In this document: positions 1-64,000 of the stretch, in pieces
How the letters are laid out: every line of letters begins with the position of its first letter
Numbering within the stretch: position 1 is the stretch's first letter
Notes under the pieces: model-generated
The model's input: only the letters and a program-made list of their open reading frames with translations
The model's database searches: none
What the model was told of the DNA's origin: nothing
Assembly (NCBI GenBank): GCA_021209875.1
Contig: JAGYVD010000001.1
Span: 3,968,001-4,032,000 of the forward strand
From: Rosellinia necatrix
Taxonomy: Eukaryota; Ascomycota; Sordariomycetes; Xylariales; Xylariaceae
Reading direction: 5' to 3'
Length of the DNA stretch: 64,000 bases
Program-made: the position numbers and the translations under genes

Positions 1-307
1 GTCCAATCCGCGGGAGACGCTGCGTGAAACGAAGAGTGTCGATGGTACACCGACATTGCGATCAGGAGAGTTTGGTGATCATCGATTTCAGCACGGACAA
101 GCTGATATTCGGATGACATTTGATACAGCCTTCAGCGATCATGAACCTCCATCTCCTCCCATGAAAGATTATATAAATACACATAATCCTTCGCGCCCGG
201 AGATGAAGGCATCCCACACGACGCCGAATCTGTCTCTCGACGATCCATGGGCAGACGAGGATGAAGATTTCGGCAAGGAAAAGGATATCTCGATGACATT
301 TGCGTAG
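1..307 (+). CDS. 3' end of an unidentified protein-coding gene
   Basis: An open frame enters from the left edge (codons in phase from base 2) and ends at TAG 305-307, giving about 101 C-terminal residues. The tail is polar and rich in Pro, Ser, Asp and Glu. It ends with an acidic stretch (DDPWADEDEDFGKEKD) followed by ISMTFA. A short, well-delimited acidic terminus of this kind is common at the end of fungal signalling or cytoskeletal proteins, but I do not recognise the family. No catalytic domain lies in the visible part; it would be upstream of the window. Being real is supported by the uninterrupted frame to the edge and the non-random acidic/Pro-Ser composition. Function unknown. Confidence 0.55.
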   Translation, partial: SNPRETLRETKSVDGTPTLRSGEFGDHRFQHGQADIRMTFDTAFSDHEPPSPPMKDYINTHNPSRPEMKASHTTPNLSLDDPWADEDEDFGKEKDISMTFA

Positions 308-1477
308 CATAACGGCTCCGAACCTTTGCTGATGCTATCCCCACTCCCTTCTAAGTGGTCTAACTACATGAGATGCATGTCAACTATTTGGGGCGTTGTA
401 GGACCATATGGTCTGCATTCCCATCGGCTTTCGTTTGTTCTCACGGGCTATGAAGAGGGTTATGCGGTAACGGATGGGTTTAATAAGGACAGTAGCTTAA
501 TTGGTTTGCCCACAAGCACTCTCGGGGCGGCAGCTCGCGCCGTAATTTCATAATGATTGGGGGCTGGAAATCGGTTTATGTGGAGTGATGGTACCGGGAT
601 GAACGAGGAAAGGGTCAATAGCAATCGCATAGCCGCTCACTCACCTACGGTCGCCATTTATGTCCAAACACAACATGGAAAAGGGACGATTGAAAGAGGA
701 TTGGGAGCTATCGAGATATATTGTTTGAACGCACCTTTCGCTTCACGCGCCCTACCCGTCGCCCAATATTGCCTACTTTAAAATTACGCGAAGAAGACCA
801 TGGGTTGTGGGATGCGGTGGTAATGATAGCTAGACTTTCATTCGTTATAGCGTCAGGGAGAATTATGCTTTATGTTGTTCCCATATGTATGCGCCTCTGA
901 GGCGACGGGCATGGAATTGGGGGGATGCAAGCGCTAGATAGGGGTAGTAGTGCAGACGAGGTATAGATTTTATGTATGTAGTATACTGTACGTGTAGATG
1001 TATAAAGTAATCTCGAGCCGGATTTGTGATCCTCCCGGTCTTAGACCGAACCACCCATGTTAAGTTAGGGTCGTCGATGTCAGCTGATTGGGTCTTGTGT
1101 TTCGTCGGTCCTACGCCTCAAATCTCCTCTTCCTCCTCCTCCTCCTCCTCCTTCTCCTCCCCTCTCCAATCCATCTGCCGGTAGACTTATGTTGTGGACT
1201 ATCGTAATTTGGGTACGGTATGGGGTTTTAGAATCATAGAAGGCGAAGCATTCCAATCCTCGCACCCTTCTCACCTGTCCCCTCCCTCGATGGAACATAT
1301 AGATGACGGGCGGGAGCCTCGTCTACGTTCCTCCCTAATCTTATAAGTAGCACTTAGTTGCCGCCAGCCCCAGCCCGAGCACGGTCGCACCACCAGATGG
1401 TCGCAATGCGGTGTAGCAGGGCTGAGACTGCGTATCGGCGCCCCCTCCCCCATGCTCTAGGGTTGGATTGGATTTGA

Positions 1478-1530
1478 CATGTATGTATGTATGTATGTAT
1501 GTATGTATGTATATATGTATATATCTGTAC
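1478..1530. repeat. GTAT tetranucleotide microsatellite
   Basis: About nine consecutive GTAT units followed by interrupted ATATGTAT copies. It is a simple sequence repeat in intergenic DNA and a useful length-polymorphism marker. No coding role is seen. Confidence 0.85.
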
Positions 1531-1965
1531 GCACTGCTAGGTTAGTGAGTGGGATGTGTTATATTTTACCTAGTGCAGAATACCGAGGCTTACGTAGTTA
1601 CTGGTAGCTTTATTGTTATGTCGTGTATGGCATGGCATTTGCGGCAATAGGTCTGTACTATGTATGTACTATGGTATGGTATTGTATTGTGTAGTATTTC
1701 GCTCGTTTGCCTATATTTGGCACGTAGGATCCAGACCCCATGTAGCGCTGGCTAGGCTAACGCAGCAGCGTGGCACCCTTACACTTTTTTTTTTTTTTTC
1801 CTTGGCTCGATAGACTGCACAGGCGAGACGCGCTTTCGACCCAATCCGATGGCCGTGGGGCGGCGAGAGGTCGACAATCTTGTCGGCCGGTCGTATGCAC
1901 GGTATGTAGTGTAGTGCACAATATGTAATTCACAATATGTAGTTAATAGCAACTAGGGTAACTAT

Positions 1966-2012
1966 ACCATGCCATACCATGCCATGCCATGCCATGCCAT
2001 GCCATGCCATGC
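1966..2012. repeat. CCATG pentanucleotide tandem repeat
   Basis: Roughly nine units of a CCATG/CCATA pentamer in a row. An open frame that runs through it (MPCHAMPCHAM...) is an artefact of the repeat and not a gene. Confidence 0.85.
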
Positions 2013-3709
2013 TTTGGTATGTGAAGGCAGCCGGTATCGTCTCTCTTCCCGCCCCTCTCACAGCCAGCATTCATCGGGTAGAACCACGGTTCGTCCGTGA
2101 GGTGATACTGCCTTGGGGCGGGCTACACGGCGTTTATCGGCGGTATTTATATAAGTCAGTCCAGTCAACCAGTCAGTCAACAGGAAGGCTGCGCTGTGCT
2201 TTAGATAGAACAAGGTGTTGTTGTTATGCTTTTCTCCCTGCTCTTCTTCTACTTTTGTTTCGTTCGGCTATGCTGGTGGTGTTACAATAAGTCAATTTAC
2301 ATATGTACATGTATGGTATGGTATGGTATCGATATATATGTATGTATGTATATGTTTGTAGTCATGTACTATGGTATGTGCCCTCCGCATCATGGGCCCC
2401 GTTGCTAGGAATAGCTTGGCCTCGTTGAGGAGGATCGGGTTACGAAACGGGGCCGTCATGCTCGTCTGATCTGATCAAACACGGGACCTTGGATGTTCAG
2501 ACCGGAGAGGAAAAAAAAAAAAAAAGAGAGAGAGAAGAGAGTAGAGTACTTGTTTGTACCGTCTGTATCTCTCTCATACATACATAATATCTCTCTGTAT
2601 GTATGTACGTATGTAGGCAGGGCACTGCACCCAAGCGTAGATGATCTACTATGGAAGATATGTCGCATACATATATATACTGTAGCCACGAACGAGATGG
2701 CGTGCCACTAATCGAGCGGAAAGCGATCCTCGACAGCCGTGCTGAAGAAGCGAACCGTAGCCGTACGTATGCAGGTTTCCTCGTCTCAAGGCAGGGGATG
2801 GAGGGAGGGGAAGCAGTGTACCTAGTGTATAAGGCCACAGCAGACACAGACGACAATAGTACTTATTGAATATTTGGCGTCGAGCAGGCTAGGGCCGGTG
2901 CAGGGATGTGTAGGACCACCAGCGCGGCAGCCAGCGCGGCGCTGACGGCGGTCATCGTTTCTCCACTTGTTAGTGGGAGGGATGAATGATCATGGATGGA
3001 CAGCAGTTACATAATTGATGTAGACTAGCCCAAGGAGAAACACAGCCTGTCTTACTTTGGGCCAGTGGCTGGCGCATACCTGCGACGCATCGACTCGGAC
3101 CCCAGGACGACGTCCTCTTTGGGTGACATTGGGTTCAGCTTTGCGCCAAACCAGCCCGACCACTCAGGTTGTTTGTGTCTGTGTGGGAAAGGCGTAGTAG
3201 TGTATGCTATGTTCTATGTTTGCACAGGAAAGAAAAATGCGGGATCCGGACGCCCACCCCGGGGGCCCCTGGTTCGATTGAACAACGGACTTACACCTTA
3301 CACTTACACTTGAACCTGACCTGACTTGATTTGACTTACTCTCATGACCCCATCTCCCCTCTCGCCACACCCATCTATCTTACCCATCACGTCCCCAAAG
3401 CCCGGCGCTCCTCCACTTACACGTCCCCGAGCATACCGGTCCCCATCAGATCGACAGACGCCGTCGACGAGCGACGACGACGACGAAGACGAGTAGCCTT
3501 GGGCTCTCACGGGCGGAGAAGTCGTTGAGAGAGAGACGAGAAGGAGAGGATTCGTAAAAAAAAAAAATTAAAAAAAACCCCCCCCGACAGCGGCGTTGTG
3601 AAAGTGAAGGGGTGCGTTTTGTTGAGAGGAAACATCGGGTGCCGATCGGCCCTACTTAGCTGCTTGGCCGAGGCGACATACTACGGCCCCGTGCTGAACA
3701 TCACGAGCG

Positions 3710-5252
3710 ATGCGTCTCAATGTCGCGACATGTGGGCTCTTGGCTTCTTTCACCAGCCTGTCGGTAGCCGGCTGGCGTAAGGACATGACTCGGAGCGGAA
3801 ACGGCGGTGATGATGGTGTCGAAATTAAGATGCCAGAAGACTTACAGCCCTTGGGCGTGATCATGTTTGTTGACGGCCACGGCTCCGGCGCGGCGACTTT
3901 CCCCATCGATAATAATGGGGGCGTAAAAGCCTTCACGGTCCGGCTTAAATTGTACAAAGCATCACAGGACATGGACAATGACGCGCCGCCTATTTCAGAA
4001 ATCTTCTGGCCGTCCCAAGTTAATAATCCCCCTATCCCGGGTGTCATTCTGGCTTGTAAGACCCTGTACCGTATGGCCACGCTTGGCAGATATGCTAACT
4101 GGTTTCCTGAAGTCAGTAAAGGTGATCTTATTGTTGATGGGACTGCCCCAGAGTGGCAAAGCCAGGGCCTTTATAATAAGGCGGTCTGGTTAGAAGCTAG
4201 ATGGCAGGGCTCGGAAGGTAAGGGAGAGTCTAGTGACGGAATCATCTTTGCCGTCGCGTCCACTGCAGACCCGACAGTGGCCCAAATGAATGTAGCACAA
4301 GCGAGGGAGGATCTGTCGAAAGACCTAAACGGCCCGATGAACGTGAGCTCCATCCAGCCATCCGCAACTACCCTAGGGGCGGCGACGTCTCCCACGCCAG
4401 GACGGACGGATACGGCCACGTCCCGAGTCCCTCTTGATGCGACGACAATGAAATCCACGCCAATGATCACCGCCACCACCACCACCACCGCCACCGCCAA
4501 CAACGCGCCTGCTGCCAGCGGGTCCGCCCCGGCCTCGCGGGCGGACCAGCCCGGGCTCAGCACGGGCGGCAAGGCCGGCATCGCCGTGGGCGTCACCCTG
4601 GTCGGGCTCCTCGCGGCCGGGCTCCCCGTCTGGCTCTTGTGGTTCCGGCGGCGACGGCGGGGAGGAGCAGGAGGAGGAGGAGGCGCCTCCGCGCATCACC
4701 GCCGCGGCCTTCACCACCGCCACCTCCCGCCCGGCATGTCGAGCTACGCGTCCGACGGCGACATGCACGGCATCATGGCGGACAAGGAGATTCCCGTGCG
4801 CCTGGGCTCGGCCTCGCGGCAGTCGGCGTACGGCGGCGCACGCGCCAGCACCGACCACTACGCGCCGTACTCGGACACCTCGGTCGCGCCCCCCGTCCCC
4901 CGTGCCCCCGCACGCCCACGCCCACGCCCACACCCACTCCCACCTCCGCGAGGTGACGAGCAGCGAGGCCGCCGTAGACGTGCCAGCGTCCCCGGGCCAC
5001 GTGGATCCGAGCCAGACGAGAGGAGGGATAGGGATAGGGATAGGGATAGGGGGAGGGGGAGGGGGAGGGGGCACCGTGAGCAGGCCGGTCTCGACGCCGG
5101 CACCCGTCATCGCCTCCCGCTACGCGCACCTCGTCGAGGAGGGCATGACGGCCGAGCAGGTCAGGCAGCTCGAGGACGAGGAGCGCCAGCTCGACGCCGC
5201 GATAGAAAACGCCGGCCACCGGAGGAACGGGGGAGGAGGAGGCGAGACGTGA
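3710..5252 (+). CDS. Single-pass membrane protein with signal peptide (frameshifted in this sequence)
   Basis: The ATG at 3710 opens a hydrophobic signal peptide (MRLNVATCGLLASFTSLSVAG). A soluble extracellular part of about 210 residues with no recognised domain follows, then a Thr/Ser/Ala-rich linker (about 215-285) and a transmembrane helix near residues 289-312 (AGIAVGVTLVGLLAAGLPVW) closed by an Arg-rich stop-transfer segment. The cytoplasmic tail breaks near 4889-4901: the original frame turns into an artificial Arg-rich tail reaching 5353. Skipping one base in the C6 run (4889-4894) instead gives a His-Ala repeat, EVTSSEAAVDV, a Gly-rich tract and a conserved-looking helix, RYAHLVEEGMTAEQVRQLE, ending at TGA 5250-5252. 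The corrected length is 513 residues. This plan (secreted N-terminus, Ser/Thr stalk, one helix, short cytosolic tail) is typical of fungal cell-surface sensor or receptor-like proteins, but no specific function can be assigned. The frameshift may be a sequence error. Confidence 0.72.
5025..5073 (+). repeat. GGGATA / GGGGGA tandem repeat inside coding DNA
   Basis: Four GGGATA units followed by GGGGGA units lie in the cytoplasmic-tail part of the membrane-protein gene. In the corrected frame they encode alternating Gly-Ile and then a Gly run. The strand has many closely spaced G tracts, so G-quadruplex formation is conceivable (inference). Confidence 0.7.
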
Positions 5253-6074
5253 ATTCTCGGGGCGATGGGCGAGTGAAGGGGGAGAGAGAGAGAGAAAGAG
5301 AAAGAGAGAGGAAGGAGAGGAAAAGAACCGAGAGAAAGAAAGACGTTGGGTGACGAGAAATATATAATTTCGAATCTTAGCGAGTCTCTTGGCGTAAAAA
5401 CAGGCCTTCATCATTGGAGATTGGCGTTTTTTTCTCTTCCTCTCTTTCCTCCTCTTCTTCTTCATCTTGTCTTTTTTCTACTAAAGCCACAAAAAAATGA
5501 TTTCTTATCAGCGTTATAGACATTATATCCCATCAAAGAGGACGCGCGTGGGGGTCGAGGTAGAATGGCCCCTCCCCATGTATGCATACATACATACATA
5601 CATACCCCTTTGAGCATTCGTTTACGGAGTACCGGTCTGCCCTCTATATAAGAGAAACTCGCGGTAGACTAGCCCAGGCAGGGCCCTAATGCTGTGGTAA
5701 ATGGCGGGATTTGCTTTTATCTGTTTTATTTGGTAGGATTGGGTCTGTACAGTTGTTCCCCTATTCTTAAAAAGAGGTTTCACAACGTACAAATTATGTC
5801 GTCTAGCCCGCAGCAGACGAGACCTAGTAATAGGCTTGATGCTGGCGAAGATTCAACCCCTAAATTTTTAAAGAAATATGATTGTTCATGTTGATACAAG
5901 CAGTAACAGCTGCCCTATTTTAACTCTACATGAACCCATATCGCGTGATGGGTCTGTAACATACTCGTAAACAGAAGCAATAACCCATGGCCCTCAGTTC
6001 ATCCCTAATTCCCAAGCTCCGAAAAAAAGAAAAGACTTTCAAGTGAAAATACGAGGTACAACCGTCTTGGCTGA
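5253..6074. other. Intergenic region between convergent genes
   Basis: This is the 3' flank of both the membrane-protein gene and TVP23. It starts with a purine-rich GA tract (5280-5340) and holds a short CATA microsatellite (about 5583-5605). No coding feature is seen. Terminators or polyadenylation sites cannot be fixed from the sequence alone. Confidence 0.6.
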
Positions 6075-7035
6075 CTAACGGCCAAAGGTAAACAGACGCC
6101 CAAGCATGTTACTCGCGATACTGCCTGCAAGGTTACCCGAGTATAGCGCGTTGCCGGCGATGTTCGACGCCTGGCTGAACTTATCGCAGCGGGAGAAGGC
6201 AAGGGTATTCGTGACGGTGAGTGCGATGGCGATGCCTAGATTCGAAGATGATGTGTCAGCAGATAGTCCTTGATCTTAACGTAGAGGCAATCCCCCATAA
6301 CGACCCGACCCAACCTAACCCAACCCGACCCAACCTAATCCAACCCCCAATCTTCTCCCCACGATCCTCCCAGCTAGAAACCCCAGCAAGAACAAAGCCG
6401 GCAGAGAGAAGGAGGGAGGCGGAAAGAAAAAAAAAAAGAAGTGTACTCACCCACAAGAGGCAGCCATATGAACTTGAGCCGGACGATGGCCAGGATGGCG
6501 AGGGCGACCCAGAGCACGGGCTGGGAGTAGAGGGCGAGCCAGAAGAAGCGGGAGTCGGTGGCGTTGATGGTCTTGGTGGCCGGGTCGCTGCTCTCGAACA
6601 CCCACTGGCTGTCGCCCGAGGCGCCGTCGACCTCGTTCCACCACCGCAGCCCGACGAGCCGCCGCCCGGCCACGTTCTTGAGGTAGTAGAAGTCGGCCGC
6701 CAGCAGCAGGATCGTGATGATGAAGATCAGCACCATGTTGTCTATCAAGATCACCCCGAATAGGTACACGAGGAGGGAGGCTTTTTTTTTTTTTGCGCGC
6801 CGGTTAGCTCTTGGAATCCTGTCTAAGGCGAAGGGAAGGGGGGAGCGTTGCTGGCCGTCCACCGTAGCTTCGGCGCAAGCTTTCGACACATGGCTGATCT
6901 GATCGGATGGATGGGGCGGGAGAGACGGGAGGGAGGGAGCTTACAGATGCGGAAGACGAGGAAGGTGAGCAGCGTTATCGGGTGCGAGCTGAGACGCCAG
7001 CTCAGGGAGCCGATGGGCGGCTGTGACTGTTCCAT
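6075..7035 (-). CDS. TVP23: Golgi apparatus membrane protein TVP23
   Basis: Three exons on the minus strand: 7035-6945, 6780-6451 and 6235-6075, with GTAAGC and GTGAGT donors and AG acceptors. They give 193 residues, the usual TVP23 length. The start [19 protein letters not shown] is followed by four hydrophobic segments in [49 protein letters not shown] and [20 protein letters not shown]. The family hallmarks are visible: [20 protein letters not shown], the acidic/polar loop before FFWLALY, and the ending [12 protein letters not shown]. In yeast TVP23 is a conserved late-Golgi vesicle membrane protein with a role in vesicular trafficking. Splice phases match exactly (one split Ser codon at intron 1, one split Gly codon at intron 2). 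Intron 2 (6236-6450) contains CCAAC-type repeats. This is a housekeeping gene unrelated to the cluster further right. Confidence 0.95.
6293..6347. repeat. CCAAC/CCTAA-like pentamer repeat within TVP23 intron 2
   Basis: A run of about ten degenerate pentamers (CCGAC, CCAAC, CCTAA) on the plus strand lies wholly inside intron 2 of the TVP23 gene. It resembles low-complexity intron expansion. It is not a perfect telomere repeat. Confidence 0.65.
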
Positions 7036-7521
7036 TGTCGGGACGGGGGTTTCGTGTCGTGTCGTGGTGGCCGTCGTTTGTTCACGAATGCAGATGCGCT
7101 CGTGTTTGCGACCGGGAAGCTTTTATTGAATTGGATGCCTACCTCCAAAGCCAAGCATCATCTAAGCTACCTAAGGGTACCTAGTTACCTACTAGTCTAT
7201 AATTGCCCCAGCTAGCCACAGGCTCCGTAGGTACACTACCTCTTTAAGGATATGTGGCGACCTGGCCCGTCTATTACTGAGAGTTGCATATACTCGTTAA
7301 ACATATATAGGCAGTTATTGTGTATTATTACGCATTCTATATGCAGGTAATACGATATTCCTCGTCCGTCATATGCAAGTACATATTCCATTCGTCGTGT
7401 AAGTCATCACACAAACCGTCATGACAACTCCTCACCCACTCACTCCCAATACATCCCATCTTAATTGTGACCCATATGCACACATACAATAATAGCCGTC
7501 TACCTTTAGCATCTCGATTTT
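7036..7521. other. Upstream region of TVP23, no gene seen
   Basis: It contains the 5' region of TVP23 and the 3' flank of the DUF3445 gene. Short TACCTA/TAGGTA-type motifs (7170-7225) recur elsewhere in the window. Nothing coding is seen. Confidence 0.55.
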
Positions 7522-8859
7522 TTAATATGGGTAGGCCCGCAATTCGTCCTCGCGGCTGAGATCTAAGCCCCGAGCAACCTGTTCCTCGTGCTTCTGGTCG
7601 AGGAACTGGAGCAAGATGTCTCCGTATCGCTCCTTGCCCTTGTACCGGCTCACATCATCGTCCCAGCTCCTCACCGCGCTAGCGAGTCTGCCCGGCACGT
7701 AATCCTCTTCCGCGACCTCTCTGATCTTGTGGAAATACGTCCGGATGGTGAACACGATGCCGCCGCTCCTCGGCAGGCGGCGCAGCGTCTGCCTCTCGGA
7801 CCGGAAGTAATGGTGGTCGATGGCGCGGCCCTGCTCGGCCGTGGCCCAGCCGACGTGGCCGTTGACGTCGGAGTCCTCCGAGCCGACGCTCCACGACCAC
7901 CCGAGGTCGTCGTCCACCTGGAAGAAGTAGTTGTGGCGCCCGACCATCTCCTCCGGCTTGAGGCGCCGGAACAGGTTCGTCATGCCCTTCTCCAGCTTCT
8001 CCCGGAACTGGGGCACGTTGCCCGACGTGTGGATCTCGGACAGGGGCATGCCCATCTTGTCGCTGAGGCGCCAGAACCCCGGCAGCACGATGCACCCCGC
8101 GAGGAGATAGTACTGCCCGTCCGGCCTCTCGATCATGATGGCGAGGTCGTCCTGCACGAGGCGCGCGCACATCTGCATCGGGTCCTCGGCGAGCGGGCGG
8201 GCGGTGATGTCAAAGCTCTCGCCGGACCACAGGTTGTCCACGCCCACCGCCGTGCGTCTGTACAGGGAAGGGTAGCGGGCCGGCAGGTATTCCGTGAGCT
8301 CCTCCAAGAGCTCAACCGCCGCCGGGTACGCCTCGGGCGCCGTCTTGCATAGCTTGGGACCACGCTCGGCGATCCTCCTTGCCTTATCGGCGTGAAATCG
8401 AGGGAAGTGATTATCGAGCTCGATCCAATCTTCGTGCTTCAGGGTCCGGAGACCCATGGTCACATGGTATTTAGGGCCGTAGCGGAATGGCCGGTATGGG
8501 AGCGGTTTTGTGTTCTCGAGCGACCAATCCGGGTATGGTTCTGGTCTGGGCGTGCAGAAATCCGACGGTTCCCATTTCCCATATTCTCGATTTTGTCCTT
8601 TCTCTAACCGAGGCGTCGTAGGCGTTGGCGGCCGCTGGATATCGTCCCCCCGCCGCCGCTTTCGGGTAACGAGAACTACTGCACTGCTCAGCACCAGGAG
8701 TGCCAGGAGTAGCGCAGAAATGGGCCGATTGATAGGTCCATCTGATGGAATGTATTCCCAAGGGATCTTCACGACGGAGACACAGCGATGTCCGGCTGTC
8801 TTAACCCCGTTATAGACATCTTGAGTCCGATTAGTTACTCGCGCGACTACTTTATCCAT
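7522..8859 (-). CDS. DUF3445 (HRQ family) membrane-anchored protein
   Basis: One uninterrupted frame ends at TAA 7522-7524. I prefer the ATG at 8859 (445 residues, MDKVVARVTNRTQDVYNG). The frame stays open upstream to 9084, but those 75 residues look non-coding. A transmembrane helix (PISALLLALLVLSSAVVLVT, about 45-64) is followed by a basic stop (RKRRRGDD). The soluble part matches the DUF3445 family: YHVTMGLRTLKHEDWIELD near the start of the domain, LVQDDLAIMIERPDGQYYLL in the middle, and the diagnostic RSERQTLRRLPRSGGIVFTI near the end. Related bacterial proteins have been described as haem-dependent oxidative N-demethylases, so an oxidative role is possible, but fungal HRQ proteins are largely uncharacterised. 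The gene is GC-rich, intronless and intact, and stands alone between TVP23 and the secreted-protein gene. Confidence 0.88.
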   Translation of the reverse strand: MDKVVARVTNRTQDVYNGVKTAGHRCVSVVKIPWEYIPSDGPINRPISALLLALLVLSSAVVLVTRKRRRGDDIQRPPTPTTPRLEKGQNREYGKWEPSDFCTPRPEPYPDWSLENTKPLPYRPFRYGPKYHVTMGLRTLKHEDWIELDNHFPRFHADKARRIAERGPKLCKTAPEAYPAAVELLEELTEYLPARYPSLYRRTAVGVDNLWSGESFDITARPLAEDPMQMCARLVQDDLAIMIERPDGQYYLLAGCIVLPGFWRLSDKMGMPLSEIHTSGNVPQFREKLEKGMTNLFRRLKPEEMVGRHNYFFQVDDDLGWSWSVGSEDSDVNGHVGWATAEQGRAIDHHYFRSERQTLRRLPRSGGIVFTIRTYFHKIREVAEEDYVPGRLASAVRSWDDDVSRYKGKERYGDILLQFLDQKHEEQVARGLDLSREDELRAYPY

Positions 8860-10027
8860 AACCACGGATGCCAATATACTTCCTCGTAGAACGCTGTATT
8901 CATCGCCCTCCAAACGGCAAACGATTCCAGACGACTGGGAGAAATGGTACAATAAATAGGTGACTGATGAATAAGCTAGTTGTCTAGCAGGGTGAGGGGC
9001 AATATTTGATTGGAGGAGCCGCTCCTCTAAACTACTTCTAGGCCCCGTTTTCGGGCTTGGAGCGATATCACATGGCCTATACATCCAACCCTTCCCGCAT
9101 AACTATTACGATATATGGTGACCGGATATCTTCGACGGGAGATATCTCGGTCTTGTGGTTGAGGGCGGTTTGGCTTAGCACATACTTTGTCAATTGCCCC
9201 GCTGTGGTTGATATCGTGTTAATCCCTGGATGGTAGGGAAGAGAAGTTATCATGGTGCATCTAGTATCACGCTCAAGCCAGGTTGTTACAATCATCTGGA
9301 AGTGGTTATTGGACGCTGTTAGTCCAGACCTAAAGAGGCATGAAGAGTATCGTTTTTGAACAGTTGCCCTTATGGGATCCCGGTGACCTGGAGGGGCTAC
9401 TGTTCAAAAACAAAATCCTCAGCCAAAACATACACGCTAAGCGGGAGGACTAATATAGAAAGCGGGTATGATTGCTACATCAGCCAGTTGGTAAAAGCTA
9501 TGATACTGTTAAGAGGGTCTCCCCCCACAAAGATAAGAATCCCCCCCCCCCCGCAAGGCTGATGCCAATCCGATGGGCGTTGCGTTTACCACTACCTGAT
9601 CGGGAAGCATAAACATGTCTGCACACATGCAGATTATATCAAGAAACATATCAACCTTCTCGGGAAAGATATGGATGCTGCATGTCGAATATTGTAAAAC
9701 CTGCTCGGGATAGCACTTCACAGATAGATACTGATATACATATATTCATGATTACGAGTATATAGGGATTTACGCCACTTCAATTTAAGATCTTGATCCA
9801 ATTGGGTTATCCGTCGATGCTAAGACGCTAGATTGGGCCGAGGCTCAGAGCCTTGATACTGCAATACACATCACGCCGGATAAACGCTAAAGACGTGTCG
9901 TGTCACTGTCTCTCGCTCGCTATAAAAAATCGGCATAGCCCGCGAATGTACTCCCATAGAGTTCCCGGGTTTGAAATTTCAAACAGGATCGCATATGCTC
10001 TCATTCATCCCCTGCCTTTTGGGTCTA
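8860..10027. other. Intergenic region with a short inverted repeat
   Basis: No supported gene. The frame of the DUF3445 gene continues open to 9084 without convincing protein character. A perfect 13-base inverted repeat occurs at 9352-9411, and a C run (about 9541-9552) follows. Confidence 0.5.
9352..9411. repeat. Perfect 13-bp inverted repeat with 34-bp spacer
   Basis: GTTTTTGAACAGT at 9352-9364 is exactly complementary to ACTGTTCAAAAAC at 9399-9411. The pair could form a hairpin in RNA or mark the ends of a tiny element. No target-site duplication is obvious, and the spacer holds no gene. Confidence 0.7.
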
Positions 10028-11157
10028 TCAGCAACGTGCACCGGCCACAATGACATTCCAACCCCCCTCGTCAAAGGCTTGCCCATGCACTGCGTCTTCA
10101 GGGTTCTCGTCTAGATATAATGTAGAGACGTCAGCAAGCTATGTCACAACTAAACGACACGATGTCGAGATGAGAGCGGAAAGGGAGAGGAAATAGAGAA
10201 GGGGGGAAGGGAGGGAGTTGGTCGGCGATAAAAGTAAATAATCTCCGATTTATACTTACGCGAAAACGCGTAGCACTTCTCGATGATGTCCCAGGCCTTA
10301 TCGCCGAAGGTGCTGCAGGGCACGGACGTCGGGTGTGGGTTATCGTTGCAGAAGAAGATGCCGGAGCCGTACGAGCACGAGACGCGGGAGCAATTCGCGG
10401 GTCCCGGGCCATTGGTGCAGTCGCCGTGGATCTTATGGAGATAGGAGATCCCCCTTTGCGGAGAAAACCTGGGTGGTTAGCGAACCTGTTGCCTCAACCA
10501 AAAAAAAAAAAAAAAAGAAAACCCTTTCGGATATTTTTTTAAGACAGGGGAGTGAGGGGCCAAGGCAGGGAGAAGCGAAGCCCCCTGCCTGGACGGGTCT
10601 CGATGGATGGGTAGTGTAAATAGTGTATTTGTAGATGAACAAACGACCCCAGAAAATAGTGTACGCACTGCCGGATGTGAAAGACGGATGCGTAGGGCGG
10701 GTTCCACGGCGGGTCGCATAGAATACTGTCGTCTTCCGGGGCCTCCCGGGGGGACCCTGGCGCATCCGTGCCTAGCCATGAGAAGCCAGGTTGGATCTCG
10801 CGGATTTGGGCCTCAATGTGTTGTAGATCCTAATAGTAATTCACTTGTTAGAGAGCATTACCGCTAGTAGCCGAGGTCAATCTTTAGTTTTAGTTTTAGT
10901 TTTATACCCGAGGATTGGAGGGGCGAAAGTGAAGAGGAGGGATGGAAGCGGATGCGTTACTACGACGGGAGAATGAACAGAATGGACGGTTTCGACATGC
11001 GTACCGTTCCCGAAAACGAGATAATATCACCGTCCTCTTCGGTGCGGCCCGTCCAGGTGATTCCCGAATCACTGCTCAATACGCGCTCTTGAGCCGGGGT
11101 TCCTTCCGTCACGGCGAGGAGGAGGGCTGCAAGGAATAGGGGCTTTTTAAACATCAT
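10028..11157 (-). CDS. Secreted cysteine-rich protein (effector-like)
   Basis: Four exons on the minus strand: 11157-11005, 10829-10645, 10468-10260 and 10110-10028, all with consistent phases, give 209 residues. The second donor (GTTTGT) is the least certain. A clear signal peptide (MMFKKPLFLAALLLAVTEG) starts the protein and there is no membrane helix. The rest has nine cysteines, concentrated in the last 85 residues (GDC, ANC, VSC, FFC, VPC, EKC, final ARC). The motif CSYGSGIFFCNDNPHPT and the ending FDEGGWNVIVAGARC resemble a family of small secreted proteins I recall from plant-associated ascomycetes with a C-S-x-x-S-x-I-x-x-C-N-D core; that link is from memory and is not proved. Disulfide-stabilised extracellular function is likely, and a role in host interaction is inference only. 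The gene stands alone on the minus strand, outside the presumed cluster. Confidence 0.78.
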
Positions 11158-14100
11158 TGTCGCGTTTAGACGGCTTGTAGGGAGGATGAGTTTACAGAAT
11201 GATATCCAATACAGATATACGCCAAGGAGCCGGAATTTATAGAGCTCAACGCGCGCAGCTTGCGAACTTGTTCACGATGCACCAATACACTCGCCCATCG
11301 ACATGATAACGCATGGCTACTAGCAACGATAGGCATGTTGCGCAGCCCAAAAAGCAAGCTCCGAGAGGCTTCCGGTAGACATCACGATACAACTGGAAGC
11401 TTCTCTTGAATTACACGAAACTCGGTTCGTGAGGAATCCCGGTGGTCATGAGATTTAGAGCGGTTTGCCACGAGCATACTCACTTTCAACGTAACGCAGC
11501 ACAGCAAAACGAACCCGTCCCATATCGCGTCGAACCGTCGTCAGGGCAAACACCACTGCCAGCCTATCTTTGGATAAAAATAGGAACCCAACTAGAGGTC
11601 GGATGATATGCCTAAAGCATCGAAGCTGTGCGACTGCGGATCGTATGCCCATGCGCTCTAGTTTACCATATACCTAGATCAGGTAGGCAAACGCGATCTC
11701 GACCTCCGTATAAGCCAAGCAAAAGCAAAGCAAATCTTTGCGTATTTCCAGTAGAAGATAGCCTTGCTTCTTTGAATATTTTTTTAGATGATCGATGATT
11801 CGGCCCTCGCACACTGGTTTCGAGTGTCGATCGCTGAATAAGGTACGTCTCAGGTGAGAGGATGGTCGGAACGGCTCATTAAACGGAAGTTCCTCGAAAC
11901 TAATATCTGCTGATGGTTGCCAACCAACGTTTCATCCTTCTGTAGAAGCTGAATTGTCATTCTCTCGGCATTATATGACCTATGACGTGTTAATCGATCA
12001 GATATCAACACCAAGCTGCCGGCGGCACGGTATGGGTAAGGGATACGACCTCAGATTGTTTGCGGTTGACCATCGCCATGACATATATGCGAGAGCCACG
12101 AACGAGCTCTGATCTTGGATTGCCCGTCCGTTCGTGATGTAGCTGTGTAGCATCGTGATTTGTATTCCTCACGTGGAGTCCGCGTACTGCGCGACACGAC
12201 AAGCTCAGGCCATGCCGGTTTAGATACTGCCTCGCGGGGGTACGAACTGATGTCTGTAATCGACCGACCCGTAGACGATTTATTCGGCCCGTCTTCAATT
12301 TCGGGGTTTGTACACAAGGTCGGCCCGGGCCGTTGGTTGTGAACGGTATGATAACAACTGATCATGAGAGCTAATAGTGTGTAGATTCTTGGGAACTAAG
12401 GTAAACCTAACAATTTTACATAAGAGAAATTGATATAAAATAGAAAAAATCGAAATTTCATGTTTGCTTAATTCATTTATCAAGTCCTATCGGTATACTA
12501 CTAGTATGTATAATGCCCAGGCCCAGGGTTCGTCCATAGATGACCACAGGCCGCACCTCCGCACCGGCCAAGTTCTACGAGCCCCATGAAGACCGCCAAA
12601 CTGGCCGAAGTGTCGCGTATTATCTAGTGTACGTTATCATTACTACTTTATGGGCTTCCTTGTCCGCTGTGCCCCCGAGCTACATAGAAGAGAACTGTTG
12701 TCGGTCTTGGAGCCTGTCACCAAACGGCCCATCAGCGATGCGAAAACTCTGTTGATCTTGCCTGGTGACACAATGAAACGTCGGCTTTATCCTACTTGGG
12801 GTTCGTATGTGACGAGCCTATGCTTCTGATATGACAGTTCGACATGCCGAAAACATACACTTATTATAACGACGACCCCAAAGCAAGCAGCGCATGGTCG
12901 TGGAGAAGTCCGAGCCTAGCGGATCAGGAGGAATATTGTTCTGGGCTGTTGACAAACTCGAAAATATGTCATAGGCTGCCGTTGGTTCAGGGGTCCGGCA
13001 GTGCCTCCTTGGGTGGTCAGCAAAGACGCCCCCGGAACCGAAACTGGAAGATACATAGCACCGCGGGGGCGATAATCGCCTGAGGAGTTACCTGGTTGGG
13101 TTGGGGTTGCGTAAATCCTTTTAACGACATATGATTCGACGCCCATTGTTTCTTTCGCTCGGGAATGCGTGACAAGAACCGGGGTGGTAGCGAACGGTAA
13201 CAACGGCTGGAGCGCATCTAACGCATCTAACGGTTGGGGCGCACTCAACCGGAGCATAGTCCAACCGTCGGAGCACATGCAACGACAATAAGTGTTGCAC
13301 GGCATAATAGTCCCGGTATACTACGTGTATTAATAATTTGCACGGCTTTCCTTTCCTTCTCTCTCTCTACTAACACCAGTAATGTTGGGCATCTTTCCGC
13401 CTCTCGATCAATGGATCAGAAAATAATGCTATTACTATGCACAGGGTTTGCCAAAACGTTTCGTATGTTGTGTATATTGCCAAACGCTGAGTGCATATAA
13501 CCCATCAATGGTATATTAATGACCTTGTCGAGATCTATATTTTCACTGTACCATAGTCGCACACTTAATGGGTGCGGCGGATTTTATCCCTTCCATATTA
13601 CAGACACCTATTGATCTCACGGACCTGTATCGTAGTACAGTAGTATCGTATGGTTACAATATTGAACTGGATTACACGTGCGGAGGCTTGGATCTTGTTG
13701 TCGCGGTCCGTAGAACGTGTTGTTACCCTAGTTCTGTGACCATACGGTACCGCGATCATACAGTATCATCTCATCCTTCGCCAAGAGCGCCCCTCGAATT
13801 TTAGTAAATAGGAACAAGACAAAGGGAATATGGGGGATATCATGAACGCCATAGCTACGCGGAGAAAGGAACCGCCCCTAGTTCGGCTGCTCCCCGACCC
13901 CCCTGCCACATTCGTCTAGGTATGTAGTGTAGCCAACATAGAGCAGCGTGCAGGGGTAGCTCAAAGAGTGCGGCCAAAAACAAGGTGTTCAATATGATTT
14001 AACTAGTGTACTCATAGTCAATGGGTGGTCAGCATCAGTCGGAATTAAGCGAACCAATGTATGAAAGTATATTATTATACGTTAACGTAGTAGCGTGAGT

Positions 14101-14467
14101 TGCTCTATCTCCAGGCTGTGTGCGTAAACTGTGTAATAGGCCGCCAAGGGTCGAGCACAGTCTGCTTACCACCTTTTAATGCTGCATATCCGCATCAGGC
14201 TCAGTCCTACGCGGTTGATATTTGCCTATCTTGGCCGACGGCCCTCCGAATCCCCAGCGGTTTAATAAATATCAGATTCCTCAGTGAGTATGATATCGTC
14301 TTGATCCCCGACGGATTTGATTAATATCAAATGAACACGAAGTAAGCAGGTGAGGAAGGGCATGTTGGGGAATTGGTCGATAAATGTAATTATTTACACG
14401 GTGAAGCCAGGGAGGCCGGGAAGGGGGTGGGCGCGTTGAGGCACCGAATACATGGGCCTAGTTGAAT

Positions 14468-14500
<33 letters not shown>

Positions 14501-14548
14501 AGCCGAGATACGGACGTATCACACGTCTTAAAGCAAGCAGGCTACCTA
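11158..14548. other. Gene-free region of 3.4 kb
   Basis: I find only short frames with many stops on both strands, no recognisable domain and no credible splice chain. A CA dinucleotide repeat lies at its right end (about 14468-14499). It may be old degraded DNA, but nothing identifies a source. Confidence 0.5.
14468..14500. repeat. CA dinucleotide microsatellite
   Basis: About 15 consecutive CA units lie roughly 50 bp beyond the stop codon of the P450 gene. The Thr-His run read through it is an artefact. Confidence 0.9.
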
Positions 14549-16414
14549 TCAGTTAACGGCATCGTTGGGGGAGTTCTTCCACTGCATTGTTTCGGGGTCA
14601 AGGTTGTCCCGCTTTGCGGTTTCCCATTCCTTACGAACAATCTCTGCCCTCTTTGCGTCGCGGGGTGCGATGACGAAATCAAACGGTAGCGGCGCGGCCA
14701 GGAAACCTTGAGTAATTTTCGTAGGATCGGGAACGACTTCCTTCCCGGCACCGTCCAGAGGCCTCTTGAAATCAAACGCCCACAGCAACCTCGAGATACC
14801 GAGGAAGAGACTGCGATCCGCGACGTGGATCCCGGGGCAGATCCGCCGTCCGGCTCCGAATGCAAACTGGTCGCGCTGCGAGACATCCGGGTTGACGGCC
14901 GCATCGTAGAAATTCTGCTTATCGTCCTTGAAACGGTCGGGGTCGAACTGCTGCGGGCGCGGGTAGCGAGCTGTGTCGCTGTGTATCGTGAAAACGTTGT
15001 TCACGAGGGCCGATCCCTTTGGCAATCGGAATCCCATGTATTGATCATCCTGCGTCAGAGCATGAGGCATAGCGCCCATAATAGTCACGGGCATCCAACG
15101 AAGAGATTCCTTCACACACCCACGTATGTACTGTAAGTTCGGCTCGTCTTCGGGAGAAGGCATCCTGTCTGGACCTACTACTCGGTCAAGCTCGGCCTGT
15201 GCGCGCTCTTGCACCTCGGGGAAGAGGAGCATGGCGCATAAAAACCAGATGAGAGTGTTCGCTGTCGTATCGGTCCCTGCTTCCAAGAGCGTTCCGGTGA
15301 TATACGCAGCGAAGTCGTCGTCGAAGCCATGTTTCTTCTGTTCTCGAACAAGACCTACGCTAAAAGAGGGATTTGGCCTTTCTCGGGATAATATGTCGGC
15401 TTTGGCTTTGTCCCAGTGATACCTGTAAAGAATCTTCTCCTGTTTATGGTTTGATATAGCATGTTGCTTCACGGGGAGCATCCACGTCGGAAGCACTTGC
15501 AAAATGGGCAAGTAGTCAAGTAACGCAGCCAGGCCTGTTTGTGCAAGTAAGAGAAATTCATCGAGTACCTCGAAGAGTTCTTTGAAGTGAGGGTCCTCGA
15601 AAGTCAGGACTCGGTATCTAAAAGTTCAGCTATTGTTCAGTCCAAGGAGAAGATATGAAGTATTAGGGGCCTCTTACCCAAACGTGGTGGTCGTCATGAG
15701 AGAGTTCGAGTATCGACGAACATGCTGCACGAAATTGTTGGGGTCGCTAAGAATATCGTGCATCATTTGTTGATTCTCCAGCATTTGGTAGGGTTCGAAG
15801 GCCTCGGCGGCATGGATGTTCAGGAGGTCATGCATGATACGCCGAACCTTGGAGGTGGTCAGCCAGCACCCTTAAAGATGGTAAGACGGTAGCATACCAT
15901 TCTCCAAGTTTGTCCGTATTGCTAATAACATGGTAAAGAGATTTAGCACTGGATCAATACCTCAATCTAGGGGCACTGGACTTGCCATCATCAGGACTCT
16001 CAGCCCCCCGCTCGCTACCGTTTGGCCGATGTACATATCCATTCTGTCGCTAGATATAGCGCTTCTCTTATCCATGATGTCCTTTACCGCACGGTCGCTA
16101 GAGAGGACGATCATGGTTTTAGTTCCTAGTATCAAGCTATACACCGGTCCATATTCTTCCGCCCACTTTTGGAACTGCAAATGGACATCGTGCTTAGGTA
16201 TCTACAGATGATCAACAAAGTTATCAACGGATTGCGTTGCTGCAAGCTATGTAGCATTCAGTCTTACTAGATGGAGGTTTCCTAAGATGGGTATGGTCGG
16301 AGGCCCTGGTGGAAGGTCTCTTGGCCGTCGGCCAATCCGCAGAATCTGCCGGGAAAGGATAGCCAACAAAACAGCGACTACAGTGATAGTGACTTGAGAT
16401 GAAGTATAGGCCAT
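14549..16414 (-). CDS. Cytochrome P450 monooxygenase
   Basis: Five exons on the minus strand: 16414-16268, 16201-15986, 15921-15898, 15847-15678 and 15617-14549, encode 541 residues. An N-terminal membrane anchor (VTITVVAVLLAILSRQILRI) precedes the proline-rich hinge DLPPGPPTIPILGN. The oxygen-binding I-helix AGTDTT is near 299-304, the ExxR pair in ESLR is at about 356-359, the PERF-like segment is FDPDRF, and the haem loop FAFGAGRRICPG places the axial Cys at about 446. The protein is a full-length microsomal class II fungal P450, similar in layout to the CYP64/CYP65-type enzymes of secondary metabolism. Exon 3 is only 24 bases (QYGQTWRM), and the intron before it begins with GC instead of GT (GCAAGT). 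Both are needed to keep the conserved W-R helix-C segment. The gene is transcribed away from the rhodopsin-domain gene across a 1.5 kb spacer. A hydroxylation step on the cluster product is likely; the substrate is unknown. Confidence 0.93.
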
Positions 16415-17932
16415 GCCTTCGGTTTGATATGAGAGAAAATGGGCGAAGCTATTATGTCTGAGTTCCTAGATATTCTCTCGATCGGTTGGGAATATGAAGT
16501 ATGAAGGACTAATAATGAAAACATATTGCCGAGTGAGTTTGCGAGCCTCCAATATCTGGGTTTCTAGGGTAGCTTACGTTATCGGTGATGCACTTCGTAC
16601 CCCAAGCAACAAACACATGGCATAACCCATGTAAGCCCGATAGCATTATTATGCAAGGTCATCTATCAGGTCACTTTGAGGCAAAACATCAATCCTTGGA
16701 GGAGCGGAAAGCTTTCCTATTTGTGTCCTATCTGCTCACCCTACATGATATTATCTCCTTGTTGCATCTAACTCGGCCGTGTCTCGCACTATGCCACCCT
16801 ACATGAATAGTGCCAATCCCAGTTGTGATGAAAAAGACACGGATGAGACACCAGCCGAGGCATGCCCAGGATCTTTTCCAGATATATCCCGAACGGAATC
16901 CTTTGAGTTCTTTGCTTCATGCAATACAACGTCCTGCAGTTCCCACCTTTATCATGTTAATCTAGTCGGCCTTTAATGATACCCCGTTATGTTCTTCTGT
17001 TTAGGCCTAAAGACATACCCAACCTCCCCCGCAACGGATTCTCCCGCAGCTAACATCTTCTTGGTCATGGGCAATACTACTAGGATCGGACGTAGATCAC
17101 ATACACTACAAAAGTAGTAGGCTCCTGCCGGTCGAATGCACTGGTGACAGTAGAACCATCAACCACCTACCTGGTTGGTTGATCCTTTGCGATGCAAGAA
17201 GCTAGTACCAACAAGAGGCTCACCTAATCCAACTGAGATGTTTCTGGGCTACGAAGTTCTATATGACTTTGACGCACACATATACGGAACTCAGGGTGAC
17301 TTCTAGTCACCTTCTTTTTTGTTCAATGCCACGTTGAAATCCTATAAATCCCACATGTCCCACACATGGTGATTGTAGTGGAAAACGTCACATTGTTGTG
17401 ACGCACTACGGAAAACGAGCAAAACAGCTGAGAGCATGGGAAGAGACAAGACAGAGTGATAGAGGCCTCCTTATAGCTTTAACAGGTTATAACGGGAAAG
17501 TGATATTTGTTAAGCATGGTACTAAGCACGACTCGCCATATCCAAACGGTAAAGGGTGTATAACCCCCCATTGTGGATTAGGAAGTATTGAAAACGTTTT
17601 TGAAAGAGGGATTTGGAAAAAAAAAAAAAAAAAAAGCTCGATTAATATTAGGAAATAAATGAATATCGGTTGGTTATATAAGGACTTCGGCAGTAAAGGG
17701 CTTGCAAAAATGAGAATATTATCGTCTATTTGAAAATATAAATTTATCCATGTTTGATTTTATACATGCCTAGTTCGCGTAATATTACTTCGGTTTAAAC
17801 CCCTTAACTACTTAATATCCTTAAGTACATCGGAACATGTTTTATTATTGTCACATATCACGCTCTATTTTAACTCGGGAGCTTCACAACATCACCTCGT
17901 CTCATTTCGCTATTGAACACCCAATAACAAAA
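16415..17932. other. Shared upstream region of P450 and rhodopsin-domain genes
   Basis: A divergent promoter region of 1.5 kb. It has an A run at 17618-17634 and becomes AT-rich over 17640-17830. No gene is supported. It could carry regulatory sites for both genes, but I see no motif I can name. Confidence 0.5.
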
Positions 17933-19299
17933 ATGGCGGACTCTGACGATCTATCACCAACTATCGAAGCCGTCACATGGCTTCTGGCCCCCATTGCCAT
18001 CATAGTCGTGGTGCTTAGATTCTACACTCGCGCGATCATTGTGCGCCGCGTAGCATGGGACGACTGGATCATGCTGCTCGCGCTCGTACGAGTCCCCCCC
18101 CCTGGCACATTGCGAATTCTTTGTCTTGCTAACCGAGAACTGCCACTCAATAGGCGCTAATGCTAGTAGACAGTATCTTCGTTCAACTTTCGATTCATTA
18201 CGGGCTAGGTCGCCACCAGCACACGCTCGATCCAGATAATGCCGTCCAGGCCATCAAGTGGGATTACTTGGCTCAGCCGCCGGCCATCATCGGCCCTGCG
18301 TTCGGCAGGATATCGTTTGCTATGTTGCTCTTGACCTTGGTGACCGTCCAGAAGCCTCGACGATATCTTCTCTACGCGATAATCGTCTCCCAGTTTATCG
18401 TGAACAACCTCGTTTACATCTTGATTCTGACCCAGTGCAAACCGATCGAGTCCCTCTGGGACTACCGAATACATGGCGACTGCTGGAATCTGGTGTATCA
18501 GAGGAATATTGGATTTTTCCAAGGCTGTCAGTAATTAATCAGCAGTGGGGGTGACGATCTCCGGAAGCTGATAGAACTTACAGCCCTAAATGCGGCTACC
18601 GATCTTGCCTTAGCAGCCTTCCCAGCCGTAATCGTATGGCAGCTCCAAATGAAGCTCTCTCAGAAGTTGTCTCTGGCAATCCTAATGGGTCTTGGTGTAT
18701 TGTAAGTTTCGGTTGGTTTCTCTCTCTTTCTCTCTCTCGAACTTATGACAAACACCATTTATTCACTGTTACTTCCTTTCTTACAAACTGACATCTTTTA
18801 AGTGCCATGGTCGGATCAATATTGAAGACGGTCTACTTGCCATCGGTTGGAAGCCGAGACGATTACACTTACCATACCGCCAATTTGATCATCTGGTGGA
18901 CGTGAGTTCGCCTGACAGTATTACAATCGGCCCTCCTTTTGTTAACCCCGTTTTAGCGTCGAAGGCTACCTTGTCATCATTGCGGCCTCTATCGCTACAC
19001 TGAGGCCCCTAATAGCGAAACGGAGGGGAACTACCAGCGTTTCCAGTAACTCATACCGCATAAGGACTTTCGGCTCAGGCGGGCGCAAGGGCTATAATTC
19101 AACTGCAGACCATACGGCGGATGAATTTCCCCTGACGTTTACTGGTACGGAGGCGGGCACGGCGCAGCCTAACATCGAAGCCGATCATGACATGGCCAGC
19201 TCATCTAATGAGTTACCCGAAAGCCAAGGAGGAAAGAGCATCCGAAAGACCGTGAGCATCTCCATTGACGTAACGGGGAATAGCAGAGCGAGGGCCTAG
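17933..19299 (+). CDS. Rhodopsin-domain (Pth11-like) integral membrane protein
   Basis: Five exons, 17933-18085, 18154-18526, 18584-18701, 18803-18901 and 18957-19299, give 361 residues with matching phases and standard donors. The start MADSDD is preferred over an upstream in-frame ATG at 17837. The protein shows the fungal rhodopsin-domain pattern: an N-terminal helix (AVTWLLAPIAIIVVVLRFYT), the signature RRVAWDDWIMLLA, HYGLGRH after helix 2, a Cys-containing loop (LTQCKPIESLW ... GDCWN), FFQGSLNAATDL before helix 5, and a final helix VEGYLVIIAASIATLRPL. A polar cytosolic tail of about 90 residues follows. The family contains the Pth11-type putative G-protein-coupled receptors, but most members are unassigned. 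Such genes are often found inside or beside fungal biosynthetic clusters; a sensing or transport-related role here is inference. Confidence 0.9.
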
Positions 19300-19911
19300 G
19301 TTGACGCTCGGATGACGTATGATCACGGCGACGTAAACCGCTGGCCGGTACATGAAAATGAAGGTATTGCATATGAATAACTGCGTTAGCCTTTCCTTGT
19401 TTAGCTACATCGATAGCATAATCTGCGAAGGAATGCACCTAGATACATGTAATATATCAATGCTAATATTGTTGGACGTTACATCTTTCGGGTTATACCC
19501 CTTTTCGAGCTGCAGTGAAGCATTATAGTAGAATTGCTAACTTTAGATTATAATTACTAATTAATCACTAGTTAGTTACTTTATCTTGCCCCTTGGAGAC
19601 ATGACAATTATAACGTCTCGAAACCTAAGAGGACTTCAGAGAGCACTGATGATATTGACTACTTATCTAACATCCAAGAGCAAGAGAGCAAATAATTGTT
19701 CAGTGTACAAGGACGAAAGTGGAGGGGATATATATGTACAAAAGTTTACTAAAATCAAGCATGGGCTCTTATAAAATGCAATTCATTCTTAATCAGATCT
19801 CTTAAATCACCTAGATTGCTCTGTGATCAGTCCCCGTGGCCCACCAATACTAATATGTTGAACAGGCTCCTTGCCCCGAACTTTGAAGCACAGCAACTAC
19901 CTACTCCTATT
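19300..19911. other. Convergent intergenic spacer, AT-rich
   Basis: It lies between the 3' ends of the rhodopsin-domain gene and the methyltransferase gene and is AT-rich over about 19500-19800. No gene or named signal is seen. Confidence 0.5.
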
Positions 19912-20845
19912 CTAGATTATGTTTTGTCCCCAGGTCCAGTGGAAGTTTGCGCTGATCGCAGTTCCATTCTGGACATCTACCCTAGCCGCCTCAACTAGTT
20001 TGCGCACGTCTTCTTTGGTATATCTTCCCTTTAGGGTCCCGTTCTCCACGAGACCGGTAAGAGATTGCGCCATGATCAGTAGCCCGGGTTGTTCATCCAC
20101 GGGGGTCATACTTGACTGTCGCAGCATAGCAAAAATCTTCTCTTCAACATTCGCAAGACCAGCTTCCTTGAACTGAGAAGGGAGCCGAACAGGGGCCCTA
20201 GTTATGAGAATTAGTAAACTCTGACTCGCCGAAGCGTGGTGAAGAGGCGGGATGCATTGGCAATTGGGTTACGACAAAAGTCTACTCACAATGGATCTCG
20301 GCCCAGCAAGATTCCCACCTCGGATTCGAGTTTGACCCATTGGAAATAAGGTTCACTCCAAGGAGACGAACTCCAACTGTAGGGGCCGGTCTCTTGCCAG
20401 AAGAGAAAGCCACCAGGTGCGAGTAGCTTTTTCAGATTCTTCACTGCCAGAAGCCATTCGTCCTTCTTCAGTGCGAAGATGAGGAACCTCACGTGCACGA
20501 CGTCATATTTGCCGGTGGCCTCTGGGGAGAAGGGCTTGAAAATGTCGGCGAATTGTAGTTTGACATTCCGGGGGAGCGTCGTTGGATCTGGAAACTTGAT
20601 CACATCGATATCGTAACCATCGATGACGGCGGTCTCGGGAAGCTTCTGAGACAGCTCCGTGGCCCAGATGCCGGTGCCGGTGCCGACATCGGCAATTTTG
20701 GGGGGCTTCCAACCCCTTGACGTGCGCCCAGACGGGGGCCGGAAGCTCTCCCCCCGGCTAGGTCACGGAAGAAATTGTGCTGTATCCTCAGCCGTTTCAC
20801 CTCGTTGTCCCAATCGTGATTGAGGTTGTACACAGCGGATGACAT
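19912..20845 (-). CDS. Class I SAM-dependent methyltransferase (two frameshifts in this sequence)
   Basis: Exon 1 is 20845-20290 and exon 2 is 20197-19912. The reading frame changes twice near the N-terminus. One surplus base in the run at 20750-20755 and one in the run at 20700-20705 separate MSSAVYN...FFRDLAGG, ELPAPVWAHVKGLEAP and KIADVGTGTGIWATELSQ. Removing both gives 279 residues with perfect splice phase (Leu codon split at the intron). Motif I of the SAM site is IADVGTGTGIW. The acidic end of strand 2 is in IDGYDID, and VVHVRFLIFALK and LLAPGGFLFWQE match motifs II-III of the methyltransferase-25/LaeA-like group. Members act as small-molecule methyltransferases or regulators of secondary metabolism in fungi; which applies cannot be told. 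The catalytic core is intact, so an error in the sequence is as likely as real loss. A 13-bp tandem repeat lies 36-100 bp upstream of the start. Confidence 0.82.
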
Positions 20846-20880
20846 GATGGCGTCTAGTGGTGGTGCTAGCGATGATGCCC

Positions 20881-20945
20881 GTGATGGGATCTAGTGATGG
20901 GATCTAGTGATGGGATCTAGTGATGGGATCTAGTGGTGGCGTCTA
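20881..20945. repeat. 13-bp tandem repeat upstream of the methyltransferase
   Basis: Four perfect copies of GTGATGGGATCTA and a fifth degenerate copy (GTGGTGGCGTCTA). A related degenerate unit occurs just to the left (about 20849-20865). The array is 36 bp from the methyltransferase start codon, so it lies in its promoter or 5' leader. Confidence 0.9.
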
Positions 20946-21621
20946 TTCTGTCTAGTTACAACCACAATATTCATTATTGTGATGAATTACTAGGATGAAT
21001 TACTGTGATGGGGTGAAGGGAAGAAGGTTATGTCGCGGCCAATGTGAAACGCAACAAGTAATAACTAAAAGTAAGCCTGTACCATGATGTCAATTTATCC
21101 CTTCCAATGTCTTTTCTTACCAAGTCCGTTTGGAGGTCCTTCCAGGCCCAACTTCTCTTAATCCGAGTTGTTGGCTGTTGATTGTGGATTGTTGGTTGGT
21201 AACGGCAGCAAAGGAGAGGAGTAAGCAGAAGAGGGGGGGGGCCTGGCTTGCAGTGGTAGATGCCGCAATGGTTGCGGTTGCCCTGAATGGCGATGGAGAA
21301 TAACAACTTTGAAGGCAGGCAAGTGCTTAGGAGGGGGAGGGGGGGGGGTAGTCACATCACATCACTGCCGAGGCCATTTTATCCCGTCTCCTCCAAATGG
21401 CGCCGTTCTTTCCCTTTACGGCCAATGTGGTCGCGTTTCGCCGCTAGTTATGCTGTATCACCGGTTCGGTTGCACATATGCGCCGCTCCGCCGCTCCCGC
21501 ACTCACACGCCTCTCCCGGGCAGCAAGTTCCCCCCGTTTCCTCTCGGCTGGCCACGTAATCCCCATATTGTCTCCAGGCTCTAATACCGGGCTGGCCACT
21601 GCTGTACGTAACGCGATATCT

Positions 21622-21712
21622 ACCAGTACCTACCTACCTATCTATCCCTACCTGCCATCTATCCCTACCTATCTATCTATCCCTACCTACCTACCCCTAC
21701 CTACCTGGGTAG
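21622..21712. repeat. CTAC/CTAT tetranucleotide microsatellite
   Basis: About 90 bp of interrupted CTAC, CTAT and CCTA units in intergenic DNA. Confidence 0.8.
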
Positions 21713-21799
21713 GTGCTTGCAGTGCCATGCGGGCATCATCCGCAGTGTAAGCAGGGGTGTCAATCTAACAATCAGAAGGCGACTTGCACATGCCGTATG

Positions 21800-21842
21800 T
21801 ATGTACTGTCATATGTACTGTCGTATGTACTGTTGTATGTGC
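21800..21842. repeat. 12-bp tandem repeat, TATGTACTGTCA-like
   Basis: Three and a half near-identical copies of a 12-base unit (GTACTGTCATAT, GTACTGTCGTAT, GTACTGTTGTAT). Intergenic, no known role. Confidence 0.75.
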
Positions 21843-23169
21843 ACTACAGTAGACACGGTCCCCCAGCAAGTACCGAGCGTCGTGGCCCTGCTGAATGAGG
21901 GGTGGAATAGGGGTGAAATGCCGGAGTGAGGCACGCGTGACAGGTACGCGCAACAGCCGAAGTGAAGGATCTTATCCCCGGCCAGATAAGAAACTCCGCG
22001 CCGGTTCCCCGACGCCGTTTTGTCAGAGACCCCGGAGACCGTTTCGCTTCTCCAGCTGATCATCCCACACCGCCAGACGTATATTTGATGCGATGTAACG
22101 GGTAAGCCTATAAAGCAACGTCGGCGCATGAGCAGGCGCACCACAGCTGCATTCTATGTAGATCCTGCGAAGCTGAACCGCATCTCGACGGCCCCTTCGC
22201 ATAGTGTAGTGTAGTCGCCGACGACTTATCCTGTCTGTCTTGTCACTTGCGTGATCCAAGTTCGCATCGAACTGCCCGCGTCCGAAGCAAATAATACCCA
22301 AAGCACACTCGTAGCCAGGTGTGGCTCGCACACGAAGCAGTACGACTCTGCTGATCAGCCAGCCCTTCCCGCCCCGGTGATGAGAGAAAGGGGAGAAATG
22401 CTAACATACAAGTAAGATGCGACAGAGCCTCAACGACAGGGGGCGGTTTCTCGACCTGGAGATCTATAGCTGTCTCTATACCCTGATCCGGCCTGCAACA
22501 AATCAAAAGAGAAGGTGCCAATGACGCCGTCAGACACGCCCCGGGCCCCCTGACGGTGGTAGGACATAGCGGCGGCAGGGTTCTGTGATGCTGCATTTCA
22601 TCGCCGACGCCGGTCTTCTACTTGTACTAAGCAGCGTACAGTAGTTAGTTCTACGATACACGCATACCATTTCCCATTTCCCATTCCCCATTTCCCAGAC
22701 CAGGCACACTGCAACTGGTTGTTGAGGCAAACATCTCCACTGTCATTCACATGCATCCAGGTCATATGTGGCCGTATGTGGATAGATAGGTGAATCAAGG
22801 TCAGCCCACGTCCACGGAGATGCCCGCTGGGAAACGGTCAGCTGCCCAGTGTATCATGAACCACGGGTCTATCAATAAAACTTTAATAACCCGGATGTGA
22901 CGTTGGGAGGGTCGTGCGTCCTACCCTTCGCCCACCTCAAACGGCCATCCGAGCTCTTCCGCTGGTTAAGGATCCGGGGTTTCTGTATATGCACTATGAC
23001 GGGAGTTTGACGCTGACATATTGAGCTTGGAGAACTGCCATCACTTGGTCGTAGTGTCGAGGCCCCATCAACGGTTTCGTATCTTTACCCTGAGAGTTCC
23101 AAGGTTCTCTCTTCCGACTGTCCTCTACTGCGTACCAAGGGGAGAACGTTCCTACCTACTTTTCACACA

Positions 23170-24637
23170 ATGACTTCCCCAACGACAGACGCCGAAGTTC
23201 TCATTGTCGGCGCCGGCCCCGTAGGTCTATTTATAGCCTTACGTCTAGGCCAAGCTGGCATATCGGTGGCCGTGCTGGAGAGAGACGGTGATCTGTCGCA
23301 GCTCCCAAGAGCATGTATGTTTTATCCTCAAGTCCAGTTTGCTCTGGACCAGGCTGAGGTATACAACGACCTTATCGAAGAGGGGGGTGGGTTCAGGACC
23401 ACGGGCCTCGACATCCGTCTTCCCCCGGCATCTAACAGCAACGGGGGCAAGAAGCCCGGACAGCTGGTTGCCAATTTCCCGAGGGAAGATGCTGCCGAAT
23501 TCAACCCCAAAGGCCCTCCACGGGCACCCATGGATGGTACCCCGGCTATCAGCATGCTTAATATTCCGCAGTCGCAGATGTGTCGGGTTTTAATGAACAA
23601 GGCTGTTGGCACCGGCCACGTCCGAGTCTTGTTTAACAAGGAGCTTATCTCGATCGAGAGCAACGGGAGCGGCGAGGGCAACCCAAACGTGTCGATCAGA
23701 GTACAAGACCTCGTTTCCAACACTGAATCTCAATACACGGCTTCATTCTTGATTGGTGCAGACGGCGGTAGGTCGAAGACCAGATCACTCCTAGGAATTC
23801 CCTTTCCCGGCCACACCTGGCCGGAGAAACTTGTAGCGACAGACGTATGGCTACCCAATGAGGATGGTGGCCCGGCCACGACGACGCTTCTCATGGATTC
23901 CGTGCATTACACCGTCCTTTCGCCTCTCACCCCCCCAATCCTGGGCGAGGTGTCCAAATGGCGAGTCACCTTCGCCCTCAACCCGGAAGAGTTGAAAACC
24001 AAGGACGACGAGGACTTCTTAACAGAAGGGTACATTGCTCAACATTATGAGCGAGTTTGGGTCGGCCCCCGTCCGCTGTCGTATAAGATTGATAGAAAAG
24101 CAATTTATACCGTCCACCAGCGCCTCGCCGCAACCTTGAAGAAGGGAAGATGCCTCCTTGCCGGAGACGCCGCCCATGTCAACAATGTGAGTCTGAAAGC
24201 AAACGAGCTCATACCCTACGAAGACAGGATCTAATCTCCCTATCCCGAGCTTAGGTCATCGGCGGCCTGGGCCTGAGCAACTGCCTACTTGATTCTGTGG
24301 CCCTCAGCGATGCGCTGGTCATGATATTGCGAGAGGGCAAGCCTGCAGATCCTGTACTGACCATGTACTCGGATGAGAGGCGCCAAGTCTTCCAATTCTT
24401 CGTCGATCCGGTCTCAAGCTGGGTACGTACAGTTGATGCACCCGTCTACTACAGCACTAATATGTTTTTGATTCGTTTTTACAGAGTAAGCTGAGGATCC
24501 AATCCGGAGAGGCTGATGACTGGTTCTTTCGTTCCCTGAACGACACCTCCAGCCCTTCGTTCGCGAGATACATTGATACGCTAGAGAACTTTTGGCCAAC
24601 GCACATTAGAGACACGGCTAAGCTCTTAGCTACGTAG
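23170..24637 (+). CDS. FAD-dependent aromatic-type monooxygenase (PHBH fold)
   Basis: Three exons, 23170-24186, 24255-24422 and 24485-24637 (GTGAGT and GTACGT donors, all phase 0), give 445 residues. The Rossmann dinucleotide site VLIVGAGPVGLFIALRLG lies at residues 10-27, the DG motif IGADGGRSKTR near 194-204, and the GD motif CLLAGDAAHVN near 328-338, split from VIGGLGLSNCLLDSVALSDA by intron 1. This order defines class A flavoprotein monooxygenases (FAD_binding_3), which use NAD(P)H and O2 to hydroxylate or oxidatively cleave aromatic and related substrates. The C-terminal thioredoxin-like domain seen in phenol hydroxylases is absent. A conserved Pro-Arg segment (SQLPRACMFYPQ) typical of substrate-binding loops follows the first helix. 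It lies 1.3 kb ahead of the ammonia-lyase gene on the same strand, consistent with ring oxidation in one pathway. Confidence 0.93.
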
Positions 24638-25939
24638 CTTAGTAATTTACTATTTGTTGCATCTCACCAATTGAACGCGAGATCTTCTTTATCCTGTCGA
24701 ACCTGTGCTTTGCTAGGTAGCACCCTATCGATTCTAGCTTGCCCGTAGACCACGTAGACATAGTAATTAGCCCTAAGCGGCATGATCGACTACCTATGCG
24801 GGTCATGCATGCCAACAGCAACAAGGTGTTGTCTTTTGACCTCAACATTGTTAATATCCACTAAGAGGGATCTGTCTATGTATACGGTTCCGTGGTTCCT
24901 ATAACTCAACAAACTGCAATACTACATTGTTTTTTAAGACAATGGCGGAACAATGTTCAACCGGCATAGCAGGACCTGATGCAGATGACCTTGCGAAACC
25001 CTCCCTTCCTTTTCCTCCTCCTCCTCCTCCTTCCTCCCCCATGCGTCGGCATCGCAGCACAGATGCAAGCAGGCGGCTGTGAAAGAGAGTGCGTGCAGTT
25101 GATGAGTGACGAAGTGACTATTCCTGTTTACCTTAGGCCCCTAGAAGCTACCGAGATCAGCTCCTCAGATAAACCTCTCCCGCTCGATGCTATCCCCTAT
25201 GTGGCCGGACGTCCGCCCGCACGGGCTTAGCTGACGGCGTCATGCGCAACGAATGGTTCCAGACCTGTCGCGTTACGGGAACATTTTGGATAGGGTCACC
25301 GCATGATCCCTCCCACCAGAGGAGAATCCGGCCACTTTTTTTTTTTTTTTCCTTCGGCTTGACCTGTCGAGACCTTGTGCCCAAAACGGTAATCCCCCAT
25401 CTAGTGGCACACCGCAAAGGCGGATTCCAAATGCGCACCCGCCATGGCCCAAATCTAAGACCCAGAACCATGACCCAGAGCCACGTCCTAGAGCCAGGGA
25501 AAAAAAAAAGAAAAAAAAAAAGTGACAACCAAACTAAACGAATTGTACTCGTGCATGCCATCGCTTCCTCCTCTTTCCTCCCCTTTCCTTTCCTCACGTG
25601 CAGATACCTCTCCTACAACTGTGAGGGGCTAGTCTGTATTACGTCTCGGTCAGCATGAAGTAGTACGATCGATTCCACTGTCCCGAGGCGTTCGTGGCTT
25701 TCCAATCAGTCGTCTTGCGGGTGCTGTGCCGTTAGCATGGCTTCCATGCCGCTGACCGATAAGGCGTTGGGTCTATTCGTCTAGTAGGACAGTGAAAAAG
25801 TATTAATAAGGCAGTCGACAAATGTGACAGCTCCTCAACTGGCGGTACAAGGTTATTTTTTTTGCGCATTCAAGAAACTTTGACACGTCGTCTCATGAAG
25901 CCTTTTCTTTACCACGAACAATCAAGCCGAGCAAGTACC
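24638..25939. other. Intergenic region upstream of the ammonia-lyase gene
   Basis: It contains TCC/CTC-rich stretches (25007-25040), a T run (25337-25350) and A runs (25500-25522). Open frames through it are short and compositionally biased. No gene is supported. It presumably includes the promoter of the ammonia-lyase gene. Confidence 0.5.
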
Positions 25940-27932
25940 ATGGCGAATTTTACGGATCTTCTACTACAACACTGGAATGGCCTCGCCGTCTCGCAGGCCA
26001 CCGTCGACGGCCACTCGCTGACGGTCGCGGACGTCGTGATGGTCGCGCGGCATCTCCTCCCCTCTAGCCTAGCGCCCGAGGTCGCGGAGACGATCGCGCG
26101 GAGCAACGCGGTCGTCGGCGACAAGCTGGCCAAGGGAGACGTCATCTACGGGACGAACACCGGGTTCGGTGGGAGTGCCGACACGCGGACAGCCGCCCAT
26201 CGAGGATTGCAACAAAGCCTCTTTTCCCATCTGATGTTCGGGATATTAGCTGGCGATACACCCTTGCCATCTACCAAAAAGCCCAATGGATCTGTCAACG
26301 GATCTGCCAACGGGTCTGTCGGGGATCACTCATCCGCCCATAGCAATGGCGCCGTCAAAGCGAACGGGTCTACGTCATCTACTTACCACCCACCGGATAT
26401 CCTGCTCCCAATCAACGAGCCGGCGGGCGCCACGACCATGCCGGAGTCCTGGGCCCGGGCGGCCATGGTGGTCCGGCTGAACTCGCTGAGCCGGGGGGCC
26501 TCGGGGATACGGATGTGCGTGGCGGAGTGCCTGGTCGACTTCCTGAACAAGGACATCGTGCCGCGGATTCCCGTGCGCGGCAGCATCTCGGCGTCGGGCG
26601 ACCTGAGCCCGCTCAGCTACATCGGGGCGGCGATGCAGGGGAAGCAGTCGGTGACCGTGTTCACAGGGCCCCGCGCGAAGGGGGCGGCGGGGGGGAAGAA
26701 GAGGCGGGCGGTCGTCCGGGCCGACGCCGCGCTCGCCGCCGCTGGCATCGCGCCCGTTGAGATCCAGGCCAAGGAGGGGCTGGCGATCGTCAACGGCACC
26801 GCCGTCTCGGCCGGCATCGCCTCCCTCGTGTTGCACGAGTGCCTCGGTCTGGCCGGGTTGTCGCAGGTGCTGACGGCCATGAGCGTCGAGGCCCTCCTCG
26901 GCACCGAGGAGAGCTTCGACCCCTTCATCGCCCAGATCCGCCCGCACCCGGGCCAGGTAGACTCCGCCGAGAATATATATGCGTTCTTGCGCGATTCCCG
27001 GCTGACGACGTCGAACGACAATCCGCTCAAATCAAACGCCGGCGAGCTATTCCAGGACAGGTAAACCCAACCCCCCGTCCCCCACCTCCCTCCCTCCCCC
27101 CCCCTTGATAATATGTGGCAGTTGATATAGCTATGACTTTTGCTGACGTAATATACTTCAGATACTCCATCCGTACCGCGAGCCAGTGGATCGGCCCCGT
27201 TCTCGAGGACTTCACATTAGCCTACCAGCAGATCACAACAGAGATTAACTCAGCGACCGACAACCCGCTCGTCGACGCGGCCAACGGCGGCCGGGTCCTC
27301 AGCGGGGGGAACTTCCCAAGCGAAAGCAGTGACGTCGGCGGTCGAGAAGCTGCGGCAGGGCCTGCAGTCCTTGGGGCGGATGCTGTTCACGCAGTGCACG
27401 GAGCTGATCAACCCGGCGACGAGCCGGGGCCTGCCGCCGAACCTGGCGTCGGACGACCCGTCCGCGAGCTACCTGTTCAAGGGGATCGACGTGATGACGG
27501 CGGCGCTGACGAGCGAGCTCGGCTTCCTCGCCAACCCGGTCGGCAGCCACGTGCAGACGGCCGAGATGGGCAACCAGGCGCTCAACTCGCTCGCCCTCAT
27601 CTCCACGCGCTACACGCTCGAGGCTGTCGAGGTCTTCGCCCAGCTCGCCGCCGCCCACGTCGTCATCGCCTGCCAGGCGCTCGACCTGCGCGCGCTCGAG
27701 TGGGAGTTCCGCCGCGCGCTGGCGCCCCGGTTCGCCGGGCTGGTCCGCGCGTGCGTCGCGTCCGGCGAAGGCAACGATGACGACGACGACGCGCAAGCAG
27801 CAGAGACAGCAGTCATAGTAGAAGATCTCTGGGCGCGCTTCCAGCGCACGTGGGAAGCGCATTCGAACATGGACCTCGACGAGCGCGTCAGCGCGGCCGT
27901 CGCGTCGCTCGAGGGCGCCTTGATCAAGGGGT

Positions 27933-27964
<32 letters not shown>

Positions 27965-28429
27965 TCCCGCGCCACCAACGGGGGAGGAGGAGGCGGGCTA
28001 TCCGAGACGCTGGTGGCCGTGGCCGGGACGCAGGCGGAGATGCGGCGCGCGGCGTGCGAGGCGTATAGGGAGGCGCGGGCGCGGTTCGGCGACGGCAAAG
28101 GCTTGCCCGCGAGCGCGTACCTCGGCGCCGCGAGCGCGCGGCTGTACCGGTTCGTGCGGCGCGACCTCGGGGTCCCGCTGATCGGGGAGGCGCTGCTGCG
28201 CGGCGCGGACAACGTGCCCGAGGCCGGGCTGTACGCCGTCGCCACCACCCTGGAGGAAGAGGGGGACGAGGGAGTGGAAGGAGAGGGCTTGGCGCCTAGT
28301 CTGGGGACCTACCTGACCGTCGTGTACGAGGCCATCCGCTCCGGAAGGCTGTATGCCGTCGTCGTAGCCTGCCTCGAGGACGCGCAGAAAGCTGGGGGGC
28401 CTGGGAGTCGGACGAATGGGCACGCTTGA
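25940..28429 (+). CDS. Phenylalanine/tyrosine ammonia-lyase (MIO family; one frameshift)
   Basis: Exon 1 is 25940-27060 and exon 2 is 27162-28429. One surplus C at 27315-27317 shifts the frame; without it the protein is 795 residues and carries the family block GGNFQAKAVTSAVEKLRQGL. Upstream in-frame starts exist (from 25862). The catalytic Tyr is in VIYGTNTGFGG (Tyr70), the Ala-Ser-Gly triad that cyclises to the MIO electrophile is in GSISASGDLSPLSYIG (218-220), and AIVNGTAVSAG, SNDNPL and QSLGRMLFTQCTEL are all present. The length and C-terminal extension are those of eukaryotic PAL rather than histidine ammonia-lyase. The reaction is non-oxidative loss of ammonia from Phe or Tyr to give cinnamate or p-coumarate. 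The selectivity pair reads His97-Leu98 (SLFSHLMFG), the state linked with tyrosine use in characterised TALs. A low-complexity Asn/Gly/Ser insert spans about 112-148, and a poly-Ala/Gly stretch lies in the C-terminal shielding region. The gene is very GC-rich. Confidence 0.92.
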
Positions 28430-30610
28430 GATGGGTGGATCAATATTACCTACAGACAGCCTACAGACATGCAAGACAGTAGTAGACGGTGGTAGTCGGT
28501 AAACTACAGCCTGTTTTGTTTTTCGTGATCCACACTAAGCTGAGGGTCTGATTTAGAATAAAGTCTTGACCATTCTGGATGATAATATGCAGTATGTATA
28601 TATGCGTGTATATATATGCATATATGTATGTATATATATAGTTATGTATGTATGTATATATATGCGTATATATATATATATATGTATGTATGTATGTATA
28701 TATGTATATATGTATATATGTATATATGTATATATGTATATATGTATATATGTATACATGTATATATGTATACATGTAGTTAACTAATTAAATTATATGG
28801 ATGCACTTCCACTCCCAACCCATCCCAAGAACCAAGTTATCCACACACCCTCTCTCTCTCACTACGACATGTCGTAAAAGTCCATGCATATCGCTTACTA
28901 GGGAGTGAGGCTCTGCTAGACACCCAGCGCCAGTGTCTAGGTTAGGTGATTCTGTCTACAGGGGTGGCGCATGGCATTCGAACAATCGCTGCAAGTGCGG
29001 ATCGTCGAAAGCTACACTACTGTTGTATTCACGAGCGCGGGGATCGAGATTCTGGCCTCGCCAAGACACCGGGGTGAGGCCGCTTACCTCCCGATGCCAG
29101 GCCAGTCGAGCCGACAGGCGCAAAGGGTGGCTTGATCTGAATCCAACGTAATCCGACTCGTAAGCCCCGTGCCCTCATGCCCTTGTGCCCTGGTGTTCTT
29201 GTGCCCTAGTGCCCACCCCCTTCCCCTCTCCCCCGTGCCACGTTGAAGCGTATGTGTAGGTGTGTGCGGAAGTGTGTGCAGTGTGCAGTGTGCAGTGTAT
29301 TCGTGTATTAGTGTATATGTATAGCTATCTATACTTGTAGTGCATATGTATGTAAGAACATGTACGTAAGAACGTAAAAGCCTACACATCTGGAGGTCCC
29401 CGCGGTTGCATTGCAGTTGATAGAGTCCTACAGGTGAATAGGCTTGAAGCTATTCCTGAAGCTGTCTCAATCCCGCTCTTTTCTGACATTTCGACAACGT
29501 TCACACGTCGCTACAACCACGGCCCTGCATGGCTACGCTTCAGTAGACTTGTTATCTTGAGCCAATTAGGTCGAGAGATGCATTCCGGACTTCGCCTTGA
29601 GAGTGGTATCGAAGGAATTACGCACTCTTCGACTAGCCTTCGGAAGTCCTCCCTTGGTCTTGACGTGTACCTATTCCGTCGTCTTGGATGCCAGCCCGGC
29701 GCCGGGACCGGAGTCGGCACCAAACCCCAGATATACGCAAAACCGCTGCTGACCAAGGCGGGGAAAGGGTAACCCCAAGGCAAGGCATGCCGCATGCCCC
29801 AGGCACAGCTCGCCAGGGGTTTCCCTACATGACTTGAGCTCTTATATTTGACAGATTGATGGAATGTGGGGGTTGTATCCGTACTGATAATGGTCATCCC
29901 GAAGGTGTGCTTTATAACTACCTAATTTGTAACATCGAATGATGGATGCATTTTTTATTCACCTTGAAAGTCAGCACGCCGGGGGAAAGCGCGTCGTTAT
30001 CTCTGTCTTTACGGTAACATGGGGAATACTAGGTAAGATCCGCATTCCCATGCGTCCCCCAATCAACCAAGACCATCTTAGTAGGCTGACTGAGACAAGC
30101 GGGCGTGATCTTGCTCTCGATACTGGCGAAATCCCACATGAAAAGTGCTACCGGACGGACAGGGGCCACCCCCCGGAAAGCTGCTAAAGAGTATCGACAA
30201 GCAAAATACAATCATATCATGCCATATATGTTTCCTTTGAGAAACGTACATGCATGTATGCCTGGGGGAAAGGTGAAAACCAGCAGGGGGTTGATGGAAC
30301 CCCCTAGAAAACAGGAGCGTAAGGGAAGGCACTCCGTAGTTACATCAAGGTTGTCGAAGACACAAAGACCCTAGACGCACGATCTGGGTTGGAAAGCGCC
30401 CGTAAACACATTTTAGTGTTAGTAAGCGGACGCATATTACTGATCAATCAACTTCATATCACTGAAACTCCCAACTATTAGAGAATCCCGAGCACGTTGG
30501 AGAATTTTTAAAATCTGTTCATAAAAACTACCCTTAATATAAAACTATTTCTGGGTAATGACCAATTATAACCGATAAACACTTAGCAATTCCTTATCAA
30601 AGTTCTCATC
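28430..30610. other. Intergenic region between ammonia-lyase and O-methyltransferase genes
   Basis: It begins with a 200-bp TATATG-type repeat, then a degenerate GTGCCCT minisatellite (29160-29220) and GTGTGCA repeats (29260-29310). No supported gene. Tyr/Ile-rich frames over 28460-28790 are pure repeat translations. Confidence 0.55.
28585..28779. repeat. TATATG/TATG simple repeat array
   Basis: About 195 bp composed almost entirely of TA, TG and TATG steps (TATATATG, GTATATAT and similar). It lies 150 bp beyond the ammonia-lyase stop codon and is the longest simple repeat in the window. Confidence 0.9.
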
Positions 30611-32204
30611 ATGTCTAAACCACTGAACGGCGCTGCCAGTGACACCTCTCTTCTTGCCCTGGCCGAGAATGTGCTGAAGAAAACTGAAGAGATTGTTGCG
30701 TATCTACGGGCCAACAATTTACCGGAGCCGACATTTTCCGCCGATTCACCTCTGACCCCTGAGACGGCGGAATATACGGCTCTTTATGGTGGCTTGACGA
30801 ACTCCCTCGAAGACCTCCAGCGCCTGGCACAAGGCCCAAGGAAGCTCCTACAATCGGTCTCCCTCTTGGGCTTCGAGTTGGCCGCCTTCCAGATCGCGCT
30901 CGAGTTCGACTTCTTCACCATCGTAGTGCCCGGACAGGAGATATCGGTCCATGAGCTAGCCGAGAAGGCCGGTCTGGACCTCGACCGCACGAGGCGTACC
31001 GTAGGTATGCTAATGACCCACAGGTTCTTCCAGATGACCAGGCCCGACTGGATCTCTCACACCTCCCATTCTATCATCCTGTATCAGGATGTGGAAATCC
31101 GCTCCGCGGTTCACTTCTGGTGAGTCAAGCATGACAAATTTTATAAAAATAAAAATAAAAAATAAAAAATTAAAAACAATAGTCTCTTCCGGGAAAGGAA
31201 AGAGTTAGCGTTGATATGTTTTTTTTTTTCTTACTCTTGTGTCTGTACCCAGCCTCGACGAGATGCTCAAAGCGGCGGCGGATTCCAACGTGAGTCTGAA
31301 ATCGGCACCGCACGAATCCGATAGCGAGCATTGCCCGTTCAAAACCCGACATGGCGTATCCATTTTCAAGTATTACACCCACCACCCTGAATTAGCCGGC
31401 CGTTTTGCCCGAGCGATGGCCGGCATCACAAAGAGTGCGTCTTGTTGCATTTTCTAGCCGCATCCCATCCCTTCCTTGACTTTTCAAAGTTAGAGATGTT
31501 AATTCGAGAGCTTGCGAAGTGGGCCGCGATACCAATCAGTTGAAGGACTGCTTCCCCTGGGACCGCCTCGACGGCACGGTCGTGGATGTAGGAGGTGGGA
31601 GCGGGCACGTCTCGATGATGTTAGCCGAAGTAAGTTGAACCCTCCCGCTCCCCCGCCCCGCGGGCTGGCCCATGCGCACAGTAATCATAAAAGCGACCGC
31701 TGCTGACGGTGGTGTGCCGAAACGAAGCTCTTCCCTCGACTGAGCTTCGTCGTCCAAGACGAGTCGGCCCCGATGCTCGCCGAGGGTGAGACGCTGTTGA
31801 ACGACGGCATCCGAGACCGCATCTCGTTTGCCCGTCACAACTTCTTCACCCCGCAGCCGTATCGGGGTGCGGCCGCCTTCCTCATGCGCCAGATCTGTCA
31901 CGACTGGTGCGACCGCGACGTCGTGACCATTCTCAAGGGCATCGTGCCGGGACTGGAAGGGTCTGATCCAAACACGCCTCTACTGATCAACGACAACGTC
32001 ATGCCGCAGCCGGGGGATTGGCCGCGCCATGCTGAGCGCGCCGCGCGAGACCTGGATATGATCATGATGATGTCTTTTGGTTCTAAGGAGCGCACTAAGG
32101 AGGAGTTCGAGGCCCTCTTAAAGGAAGCGGATTCTCGATATGAGATTCGTAATGTTCACGCTGCCGGATCTATGAGCTTGCTGGAAGTATACTTGAAACG
32201 ATGA
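30611..32204 (+). CDS. COMT-like O-methyltransferase
   Basis: Four exons, 30611-31119, 31253-31434, 31520-31629 and 31728-32204, give 425 residues. The third acceptor (GAAG at 31516-31519) was chosen because it keeps the family spacing (MAGITKMGRDTNQLKDCFPW); acceptors a little upstream also stay in frame. An N-terminal winged-helix dimerisation part (GFELAAFQIALEFDFFTIV, then ELAEKAGLDLDRTRRTVGML) precedes the SAM-binding motif VVDVGGGSGHVSM at about 248-260. The catalytic base His of the family lies in RQICHDWCDRD near residue 325. LLINDNVMP and LDMIMMMSFGSKERTKEEF complete the usual C-terminal motifs. These enzymes methylate phenolic hydroxyls using S-adenosylmethionine. Its position between the ammonia-lyase and the A-T-R enzyme, all on the plus strand, suggests methylation of a phenolic intermediate of the same pathway (inference). 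Complete and intact. Confidence 0.93.
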
Positions 32205-33122
32205 TTACCACAGAATAGGTAGAGACGAGTGCGCATGTCTTTTTATATGACAATAAAATAACTACAAGCATCATTCATTAACGTTCCTCTTTGGTCTATT
32301 TATGTTCGTACATATCTGTGAATGAATATGTAGATTTGTATCCGAAAATTGGCATCATAATTATGAACTACTACTATTTAGAAGGGCTTTGCCTCGGGAC
32401 GACATACCCAATTCACAAACCACGGGATATCCCATTTGGAATGCAAGCATAAGGATGAGGGGGGCCACTGCTACTCATTCGCAGCCGGGGGCCTCCTCCA
32501 GCACCAAAAATGGCTGGTCAGGCGATAATAAGGGGCTGTGATTCCAGTAGGATGAGACCATGCCGATTTCCAGTTTTTCGTTTTCGCATTAAACATCTAA
32601 TCGCTGGAAGGGTCTGTGGGTAACTCGTTTTCCAATGAATTTCACCGCTCTTTACGATGAATCCCGGGCGAGGTAGCTCTCGGCAAATGTAAGCTTGGTC
32701 CTTGAGGTCGCCTTCTGCGAAAGCAAGGGTGAATGGTAGGGTAGGTAGGGTCGGATGCCGAAAAAATCATGCAGCAAGCGGGCAGGCGGTTTGCGTCCAA
32801 CGGGGAAGAGAGAGAGAGGCGTTGGCGTTGGGACACATGGATTACTGTATTGGGAAACCTAATAAGACCCCTTGCGCCCATTTCCATCCCCCTTACGTAG
32901 GTATAAGGAGAAGGAAGGACATAGAATTGCTAAAGAAACGCCACATATCAAAAAAAGACTAACGTAAATAAAAAAAAAAACAATCAAATAAAAGGACGCG
33001 AGCTCGGTAGGTCGCTCTTCATCAGACACATCTCCGTGATTATCCCTCTCGGATGCTTTAATACGTCTAGTTAGCCCATCAGCGAGTTTAAAAAAAAAAA
33101 AAAAAGAAAAAGAAAAAAATTA
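32205..33122. other. Upstream region of the A-T-R enzyme gene
   Basis: About 0.9 kb without a supported gene. It contains A runs at 32972-32981 and 33091-33105 just ahead of the start codon. Confidence 0.5.
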
Positions 33123-36100
33123 ATGATGCCCGACTTTCTGCTGAAAGAACTGTCCCTGGACAGGGTCCTCCGCCGCCTGGCGGAGGAGATCCCCGACCGG
33201 GTGCTCATCTCGTATCCCACGCGCACGCTCGACTTCAAGCACTTCACCGCGGCGGACTTGGAGCGGCTGACGAGGGCCGTCCTCGCGGTGCTCCCCGCGC
33301 ATCTCCGGGTGCCGATGGACGACACGCGCCCGGGCGAGAGGCCCGTCGTGGCCGTCGTGGGCATATCGGACCTGGAGTACCACCTGTACTTCCTCGCGCT
33401 GCAGCGGGTGGGGTGGAGGACGCTCCTAATGTCGCCGCGGCTCGCCGACCAGGGCTTCGCGCACCTGCTGCGGCAGACGGGGTGCGGGACGGTGGTGACC
33501 TCAGAGGCCTCGGCGGAGGCCATGAGGCGAGTCCGGGACGCGGAGGCCTTCAAGCTCGACATCGTGCCCATGGCCGACATACAGACGCTCGAGGAGGTCG
33601 GCCGAGGAGGAGGAGAAGGAGAAGGAGGAGGGTCTCTTCCCCCCCGGCGACGCCAACCCACTACTATCACCCTTACCCCTACCCCCGCCCCTACCACTGC
33701 CGTCCCTCCCTGCCCCGGCAGACCTCAAGTCCCCCCGCGGACTCGCCGCAGCTCATCATCCACAGCAGCGGCACGACGGGGCTGCCGAAGCCGGTGCCGC
33801 TGAACGTCGGCGAGTGGCTGCTGCAGAACGCGGAGCTCGTCGAGCGCATCCCGCACCGCGACACGCTGACGACGCTGCCCGTGTTCCACAGCTTCGGGAT
33901 CGGCACGCTGTTCCGGATGCTGGTCGGCGGGCGGCGGCTGAGCGTGATGAGCGCGGAGCGGCCCGTGACGGCGTCGGGCCTGCTCGCGGCGCTGGACCTG
34001 ACGCGGTCCGGCACGCTCGTGACGGTGCCGCACGTGCTCAAGTTCTGCGCCGAGATCCGCGGGGGGGCCGCGCGCCTGGCGCAGCTCGGCTCCGTCGTCC
34101 TCGCCGGCTCCGCCGTCCCGCAGCGCCTCGGCGACGACCTCGTCGCCCGCGGCGTCACCATCAGCACCATCTACGGCCAGACGGAGAGCGGCGGGCTCAT
34201 GCAGCCCGGCTCCGGCCGCGACTGGTGCTGGGTTTCGCCGCTGCCGCACGCCGAGCCGTTCATGAGGTTCGAGCCCGTCGAGGAGGGCGGCGACGGGAGC
34301 CTCTATCACCTCGTCATCCTACCCGGCCTGCCCACCAAGACGCTCTCGAACCGTGACGATGGCTCCTATGGCACCAACGACCTCTTCGAGCGCCACCCGA
34401 CCGACCCGAGGAAGTGGAAATTCGCCGGCCGCGCCGATGACATTATCGTCTTGGTCAACGGCGAGAAGGCGGACCCGACGCCGCTGGAGCAGGCTCTGTC
34501 CCACAACGCCAACGTCCATGCCGCCGTGGTGTTCGGCGCCGGCTATGATTCGCTCGGAGCCTTGGTCGTTCCATCGGAGAGTGCGTTTGGGCTTTCCACA
34601 GCGGAGCTTCTTGATAGCATCAAGCCCGATCTAGAACTCGGAAATGCGAAAGTGCCAGCATATGCGCGGGTATCTCCTGACTCCGTCATTTTCAAGGACG
34701 CCAGCTTCCAAGTGCCTATGACCGCAAAGTCTACGCTCATCCGATCCAAGTTTCTAGAGTTATGTAGGGGAGACATTGAACGCTTCTACACCGCAAGGGA
34801 TCTAGGGAATGAAGCCCACACCCCAGTCGCGGATGAAGATATAGAATTACTTGTTCGAAAGACTATTAAGTCAGTCCTGTCGATTGAAAGGGAGAAGCTG
34901 ACCAACGATTCCGACTTCTTCTTCCTGGGAATGGACTCCTTGCAAGCATCCCATGTTAGGTCACGGCTGCTCAAACGGATCGGACTTGTTGGTTCCTCGC
35001 TGGCCACAAATGTGGTGTTCGAATGCCCAACCGTCAATCGTCTTACTAAGCATATACTGGACGTCCGCCACGCCCGGGATCCCGCATCCGGCTCCGAGAT
35101 ACTTAAGCCATTCGCAGAGAGCCTGGTGGAAAAGTATACTCAGTTTCTGAAGATCGAGCTGGGGGCCCCAGCAAACCCAGCAACACCAGCAACGCCGGCA
35201 ACAGCTTCGGGGCAAGTAGTTGTAAGTAGCGGATAAGGAGACGCCCCTGTTTTTCGTGCATTCGTCGCTAATTTCTGCACACTCCAGCTTCTGACGGGGG
35301 CGACTGGCACCATCGGCTGCCACGTCTTGCACGACATGGCCCGCCAGCCTGGCATAGACAGGATATATTGCCTGGTCCGCGCTGATGGGGACGGCGCGGC
35401 AGAGCTGCGCGTCGCCAAAGTCCTCGCCGACACCCGGCTCGATGACCTAGATGGCTCTCAGCTGTCAAAGATCATCCCTCTCGCGGCCACGTTCGGGGAG
35501 CCTCGCTTCGGTCTCACCAACCAGACATACGAAGATCTCCGCTCGTCGGTTACGACAATCATTCACGGCGCTTGGGCGGTAAACTTTAACATGACCCTGA
35601 GATCGTTTGAAGAACCGCACATTTCGTCCGTCGCCCACCTCCTAGATCTCGCGATGCATTCTCCCCAGTCTCCCAAACCAACCTTCTGCTTCCTCTCCAG
35701 TGTCGCATCCGCGCTCCGTGCGAAGGATTCTCCCCCTCCGGGAACTGCAATACGAGTGGGAGACTACGAGCGAGATGGGCTACGGGCAGTCGAAATGGGT
35801 AGCCGAGAAAATCTGCGACGCGGCCGCGCAACATGCGAAGAGCTGCGGCGTCGACTTCCCCCGTCAAGATCCTACGCATTGGCCAGGTGGCCGGCGATAC
35901 CCGTCACGGCATGTGGAATCCGACCGAGACGATCCCCATCATAGTCCAGAGCGGCCTCACCACCGGCGTGCTCCCGATCACCGACGGGATCCACGACACC
36001 CATTTCTGGCTGCCGGTGGATTTCGCCGCCGTCTCGATCGTCGAGCTCGCGTTCAAGGACACTTCGGGTACGCCGTCGGCGGCGGGACCGGCGCCGGTGT

Positions 36101-36480
36101 TCCACGTGTCGAACACCACGCCCGTGCGGTGGGGTTCCGAGTTCCTCCCGGCGCTCCGCAGGCAGGGTATGGCCTTTGAGACGGTCCCGGCCAGCGACTG
36201 GCTACGGCGCTTGGAGCGCTTGAACTCGGAGGACGAAGAAAACCCGGCGTGTCGCTTGCTGGACTGGTTAAAGCGCAAATACGAGCCGGCGGCGGACTCG
36301 GAACGTCTGGATGACAACCTTGAGATGGATTTGACGGCTTCCATGCAGTACTCAAGTATCTTGAAGAACGGTGTGCAGATTACTGATGAGCTGGTTGGGA
36401 AATTCTTGCAGTACTGGACACAGCTGGAGGAATGGGAAAGGCTATGCGTTAATAACTTGCAAAGTGTAGGTAAGAAATAG
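33123..36480 (+). CDS. Adenylation-thiolation-reductase enzyme (NRPS-like carboxylate reductase; frameshifts)
   Basis: Adenylation: HSSGTTGLPKPV (P-loop), YGQTESGGLM, then WKFAGRADDIIVLVNGEKAD. Carrier: DSDFFFLGMDSLQASHVRS, with the phosphopantetheine Ser near residue 564. Reductase: LLTGATGTIGCHVL after an intron (35222-35287) and the catalytic YGQSK near 822. There is no condensation domain. The enzyme should activate a carboxylic acid with ATP, load it on the carrier and release it with NADPH as an aldehyde or alcohol. Two one-base shifts interrupt the reductase: a surplus base near 35740-35742 (before ELQYEWETTSEMGYGQSKW) and one in the C run 35858-35862 (DFPVKILRIGQVAG). Between the first 158 residues and the P-loop the frame also changes. 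A 125-bp intron (33597-33721, weak GTCGGC donor) fits, as does a 98-bp one (33632-33729); two more surplus bases would also explain it. Corrected length is about 1054 residues. Base composition drops sharply after about 34540. Substrate not predictable; cinnamate-type acids are a natural guess next to the ammonia-lyase. Confidence 0.9.
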
Positions 36481-37648
36481 ATTAGTACTCACGAAATAGG
36501 AATCATCTGAAACGTTTGGTTTGCAATATATAGTTTTCCGGCACGTCGTGAATTCGTGTTTTCCCGATATTACACTCCGCTTCAATTACAGCTCATAGCC
36601 CAGTATTGTACGCGTAGTTTGCACTACTGCTTATGATTTCTAGCCTTGTATAATACCTCTAGCCCCCGATCAGCCGGACAAACAAGGATCGTAGGTTGAG
36701 TAGATCGCTTTGGGTGAAATAGTGAACACAAAGACTCTCAATGTTGGGAACCAACTCCAGTCATCCAGATCATTCATTACCGAACGCCTGGTTAGTGATT
36801 GGGTTTGCAATGCAAGTTGGAGTAGCCGAGAGGCATCTGCCTCAATAATGATCTGTAAGTTAGTCGAAAAGCTCAGAATATAACAAACGTAAGTTTGTCT
36901 CCCCAAATCGTATGTGAGCAGTTGACCAGAACATTTGAAAAAAAAAAAAAGGGGGGGGGGGTGGAACGTCGGGAGTTGCCATAAACGCAAGGTAGCAGCG
37001 ATAAATCACAACCCTTAAAACAAGACGGCCTTGCAAACCGAGAACATCGCACTCTCTTTATGCGAGAATCGTGAATATAACTATTTTAATAAATTGATAT
37101 AATGCTTTTAATTCTCACACGTTCTCTCATCATGCGCTCATGCGACGACCCTCGCCCTACATCTTTATCGTAGGTATTTTTCATTCTCGCAGTACAAATC
37201 TTTCATCTGTATGTGTTGGAGGAAGGCAACAGCGACCCGGGGAGGAATGGAACAGAATTCGTTGGGGAGAAGAGCAGCTGGGCTAGTCGAGCGACGCCGC
37301 GCCAAATCTATCCGCCACAGTGTCAATCTCCCCTCGTTCATCGTAATTATTGAATCCTAGTCGCAGCTAGTTTTTATAGTATTTTCATATTCGTTGTCGT
37401 CGTAGTTACTGAATGCGCCGGCCAAATATTGCTCCCAAAATAGTTCAAAAATTGATAACTATCGTATATACCGTGAGGAGAAAAGACGAGACGTTATAGG
37501 ATGGGGAGGATATGTTCGGGTGGGTTGAATCACAATTTGCGACAGGTCGGAAAAGCTGAGAGGCTGAGTATTAAACGATCATTGGGTATCCGCAGGTAGC
37601 TGGTTGAGATGATAAAACAAAGCTGACGAGTCACAGTTGATGGGTACG
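36481..37648. other. Convergent intergenic region
   Basis: A spacer of 1.2 kb between the A-T-R enzyme and the second rhodopsin-domain gene, with an A run then G run at 36938-36961 and AT-rich DNA around 37080-37200 and 37330-37460. No gene is supported. Confidence 0.5.
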
Positions 37649-38981
37649 TTATCGGATCCGGAATAGTTCCTCGTCGGACGAGGCCGCACCCCCCGTAGCA
37701 CTCTCGTGAACCTTCGGCCCCGGCCCCGGCCCCGCCTCACTATCAGCAACCTTATTCTTATTTATATCGCGACTATTTACCACTAGCTCGTGATATGGCC
37801 CGCTCTCATCCGTGTCGCGAGTAGCACTCTTAGAAGTTGTGTCGAACAGCGTTGGAATATGCCTGAGGAGTGGTCGAAGTGCGGCCGCGGATGCTGCGAA
37901 GATAGCAAGGCCGAGCTCGATATCGGCCCATAAGAGTAGATCGTAATGAAGTCCATCCGCTTCTTTGCCCGTTGCATTTGGAAGGCGCACGATGATGACG
38001 AGTTTAACGATCGTCGCAGTACTGGCACTATAGGGCGGTGAGCCATGTTAGTCTGCTGCCCCTATTATACGGGATGCGGAGAGCTCTGGATATCTTACAA
38101 AATCCCCAAGCCAAGTAGGAACATGGCGATCAACTTGAGTCGTGTTTTCAGCTGAGAGCCCCGAAGGATGTAGATCGGGAGCAGGGCGTAGAAGTAATCG
38201 ATGAAAATGTTGGATATGGTGCGGAAATAGCCGACTTGGGTGCATCTTTCGCTTCCGGCCCAATTACTCGAACCGCCCTTAGCGCAGATGAAGGAGGCGA
38301 ATACGACAGTGATGATGGTCCAGACACCAACGACGAACATGGATCCGATCAGAAGGAAACGTATTCCCTTCCCGACAGTAATGCGGAGGAGCACCAGTGC
38401 CACAGCCAGCTTAACCAGACCCGCCGAAATATAGAGGGTTGTTTGGTTTCCATAGGTAAACTACAGAGAAGAAGGCTTGGTTAGCCAACTATCCGACGGC
38501 GTCTGAATCAGACGGTGGATCTCTAGCCGATTGAAAACATACCATTGTTGCCTTCTTCTTATCATACCAAGGCTGCTCATCCTCGGCGGCATATCCATAT
38601 CTGAGAGAGAGGGCGGGTTAGATGTCAAGGCAGATAGTGGAGAGCGGGTCATCGCGCGTTGCTTGGGCGCAAGGGGAAGGAAACGATGCTCGCGGGACCG
38701 GATGATAAACGACTAAATATACGTACTGCATGGCAGCAAAGCCGAGCCCTAGAGAAATCACGAAACCAATCTATATTCAACATTGGATCAGATGATGCCC
38801 CGGCAGGAAATGCGGTTGTAGAGAGCTTTCTTACGTATGTCAAGCACAGAACGAAGTCATCCCAACCGAACCCCCTTATGACCACTCTCGTCCGTACATA
38901 GACTCGGGCGAAAACCACGGTGCTGTCAAGAACCAAGAAGAGCACGGCCGCCGCGAACAGGCTGTCGCGATGGCTCCCCAT
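37649..38981 (-). CDS. Second rhodopsin-domain (Pth11-like) integral membrane protein
   Basis: Five exons on the minus strand: 38981-38835, 38770-38727, 38600-38543, 38460-38099 and 38027-37649, with consistent phases, give 329 residues. Exons 2 and 3 are short (44 and 58 bases). The domain pattern is VLFLVLDSTVVFARVYVRTR, the signature GFGWDDFVLCLTY, IGFVISLGLGFAAMQYGYA, then YISAGLVKLAVALVLLRI, FLLIGSMFVVGVWTIITVVF, a Cys loop (FICAKGG ... SERCTQVGYFR), FRTISNIFIDYFYALLPIYI, and the last helix WADIELGLAIFAASAAALRP. A polar, Gly/Pro-containing tail ends in EELFRIR. It belongs to the same family as the protein at 17933-19299 but is clearly divergent from it, so the pair is not a recent tandem copy. 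It faces the end of the A-T-R gene and may mark the right edge of the cluster. Confidence 0.9.
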
Positions 38982-40404
38982 TTTGTCGGTAGCTTTTGTT
39001 TAGATCCCCTCTACTATGTGGCTGGATGTCACCCACAGGCAGCTATGCCTCACTCCATCGCACACGTCTAATGCTCGGAAGGGGTGGGCGACGTCTGCGT
39101 GAACGTAGGACAGGATGATGGAGAGAACATTCGTTGATGCCAAGGGAGACCAGGAAGACCAAGAGACCGGAAGCGTGAGCGCCGTGGGATATACGGAATA
39201 ATAAGCAAAGAGTGCCTGGTACGTTGATGGGCGCCCGGTATCACTCAGGCGTCAGACAAGGCGACATGCTAACGACGATCTGCACTGCAGAGCAGACAGG
39301 AGGCACGCACTACTACTGGTACGGTTACCTATGTTTTCGGGCGGGGATGGCTGAGGGTTAGCCTCAGCATGAGTGAAACTGTCGCTATTCGAGCCGGCGT
39401 CCTGCCCGTCCTCTCGAATCTAGAACCGAATTGGTTATTGTTCTGGTTTTTCTCCCGCCATTTCGCTCTGCCCCCTGCAACGCTTATTTCTCTAAACTAG
39501 CGACCTTCCTGACGGAATGCTACTGTCCACGATGGAAAATTGCCAGGGTGGTGCGGCGTGCCGAGCGCCCCCAAGGGAAGAGGGAAAGCCATGTATCCAG
39601 AACGGAATGCGTAATGTCACCTTGCAGAACGACAGCAGGGGTCCTGCCTATCAACACCTTGTTTACCCCACAAGGTCTTGGTTAGCAGCAGAGAGAGACT
39701 GGTACAATGTATGGTACGCTACACTGCTTTGGGGCAGGGGTGTTTTGTGCGACGGAATCTAGATAGAACGATTGCCGACTAACCTACACTGCGCTAGAAA
39801 GATGCAACGGCGTGTCTGCAAACTGAACACTGCCATTTCGTTCGAAGATTCCTTCGAAGATTCCTTCGAGCATTGTTTTCGTATGAAGGGGCTGATGGTG
39901 CGGCCAAACGGCCACTTGGCTGAGTTAGGTAGGTGGTAGGGGATGTGATCTGATCGATCAAGGAGGCGGCTGCGCTATGTAGTGTAGGCGATGCTCAGTT
40001 GTCGCTAATTGTCGCTGAGCGAATACCAATTCAACCAGAAGGGTCGCCAGGCTGTCAGGACTGCTAGACCGGGGATCAGGAGAGGCTTTTGGTGGTGTGT
40101 GTGTGTGTACATACCGTGGTGTAGTGTGGTGTGCGTAGTTATTGGCATCGCTTGCGTCCACAACACACGAGATACGAGATGTACAGGAAACATCCCATAC
40201 GGCCATACCAAGTCGTTAAAATTGGCCGGTTTGGAACGCCTCGCCCCCTTTCCATTCGCTGCAAATACCGTCCCCGCCTGTCTTGGCTCGCTTTACCCCA
40301 TCTGTGTCCGCTTGTGTTTCGTTCTTGTCTCTCGGCCCCTCCCTCTTTCGCCCACTAGTGTACGTAGTATGTACACTGCTACAGTACAACGGCACTACGG
40401 TAGT

Positions 40405-40455
40405 CGATGGAGTATGTAGATGGAGTATGTAGATGGAGTATGTAGATGGAGTAGT
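40405..40455. repeat. 13-bp tandem repeat GATGGAGTATGTA
   Basis: Three full copies plus a partial copy in intergenic DNA. Same unit length as the array upstream of the methyltransferase but a different sequence. Confidence 0.85.
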
Positions 40456-41884
40456 GGAGTTAAACACACGAGTCAATGAGGTAAAGATCACTGCCGTCGT
40501 GCTACACATACGGATAGTACCTATTCCCACATCCTAGACTAGGGCGTTAACTGAAATGCAAGCGATTGAAGAATGGCCGACGCCATCAAGGCCTGTCAAT
40601 CAGCTGGAACTCGATCGGTGTCTCGCATATCCTAGCGAAGACCTGGTAGAAGCTACGGGACCGACACAATACCTATAGTCAGGACCTAGCTGGGTATGTA
40701 TGCACATACATGCTACTTAGGCAGTATGGCGTGCATCGCTAGTGTACTGACAGGAGGTAATTAGGTATGTAGGCAGCACGCTACATAGGTAGGAATATGT
40801 TATTCCGTGGAGTGTATTCCGGGATGAAATCATAAATACATACCTGTAGGCTGTGGTGGCCGGGGAGAGGTAATAGTTACATACCCAACGACCAGGTCCA
40901 GGTCTGCGGCTTGGCAGCAATCAGCTATCATGCAAAGCTGGTCTCATCCCGATCAGCCATCATCGAAACAGAGAGATTTATGAGGGAATTATGAGATGAA
41001 TGGCCGATCCCAGTCGAGAGCGCTACATACTAGTGTATGCGTATAGTAAAAGTGAAAATTACGAACTCATATTTTTCTAGGAGGGAAGAAGGAGGAGAAG
41101 AAAGATAAAAATAAACGAACAGGGTGAAACAAGGGATATGGATCACTACACTAGGTACTTACTCACTCGGTAGTGCACGAGTAGGTATGCGAACACAGTG
41201 TTTTTGTTAGGCCATACACACAGTGTACCGGTTGCATCGGGAATTGGCGACGGGCCGATGCTCCAATGACTGCAATGACGGCCCTATAACTGCCCAATGA
41301 CAAGCGAACCCAAGCTGTTGGCCACGAAAATGGTCAAATTTTTCTCAAACTTTCTTCCAAATTGGAACATGGGTACTTTACAAGTAGGGGGCGCTGATCG
41401 ACGTTGTTCGATGTTGATGGCGAAGTACGAGCGGAACAAGGCTACTGCTGAATCCGTGCTGGACTAAGCAGCCTCAATCGGCACAGACAGCGATCTACAC
41501 ACGTGGTGGCTGCGCTATACCCAAGTCCGATGCAGGTGGCAGGTGGTTTTGATGCAGGGCAGCCGATAACGTTGACAAGATCGACCACAGAACGGCACGC
41601 GCAGGTCGGATTACACTACACTATTCCAGCATTGTTCCCAGTACCTGGGTAATATCTATCGGACCCGTTACGATCAGGGAATCAGATCAATAACAGAACG
41701 AGCCAAGGTGAGCTCCCGTCCGCCATCGCTCGGCCATGCTGGGACCCCCATCGACGAGCCCCTCAACCAAGACAACCCACGCGCCCCGTCGTCCGTCGCC
41801 CTTCGCGGCCACTTCCATAGTCGGCTAGGAGCCGTGTTTGCTTCCTTGTAATAACCAAATAAGACTACATAATCCATACGTACA

Positions 41885-41930
41885 TCCGTACATACGTACA
41901 TACATACATACATACATACATACATACATA
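41885..41930. repeat. TACA tetranucleotide microsatellite
   Basis: About ten TACA units (some TACG) in intergenic DNA, roughly 290 bp before the GH105 start codon. Confidence 0.85.
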
Positions 41931-42062
41931 ACACGCATACTAAGTACATGCCCAAGTCGTTAGGTATTCCGATTGAGCCACTAGTTAACCATCCAATATT
42001 TAGTAAACATCCCGAATTAGCATCAACCCCGGGCTCTCGCGTGACGAGCCGTGGTGCGAGGG

Positions 42063-42072
42063 GTATATATAC
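42063..42072 (+). promoter_or_regulatory. Possible TATA box of the GH105 gene
   Basis: A GTATATATAC stretch about 145 bp upstream of the GH105 ATG in otherwise GC-balanced DNA, at a distance that fits a fungal core promoter. Inference from position and sequence only. Confidence 0.4.
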
Positions 42073-42214
42073 TGAGTGCGCCTCGCCACCATTATCTCAG
42101 CTCCGCTGGCTCCCTTCAGGCTTCTGCTCCCATCGTTGTGCGCGCATCTGGATTTGCCCACCCGTTATACTCCCCCCCCAGACTCTTACCCGCCGCGTTT
42201 GCCAATAAGGAAAC

Positions 42215-43503
42215 ATGCGTTCACCAATATACGTGGCGACGCTCGCCGCCACATTGCTGAGCGTGCCGACGGCCGCGACGCCAGTCGAAGACACATACAA
42301 GACTCGCTATTCCCAATGGATGGCTTCGAGTATCATGTCCCGCGGCCAGGGCATCATGACGGGCCAGGGCGGATCGTCCGAGGCCTTGCAAGCCGGCTTC
42401 GTCCAGAAGGCCTTAACTGCGCTTTCGGCCCATTACCCGAGCTCGGCCTCAACTTACAAGGACTACATCCGCAAGAGCGCTCTGTCTACCACCCACTTCT
42501 TATCAAATGCCACATACGATGCGCTCTCGTATCCCATGGACCGGTTGAGCAACGGCAATGCGCTCCTAGAACTTTCGTCGGCTAAGGGCGCCTCCTCGTC
42601 TTTACGTGCCACGGCGGACGCTCTGCGAGAAAGCATCGATTTGAATCGCCGAAATTCGGAGGGCGGTTTATGGTATTTCGTGTATCCGTACTGGAGCTAC
42701 CTAGATGGGATGTTCTCATTGGGCCCATTCTACACCCTTTATTCGCTCACAGCATCGTCGAATAGCAAAGCCACGGCAGCCGCTCTAAAAGACATGCTGT
42801 TTCAATTTGATATCCTCTGGGACCGCACCCGCCATGCTTCGACCGGACTGCTTACTCACGGGTACGATTTTACGCGCAAGGCAGTGTGGGCCGATCCAAA
42901 GACGGGTGCCAGCCCATATGTCTGGGGCCGAAGTCTTGGCTGGTACACCATGGCGCTATTGGACACACTCGAGATCCTGGAGCGCGAAAAGGCCGACAAA
43001 AAATTCAAGGCCCCATTGCTGAAGAAATTTCAGACTCTGGTGCCAGGCGTGATGGAGGCCGTGGACCCCAAGACCGGAGGATGGTGGCAGGTCGTGGACC
43101 AACCTGGTAGAAAAGGGAATTATATTGAGTCTAGTGGCACAGCCATGTTCTCGTACGCTCTCCTAAAGGGCGCCCGGTTGGGATACCTGCCAAAGGACCT
43201 GGTACCCAAAGCGACCAAAATGGCGACCCGTGCTCAGAGGTACCTGACCGATACTTTTGTGGTTGAAGAGTACGACGGAACCCTGGGCTATAACGGAACT
43301 GTGGCCGTATGCAGCTTGAACTCGACCGCAACCTATGAGGTGAGTGTTAAAATTTCCACCTTTCTGGTCCCCGCAACCCGCAAACAACGCTTACTTATCT
43401 AACTCTGGTGTAGTACTACATTGGCCAGCCTATCCTATACGACAGCGTGCTTGGCTCTGCTGCATATCTACTCGCATCACTCGAAGTTGAGAGACTTAAG
43501 TAA
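42215..43503 (+). CDS. Secreted GH105-type glycoside hydrolase (unsaturated rhamnogalacturonyl hydrolase-like)
   Basis: Two exons, 42215-43339 and 43414-43503 (GTGAGT donor, phase 0), give 404 residues. A signal peptide (MRSPIYVATLAATLLSVPTAA) indicates secretion. The chain shows the alpha/alpha-barrel features of GH88/GH105 proteins: GGLWYFVYPYWSYLDGMFSL, which contains the Asp expected for the active site, then GLLTHGYDFTRKAVWADPKT, the highly typical PYVWGRSLGWYTMALLDTLE, GGWWQVVDQPGRKGNYIESS and SGTAMFSYALLKGARLGYL. GH105 enzymes release the unsaturated sugar from products of rhamnogalacturonan lyases by hydration of the double bond, so a role in pectin side-chain breakdown of plant cell walls is likely. 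Several N-glycosylation sequons (NAT, NGT, NST) fit a secreted protein. It stands alone and is not obviously part of the metabolite cluster. Confidence 0.92.
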
Positions 43504-46500
43504 TGGATGGGATTCGTGTGTGCTCTAAAACAGAGCTGCATCTTAATTAAATGTATAATTATATTAAGTGTTGGAAGACAGGTTGGGCAAGCCACTTACA
43601 CGCCCACGTAATTTTTCCTTGTCCTAGCATTAGACGCCTCTATTTAGAGAGACGTTCTCATCAGCACAGACATCTGCATAATAATAATCAGAGTCAAATA
43701 TAATGATACAAGTATATACATGACTGGACATAAACCACTCTGCCTGGTTGGAGTTCAATCAGATAACCGAGGGCCATAGTAAGAATACTAAAGAGTCAAG
43801 TTCCTTTAAGCTTAAGTTATACCCCTACCAAGTCTCCAGCTTGTACACAACGAGGGTCATCGCGCTTTCACCTTAAGATATCACTGGCACTCGCGGGGTT
43901 TCACAGCGACGGTCAACGAAATGATTGAAAAGTAGACCACGATGCCTTCTCTAACATGAGGCTAATAATCCTCTCTAATTATGGCCTCCCGATTGAATAT
44001 GGGGGCATGTTCGGGGTTTCATTTACGCCAGTTCGCCCAAGCATGACTATAAGTATTCGCAGTGACGTCCATTTCACGATACATATATTATATTCGTAGA
44101 CTCGAACGTCCGATATATAACCAGACGATGAAAAGCCAAATTGGCAAGACGATATCGACCAACGAGTGGTTAGTCGTAGTGTCGTTAATGGCTCTCGGGC
44201 CACACACCAGGTTACGACCTTGTTGCCTCTGCGCGTTTAACGATCAAACAACGTCGACACTAATAAGCGCCGTGAGGTCAATAACATAAGACTCCTTTTC
44301 GAGCTACCCCGACTGGTCTCGAATCTTGTCGCTGTGTGTATCTTGTACGCATAAGCTTTCATGTTAGCAGATAGCAAGGCTTCTAAGCAATCCTATGCGC
44401 TATATGCTATTAACTTCACCTATTCAAAAGCCTCTCGGCCAGAGGTGGGGATGGCTTGAAAGGGGAGCCACCGGAGGGTGATACCGGGTTTGGTCTGAAA
44501 ACCCTAAACTTGGCAATTCCTTGAGGCTTGGGGGCGTCTTCCGGGAAAATGCCTCTCGGAAGGGGTTTGGGCCGGTTTCCGGGTTATCAACCTAGGAGTA
44601 TATTGAATATCTGTATTCTGCACGATGGTTTGGTTTCTCACAAGTAGAAACAGTAGCTCCTAGAGGTATTTAATGCTTATAAAGCATCTTATGTGTCTGT
44701 ATGCCTGTGTAGACTACAATATGCATCTAAGTATGGGTAAGTGGCTTAGGGGTAGTTATGTGACGGCTCTGCTTGTCATCTCCCGTTTTTTGCAGCCCCT
44801 TACCCCTAGATCTAAGACTTTGAGAAGTACTAGTATGAGTCGTTACTGTCATATTGATGGTTTTCTTTCTAATAGTTGCTCTCTCTAGCTCTATAAGGGA
44901 GGTGCGGCCTGCCGTACTTGGTCGTTACTCGTTGATAGACTTTCATATCAATCAATATTCCACCCTTTGTATAGCATCACTACCTAATTGCTGCAGTTAC
45001 TTCTATTTTGCAGCATTAGAATGCAGGTTGGCGGTTGGTCTAAGTGCCTAGGTAGCCTTTCTTCTTACCTACCTAGGCAAGCCGAGGACGTCTATCACCC
45101 TCAAAGTTGAGCGGAATAGGGGACGGCGGTTTCAAGTTCCGGCGTGCGAGTAGCTCCGTCCCGGTCCCTTACGATTTGAAAGAACCCCAAGTCATAGACA
45201 CTTGGGATAATATTGTAAACGTTACTGCCCATGTAATAAGCGATGAGGTGATTACATGGTGCAAGCAAATCTGTGCTAACAAATTTGCTCAGTTCAAGAC
45301 CCCGAACGGCGCGTAGAAGTATAACACTCGCGGTTGAGGTATAGTATACCTAAGACTAAGCTTTTAACCAAGAATGCAAGTAAGAGCAAACTCTCTGTTA
45401 GATACAGTAGGCCTATCGCGAGTCAGTGTCTGGACCTATGTTATTTCTTAAATTGACATGGTTACATCATCTCCAAGGGAACATAATAATTCGTGAATTG
45501 AATCCCCTCCGTACACCCGACCCGACGACGCCAAGATGGACGCGACATTACCGTCTCATCGGATACAGCAAGTACCTAAAACGCATTGGATCGCTTATCG
45601 TTCAATGATACCGAGATAGCCTTATCTAAGCTCGATGAAACCGAAGGTTTGTTCGTCGCAAGAGCCTGCGTATACCTACTCTTTACATATTCATATAGAC
45701 ACCGCTCGACCTAAACATTCAGCATGTTCTTGGAAGCTCTTGGCCCCGACGAAGACCTCATATTGCTACTCGCCGCGGGTTCTAGGAGGCTAATTCAGGG
45801 GCGCGGCTAGTACCCGGCGACAGAGTATCTGCCCAGCCGACGGACTGTGCTACGAGACACCGGTGGATGGTGTTGTCACAGTACCGACGTGACAGTACGT
45901 AGGTGAGTGCAAATGCTCCTGTGCTCTGCTCGACTCGACAATGTAATACCTTGCTATACTGACAACGATAATGTTGTAGTATAGCGTTGCATTCCTGTTC
46001 CGTGACAGGTATTTTCCTTTAAACTTCTCCATAAAGGGAGATACTGATAACTGGGTCTCGTTCGCGGTCTTGTTGAAAATTTTTACCAAAAATGCGACTT
46101 GTGTATGCCGCGGTACTATCTATCTTCTGGTGTTAACTCTTTCCTATAGCTCTCAACTACCCGGTACACCGTCAGGGCTTTCACTGGTAGGATTTCCTGA
46201 GGGTTGTTACATCATATTAGTCAATATCTCCTCCTGCTTGCATTCCAGACCATGGCCTATTCGGAGAAACAAACGAAAACCCCGAGCATGGTAGTTGGCC
46301 AGCTCTTCGCATTGACGAGGATCCTGGTCTCGACCACACTAGAACGGTGGGCTTTTCACGTATGGCTGAAAGATATAACGGATTTGTTGTGTGGTAAGCT
46401 TAAGAGGAGACATGGGGAGCATTTATGCTGAGATAAGGGTGATAGCCGAGTTGGGGGACGTCCTGTAAAGTATTTTATTGCCTCGCATTCTTGACTCGGG

Positions 46501-49500
46501 GCGAACCACAGCTAGAGTAAGTGGGTTTGAACTTGCTTCTATCGCCGAACAACCCTCAAGGAGTAGTTATATGAGGGTAGCCCTGATCAAGGATATACCA
46601 TCCACATGGTACGGAACGCCCTGGAGATCAACAGATCGGACGCGGGGGTAGCGTGGGGGGCATCGTAGCAGCATTACCTTTTCCCACCCACATCCGGTAA
46701 CTATATCCTGAGGGGATAACTAAGAACTCAATAATAGTGTATACATACCGGTATACTACATAACACTAAAATTTCCTGGTTTATCTACTGTAAACAGACG
46801 ATTGGCTCGTGTTATGTCAGATTTGGCAAGGTGAAAACAAGTATATCGGACACACAGATATCGATCATTGTGCGCTCCCAAGCGTTCATCACACTGATAT
46901 ATTGTGCACCATCAAGGGGCACGGACAACGAAAAGATCTGGACCGCTGCCGTCTGCCAACCCCGGAATCCGTGCCATCCATACCCATAAATACCCTCCCT
47001 CCTGTCGATGGCCTACTCCGAGGCGGCTGGTGCTTGGCGAGCCCACCGTCAGTCCCAATGGCACCTACGGCTGCGATCTAGGATCGCGACCCCAATATAT
47101 GTGCACTATGTATGTGCGGCGATCGGCCTTCAAGGTAGCATCGAAACGTTCCCGACTCCTCTCTGCAAGCGAAAACGGCGAACGGCCCGCGCAGAACGGT
47201 GCGGTGCCATTCGGGGTTTATGTGATGTGTCAGACACTCGGTTCGGTCGCGCGATCTGACCCCCGACCAATGGGGCAGCGAGCGCTGTCCAAGAGGCGCC
47301 CCGAGGCGTTTCAAGGCGCCTGGGTGGGTGAGGCCAAGCTTGGGGTTCCAGCGCTCCGTGTTTCAACACCCAACACCCAACACCCAACACCCGGACCACC
47401 CGCACCCCGGCACTCGCTATTGCAGTGCATGTCGCGTGATAGCTACCGAAGATGGACCGTTGGTGCGGCTCTGTCTGTCGGTCGGCGAATCGCGGCCAAC
47501 CACACACGCTGGTCTAAGGCGCGAGACAGGCTCATGTTCATGTGGTGGCGCTTAATGTGTCTGTCTGTCCCGTGATCCGTGATGGGTTACGTGCTGTATG
47601 GCGCCGTGTAATGACTATCCAGGCAGCTGTATATAATAGGTATACCTAAATATGTAAATATATACAGGCTGACAAGTGTACCTACCTAGTAGTAGTAGTA
47701 TTAAGTGTGGGACGGAAAAGTTCAATAGAGAGCACCCAATCAAGTCATTCGCCGACCTAGATACCAATTAGGGTTAGGTATGCATTTCAGCAGAGGTGAG
47801 AAGAAGGATGCTTATTGGCCCCAGGTTCTAAAGCGTTTTCATTATCCTTGGTGTTTGGTGTATGCATATATATGCACTGTTTATCGGATCGCGAAATTAG
47901 ACTATCCAAGTCCGTTGTGAAAAACAACCAAAATAATAAATTAAACCCAATAGTTATGTCTCGATATCCGGTGTTTTAGCCGGGTATGTCAGTCAATGAT
48001 AAAGCAGCATTGAGTCGTAATTTAAAGAGGGACGCCACAAAGTGACGTCCTCCGCCCTGCACTAATTACAGCAACATAATCTACACATAGTTATACGATG
48101 TAGTGTAAGTCAAGTAAAACAAACATTGCTATAAGTCCTACTGGTCCAGTGGTGCTCGCCGAATATGCCTGCCATCCCTACACTAGCTACCGTTGAAGCC
48201 GATGAATACCTGGTGTACACTACCTATAGCACACTCTGCCTTTTTATAATCGCACACTAGATACCAGGTATTGTCCACGCATTGCTACCAGAAAATGAGA
48301 TAATGCGGTGCATGGAAATGGTTAATTAGCCATGCTGCGCCCACCCGGCGCCCACCCGGGATAGAAAGCCTTGGCTACACCTGTTAACCGCGCGCCACCC
48401 CGCCCAATCTATATCCTTGTTCGCTATCGAGAGCGGGTAAAATAGGTACTGTGGATGACGAGTAACTTAACGTGCGTACGCGCGTACTGGCTGGTTCACT
48501 ACGCACCAGACAGGTAAGAAAGCCGACCAAATACCTGATCATTGTTGAATTTTCGTTGGATTTTCGGGGATTAGTCTATGTAGCCCGTTCTTAGCGCTCT
48601 TACAGTAGTATCATGTGGCAACTGTCGACCGAAATAGGCTCTGTAATTCGAGCATTCTTCTATCCCACCGAGACAACGGAGATGATATACAGTAATCCAA
48701 GACTTCCGCAGAGAGCATTTGGGTCGATGATCTTGAATCGAAGGAATGGTTCCTTGGAATCACCCCGCCTGAAGGAAGGTTACTAATGGACCATCTTGCC
48801 GTCGCGCTATGTTCCATGTAACGTGCAACTTGACACTCTAGGTAGGTGCTGCTTGTGTGCGGGTAGACGAGGGGATCCGAATCGAAGATCAATTCCACAT
48901 TGGCGCTCGAGTGCGACGGCATGCACATGCACGTAGTGTACCTGCATCTGACCCAAGGAATATGAGAGCCTTGATTGGATAGCAAGACAGCGGCCCCCTT
49001 TTAGACTTTCTCCAGTGGGGGGTACCGGCGATAGGAGTAAGATTGCAAGTGGACGAAAACGGCCATGGGAGCAAGGGTGCTACGCAAGGACCAAGTCCTG
49101 TTTGGCACAGGAAGAGGGCTCCTTCTTAGACAAGCAGCCACTCAGGACAACCAAATGCCCTGACCAGACCCGGGCGGCCGATGCGAGCCAAGCCAGGGGA
49201 AAACCGGGGCATACATGGAACAGACTTGGGATACCCGCTCGCTACGGACTCGCTAAACTTTTAGAGAAAGCCACCAACCACCGGCATAAGTCAGTTGGTC
49301 GGTTTGTCGCGCCGCAATCTCGACCACCTGAGCCGATCGTAACGCGACGGGTTCTAGCGCACCCCGTCATGCAGCTGGCAATGTGCTGGTGTCCCCCCTT
49401 TTTGTGCGTGGATCCCTACCTAGGTATGGGCCACGGTCGGATTGAGACTGTGAGGGGTCTAGTGTAGTGTACGCTCTGCACTAGGTAGGTAAGGTAGGCT

Positions 49501-50025
49501 AGCAAGCAGAGTGAGTGAGTGAGCGGGCGAGCAACTCTCGAACCATCCTCTCCTTTTCGAGAGCTTTCTGTCCTGCCAGCCATCCGGGCTTTGATTCATT
49601 TCATTTCATTTCATTTTATTTTTCATGTCATTTCGATTTCATTGTTGTTTCGCGACCTTGCTATTCCTACCTTGGTTCTTAGTCATTTTTGCACAAACCC
49701 CGGCCAAGCCTCAGACCGGCTTCAGACGGGGCCAAAAGAGACGGCAGAGTTGCCAGACATACACCACTAGAGATACCTTGGCTAAAGTACCGACCTACCC
49801 ATTCTACCGTGGTAAATCCAGTTCGATACCCAAGTCGGGTAGGTAGTTGATTGTTCAGACCGACCGACCGACCGTCTCCCATAGCACGCCATAGCATGTG
49901 CACTACCGGACGCCTGTAGTAGCGTGTAAGGCTATACTTATACATTCCAGACACAGCAAGGCGGTTGGTTAGTGATGCGACTATAGACCAGGGAGATCGG
50001 ACGGAGACACGAGCAGCCCGGAGAC
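43504..50025. other. Gene-free region of 6.5 kb
   Basis: Both strands show only short or compositionally odd frames. The longest (46904-47575, 223 codons) has no domain, poor protein character and a repeat inside it. Present are a CAACACC repeat (47364-47391), TTTCA units (49590-49620), GACC repeats (49859-49872) and scattered TACCTAGGTA motifs. It could contain decayed transposon DNA, but nothing recognisable remains. Confidence 0.5.
47364..47391. repeat. 7-bp tandem repeat CAACACC
   Basis: Four copies of CAACACC (28 bp) in non-coding DNA. Confidence 0.8.
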
Positions 50026-53000
50026 ATGTCTGCCAACACTATACCTTTCCCACAGCCGCCCCCCCGTGACCATGGCGGCAGCAGCAGCAGCAGCAGCAGC
50101 CACGGCCCACGACCAGCACCACCACGACCACCAGCACCGGCACCATCCGTCATTGTCCGCCCTTTCTGAGACTTCTAGTGCCTCATCCCATGCTTCCTTG
50201 TTTCCTTCCTTTGCAGACCCGTCGCCGCCCCCCCTTGCCCCCCAGAGCCGTCCTCCGGCACAGTCTGTTTCGAGTTCCAGGAACACAAAGGGTCTCGTGC
50301 TAAACGACCGCACCTCTACCCCGGTAACCCAACCGATTCGACGCAAGCCGCTCTCCTCGGCAGCCTCCTCCATTGCCACGCGCTACTCGTCCGGGGAGCA
50401 CCTGGCTGGTGTGGTGAAGAACCTGCCTCGGCCTGAGCAGCGATACGACCGTTCTTTCTCCGTAGACAGTCCTATCGTCTACGAGTTCCCTCAGGCGCAA
50501 CTCGAACCTATGTCTCGGCCCCCCTCGCTGGGACTCCACAGCAAAGCCACTACAACCAACGACACCGGCCGTAGGCGACGGTTTAGTGATTGACCACGAC
50601 GAAGAGTGAGTCCCATGTCTCAATTGGTTAATCTGCAATCCAACGCGCGGGTCCGCCACGAGCACCGGGAGCACCGCAATGCTAATCTATCCGATTTTAA
50701 CCAGGAAATCTCCCGAAAACCACCACCCTCGTACTTCCGCTTCAGGGAACATCCACCCAACTGGCTTCGCGGCTGAAGCCAATCATCCAGGCCTTCGGGA
50801 CAGCCACCCCGCAGCTCTTGACCAAACACTGTCGCACACTGACCAGCAGACGTTGTATGATGATCTATTGGTGGAAGAGGACGAAGATCCCTTGAGCGAT
50901 AATAATATCTTGGACGGCTATAACTCGGACTCTTCCGACAACACTAATTCTAATCCTCTTAATGATAATATGTCGCTACACATATCGCGGAAAACCATAC
51001 CACAGCACTTAACGCTCAAATCTGACCAACCCCCTCTGGCCCGGACAAACAGCCTGGACATCAAAACTCCTAATACAGACAAACCCCTCCCCAAATCACC
51101 GAGTTCCTCCAGACTCGGCACATTCTTCGGTTGGACGGCCTCGCCCACTACAGACACCTCGGAGAAAGCGTACTCCCCCCTTCCCTCGCCGTTCAACTTC
51201 TCAAAGTCGGGCAGCCAAACAGATGCATCCCCCGTCACCACAGTTGGACCACAATCATCCTTTGATGTCGGCAAGACTCAATTCGACACGTCTGACTCAC
51301 GCGACTACTGTGAATCCTATCTGGCTACCCCATCCATCAGCCCTCCAGATCGGGCTGAAATCGACGAGATGGAAGATGAGCTAAAGGCCATCTCGGCCGA
51401 GTTGGCGGCGTCGATTCGGCGCGAGATAGACTTGGAAGACATGGTAGAAAGATTACAAGCGGAAAAGGAGAATCCCACGAGTGGAAGTAAGAGGACTAGT
51501 GACTACTTCTCTGACTCGGGCTACAGCAGCGTGGCTAAATTCGGCGAATATGACCAGTCAAGGGAAGAAATCGAGAGGATACAGAGAAGGTCAGAGCAGG
51601 AAAGGGCCCAGCTCAGACTTGAGCTCACAACTAAACTTCAAGATGAACGGTTACGGAGACAAAAGATGGACGAACAAATCAAAGATTTATCAGCGAAGGC
51701 ATCGCAAATGGATCTCGCCGCAACAACCGGTGCTAATGCCAGTGATCGTGTAAAAGAGCTGGAGGCAACGTGCGAAAATCTGCGACGAAAGCTTTCCGAG
51801 GAACGGCAGGTAAAAGATAATTTTGAAGACTTGCTCTCAGCACTCAAAGCAGAGCTTCAAGATGCCTCTAACGAGCGAGATAATCTGCGGAATACGATGG
51901 TACCACAGCTCCAGGCCCGTGTCAACGATCTTCAAAGCCAGACATCCGAGCTGGAGAAGGCGGCTTATGAATCTACTAAGATGCAGCAAGAACTTCGTAT
52001 CTTGAGGAGCGAAAATTCCAGCCTGAAGCAGGTGCAAATGGACAGTATCTCCGAAGAAGGCGTGGCTACTAGGACACCTCTTTCTCGTTCTAATTCTCTC
52101 GGCGGTTCGCGCTCGTCGTTGTTGCTGAACCGGCGGCCACCATCGGGTTATTTTGGCCCGCCCAAGACAGTTAAGACTCCAGAGTCTTCTAGTCAGCTTT
52201 CTGAATGTCTAAAGGATGTCGAAGAACAGCGTGACGCTCTGCATCGTGCGCTGAAAAATCTGCTAGAGAGGCAGGAACACCAGAATCGCGAGAACCAGAG
52301 GAAGATTCGGGCCCTGGAGATGGAGCGCGATCGACTACTGACCGCGTCACCACAAAAAGCAGGCTTCCAGAGAGAGATCAGTAATCTCCGGTCCGAGATT
52401 ACTGTCCTACGCCGTAGAGCCGAGGAGGCCTTGGATCAGAAGTGGCAGGTCGAAAAAGGCCTCGCTGGGTTGAAAATGGACCTGGACAAGGCGGAGCAAG
52501 AGGTGGAGTACCTCCGCAAGCTTCTCGCCGACAAGGACATCCTTATCCCTCCGGCGTTTGCACGCTTGAGCAGCGGCAGTGATCAATTTGCCGCGCCGGT
52601 CACATCAGAATCTCTGATGTCTGCATATCATGATCTCCAGAATGCGTATGCGGACTCTCTTGAACGCATCAAAAATTTAGAAGCTAGCACTATGGGTGAT
52701 GAGAAATCCCAGGCCGCCATGCAGAAATTAGAGACCGCCCTGTCCTCCGCTGTTTCGGAACGTAATCTTGCGCAGCATGAGGTCGAATCTTATAAAGAGC
52801 AACTCGCTTCCCTCAAGGCTAGCGAGCAAGTTTACCTTGCATCAGAAAAAGCCTTGGCGGATGAGCTTCAGGAGTCGGCACGGCGGGTGGAAGAGTTAGC
52901 CATCCAGGTCCAGCGGCAGCTCTCGACAAACCAACAACTACGCCAGCGGATCGCGGATACCGTCACAAGGGGCGACGCTAGCCGAGCCGCCAACGTTCAG

Positions 53001-53507
53001 CAAATCACATCTATGCAAGCTCGTTTGCGGTCTCTGGAGGAAAAATTGGAAGCAGCGCAAGCAGCATCGGAAGACAGGGTAGCCCGTCATGAGGAAGAGA
53101 TGTCAGCCCTCAAAGAAAGCCACAATACGCAGCTTACCAGGCTCCGTGATGGTCTTCGGTCGCCGCGGATTTTCCCTGCCAAATCTCCGGTGTCACCCTT
53201 ATTCACCGCTCCAGGGGGGCCGTCGCCCCGTCTTAGCGTCACCCGTTCCGGGCCGGCGATGAACGTGTCCGAGGAAACACAGATCGATAACCTCAAGGCG
53301 CGCGTGGCGGAATTGGAGAACGCGCTCTCGGATGCCGACGCCGAAATGCAGCAGGTAGTTGGGCGCATGAATATTGCGCAAATAGAAGTCCTTGAGCTTC
53401 AAGAAGAACGCGAAGCCGCCATAAATCAGACACGAAAGCTCGAGAGGGAGCTGCAGACCGAGAAAGTCAAAGCTTTTGAGGAACGGTTCAAGACGTTTCT
53501 ATCGTGA
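50026..53507 (+). CDS. Large coiled-coil protein of unknown function
   Basis: Exon 2 (50705-53507) is one long frame. Exon 1 ends at a GTGAGT donor (50606) and joins through VIDHDEE to KSPENHHP across a 99-bp intron. Within exon 1 the frame changes at a C6 run (50519-50524): ignoring one C converts LEPMSRPPSLG... into MSRPPRWDSTAKPLQPTTPA and leads into the donor. A second surplus C in the C7 run at 50059-50065 would allow a start at 50026 (MSANTIPFPQPPP); otherwise the start is the ATG at 50072. With both changes the protein is about 1126 residues. The first 400 are Ser/Pro-rich and disordered, with a poly-Ala and His-rich N-terminus. From about residue 420 to the end it is heptad-rich coiled coil (for example EEIERIQRRSEQERAQLRLE), interrupted by a Ser/Pro linker (TRTPLSRSNSLGGSRSS). 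Such proteins serve as cytoskeletal or spindle-pole scaffolds or vesicle tethers; related entries are sometimes labelled 'M protein repeat protein'. I cannot decide between these. The phase of the coiled coil is intact. Confidence 0.82.
50074..50103 (+). repeat. GCA trinucleotide repeat in coding DNA
   Basis: About nine GCN/GCA codons encode the poly-Ala stretch near the N-terminus of the coiled-coil protein. Confidence 0.8.
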
Positions 53508-56092
53508 CAGGGTCACAACAAATCCACCAGGAGTGGCGTACAAACTTAACATACTTATTGGAACATTTACAGCGTGGAACGGTTGCATCCTATTCAACCC
53601 TTTTTTTTGGCTTGCGATGACAGATACTGTCTCTGGATCATTACCCGGCGTTGGCTATCGGTGGCCTAGTGGTAAATCCCTATCGCCAACCTTGTATATT
53701 GTCCCGAATTGCGGCATGGATATTTTTATTTCGAACTTTGTATGCCTAATGTATTACACCTCAGTACTTCTCTGTACCTATACACCTAAATATGGGAGGA
53801 TATTAAACCGGGCGAGCACAGATAGAGGGGGGGAAGAGACGAGCCCGCGAATATGAAACGGGACAGGATAGGTGGAAAGGCACCCAAGCTCGCTAGAGTA
53901 TACTAGGTTACGTTAGTTAAAATCAAAACCATATGCGTATAGATTTGGTTGCTTCAATGAATGATTGGGGGTGAGCGACCGGCGGCGCCTCCTCATGTTT
54001 TAGTAGTCCTTTTAATATCTAAAAGCTCGGCCCTTGAGGCACAATAATGCCTTTTGGATACTTAAACGCCGATGTAACTAGCAATGTGTATGAGGTGGTC
54101 TTTGAGTTGGTATCCTTCCGTTGTTCATAAAACGTTATAGCCGCTCTATCGTCAGCATAGTCCCTGGGGCTTATACCCTAGGATCAATGAATATGAAGAT
54201 TTAGGTAGGTAGGGAGTTGTTATCAAAGACTGACAAGATCGTATGTTGAGGAGGTAGTTAGTTTAAAGACAATGGGTTGTGGTGGGGTTTCTGCAACGGA
54301 CGACAGGCCCAAGACGATATACAAAAAATAGCGAGTCGAGACATTATCGACCATCTGGCCGTGACCGAGTGTTAGAGGAATCGAGGCACACATGATGCCA
54401 ATAATGTCGCAGGTGTTTATCTGTACGAATTGTTCGCAGCTACTTTTAATATGTTTTAGATCTCTGACTAAGAGTGTCAGGAGCCCCCCTAGGTGACATG
54501 GCCTGGCCAGAGCCCTGCTACGATGTCCTCCCTTGACATGACCTCACGCAGGGATGGATGAACGAGGATGTCCTACTGCCTGGCGAAGGGGATGCGAAGG
54601 GGATGCAAAGGGCAAGCCTTGAAATAATTAGGTATGTAGGACTGGTCCCAATTTCCATCTTGGTAGCTCCCGCCCCGCCGTGGCTATTATCATTGCTCAT
54701 GTCCACCAGATAAGCACTATGGATGGATGTGGTGTGATAGTCAATAGCTCCATCAGCTACACGAGCGGCGCAAGCGGCACGGAAAGCACAGAAAGCACAG
54801 AAAGCACAGAAAACACACAATATAACATAGCATCTAGTTAGTCACTAACAACAACGTTAATGAATGGGCGGCGGGCATTCGACGAGACGAGTCCAGCGAG
54901 TCAAGGCGATGCGAGGGACGCGTCAGCCATGCGCAAGTGCTTGTGCAAGATCGAGTGGCACAACAATTAATGGACGAATAATGAAGGCGTCCCGAACTCC
55001 ACGATGGAAATCGAGAGCTGGAGGGTTGTCCCTTTCGGGACGCCCTACGTCATTCTGATCTGCAGGTGTGTGTGGTTCCGCTGTGCCCAGCCCCAACCCA
55101 GCCTCAAACGGCCTCAGCCACTGATATGATATTTGTGCCACTACAGTGCGAGTCTCGTTTTGCCGCTAGCCGGTTGTCACTCAGGTCACATCGCAACTCT
55201 AGAAGGTGCCTATTTGGGATCACGCATCATCGCATTAGTTGTATCTGCTCATCATTCATTTGGTAAATCCCACTTTGGTCTTACATCTTTGCCCGCACAT
55301 CCTTGGAGCTGAAGAAAGAACATCATCATTCCATAGTAGATCGTTTTAGCCGTGAGCGTCATCATTGGGCACGATGTCTGCTCACCAGTTTATTTATAAC
55401 CACTTGTCGCCTCTGCCCTGGCAGCCCGGGTAGGCAGGTAGGTGCCATCCCGCGCCTTTAGCTGACCGCCACAGGAGCATACAGTACTGAACACTAGATG
55501 TATGCGATCAAGATCGCGGGTTTCTTTTCGTCATCGTATCCAGAAACGAGGAGGTTTTATAACGTAGTACTGAAAATCATCACGAAATAGTTGCCGTCGT
55601 ATCCAATACCGAGCAGCTAGAGGGTTGGATGGCAACGTCAGAATTCCGTCGAAGCTCTACACTAATTACCTATTTAAATCCTGTTAGTCCTAACAAGCAT
55701 GGGAGTCGCAGCAAATCAGGGGGCCGTGTCTGGCATTCAATCCTTCCGGAATGGGATTAAGATGCCTTAGTTCGACACAGTCCGTGGCACACCGTACATC
55801 CGCCGATGGGATCGAGGCTAAGTCGACTATCAAGACAAACAATGGTGTCAGAACAATCACTCAGGACCAGGATCTTCGGTATCGCCTTCCCTCAAACGCT
55901 GTAAAGGCTGTCCAGGTTAGTATATTAGCCTGGGTTCCTGTCCTGTCAGCCAAACTCGTAGTCCAATTCCTATATTATCCAGGGCCTTTACCACCGTCTA
56001 CGACACCTCCACATAGCACATCTACCGCATCAGACCTATATCCGGGAACGAAGAATTTATCCCACACGCAAATAAACCCGTGGTTGAAAATA
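53508..56092. other. Gene-free region of 2.6 kb
   Basis: No supported gene. It includes a GAAAGCACA repeat (54780-54815). Open sequence upstream of the GPI-protein start (55751-56092) is read as leader, not protein. Confidence 0.5.
54779..54816. repeat. 9-bp tandem repeat GAAAGCACA
   Basis: Three perfect copies and one degenerate copy. The Cys/Ala/Phe-rich frame on the opposite strand is produced by this repeat. Confidence 0.75.
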
Positions 56093-56758
56093 ATGTTTGT
56101 TAACAAGGCCCTCCTCCCCGCCGTCGCCCTGGCAGGAGCGTCGTTGGCACAAACCACTACTATCACCGCCACCGCTACCGCCACCGCCACCGCCACTAGT
56201 GACAGCAACGCCGAGTGCACCCAGTCATATGTGAGCCTACTACTGGGCGCGCCGACGCCGGACGCGGCGCTCGGGTCGGCCATCACGAGCTACGCCAGCA
56301 GCCTCGCGAGTGCGAGCGGGACGAGCGCCATCAACGGGGCGGACCCGCTGGCCGTCGTGACGCAGGTGTGCGACTTCTCGTCCGGCCTGCCGACGTCGCT
56401 GCAGAGCGACTTCGACGCCTACGTGACGCAGGTCATCAGCTACGTCAGCGCGTCGAGCTCCGCGATCGACGCCGTCATCACCAACTGCGTCGTCACGGGC
56501 GCCGAGGGCGCCACCTACGCCTCCCTCGTCAACTCCTTCGCCGCCCAGACCGGCCCGCTGTGCCAGGCTACCGGCGCCCCCGGCGGCAGCAACAACGGCT
56601 CTACCACCATCGGCGGCGGCGGCTCGCCTACCCCGACTACCTCCGGCGAGGGCAGCGGCCAGACGAGCCCGCCCCCTACCAACGCTGGTGCTCATCCCGC
56701 CGTCTTCGGAGGCGCCGCCGCCGCTGCCGGCCTCCTCGGCGCTGCCATCCTCTTGTGA
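56093..56758 (+). CDS. Small secreted, probably GPI-anchored Ser/Ala-rich protein
   Basis: The ATG at 56093 is chosen because it begins a clear signal peptide (MFVNKALLPAVALAGASLAQ), although the frame is open back to 55751. The product has 221 residues. A Thr/Ala repeat (TATATATATAT) directly follows the signal peptide. The central part (about 45-165) has four cysteines (NAECTQ, VTQVCDF, ITNCVV, PLCQAT) among Ser/Ala-rich helices. A Gly/Ser/Thr/Pro linker precedes a short hydrophobic C-terminus (VFGGAAAAAGLLGAAILL) after a small-residue stretch (TNAGAHPA), the usual arrangement for GPI attachment. A cell-wall or plasma-membrane surface protein is likely. The Cys spacing does not match the eight-cysteine CFEM domain, and I recognise no named family. 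Single exon, GC-rich, intact. Confidence 0.82.
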   Translation: MFVNKALLPAVALAGASLAQTTTITATATATATATSDSNAECTQSYVSLLLGAPTPDAALGSAITSYASSLASASGTSAINGADPLAVVTQVCDFSSGLPTSLQSDFDAYVTQVISYVSASSSAIDAVITNCVVTGAEGATYASLVNSFAAQTGPLCQATGAPGGSNNGSTTIGGGGSPTPTTSGEGSGQTSPPPTNAGAHPAVFGGAAAAAGLLGAAILL

Positions 56759-57975
56759 GGTGGCGACTAAACTGGGAAAATATGAGACACATGGGATAAT
56801 AAGAAGATATTATGAATCACGTATTTGGTAATGGGCCCTGGGGCGCATGTGTCTTTTGCGACTAATGGTGCTGCACATCGTGGAGGGATTGGTAGATGAA
56901 AATGATTAGGGGGATACCACTTGTCACTCCGGACTATATTGGTTCACTTCGAAAACTCTCAGATAGCTAAGCTACACTAATAATTGGGAAATGGGACAAC
57001 TCTCAGACGCAATGCTTCATATGTCATGTTTCTAATCATTTGACTGTTTCCCTAGCCCTAGGGAACTAAGGTATCTCTAAGTTAGAATTGATTATTCGGT
57101 TCTTCATGCATAAATGTCTTATTAGCATTCATTATTCGCCTATAATAGGACTTCTTTCTTACCAGTTGAGCAAGAGTCTCTTGTGCCTCTCGCCAAGAGC
57201 TATTGTCGATTGTTCATGTGATTGATGTGAAGGCTATCTAGGTTATACATAGCTCTATCAAGTCAATGTGGCTAAGATGCCATCCGGGTTTGACCCCACA
57301 ACGGTTGGGAAGCACTGGTCTGAGTGCTACTAGCCCACTACCGAGTAAACGGCCTTATGCCCCAAAGAAAACGCCATCCATTGCGTTATCGGCTTGTTTT
57401 CATCCTAGTTGTTCGGATGACCTCATCTCGACCGGGGCGGGGTTCTTCGCGGGACGGGACTGATGGGTCGAGTGTAGACACTCAAGCGCGGCGGGGGTCT
57501 CATAGCCTGGATGTAAAACTTATCATGTTGCGAACATGGGGCACGAAGGCCTGTCTATATTTACTAACTATCTCAGAGACGCCTGTTTTTTTATCTCGGC
57601 CGTGTTCACTCTTAAAACGAATGAGTCCATTGTTTCGTCGCAAGGTTGTCTGGACCGCAACATGCGCCCGCCTCTTGCGCCTGCGCTTGCCCCTGCCCGT
57701 GATGCACATCTCCCCCCCCCTTCCCTCCCCCCCCTTTATAGTGAAAGACCTGAAGCCCTTGCGGGCGTATATGTTGGTATATGCCATGCTCTACTCCCGA
57801 ATACCTGTAATAGGATGGAACCCTTAACGTGTAAATGCTCGATATGCAATGAACTCCTCGAAATGCCTGCCATGTAAAACCGACCCCCAAACCATGGGCT
57901 GTAATGAAAATGGAAAGTGTTGCTATATGCCGTTTTGCAGCCGTTTAGATTTTTATGACGCGTCATGAGAGATAA
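56759..57975. other. Convergent intergenic region
   Basis: No supported gene. It includes C-rich tracts (57709-57733). The frames at 57324-57827 and 57500-57890 lack protein features. Confidence 0.5.
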
Positions 57976-58272
57976 TTAGCCCCGTAACACGGCCTTCGGG
58001 AGGGCTGGATGATCGCCTATCCTGGAGGACCTCGAGGAGGGCGCCGGAGAGTATCCGGGAGTTGCCGACAATATGGCTGAATCAGTCCCGTCCGAGCCCC
58101 GCGACGCGGGCCACGATTTCTCACTCATGGGCTCCGGGAAGCGGTTGGGCGCAATGCGCCGAGCGATCTTCGACCAGTAGAGAGCGAGGCCCAGGGTGAG
58201 ACCGAGTAATGCAAGAACAGAGATGACGCTCACCACGATGGCGGTGACCAAAGTGCTCTCGAAACCGGCCAT
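57976..58272 (-). CDS. Small single-pass membrane protein, 98 residues
   Basis: One exon from ATG 58272 to TAA 57976-57978. A hydrophobic helix near the N-terminus (TLVTAIVVSVISVLALLGLT, residues 7-26, continuing to LGLALYW) is followed by a basic cluster (SKIARRIAPNR) and a Ser/Pro-rich tail with several potential phosphosites (SEKSW, SPAPSSRSSR). The composition, a helix followed by positive residues and a disordered tail, is what a real small membrane protein looks like, and the frame contains no repeat. I recognise no family. A long TC-rich tract (58297-58345) lies just upstream of the start and could be its promoter or 5' leader. It is short enough that chance cannot be excluded. Confidence 0.6.
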   Translation of the reverse strand: MAGFESTLVTAIVVSVISVLALLGLTLGLALYWSKIARRIAPNRFPEPMSEKSWPASRGSDGTDSAILSATPGYSPAPSSRSSRIGDHPALPKAVLRG

Positions 58273-61200
58273 TGTGCTTATGTGTGGTTGTTGGTTTTTC
58301 TTTTTCTTTTTTTTTTCTTTTCTCCTTTTCGTCTTTTCTTCTTTTGGTGTTATATGGTAGGAGATTTGTTGATGGTATAACGAAGATATGAGTGGTATGG
58401 CGACTCTCTCCGGAAAGGAAACGGCGGGACACAGGTCGCTACTCTTAAAGCTCTAGATGTTGCTATAATAGCAACAAAGGCGACAACGGTGACAACGGTG
58501 ACAACAGTAACAACGGTGATGACGGTGACGACAAGGAAGACAATCACTTTTACGAACTGAAAGCTTTCAAAGAAACCCGGAAACCCGAAAGAAAGAAAGA
58601 AAGAGAAACCTGCTCACATAATACACAAGAAAAGCCCGCCCGTTCCGTCAGCTGTCCATGGCGAGACTTATAGGGCGAGGAGTGCTCATGGACCGTACGT
58701 CATCCGGGTGGTCCGGGTGGTGGCTTGCAGCAAGCAAGATGTTTTGGAATCCCGGAGTTGAGGGGGGGAGAAGAAAAAAAAAAGACTAGCACAAACTGAG
58801 TTTTCCTCGGTTTGGCCTTGCGCACGACGAAACCAAACGATTCGCCTAACCAAGCGTTGAATCATTGCGTCGGGCGCTAAAAGGAAAAAAAAGTGCAGAG
58901 CCGAGAAGAGAAGAGACGAAAAAACAATGACCCGAGAGTAAAAAGAAAGCCTCCTCGCGCTTAGATGGTGGTGCAAGGTTGCTGGCGTCCGAAACGATTC
59001 GTCTGCGTCGCTGCACGACAAAACCCTGGTGTGTTTTGGACCTCCACTCTGTCGCTTCGGGCTTGTCGTGGGTAGGCGCCGCAGTGGACGGGCAGAGCCC
59101 TCGACAGCCAATGGTACGCGCCCGCACTGCTGAACTCAAGACTTCCAACCAACGGCGTTTGCTTGCTGCGGGGAAAGTACCTACGTAAGGCAGTCTTCAC
59201 CGCTAGCCCAGTGTATATATGGCTATACACTAGGTACCTGGGTACGCTATCTATCCCTAGGTACAGTGGTCGCTATTTCTGTCGTTGTTGTTGGGGCCTA
59301 CCTAGAACACTAACAACCGCCGCGTTAAACGCCCAGGTGCTTATTTGACTAACACAGTGACATCCATACAGCCAACAAACATACCCAGGTAGTAATTGTA
59401 TCCTCTTCATTCAACTCTTCTAGCCGCTTTCCCGCCTTGGCGCACTCAACACGGATTATTCTAGTTCTCCGTACGAAGTGGACAAGATGGAAATGGTAGA
59501 CAGCGCTATAGACAACCGCGCTACACCGGATCTCACGTTATCTCAATAGACACAGCTGATCAGCCTGTTATTACGTTAACCAAGCTAAACCCTTCAATGG
59601 ACCAAATCTAGATTTTGAGCGGTATACCAAATTGGCACCATGGCACCACTTTAGTGTACCTCAGATATCTGTTCGGACAATGAGAACATTATTTCGTCAT
59701 ACGGCTTCATTATGGCGCATTGGAACGGCGCGGTCCATACTCTACCAACCTTGGGCACTACCGAGCGCGACAGGCCGACCGGATAGACCCGATGTCGGCA
59801 TTCCGCTTTGGGCAATCTTCGAAGACAAGTTATGCACGGTCGGCTATGCGGCTCAAGCCGAATGACGCGAATGCGACGCACGTCATGATCTCTAAACCCA
59901 CCACCACATCGTCACCACCTGTTAGCCAATGCGTTTCTTTTTTTTTTTTCTTCTTCCGAGTACTCACACACGCTTATGTGTAGAGAGAGGTCTGACACTA
60001 TGGGGTATTTTCCTTGCTTTGTGACCCAATTGTGCGCCACACACGCAATGAAGGGCATCTAGAACGTTGTAACCAAACCCCTTCTGTATGTATCCACGGT
60101 CTAGCAATGGCAATGCCAATTGACGGGCGAGCTATCAAGTTGGCACTGCGGCGTCGCTGCCTGAGGCATACATACAAGCACTCTCTAAGTTACAGCACTT
60201 AAGTAATCTGCAGCGAAAAACTGCCGCTCACAATACCCACCTGTGTTAGTTAGCAGCGCCGGTCTTCTGTCATCCTCTATCTCAATAATATTAATCTAAC
60301 ACTTCCAGATCAACGTCACTTATAGGAACAAGATGATCAAATGCGACGCCATAGTAATCAATGTGCCTATAATAATCAGTAAATTTTCAAATTCATACCT
60401 AAGATTAGTATTATCTAAGAGAGCTTTCTTCTATCTAACCAAGGTGGTCATCTAGTGTGATTGCATCTGTAGGCTCTAGTTTCTTATCTTCAAAACTGGA
60501 AGTTCCCTCTCCTACTTGAACCCAATTGCTAATTTCTATATTTCTTCGTGTCAACGAAGTTTGAGCTTCATCAGATCTGGATTCATCTTTGCTTAGGCAA
60601 CCGTATCTAGGCGTATTTTTACATATTCTTAGCGGCCCAACAAAGTTCTATCAACCCACCGAAGATGACTAGTTCAGTACCCAGCAGATCTCGTAAAGCG
60701 CATATCGTAAGATCGCAAGATCGCAAATACTTGACGCGAGAAGCGACAGTCCACAACGCTGTTCGAATTCCTCGCGAACGATGAAGATCTTCCATAAAAA
60801 GCTTTATGATTGGGTTGGCCATGACATCTGGGGGATTCAGCTTTCGTTGTGCAGAATACTCGGTCAAGACAGAGCGATCACGTAAGAAATAAAGCTCAGC
60901 ACCGTGGTGCTTTTTGGGCAACTACTTGTGTTTTGACATGCGCCTCGAGTCTTCCCGATGCAATAATGGCCTGCACTGTCGGCAGCAGCTCACCAACCTT
61001 CTCCGTCCACATCACACCCTCGGCACCCTGCCCTCCTGTACCTCAATTACGCCTCGCTGTATATCACACGTTAACGTCCATCCGGTGCGGCGCGCAAGCA
61101 CAAATAGCTCGCCTTCCTTAGAGGAGGGGGAGGGAGAATAGCTGGCGCAGCTTGTTCACTAGTCGGGGCAGTTTGAGGTTGTAGTTCTGCATGCAGGCAC

Positions 61201-64000
61201 GCGCTATCTCGTCCTTGGTAACCTCATCCCGATAAATTCTGTGTCGAGCGGCTAGTATGTCCTATGACAACTTCGTCCGCTGTAGATTGAAGTCCTTCCT
61301 GGTGTCGACTTATAAGACCCAGAGCCACAAAGAGGAAACTGTCAGCAATACGTCCCCGAACGGAGACAACTGATGCCAATTACTCGCTAGATGCCATCGG
61401 TGCTGAGGTTGTCAGAATTGAGCAATGTGATCTGGCCAGTGATCTTTTCAGGGAATCCAGGTAGGATATTCGTCTGAGCCGACTCCCCTTCCGCTGACCC
61501 AACCCGTTCAACCAGCGAGTCTAGCCGTTAGACGAGGTTGAAAAGCTGGTCCCCCTGACGTAGACGCCACTGCGCTAGTCCCGCGCCCGCGTTCGTCGGT
61601 CACCTCACTCACCATAGACTTGAAGCAGCTACCTACCTAGGTGCCAATCTCCTCAGGCTGGCTGCTGGTGGGAAACTACCTTACGCCTCACGCTATTTCA
61701 GTGCCGGTCGATGTATCTTAAACCTGGGTGGCGGATATCCCTGCTAGGTATGTCGAGCACACTAAAGAGACCCGAGGAGATAGGTAGCAGTCGCTCACTG
61801 GCAGCACTTCAGAGGTTGACTGGATGCACGTCTTTCTGTAGTACATGCTATGGTCGTGATACTCCATGCTACCAAAAGACGTCGGTCTGCAGGTAGGACG
61901 GCAGAGACTCGGAATCAGGGTTGGTTACCGATTGAAGTGCAGCTTCGCACGCTTACCTTACGGGTGGTTTACGTGTAAAGCCGAAGGTAGGTACTGACCC
62001 AGAACATGGAGGGCATGGCATTAAGCGTCTGCTGATTCATCTGGGCGGCCCTCTCATGCTTCGCCCTCCCGCCCGGCAATTCGTCTCCCGGTGCTACATA
62101 GCCCGTTTAGCAAACCCTACCTCCCTGACATGCGCAATATTGCACACCGTCCTCCGTCGCGACCCTTCTGCCGGTCTGGTGTAGCGGCCGGCCCGGAAGT
62201 GATTTTCTCCGGTTGTGATGGGGCTGACCGATATTGAGATCACAAGCCGCTCAGAGCTGACGTTCGGGACACAAGGATGGCAAGGATATCATCGCCTGGC
62301 AGTACACTAGGTAACTATCAGGTGTCGGGGCTCTTGGGAGTTAATTTTCGTGTAGCGGTGCAGCTGCTGCCATCACTGCTATTAGGGTTGCGCGCCCTCG
62401 AACACGCGAGCAGTGCTCTATGTGATAATTCTTCGTGTCTGTCTGGTCGTCAGCTTAAACACCATTCCTTAGCTCCCCCATCTCATCACGGTAGTTACGA
62501 CACTTGGGTGGTGCCGCGGGTCACATATAACCAGCGTATGCACTACCAAGAACCGAAGGAGCTAGGCGAGTAGCTAAGCCGGCAGTCGTCGTATCGGTAT
62601 AGTAGTGTCTGCGTTAGAGAGCTTGAAATCACTTCGAAGGACGGGAGGAAGGGACCCTAAAGGCGGGAGAGACCATCCTAATATTGTATTACCGGAGCCT
62701 ATTCGGCACTACGATGTTAGTGAAATGAGGCGACCTATCCGTTGCTAGTGTCTTCCTTCGTGCTATGTTCACGCCCGACTCACGAATGCGACGTATGAGT
62801 GCTGAAAACCAGGCCGTGTTCCGTCAAGAAGGTGCTACGTTAGCATGGGCGATCAATCCAACTTTTCAGGAGAACTTCTCTGTTCCCGGAACTTTTTCTC
62901 CTCGCTGCTTCCGGGGGGTTTTGGCTGCCCGGGTACTTATGAGGAATAAGAGCTGGCAACTTTCGGGTTTAACCACATTGAATCATTTCCCGTGATGCTC
63001 GGTACAGTATGCGCATATAGATTATCTTGATCGCAATCTCCCCCCGTTCACAATGCTGAATTTCGGGCAAGTAACGTAGTATTCACACTACACTACAAGC
63101 ATACCTTCATCACTGCCGCAGAGTATCTAATCCGGCGCCTTCTTTACTAAGCATCGATCTCGCAATTCGGGGTCCTAGTGCACACATTGCTAGGATTCAC
63201 CTATATTTCACACTGTTATATATCCTTGGCACGCTAGTCGGTTTGCCGCCCTCCATATCCCGTCGTCGGGTTTTGCTCCGGTCTGAATATGTACACAAGC
63301 CTACACACATTACACTATGTTATATGCATAGCAAGATGCTTTGTTCACCTCGTTAAATTCGTAGGCGAACATGTTCCATACCCTTTTACCCAGTACTCCT
63401 CCCTTATCGTATGATAAATGCCGGATTATCTACCCGTTTCTTAATGTCCATATCCATCTTGTTGTTCCCCACAGTGGTTGCATCGAAGCGAGATTGTAGT
63501 GTAGTTGATTATATGGCATGCAAAGCCGAAGTTCTGCCTTTTACGTTACTCGCGGCTCTGCCAGAGATTCTTGGGATGAGCTTAGCATTTATAGGCTTAA
63601 AATCAGAGAATACAGCCAGAGACAATAATGCGCATATTTGGATTTTCTCCCTTTGTTTTTGTTTAAATGCTAGTACTAGGGAATTTAAGTCCGACTATAC
63701 AGCCACGCGTTAGCTGTCGTGAGCCTAGAGTTTCATGTGCTCTTATGACTAGTAATTGCGCTTTATCGTTGCGGTTCCAGAGTCTTTCCTTGGCCAATTG
63801 TCCCCCGTTCTTTATGCGTATCCTGGTTTCAAGCCCTGGGGTGCTTTCGTGATCCAGAATCTAGAACTTTACAAGGCTACCTTGCACAATAACCAAAGTA
63901 AGCAATTCGGCGCCTTCCGAATTGACCACAAGATGTATCGATACTGTATGGTGCTGAACTGGCCGTTACGGTGAATCTATCAATAGAAAAATGAGATATG
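58273..64000. other. Gene-free region to the right edge (5.7 kb)
   Basis: Short frames on both strands show no domain, no convincing signal peptide plus body, and no exon chain I can defend. Notable items are a GACAACGGT-type 9-bp repeat (58480-58535), A/T runs and several TACCTAGGTA motifs (59220-59265, 61628-61642). Distant remnants of mobile DNA are possible but not shown. Confidence 0.5.
58480..58535. repeat. 9-bp degenerate repeat GACAACGGT
   Basis: About six degenerate copies (GACAACGGT, GACAACAGT, GATGACGGT) in non-coding DNA upstream of the 98-residue membrane protein gene. Confidence 0.7.

What the first reader, a model, noticed from the sequence alone, without database searches (positions are those of the whole stretch)
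14549..38981. Candidate phenylpropanoid-type biosynthetic gene cluster with no PKS or terpene core
Within 24 kb lie a P450, a class A flavin monooxygenase, an aromatic amino acid ammonia-lyase, a COMT-like O-methyltransferase, a LaeA-type methyltransferase and an A-T-R carboxylate reductase, bracketed by two rhodopsin-domain proteins. The sequence shows the enzymes; the families' reactions are established. Working order is inference: Phe or Tyr to cinnamate/coumarate, ring oxidation, O-methylation, then reductive release as an aldehyde or alcohol. I cannot match this combination to a named fungal pathway.
Basis: partly seen in the sequence, partly recalled or inferred. Interest (0 to 1): 0.85.

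Follow-up and report, generated by a model that had tools for sequence, protein, structure and literature searches.

The report
Fungal phenylalanine-to-aldehyde gene cluster
A root-rot fungus and its wood-dwelling relatives share a small set of neighbouring genes that looks built to turn the amino acid phenylalanine (or tyrosine) into a methylated aromatic aldehyde, with no product known so far, although in this genome sequence two of its key genes read as interrupted.

Summary
The enzymes are there: Pfam confirms P450, class A flavin monooxygenase (FMO), PAL-type lyase, COMT-type O-methyltransferase (OMT), LaeA-like methyltransferase and an A-T-R carboxylate reductase (CAR) within 14.5-36.5 kb. 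Best matches place the window in or beside Rosellinia necatrix. The set is a conserved cluster: in 10 other Xylariales genomes at least two of the five core genes share a contig (all five in Xylaria arbuscula; four in X. longipes, with gene-number spacing as here). No PKS, terpene synthase or UbiA match lies in the window, so the described PAL clusters (strobilurin, squalestatin, asperpentyn-type) do not fit; ten searches of an open-access library showed no description. Most likely it makes an O-methylated hydroxycinnamaldehyde or benzaldehyde by lyase, oxygenases, OMT and reductive release; families and linkage are shown, substrates and order inferred. Residue conservation is still that of working genes and a similar change occurs in a GC-rich synthase gene elsewhere, so an assembly fault is somewhat likelier than recent loss. 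One rhodopsin-domain gene lies inside the cluster, so the two do not bracket it.

The parts
14549..16414 (-). Cytochrome P450, 541 aa, 5 exons, one GC-AG intron (15922-15985); open throughout
   Evidence: Exon model; PF00067 258.5 bits; best relative 90% identical over the searched piece; haem motif FGAGRRICPG read directly
17933..19299 (+). Fungal rhodopsin-domain (PF20684) membrane protein, 361 aa; inside the cluster, role unknown
   Evidence: Gene model; PF20684 156.7 bits
19914..20845 (-). LaeA-like class I methyltransferase; frame seems to change near 20.70-20.75 kb, but a 95-base intron model is an alternative
   Evidence: Frames printed; intron model; PF13489 42.8 bits on the 139-aa core
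23170..24637 (+). Class A flavin monooxygenase, 445 aa, 3 exons, open
   Evidence: Gene model; PF01494 162 bits; R. necatrix protein of the same length 97% identical over 443 columns; nearest solved relatives PnpA and HspB
25940..28429 (+). Aromatic amino acid ammonia-lyase (PAL family) with the MIO-forming Ala-Ser-Gly; frame changes near 27.31 kb
   Evidence: PF00221 on two pieces; frames; X. longipes orthologue passes TIGR01226 at 560.2 vs 519.15 bits
30611..32204 (+). COMT-type O-methyltransferase, 425 aa, 4 exons, open
   Evidence: Gene model; PF00891 82 bits; motif HDWCD (H-WCD in all six aligned sequences) (catalytic role of the His recalled)
33123..36480 (+). A-T-R NRPS-like carboxylate reductase (1,027-1,057 aa in seven named relatives); frame changes near 35.73 and 35.86 kb, either side of the Tyr-x-x-x-Lys motif of the reductase domain; 33597-33721 unclear (intron or further change)
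   Evidence: PF00501, PF23562, PF00550, PF07993; alignment to seven orthologues
37649..38981 (-). Second fungal rhodopsin-domain protein, 5' exons not fully modelled; membership of the cluster unproven
   Evidence: Model; PF20684 79.1 bits

Best explanation
A conserved Xylariales biosynthetic cluster for a small O-methylated aromatic aldehyde (or the alcohol from it). Working order (inferred): the PAL-family lyase removes ammonia from Phe and/or Tyr to give cinnamate or p-coumarate; the P450 and the class A FMO hydroxylate the ring; the OMT methylates a phenol; the A domain of the A-T-R enzyme adenylates the free acid, the T domain holds it as a thioester and the R domain releases it as an aldehyde. 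I favour retention of the C6-C3 side chain (a hydroxycinnamaldehyde) because Pfam showed no separate CoA ligase or chain-shortening gene in the genes and gaps scanned. Shown: the protein families, their motifs, the conserved linkage. Inferred: substrates, order, product, and that the pathway runs in this strain.
For: Families. PAL cut-off passed by the orthologue, histidase and aminomutase cut-offs not reached. The A domain's best solved match is 4-chlorobenzoyl-CoA ligase, an aryl-acid activator, with His where amino-acid-activating A domains carry Asp (rule recalled). A-T-R enzymes reduce carboxylic acids to aldehydes and one accepts vanillic acid well (PMC9605436, parts 1 and 2 of 5 read). 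FMO nearest to phenol-ring monooxygenases; fungal class A FMOs that turn p-coumarate into caffeate are published (PMC12915361, passages).
Against: No enzyme of the set was assayed here, and my paper searches showed no assay. PAL and A-T-R read as interrupted in this assembly. 3 of 9 PAL orthologues (Xylaria FL0933, FL0043, Lasiodiplodia mahajangana) have no partner among the listed hits; Poronia and H. argillaceum have partners but no listed PAL orthologue. The P450 also occurs at 80-90% identity (Stachybotrys elegans, Xylariaceae AK1471, Xylaria FL1042) where I saw no other cluster orthologue, so it may have its own role. The lyase's substrate cannot be told: the His-Leu pair at the selectivity site was found in 117 of 120 listed relatives and does not single this clade out.
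Confidence: 0.45

Rival explanations
1. Same cluster, but the side chain is shortened by enzymes outside it, so that the A-T-R enzyme reduces a hydroxy- or methoxybenzoic acid to a vanillin-type benzaldehyde (C6-C1).
For: In the asperpentyn cluster a PAL supplies p-hydroxybenzoate although the cluster genes named contain no chain-shortening enzyme (PMC12356543, passages). Clade VI fungal CARs are proposed to reduce NR-PKS-derived aryl (orsellinic-type) acids, and PnlA took vanillic acid (PMC9605436).
Against: I could not place this A-T-R enzyme in a CAR clade; no benzoate-specific gene is seen.
Confidence: 0.3
2. Independent of the product: the cluster is a relic in this lineage. PAL and A-T-R genes are really broken in R. 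necatrix and nothing is made, while Xylaria and Hypoxylon keep it.
For: Three frame changes in two genes, none in P450, FMO, OMT and first rhodopsin gene. G/C runs of five or more are no rarer in the open FMO (5 in 1,338 bases) than in PAL (7 in 2,389) or A-T-R (8 in 3,292). R. necatrix FMO and OMT are in the protein database on one contig, but no R. necatrix PAL or A-T-R protein is among the 120 best hits, within the length window.
Against: Positions invariant in all orthologues are changed in the window at only 8 of 339 (PAL; nine orthologues 0-11 of 331-342) and 19 of 512 (A-T-R; seven orthologues 5-54 of 498-547), as in working genes. Control in the same genome: of 31 PF07993 matches 18 run through 230 positions or more in one frame; of three others looked at, one stays in frame and two change frame without room for an intron, one of them in a GC-rich synthase gene with the same look (C8:2.908 Mb), so such changes also occur outside the cluster. 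The R. necatrix P450 is not listed either, though open here.
Confidence: 0.38
3. A member of the asperpentyn/biscognienyne/eutypine group (PAL, UbiA prenyltransferase, P450, decarboxylating FMO) that makes an epoxyquinoid.
For: PAL, P450 and FMO are shared; R. necatrix is reported to make rosnecatrone (PMC6933693, passages; that it is an epoxycyclohexenone is recalled).
Against: No UbiA in the window; the two matches on contig C1 are about 3 Mb away on either side. No cupin or SDR in the genes and gaps scanned. An FMO that removes the carboxyl would leave the A-T-R enzyme without substrate.
Confidence: 0.05
4. Unrelated tailoring genes that lie together by chance.
For: The P450 is more widely distributed than the rest.
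Against: Conserved linkage in 10 genomes.
Confidence: 0.03

Closest known systems
Asperpentyn (aty) cluster and its kin (biscognienyne, eutypoxide, iso-A82775C)
   Same: Dedicated PAL, P450 and FAD monooxygenase in an ascomycete cluster; also in Xylariales (Eutypa lata)
   Different: Those have a UbiA prenyltransferase and reductases or cupin; here none was found, but an OMT and an A-T-R carboxylate reductase
Strobilurin and squalestatin clusters
   Same: PAL feeding a natural product
   Different: PAL leads to a benzoyl starter for a PKS (PMC6158276, passages); no ketosynthase in this window
A-T-R fungal carboxylate reductases with NR-PKS (AtCAR, StbB, CicB, PnlA)
   Same: Same domain order and reaction type
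   Different: Partner is a PKS making an orsellinic-type acid; here a PAL is the only acid-supplying enzyme found
Brasiliamide pathway of Penicillium brasilianum
   Same: Fungal phenylpropanoid with PAL activity in extracts (PMC6152788, passages) and an A-T-R enzyme (BrsA, L-Phe)
   Different: Brasiliamides are bis-phenylpropanoid amides; BrsA is put in the amino-acid clade, while this A domain lacks the Asp of that type (rule recalled)
Plant monolignol pathway (PAL, C4H, C3H, COMT, 4CL+CCR)
   Same: Would give the same class of aldehyde
   Different: One A-T-R enzyme would replace 4CL and CCR; the FMO is unrelated to the plant P450s (recalled, inference)

Membership tests
Phenylalanine ammonia-lyase (TIGR01226) | Scores above the equivalog cut-off | tested here: met
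   X. longipes orthologue P0001 560.2 vs 519.15 bits; the window's own gene, interrupted, was not scored whole
Phenylalanine ammonia-lyase (TIGR01226) | MIO-forming Ala-Ser-Gly | tested here: met
   SISASGDLSPLSY in window exon 25940-27058, aligned to 1y2m
Histidine ammonia-lyase / aminomutases (TIGR01225, TIGR04473, TIGR04475, TIGR03832) | Scores above cut-off | tested here: not met
   Orthologue P0001: 294.4 vs 539.15, 318.5 vs 1250, 243.2 vs 800, 190 vs 501 bits
A-T-R carboxylate reductase | Adenylation, carrier and reductase domains in one protein | tested here: met
   PF00501, PF23562, PF00550, PF07993; orthologues P0121-P0127 have all four in one protein
A-T-R carboxylate reductase | Uninterrupted gene in this genome | tested here: not met
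   Frame changes near 35.73 and 35.86 kb
A-T-R carboxylate reductase | Reduces an acid to an aldehyde | not testable with these tools
   Needs an assay
A-T-R carboxylate reductase | Clade I-VII of PMC9605436 | not tested
   Reference sequences not at hand
Asperpentyn-type cluster | UbiA prenyltransferase in the cluster | tested here: not met
   No PF01040 match in the window
Strobilurin/squalestatin-type cluster | PKS in the cluster | tested here: not met
   No PF00109 match in the window
Biosynthetic gene cluster | Linkage conserved in other species | tested here: met
   10 genomes with two to five of five core genes on one contig
Biosynthetic gene cluster | Co-expression | not tested
   No expression data at hand

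The most novel reading that the evidence does not exclude
Xylariales evolved, independently of plants, a clustered monolignol-like route (lyase, ring oxygenases, O-methyltransferase) in which a single A-T-R carboxylate reductase replaces the plant pair 4CL and CCR, giving coniferaldehyde- or sinapaldehyde-type products inside wood-dwelling fungi; the root pathogen R. necatrix may be losing it.
Probability: 0.22. Interest if true: 0.75.

Novelty: new variant of a known kind. Interest (0 to 1): 0.5.

Why it matters
I found no described fungal cluster that starts from an aromatic amino acid lyase and ends in A-T-R reductive release without a PKS, terpene or UbiA enzyme (ten open-access searches, listed under Tried and rejected). 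Five core genes kept together in Xylaria, Hypoxylon and others give a ready, testable set, with open versions in other species. If the product is a lignin-like aldehyde it bears on how wood fungi imitate or manipulate their substrate; if the R. necatrix copy is really broken, it marks a difference between its relatives and a root pathogen.

Tried and rejected
Rejected: chance neighbourhood (linkage in 10 genomes); histidase or aminomutase; PKS, terpene or UbiA cluster. Tried without gain: a search for PesB of Pestalotiopsis humus, a named relative of the lyase (95 papers hold two of three terms, 15 listed, none of these with PesB); the Hypoxylaceae survey PMC8403587 (terms searched: no 'ammonia lyase', no 'cinnam'; unclustered A-T-R genes were left out of its counts); Xylaria VDL4 PMC13293291, Xylariales review PMC7732752 and R. 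necatrix transcriptome PMC6933693, terms searched only, nothing on this set; Hypoxylon volatiles PMC6296411 (polyketide origin). The AlphaFold model of the FMO is only fair (mean pLDDT 70.2), so its fold matches support the family, not a substrate. Pfam over five gene-poor gaps in six frames (10.0-14.5, 20.8-23.2, 28.4-30.6, 36.5-37.6, 38.9-42.2 kb) gave no match over a curated cut-off: no transcription factor, transporter or further enzyme there; the other gaps were not scanned so. Ten paper searches listed no paper that describes this gene set; only the listed top rows were seen, and the library is open-access, so closed papers may hold it.

Corrected on checking: the LaeA-like gene was first counted as surely interrupted; a plausible intron model makes that uncertain. 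A control on three other cut reductase domains was added and lowers the odds of real loss from 0.45 to 0.38. A first count of changed positions in the A-T-R gene had one piece in a wrong frame and is replaced; the GC3 value of one A-T-R piece was out of frame and is not used.
Full report
What was checked. The window lies in a 49.1-Mb, 12-contig fungal genome. Best matches place it in Xylariales; the OMT and FMO are 97% identical (over 413 and 443 aligned columns) to two Rosellinia necatrix proteins that share one contig. A published Nanopore-based R. necatrix R18 assembly has 49.1 Mb in 11 contigs (PMC10796067, passages and section 16), so the window is probably R. necatrix or a very close relative; this is inference.

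Anatomy. Gene models came from a simple splice-aware reading and were scanned with Pfam. From left to right: P450 (14549-16414, minus, five exons, one GC-AG intron), fungal rhodopsin-domain protein (17933-19299, plus), LaeA-like methyltransferase (19914-20845, minus), class A FMO (23170-24637, plus), PAL-family lyase (25940-28429, plus), OMT (30611-32204, plus), A-T-R enzyme (33123-36480, plus), second rhodopsin-domain protein (37649 to about 38981, minus). Neighbours with a Pfam match are a haem-dependent oxidative N-demethylase-like protein (7525-9102), DUF846 (6075-7035), a GH88 protein (42215-43503), DUF7603 (50.6-53.5 kb) and DUF7735 (56.1-56.8 kb). PF20684 is a domain of SAT4/PTH11-like membrane proteins; nothing here says it binds retinal (recalled).

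Interrupted genes. In PAL the conserved sequence passes from one frame to another near 27.31 kb; in the A-T-R gene near 35.73 and 35.86 kb, on either side of the Tyr-x-x-x-Lys motif. GT-AG introns forced there by the gene model would cut out stretches kept in 8 of 9 PAL orthologues (seven match one pattern with a single K/R choice, one more differs slightly, the ninth model lacks most of it) and in 7 of 7 A-T-R orthologues. The LaeA-like gene may change frame as well, but an intron model fits. P450, FMO, OMT and the first rhodopsin gene are open. Control in the same genome: I saw no frame change in the table of 15 chaperonin matches (by eye). Of 31 reductase-domain matches 18 cover 230 or more of 258 positions in one frame. 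Of three others looked at, one goes on in frame, two change frame, among them a GC-rich synthase gene on C8. The coding stretches are as conserved as in the orthologues: 8 of 339 otherwise invariant positions changed in PAL (nine orthologues: 0 to 11 of 331-342), 19 of 512 in A-T-R (seven orthologues: 5 to 54 of 498-547). I lean to an assembly fault, about 6 to 4, but cannot decide.

Conserved linkage. Orthologues were found by protein search (each lists only the best 120, within a length window, so absences are weak). Contigs were equated by identical length, and gene order read from locus numbers. X. arbuscula: all five core genes on a 299,075-bp contig. X. longipes: P450 g1038, FMO g1041, PAL g1042, OMT g1043 on a 184,366-bp contig, which leaves two gene numbers between P450 and FMO, as in the window. 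X. curta: A-T-R g1276, P450 g1280, PAL g1283 on 30,996 bp, another order. H. crocopeplum: PAL, A-T-R, FMO. Poronia punctata: A-T-R, OMT, FMO. H. texense: A-T-R 010852, PAL 010854. H. argillaceum: A-T-R, P450. Nemania FL0031: PAL, P450. Xylariaceae FL0255: partial A-T-R, P450. R. necatrix: OMT, FMO. Of nine PAL orthologues six have at least one partner on the same contig; of seven named full-length A-T-R orthologues six have (the X. longipes A-T-R is from another assembly). For the contigs of more than 1 Mb (H. crocopeplum, H. texense) equal length alone is weak; the H. texense gene numbers are close.

Enzymes. The X. longipes lyase passes the PAL cut-off and fails the histidase, phenylalanine and tyrosine aminomutase ones. 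The nearest solved structure to the window's first lyase exon is the PAL 1y2m. A pattern found His-Leu at the selectivity site in 117 of 120 listed relatives, so Phe or Tyr cannot be told apart. The A domain's best solved match is 4-chlorobenzoyl-CoA ligase. The FMO is closest to p-nitrophenol 4-monooxygenase PnpA and to HspB by sequence (148.4 and 114 bits), to PnpA also by a fair model, and matches the 3-hydroxyphenylpropionate/3-hydroxycinnamate hydroxylase models only far below cut-off. Class A FMOs with p-coumarate 3-hydroxylase activity are known from Trametes versicolor (PMC12915361, passages), so ring hydroxylation of a coumarate by such an enzyme is possible. The OMT keeps the motif around the catalytic histidine.

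Reading. A lyase that makes an aromatic acid, two oxygenases, an O-methyltransferase and an acid-to-aldehyde reductase form a self-consistent route to an O-methylated aromatic aldehyde. I favour a C6-C3 product since no chain-shortening gene was found, but the asperpentyn cluster shows that a cluster PAL can feed p-hydroxybenzoate without one (PMC12356543, passages).

Compared with what is known. Strobilurin and, as told in the same paper, squalestatin use PAL on the way to a benzoyl starter for a PKS (PMC6158276, passages); the window has no ketosynthase match. Asperpentyn-type clusters have PAL, P450 and FMO too, but with UbiA (PMC12356543; PMC11376284, section 19); no UbiA lies in the window. 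NR-PKS-linked CARs share the A-T-R enzyme but not the PAL (PMC9605436, first two of five parts read). Penicillium brasilianum shows PAL activity for brasiliamides (PMC6152788, passages). The combination here matches none of these; ten searches of an open-access library listed no description of it.

Noticed in passing
own genome G000 C2:5,596,900-5,611,000 (L013, L014): A second PAL-family gene lies beside a highly reducing PKS (KS, AT, DH, ER, KR, ACP) and a tryptophan dimethylallyltransferase-type prenyltransferase within about 15 kb: another PAL-containing candidate cluster.
   Followed up: partly
own genome G000 C3:1,935,575-1,937,239 (L015, L016): Third PAL-family gene of the genome; of its neighbours only one long frame was scanned, without a Pfam match.
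   Followed up: no
own genome G000 C8:2,907,300-2,909,200 (L022): Carrier-reductase end of a synthase gene that changes frame inside the reductase domain and carries a long Gln/Ser/Ala-type repeat.
   Followed up: partly
window 25940-28429: The lyase gene is much richer in G+C (GC3 0.83-0.90) than P450 and FMO beside it (0.60-0.63) and carries runs of Ala, Gly and Asp.
   Followed up: no
window 15922-15985: GC-AG intron in the P450 gene; gene finders that allow only GT-AG would cut the protein.
   Followed up: no
window 7525-9102: Haem-dependent oxidative N-demethylase-like gene (PF11927) on the left flank, outside the cluster as defined.
   Followed up: no
P0288, P0298, P0303, P0323 (database proteins): Close FMO relatives in Elsinoe, Sphaceloma and Colletotrichum (65-69%); no A-T-R protein of these genera is among the 120 listed: the FMO may serve other pathways too.
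   Followed up: no
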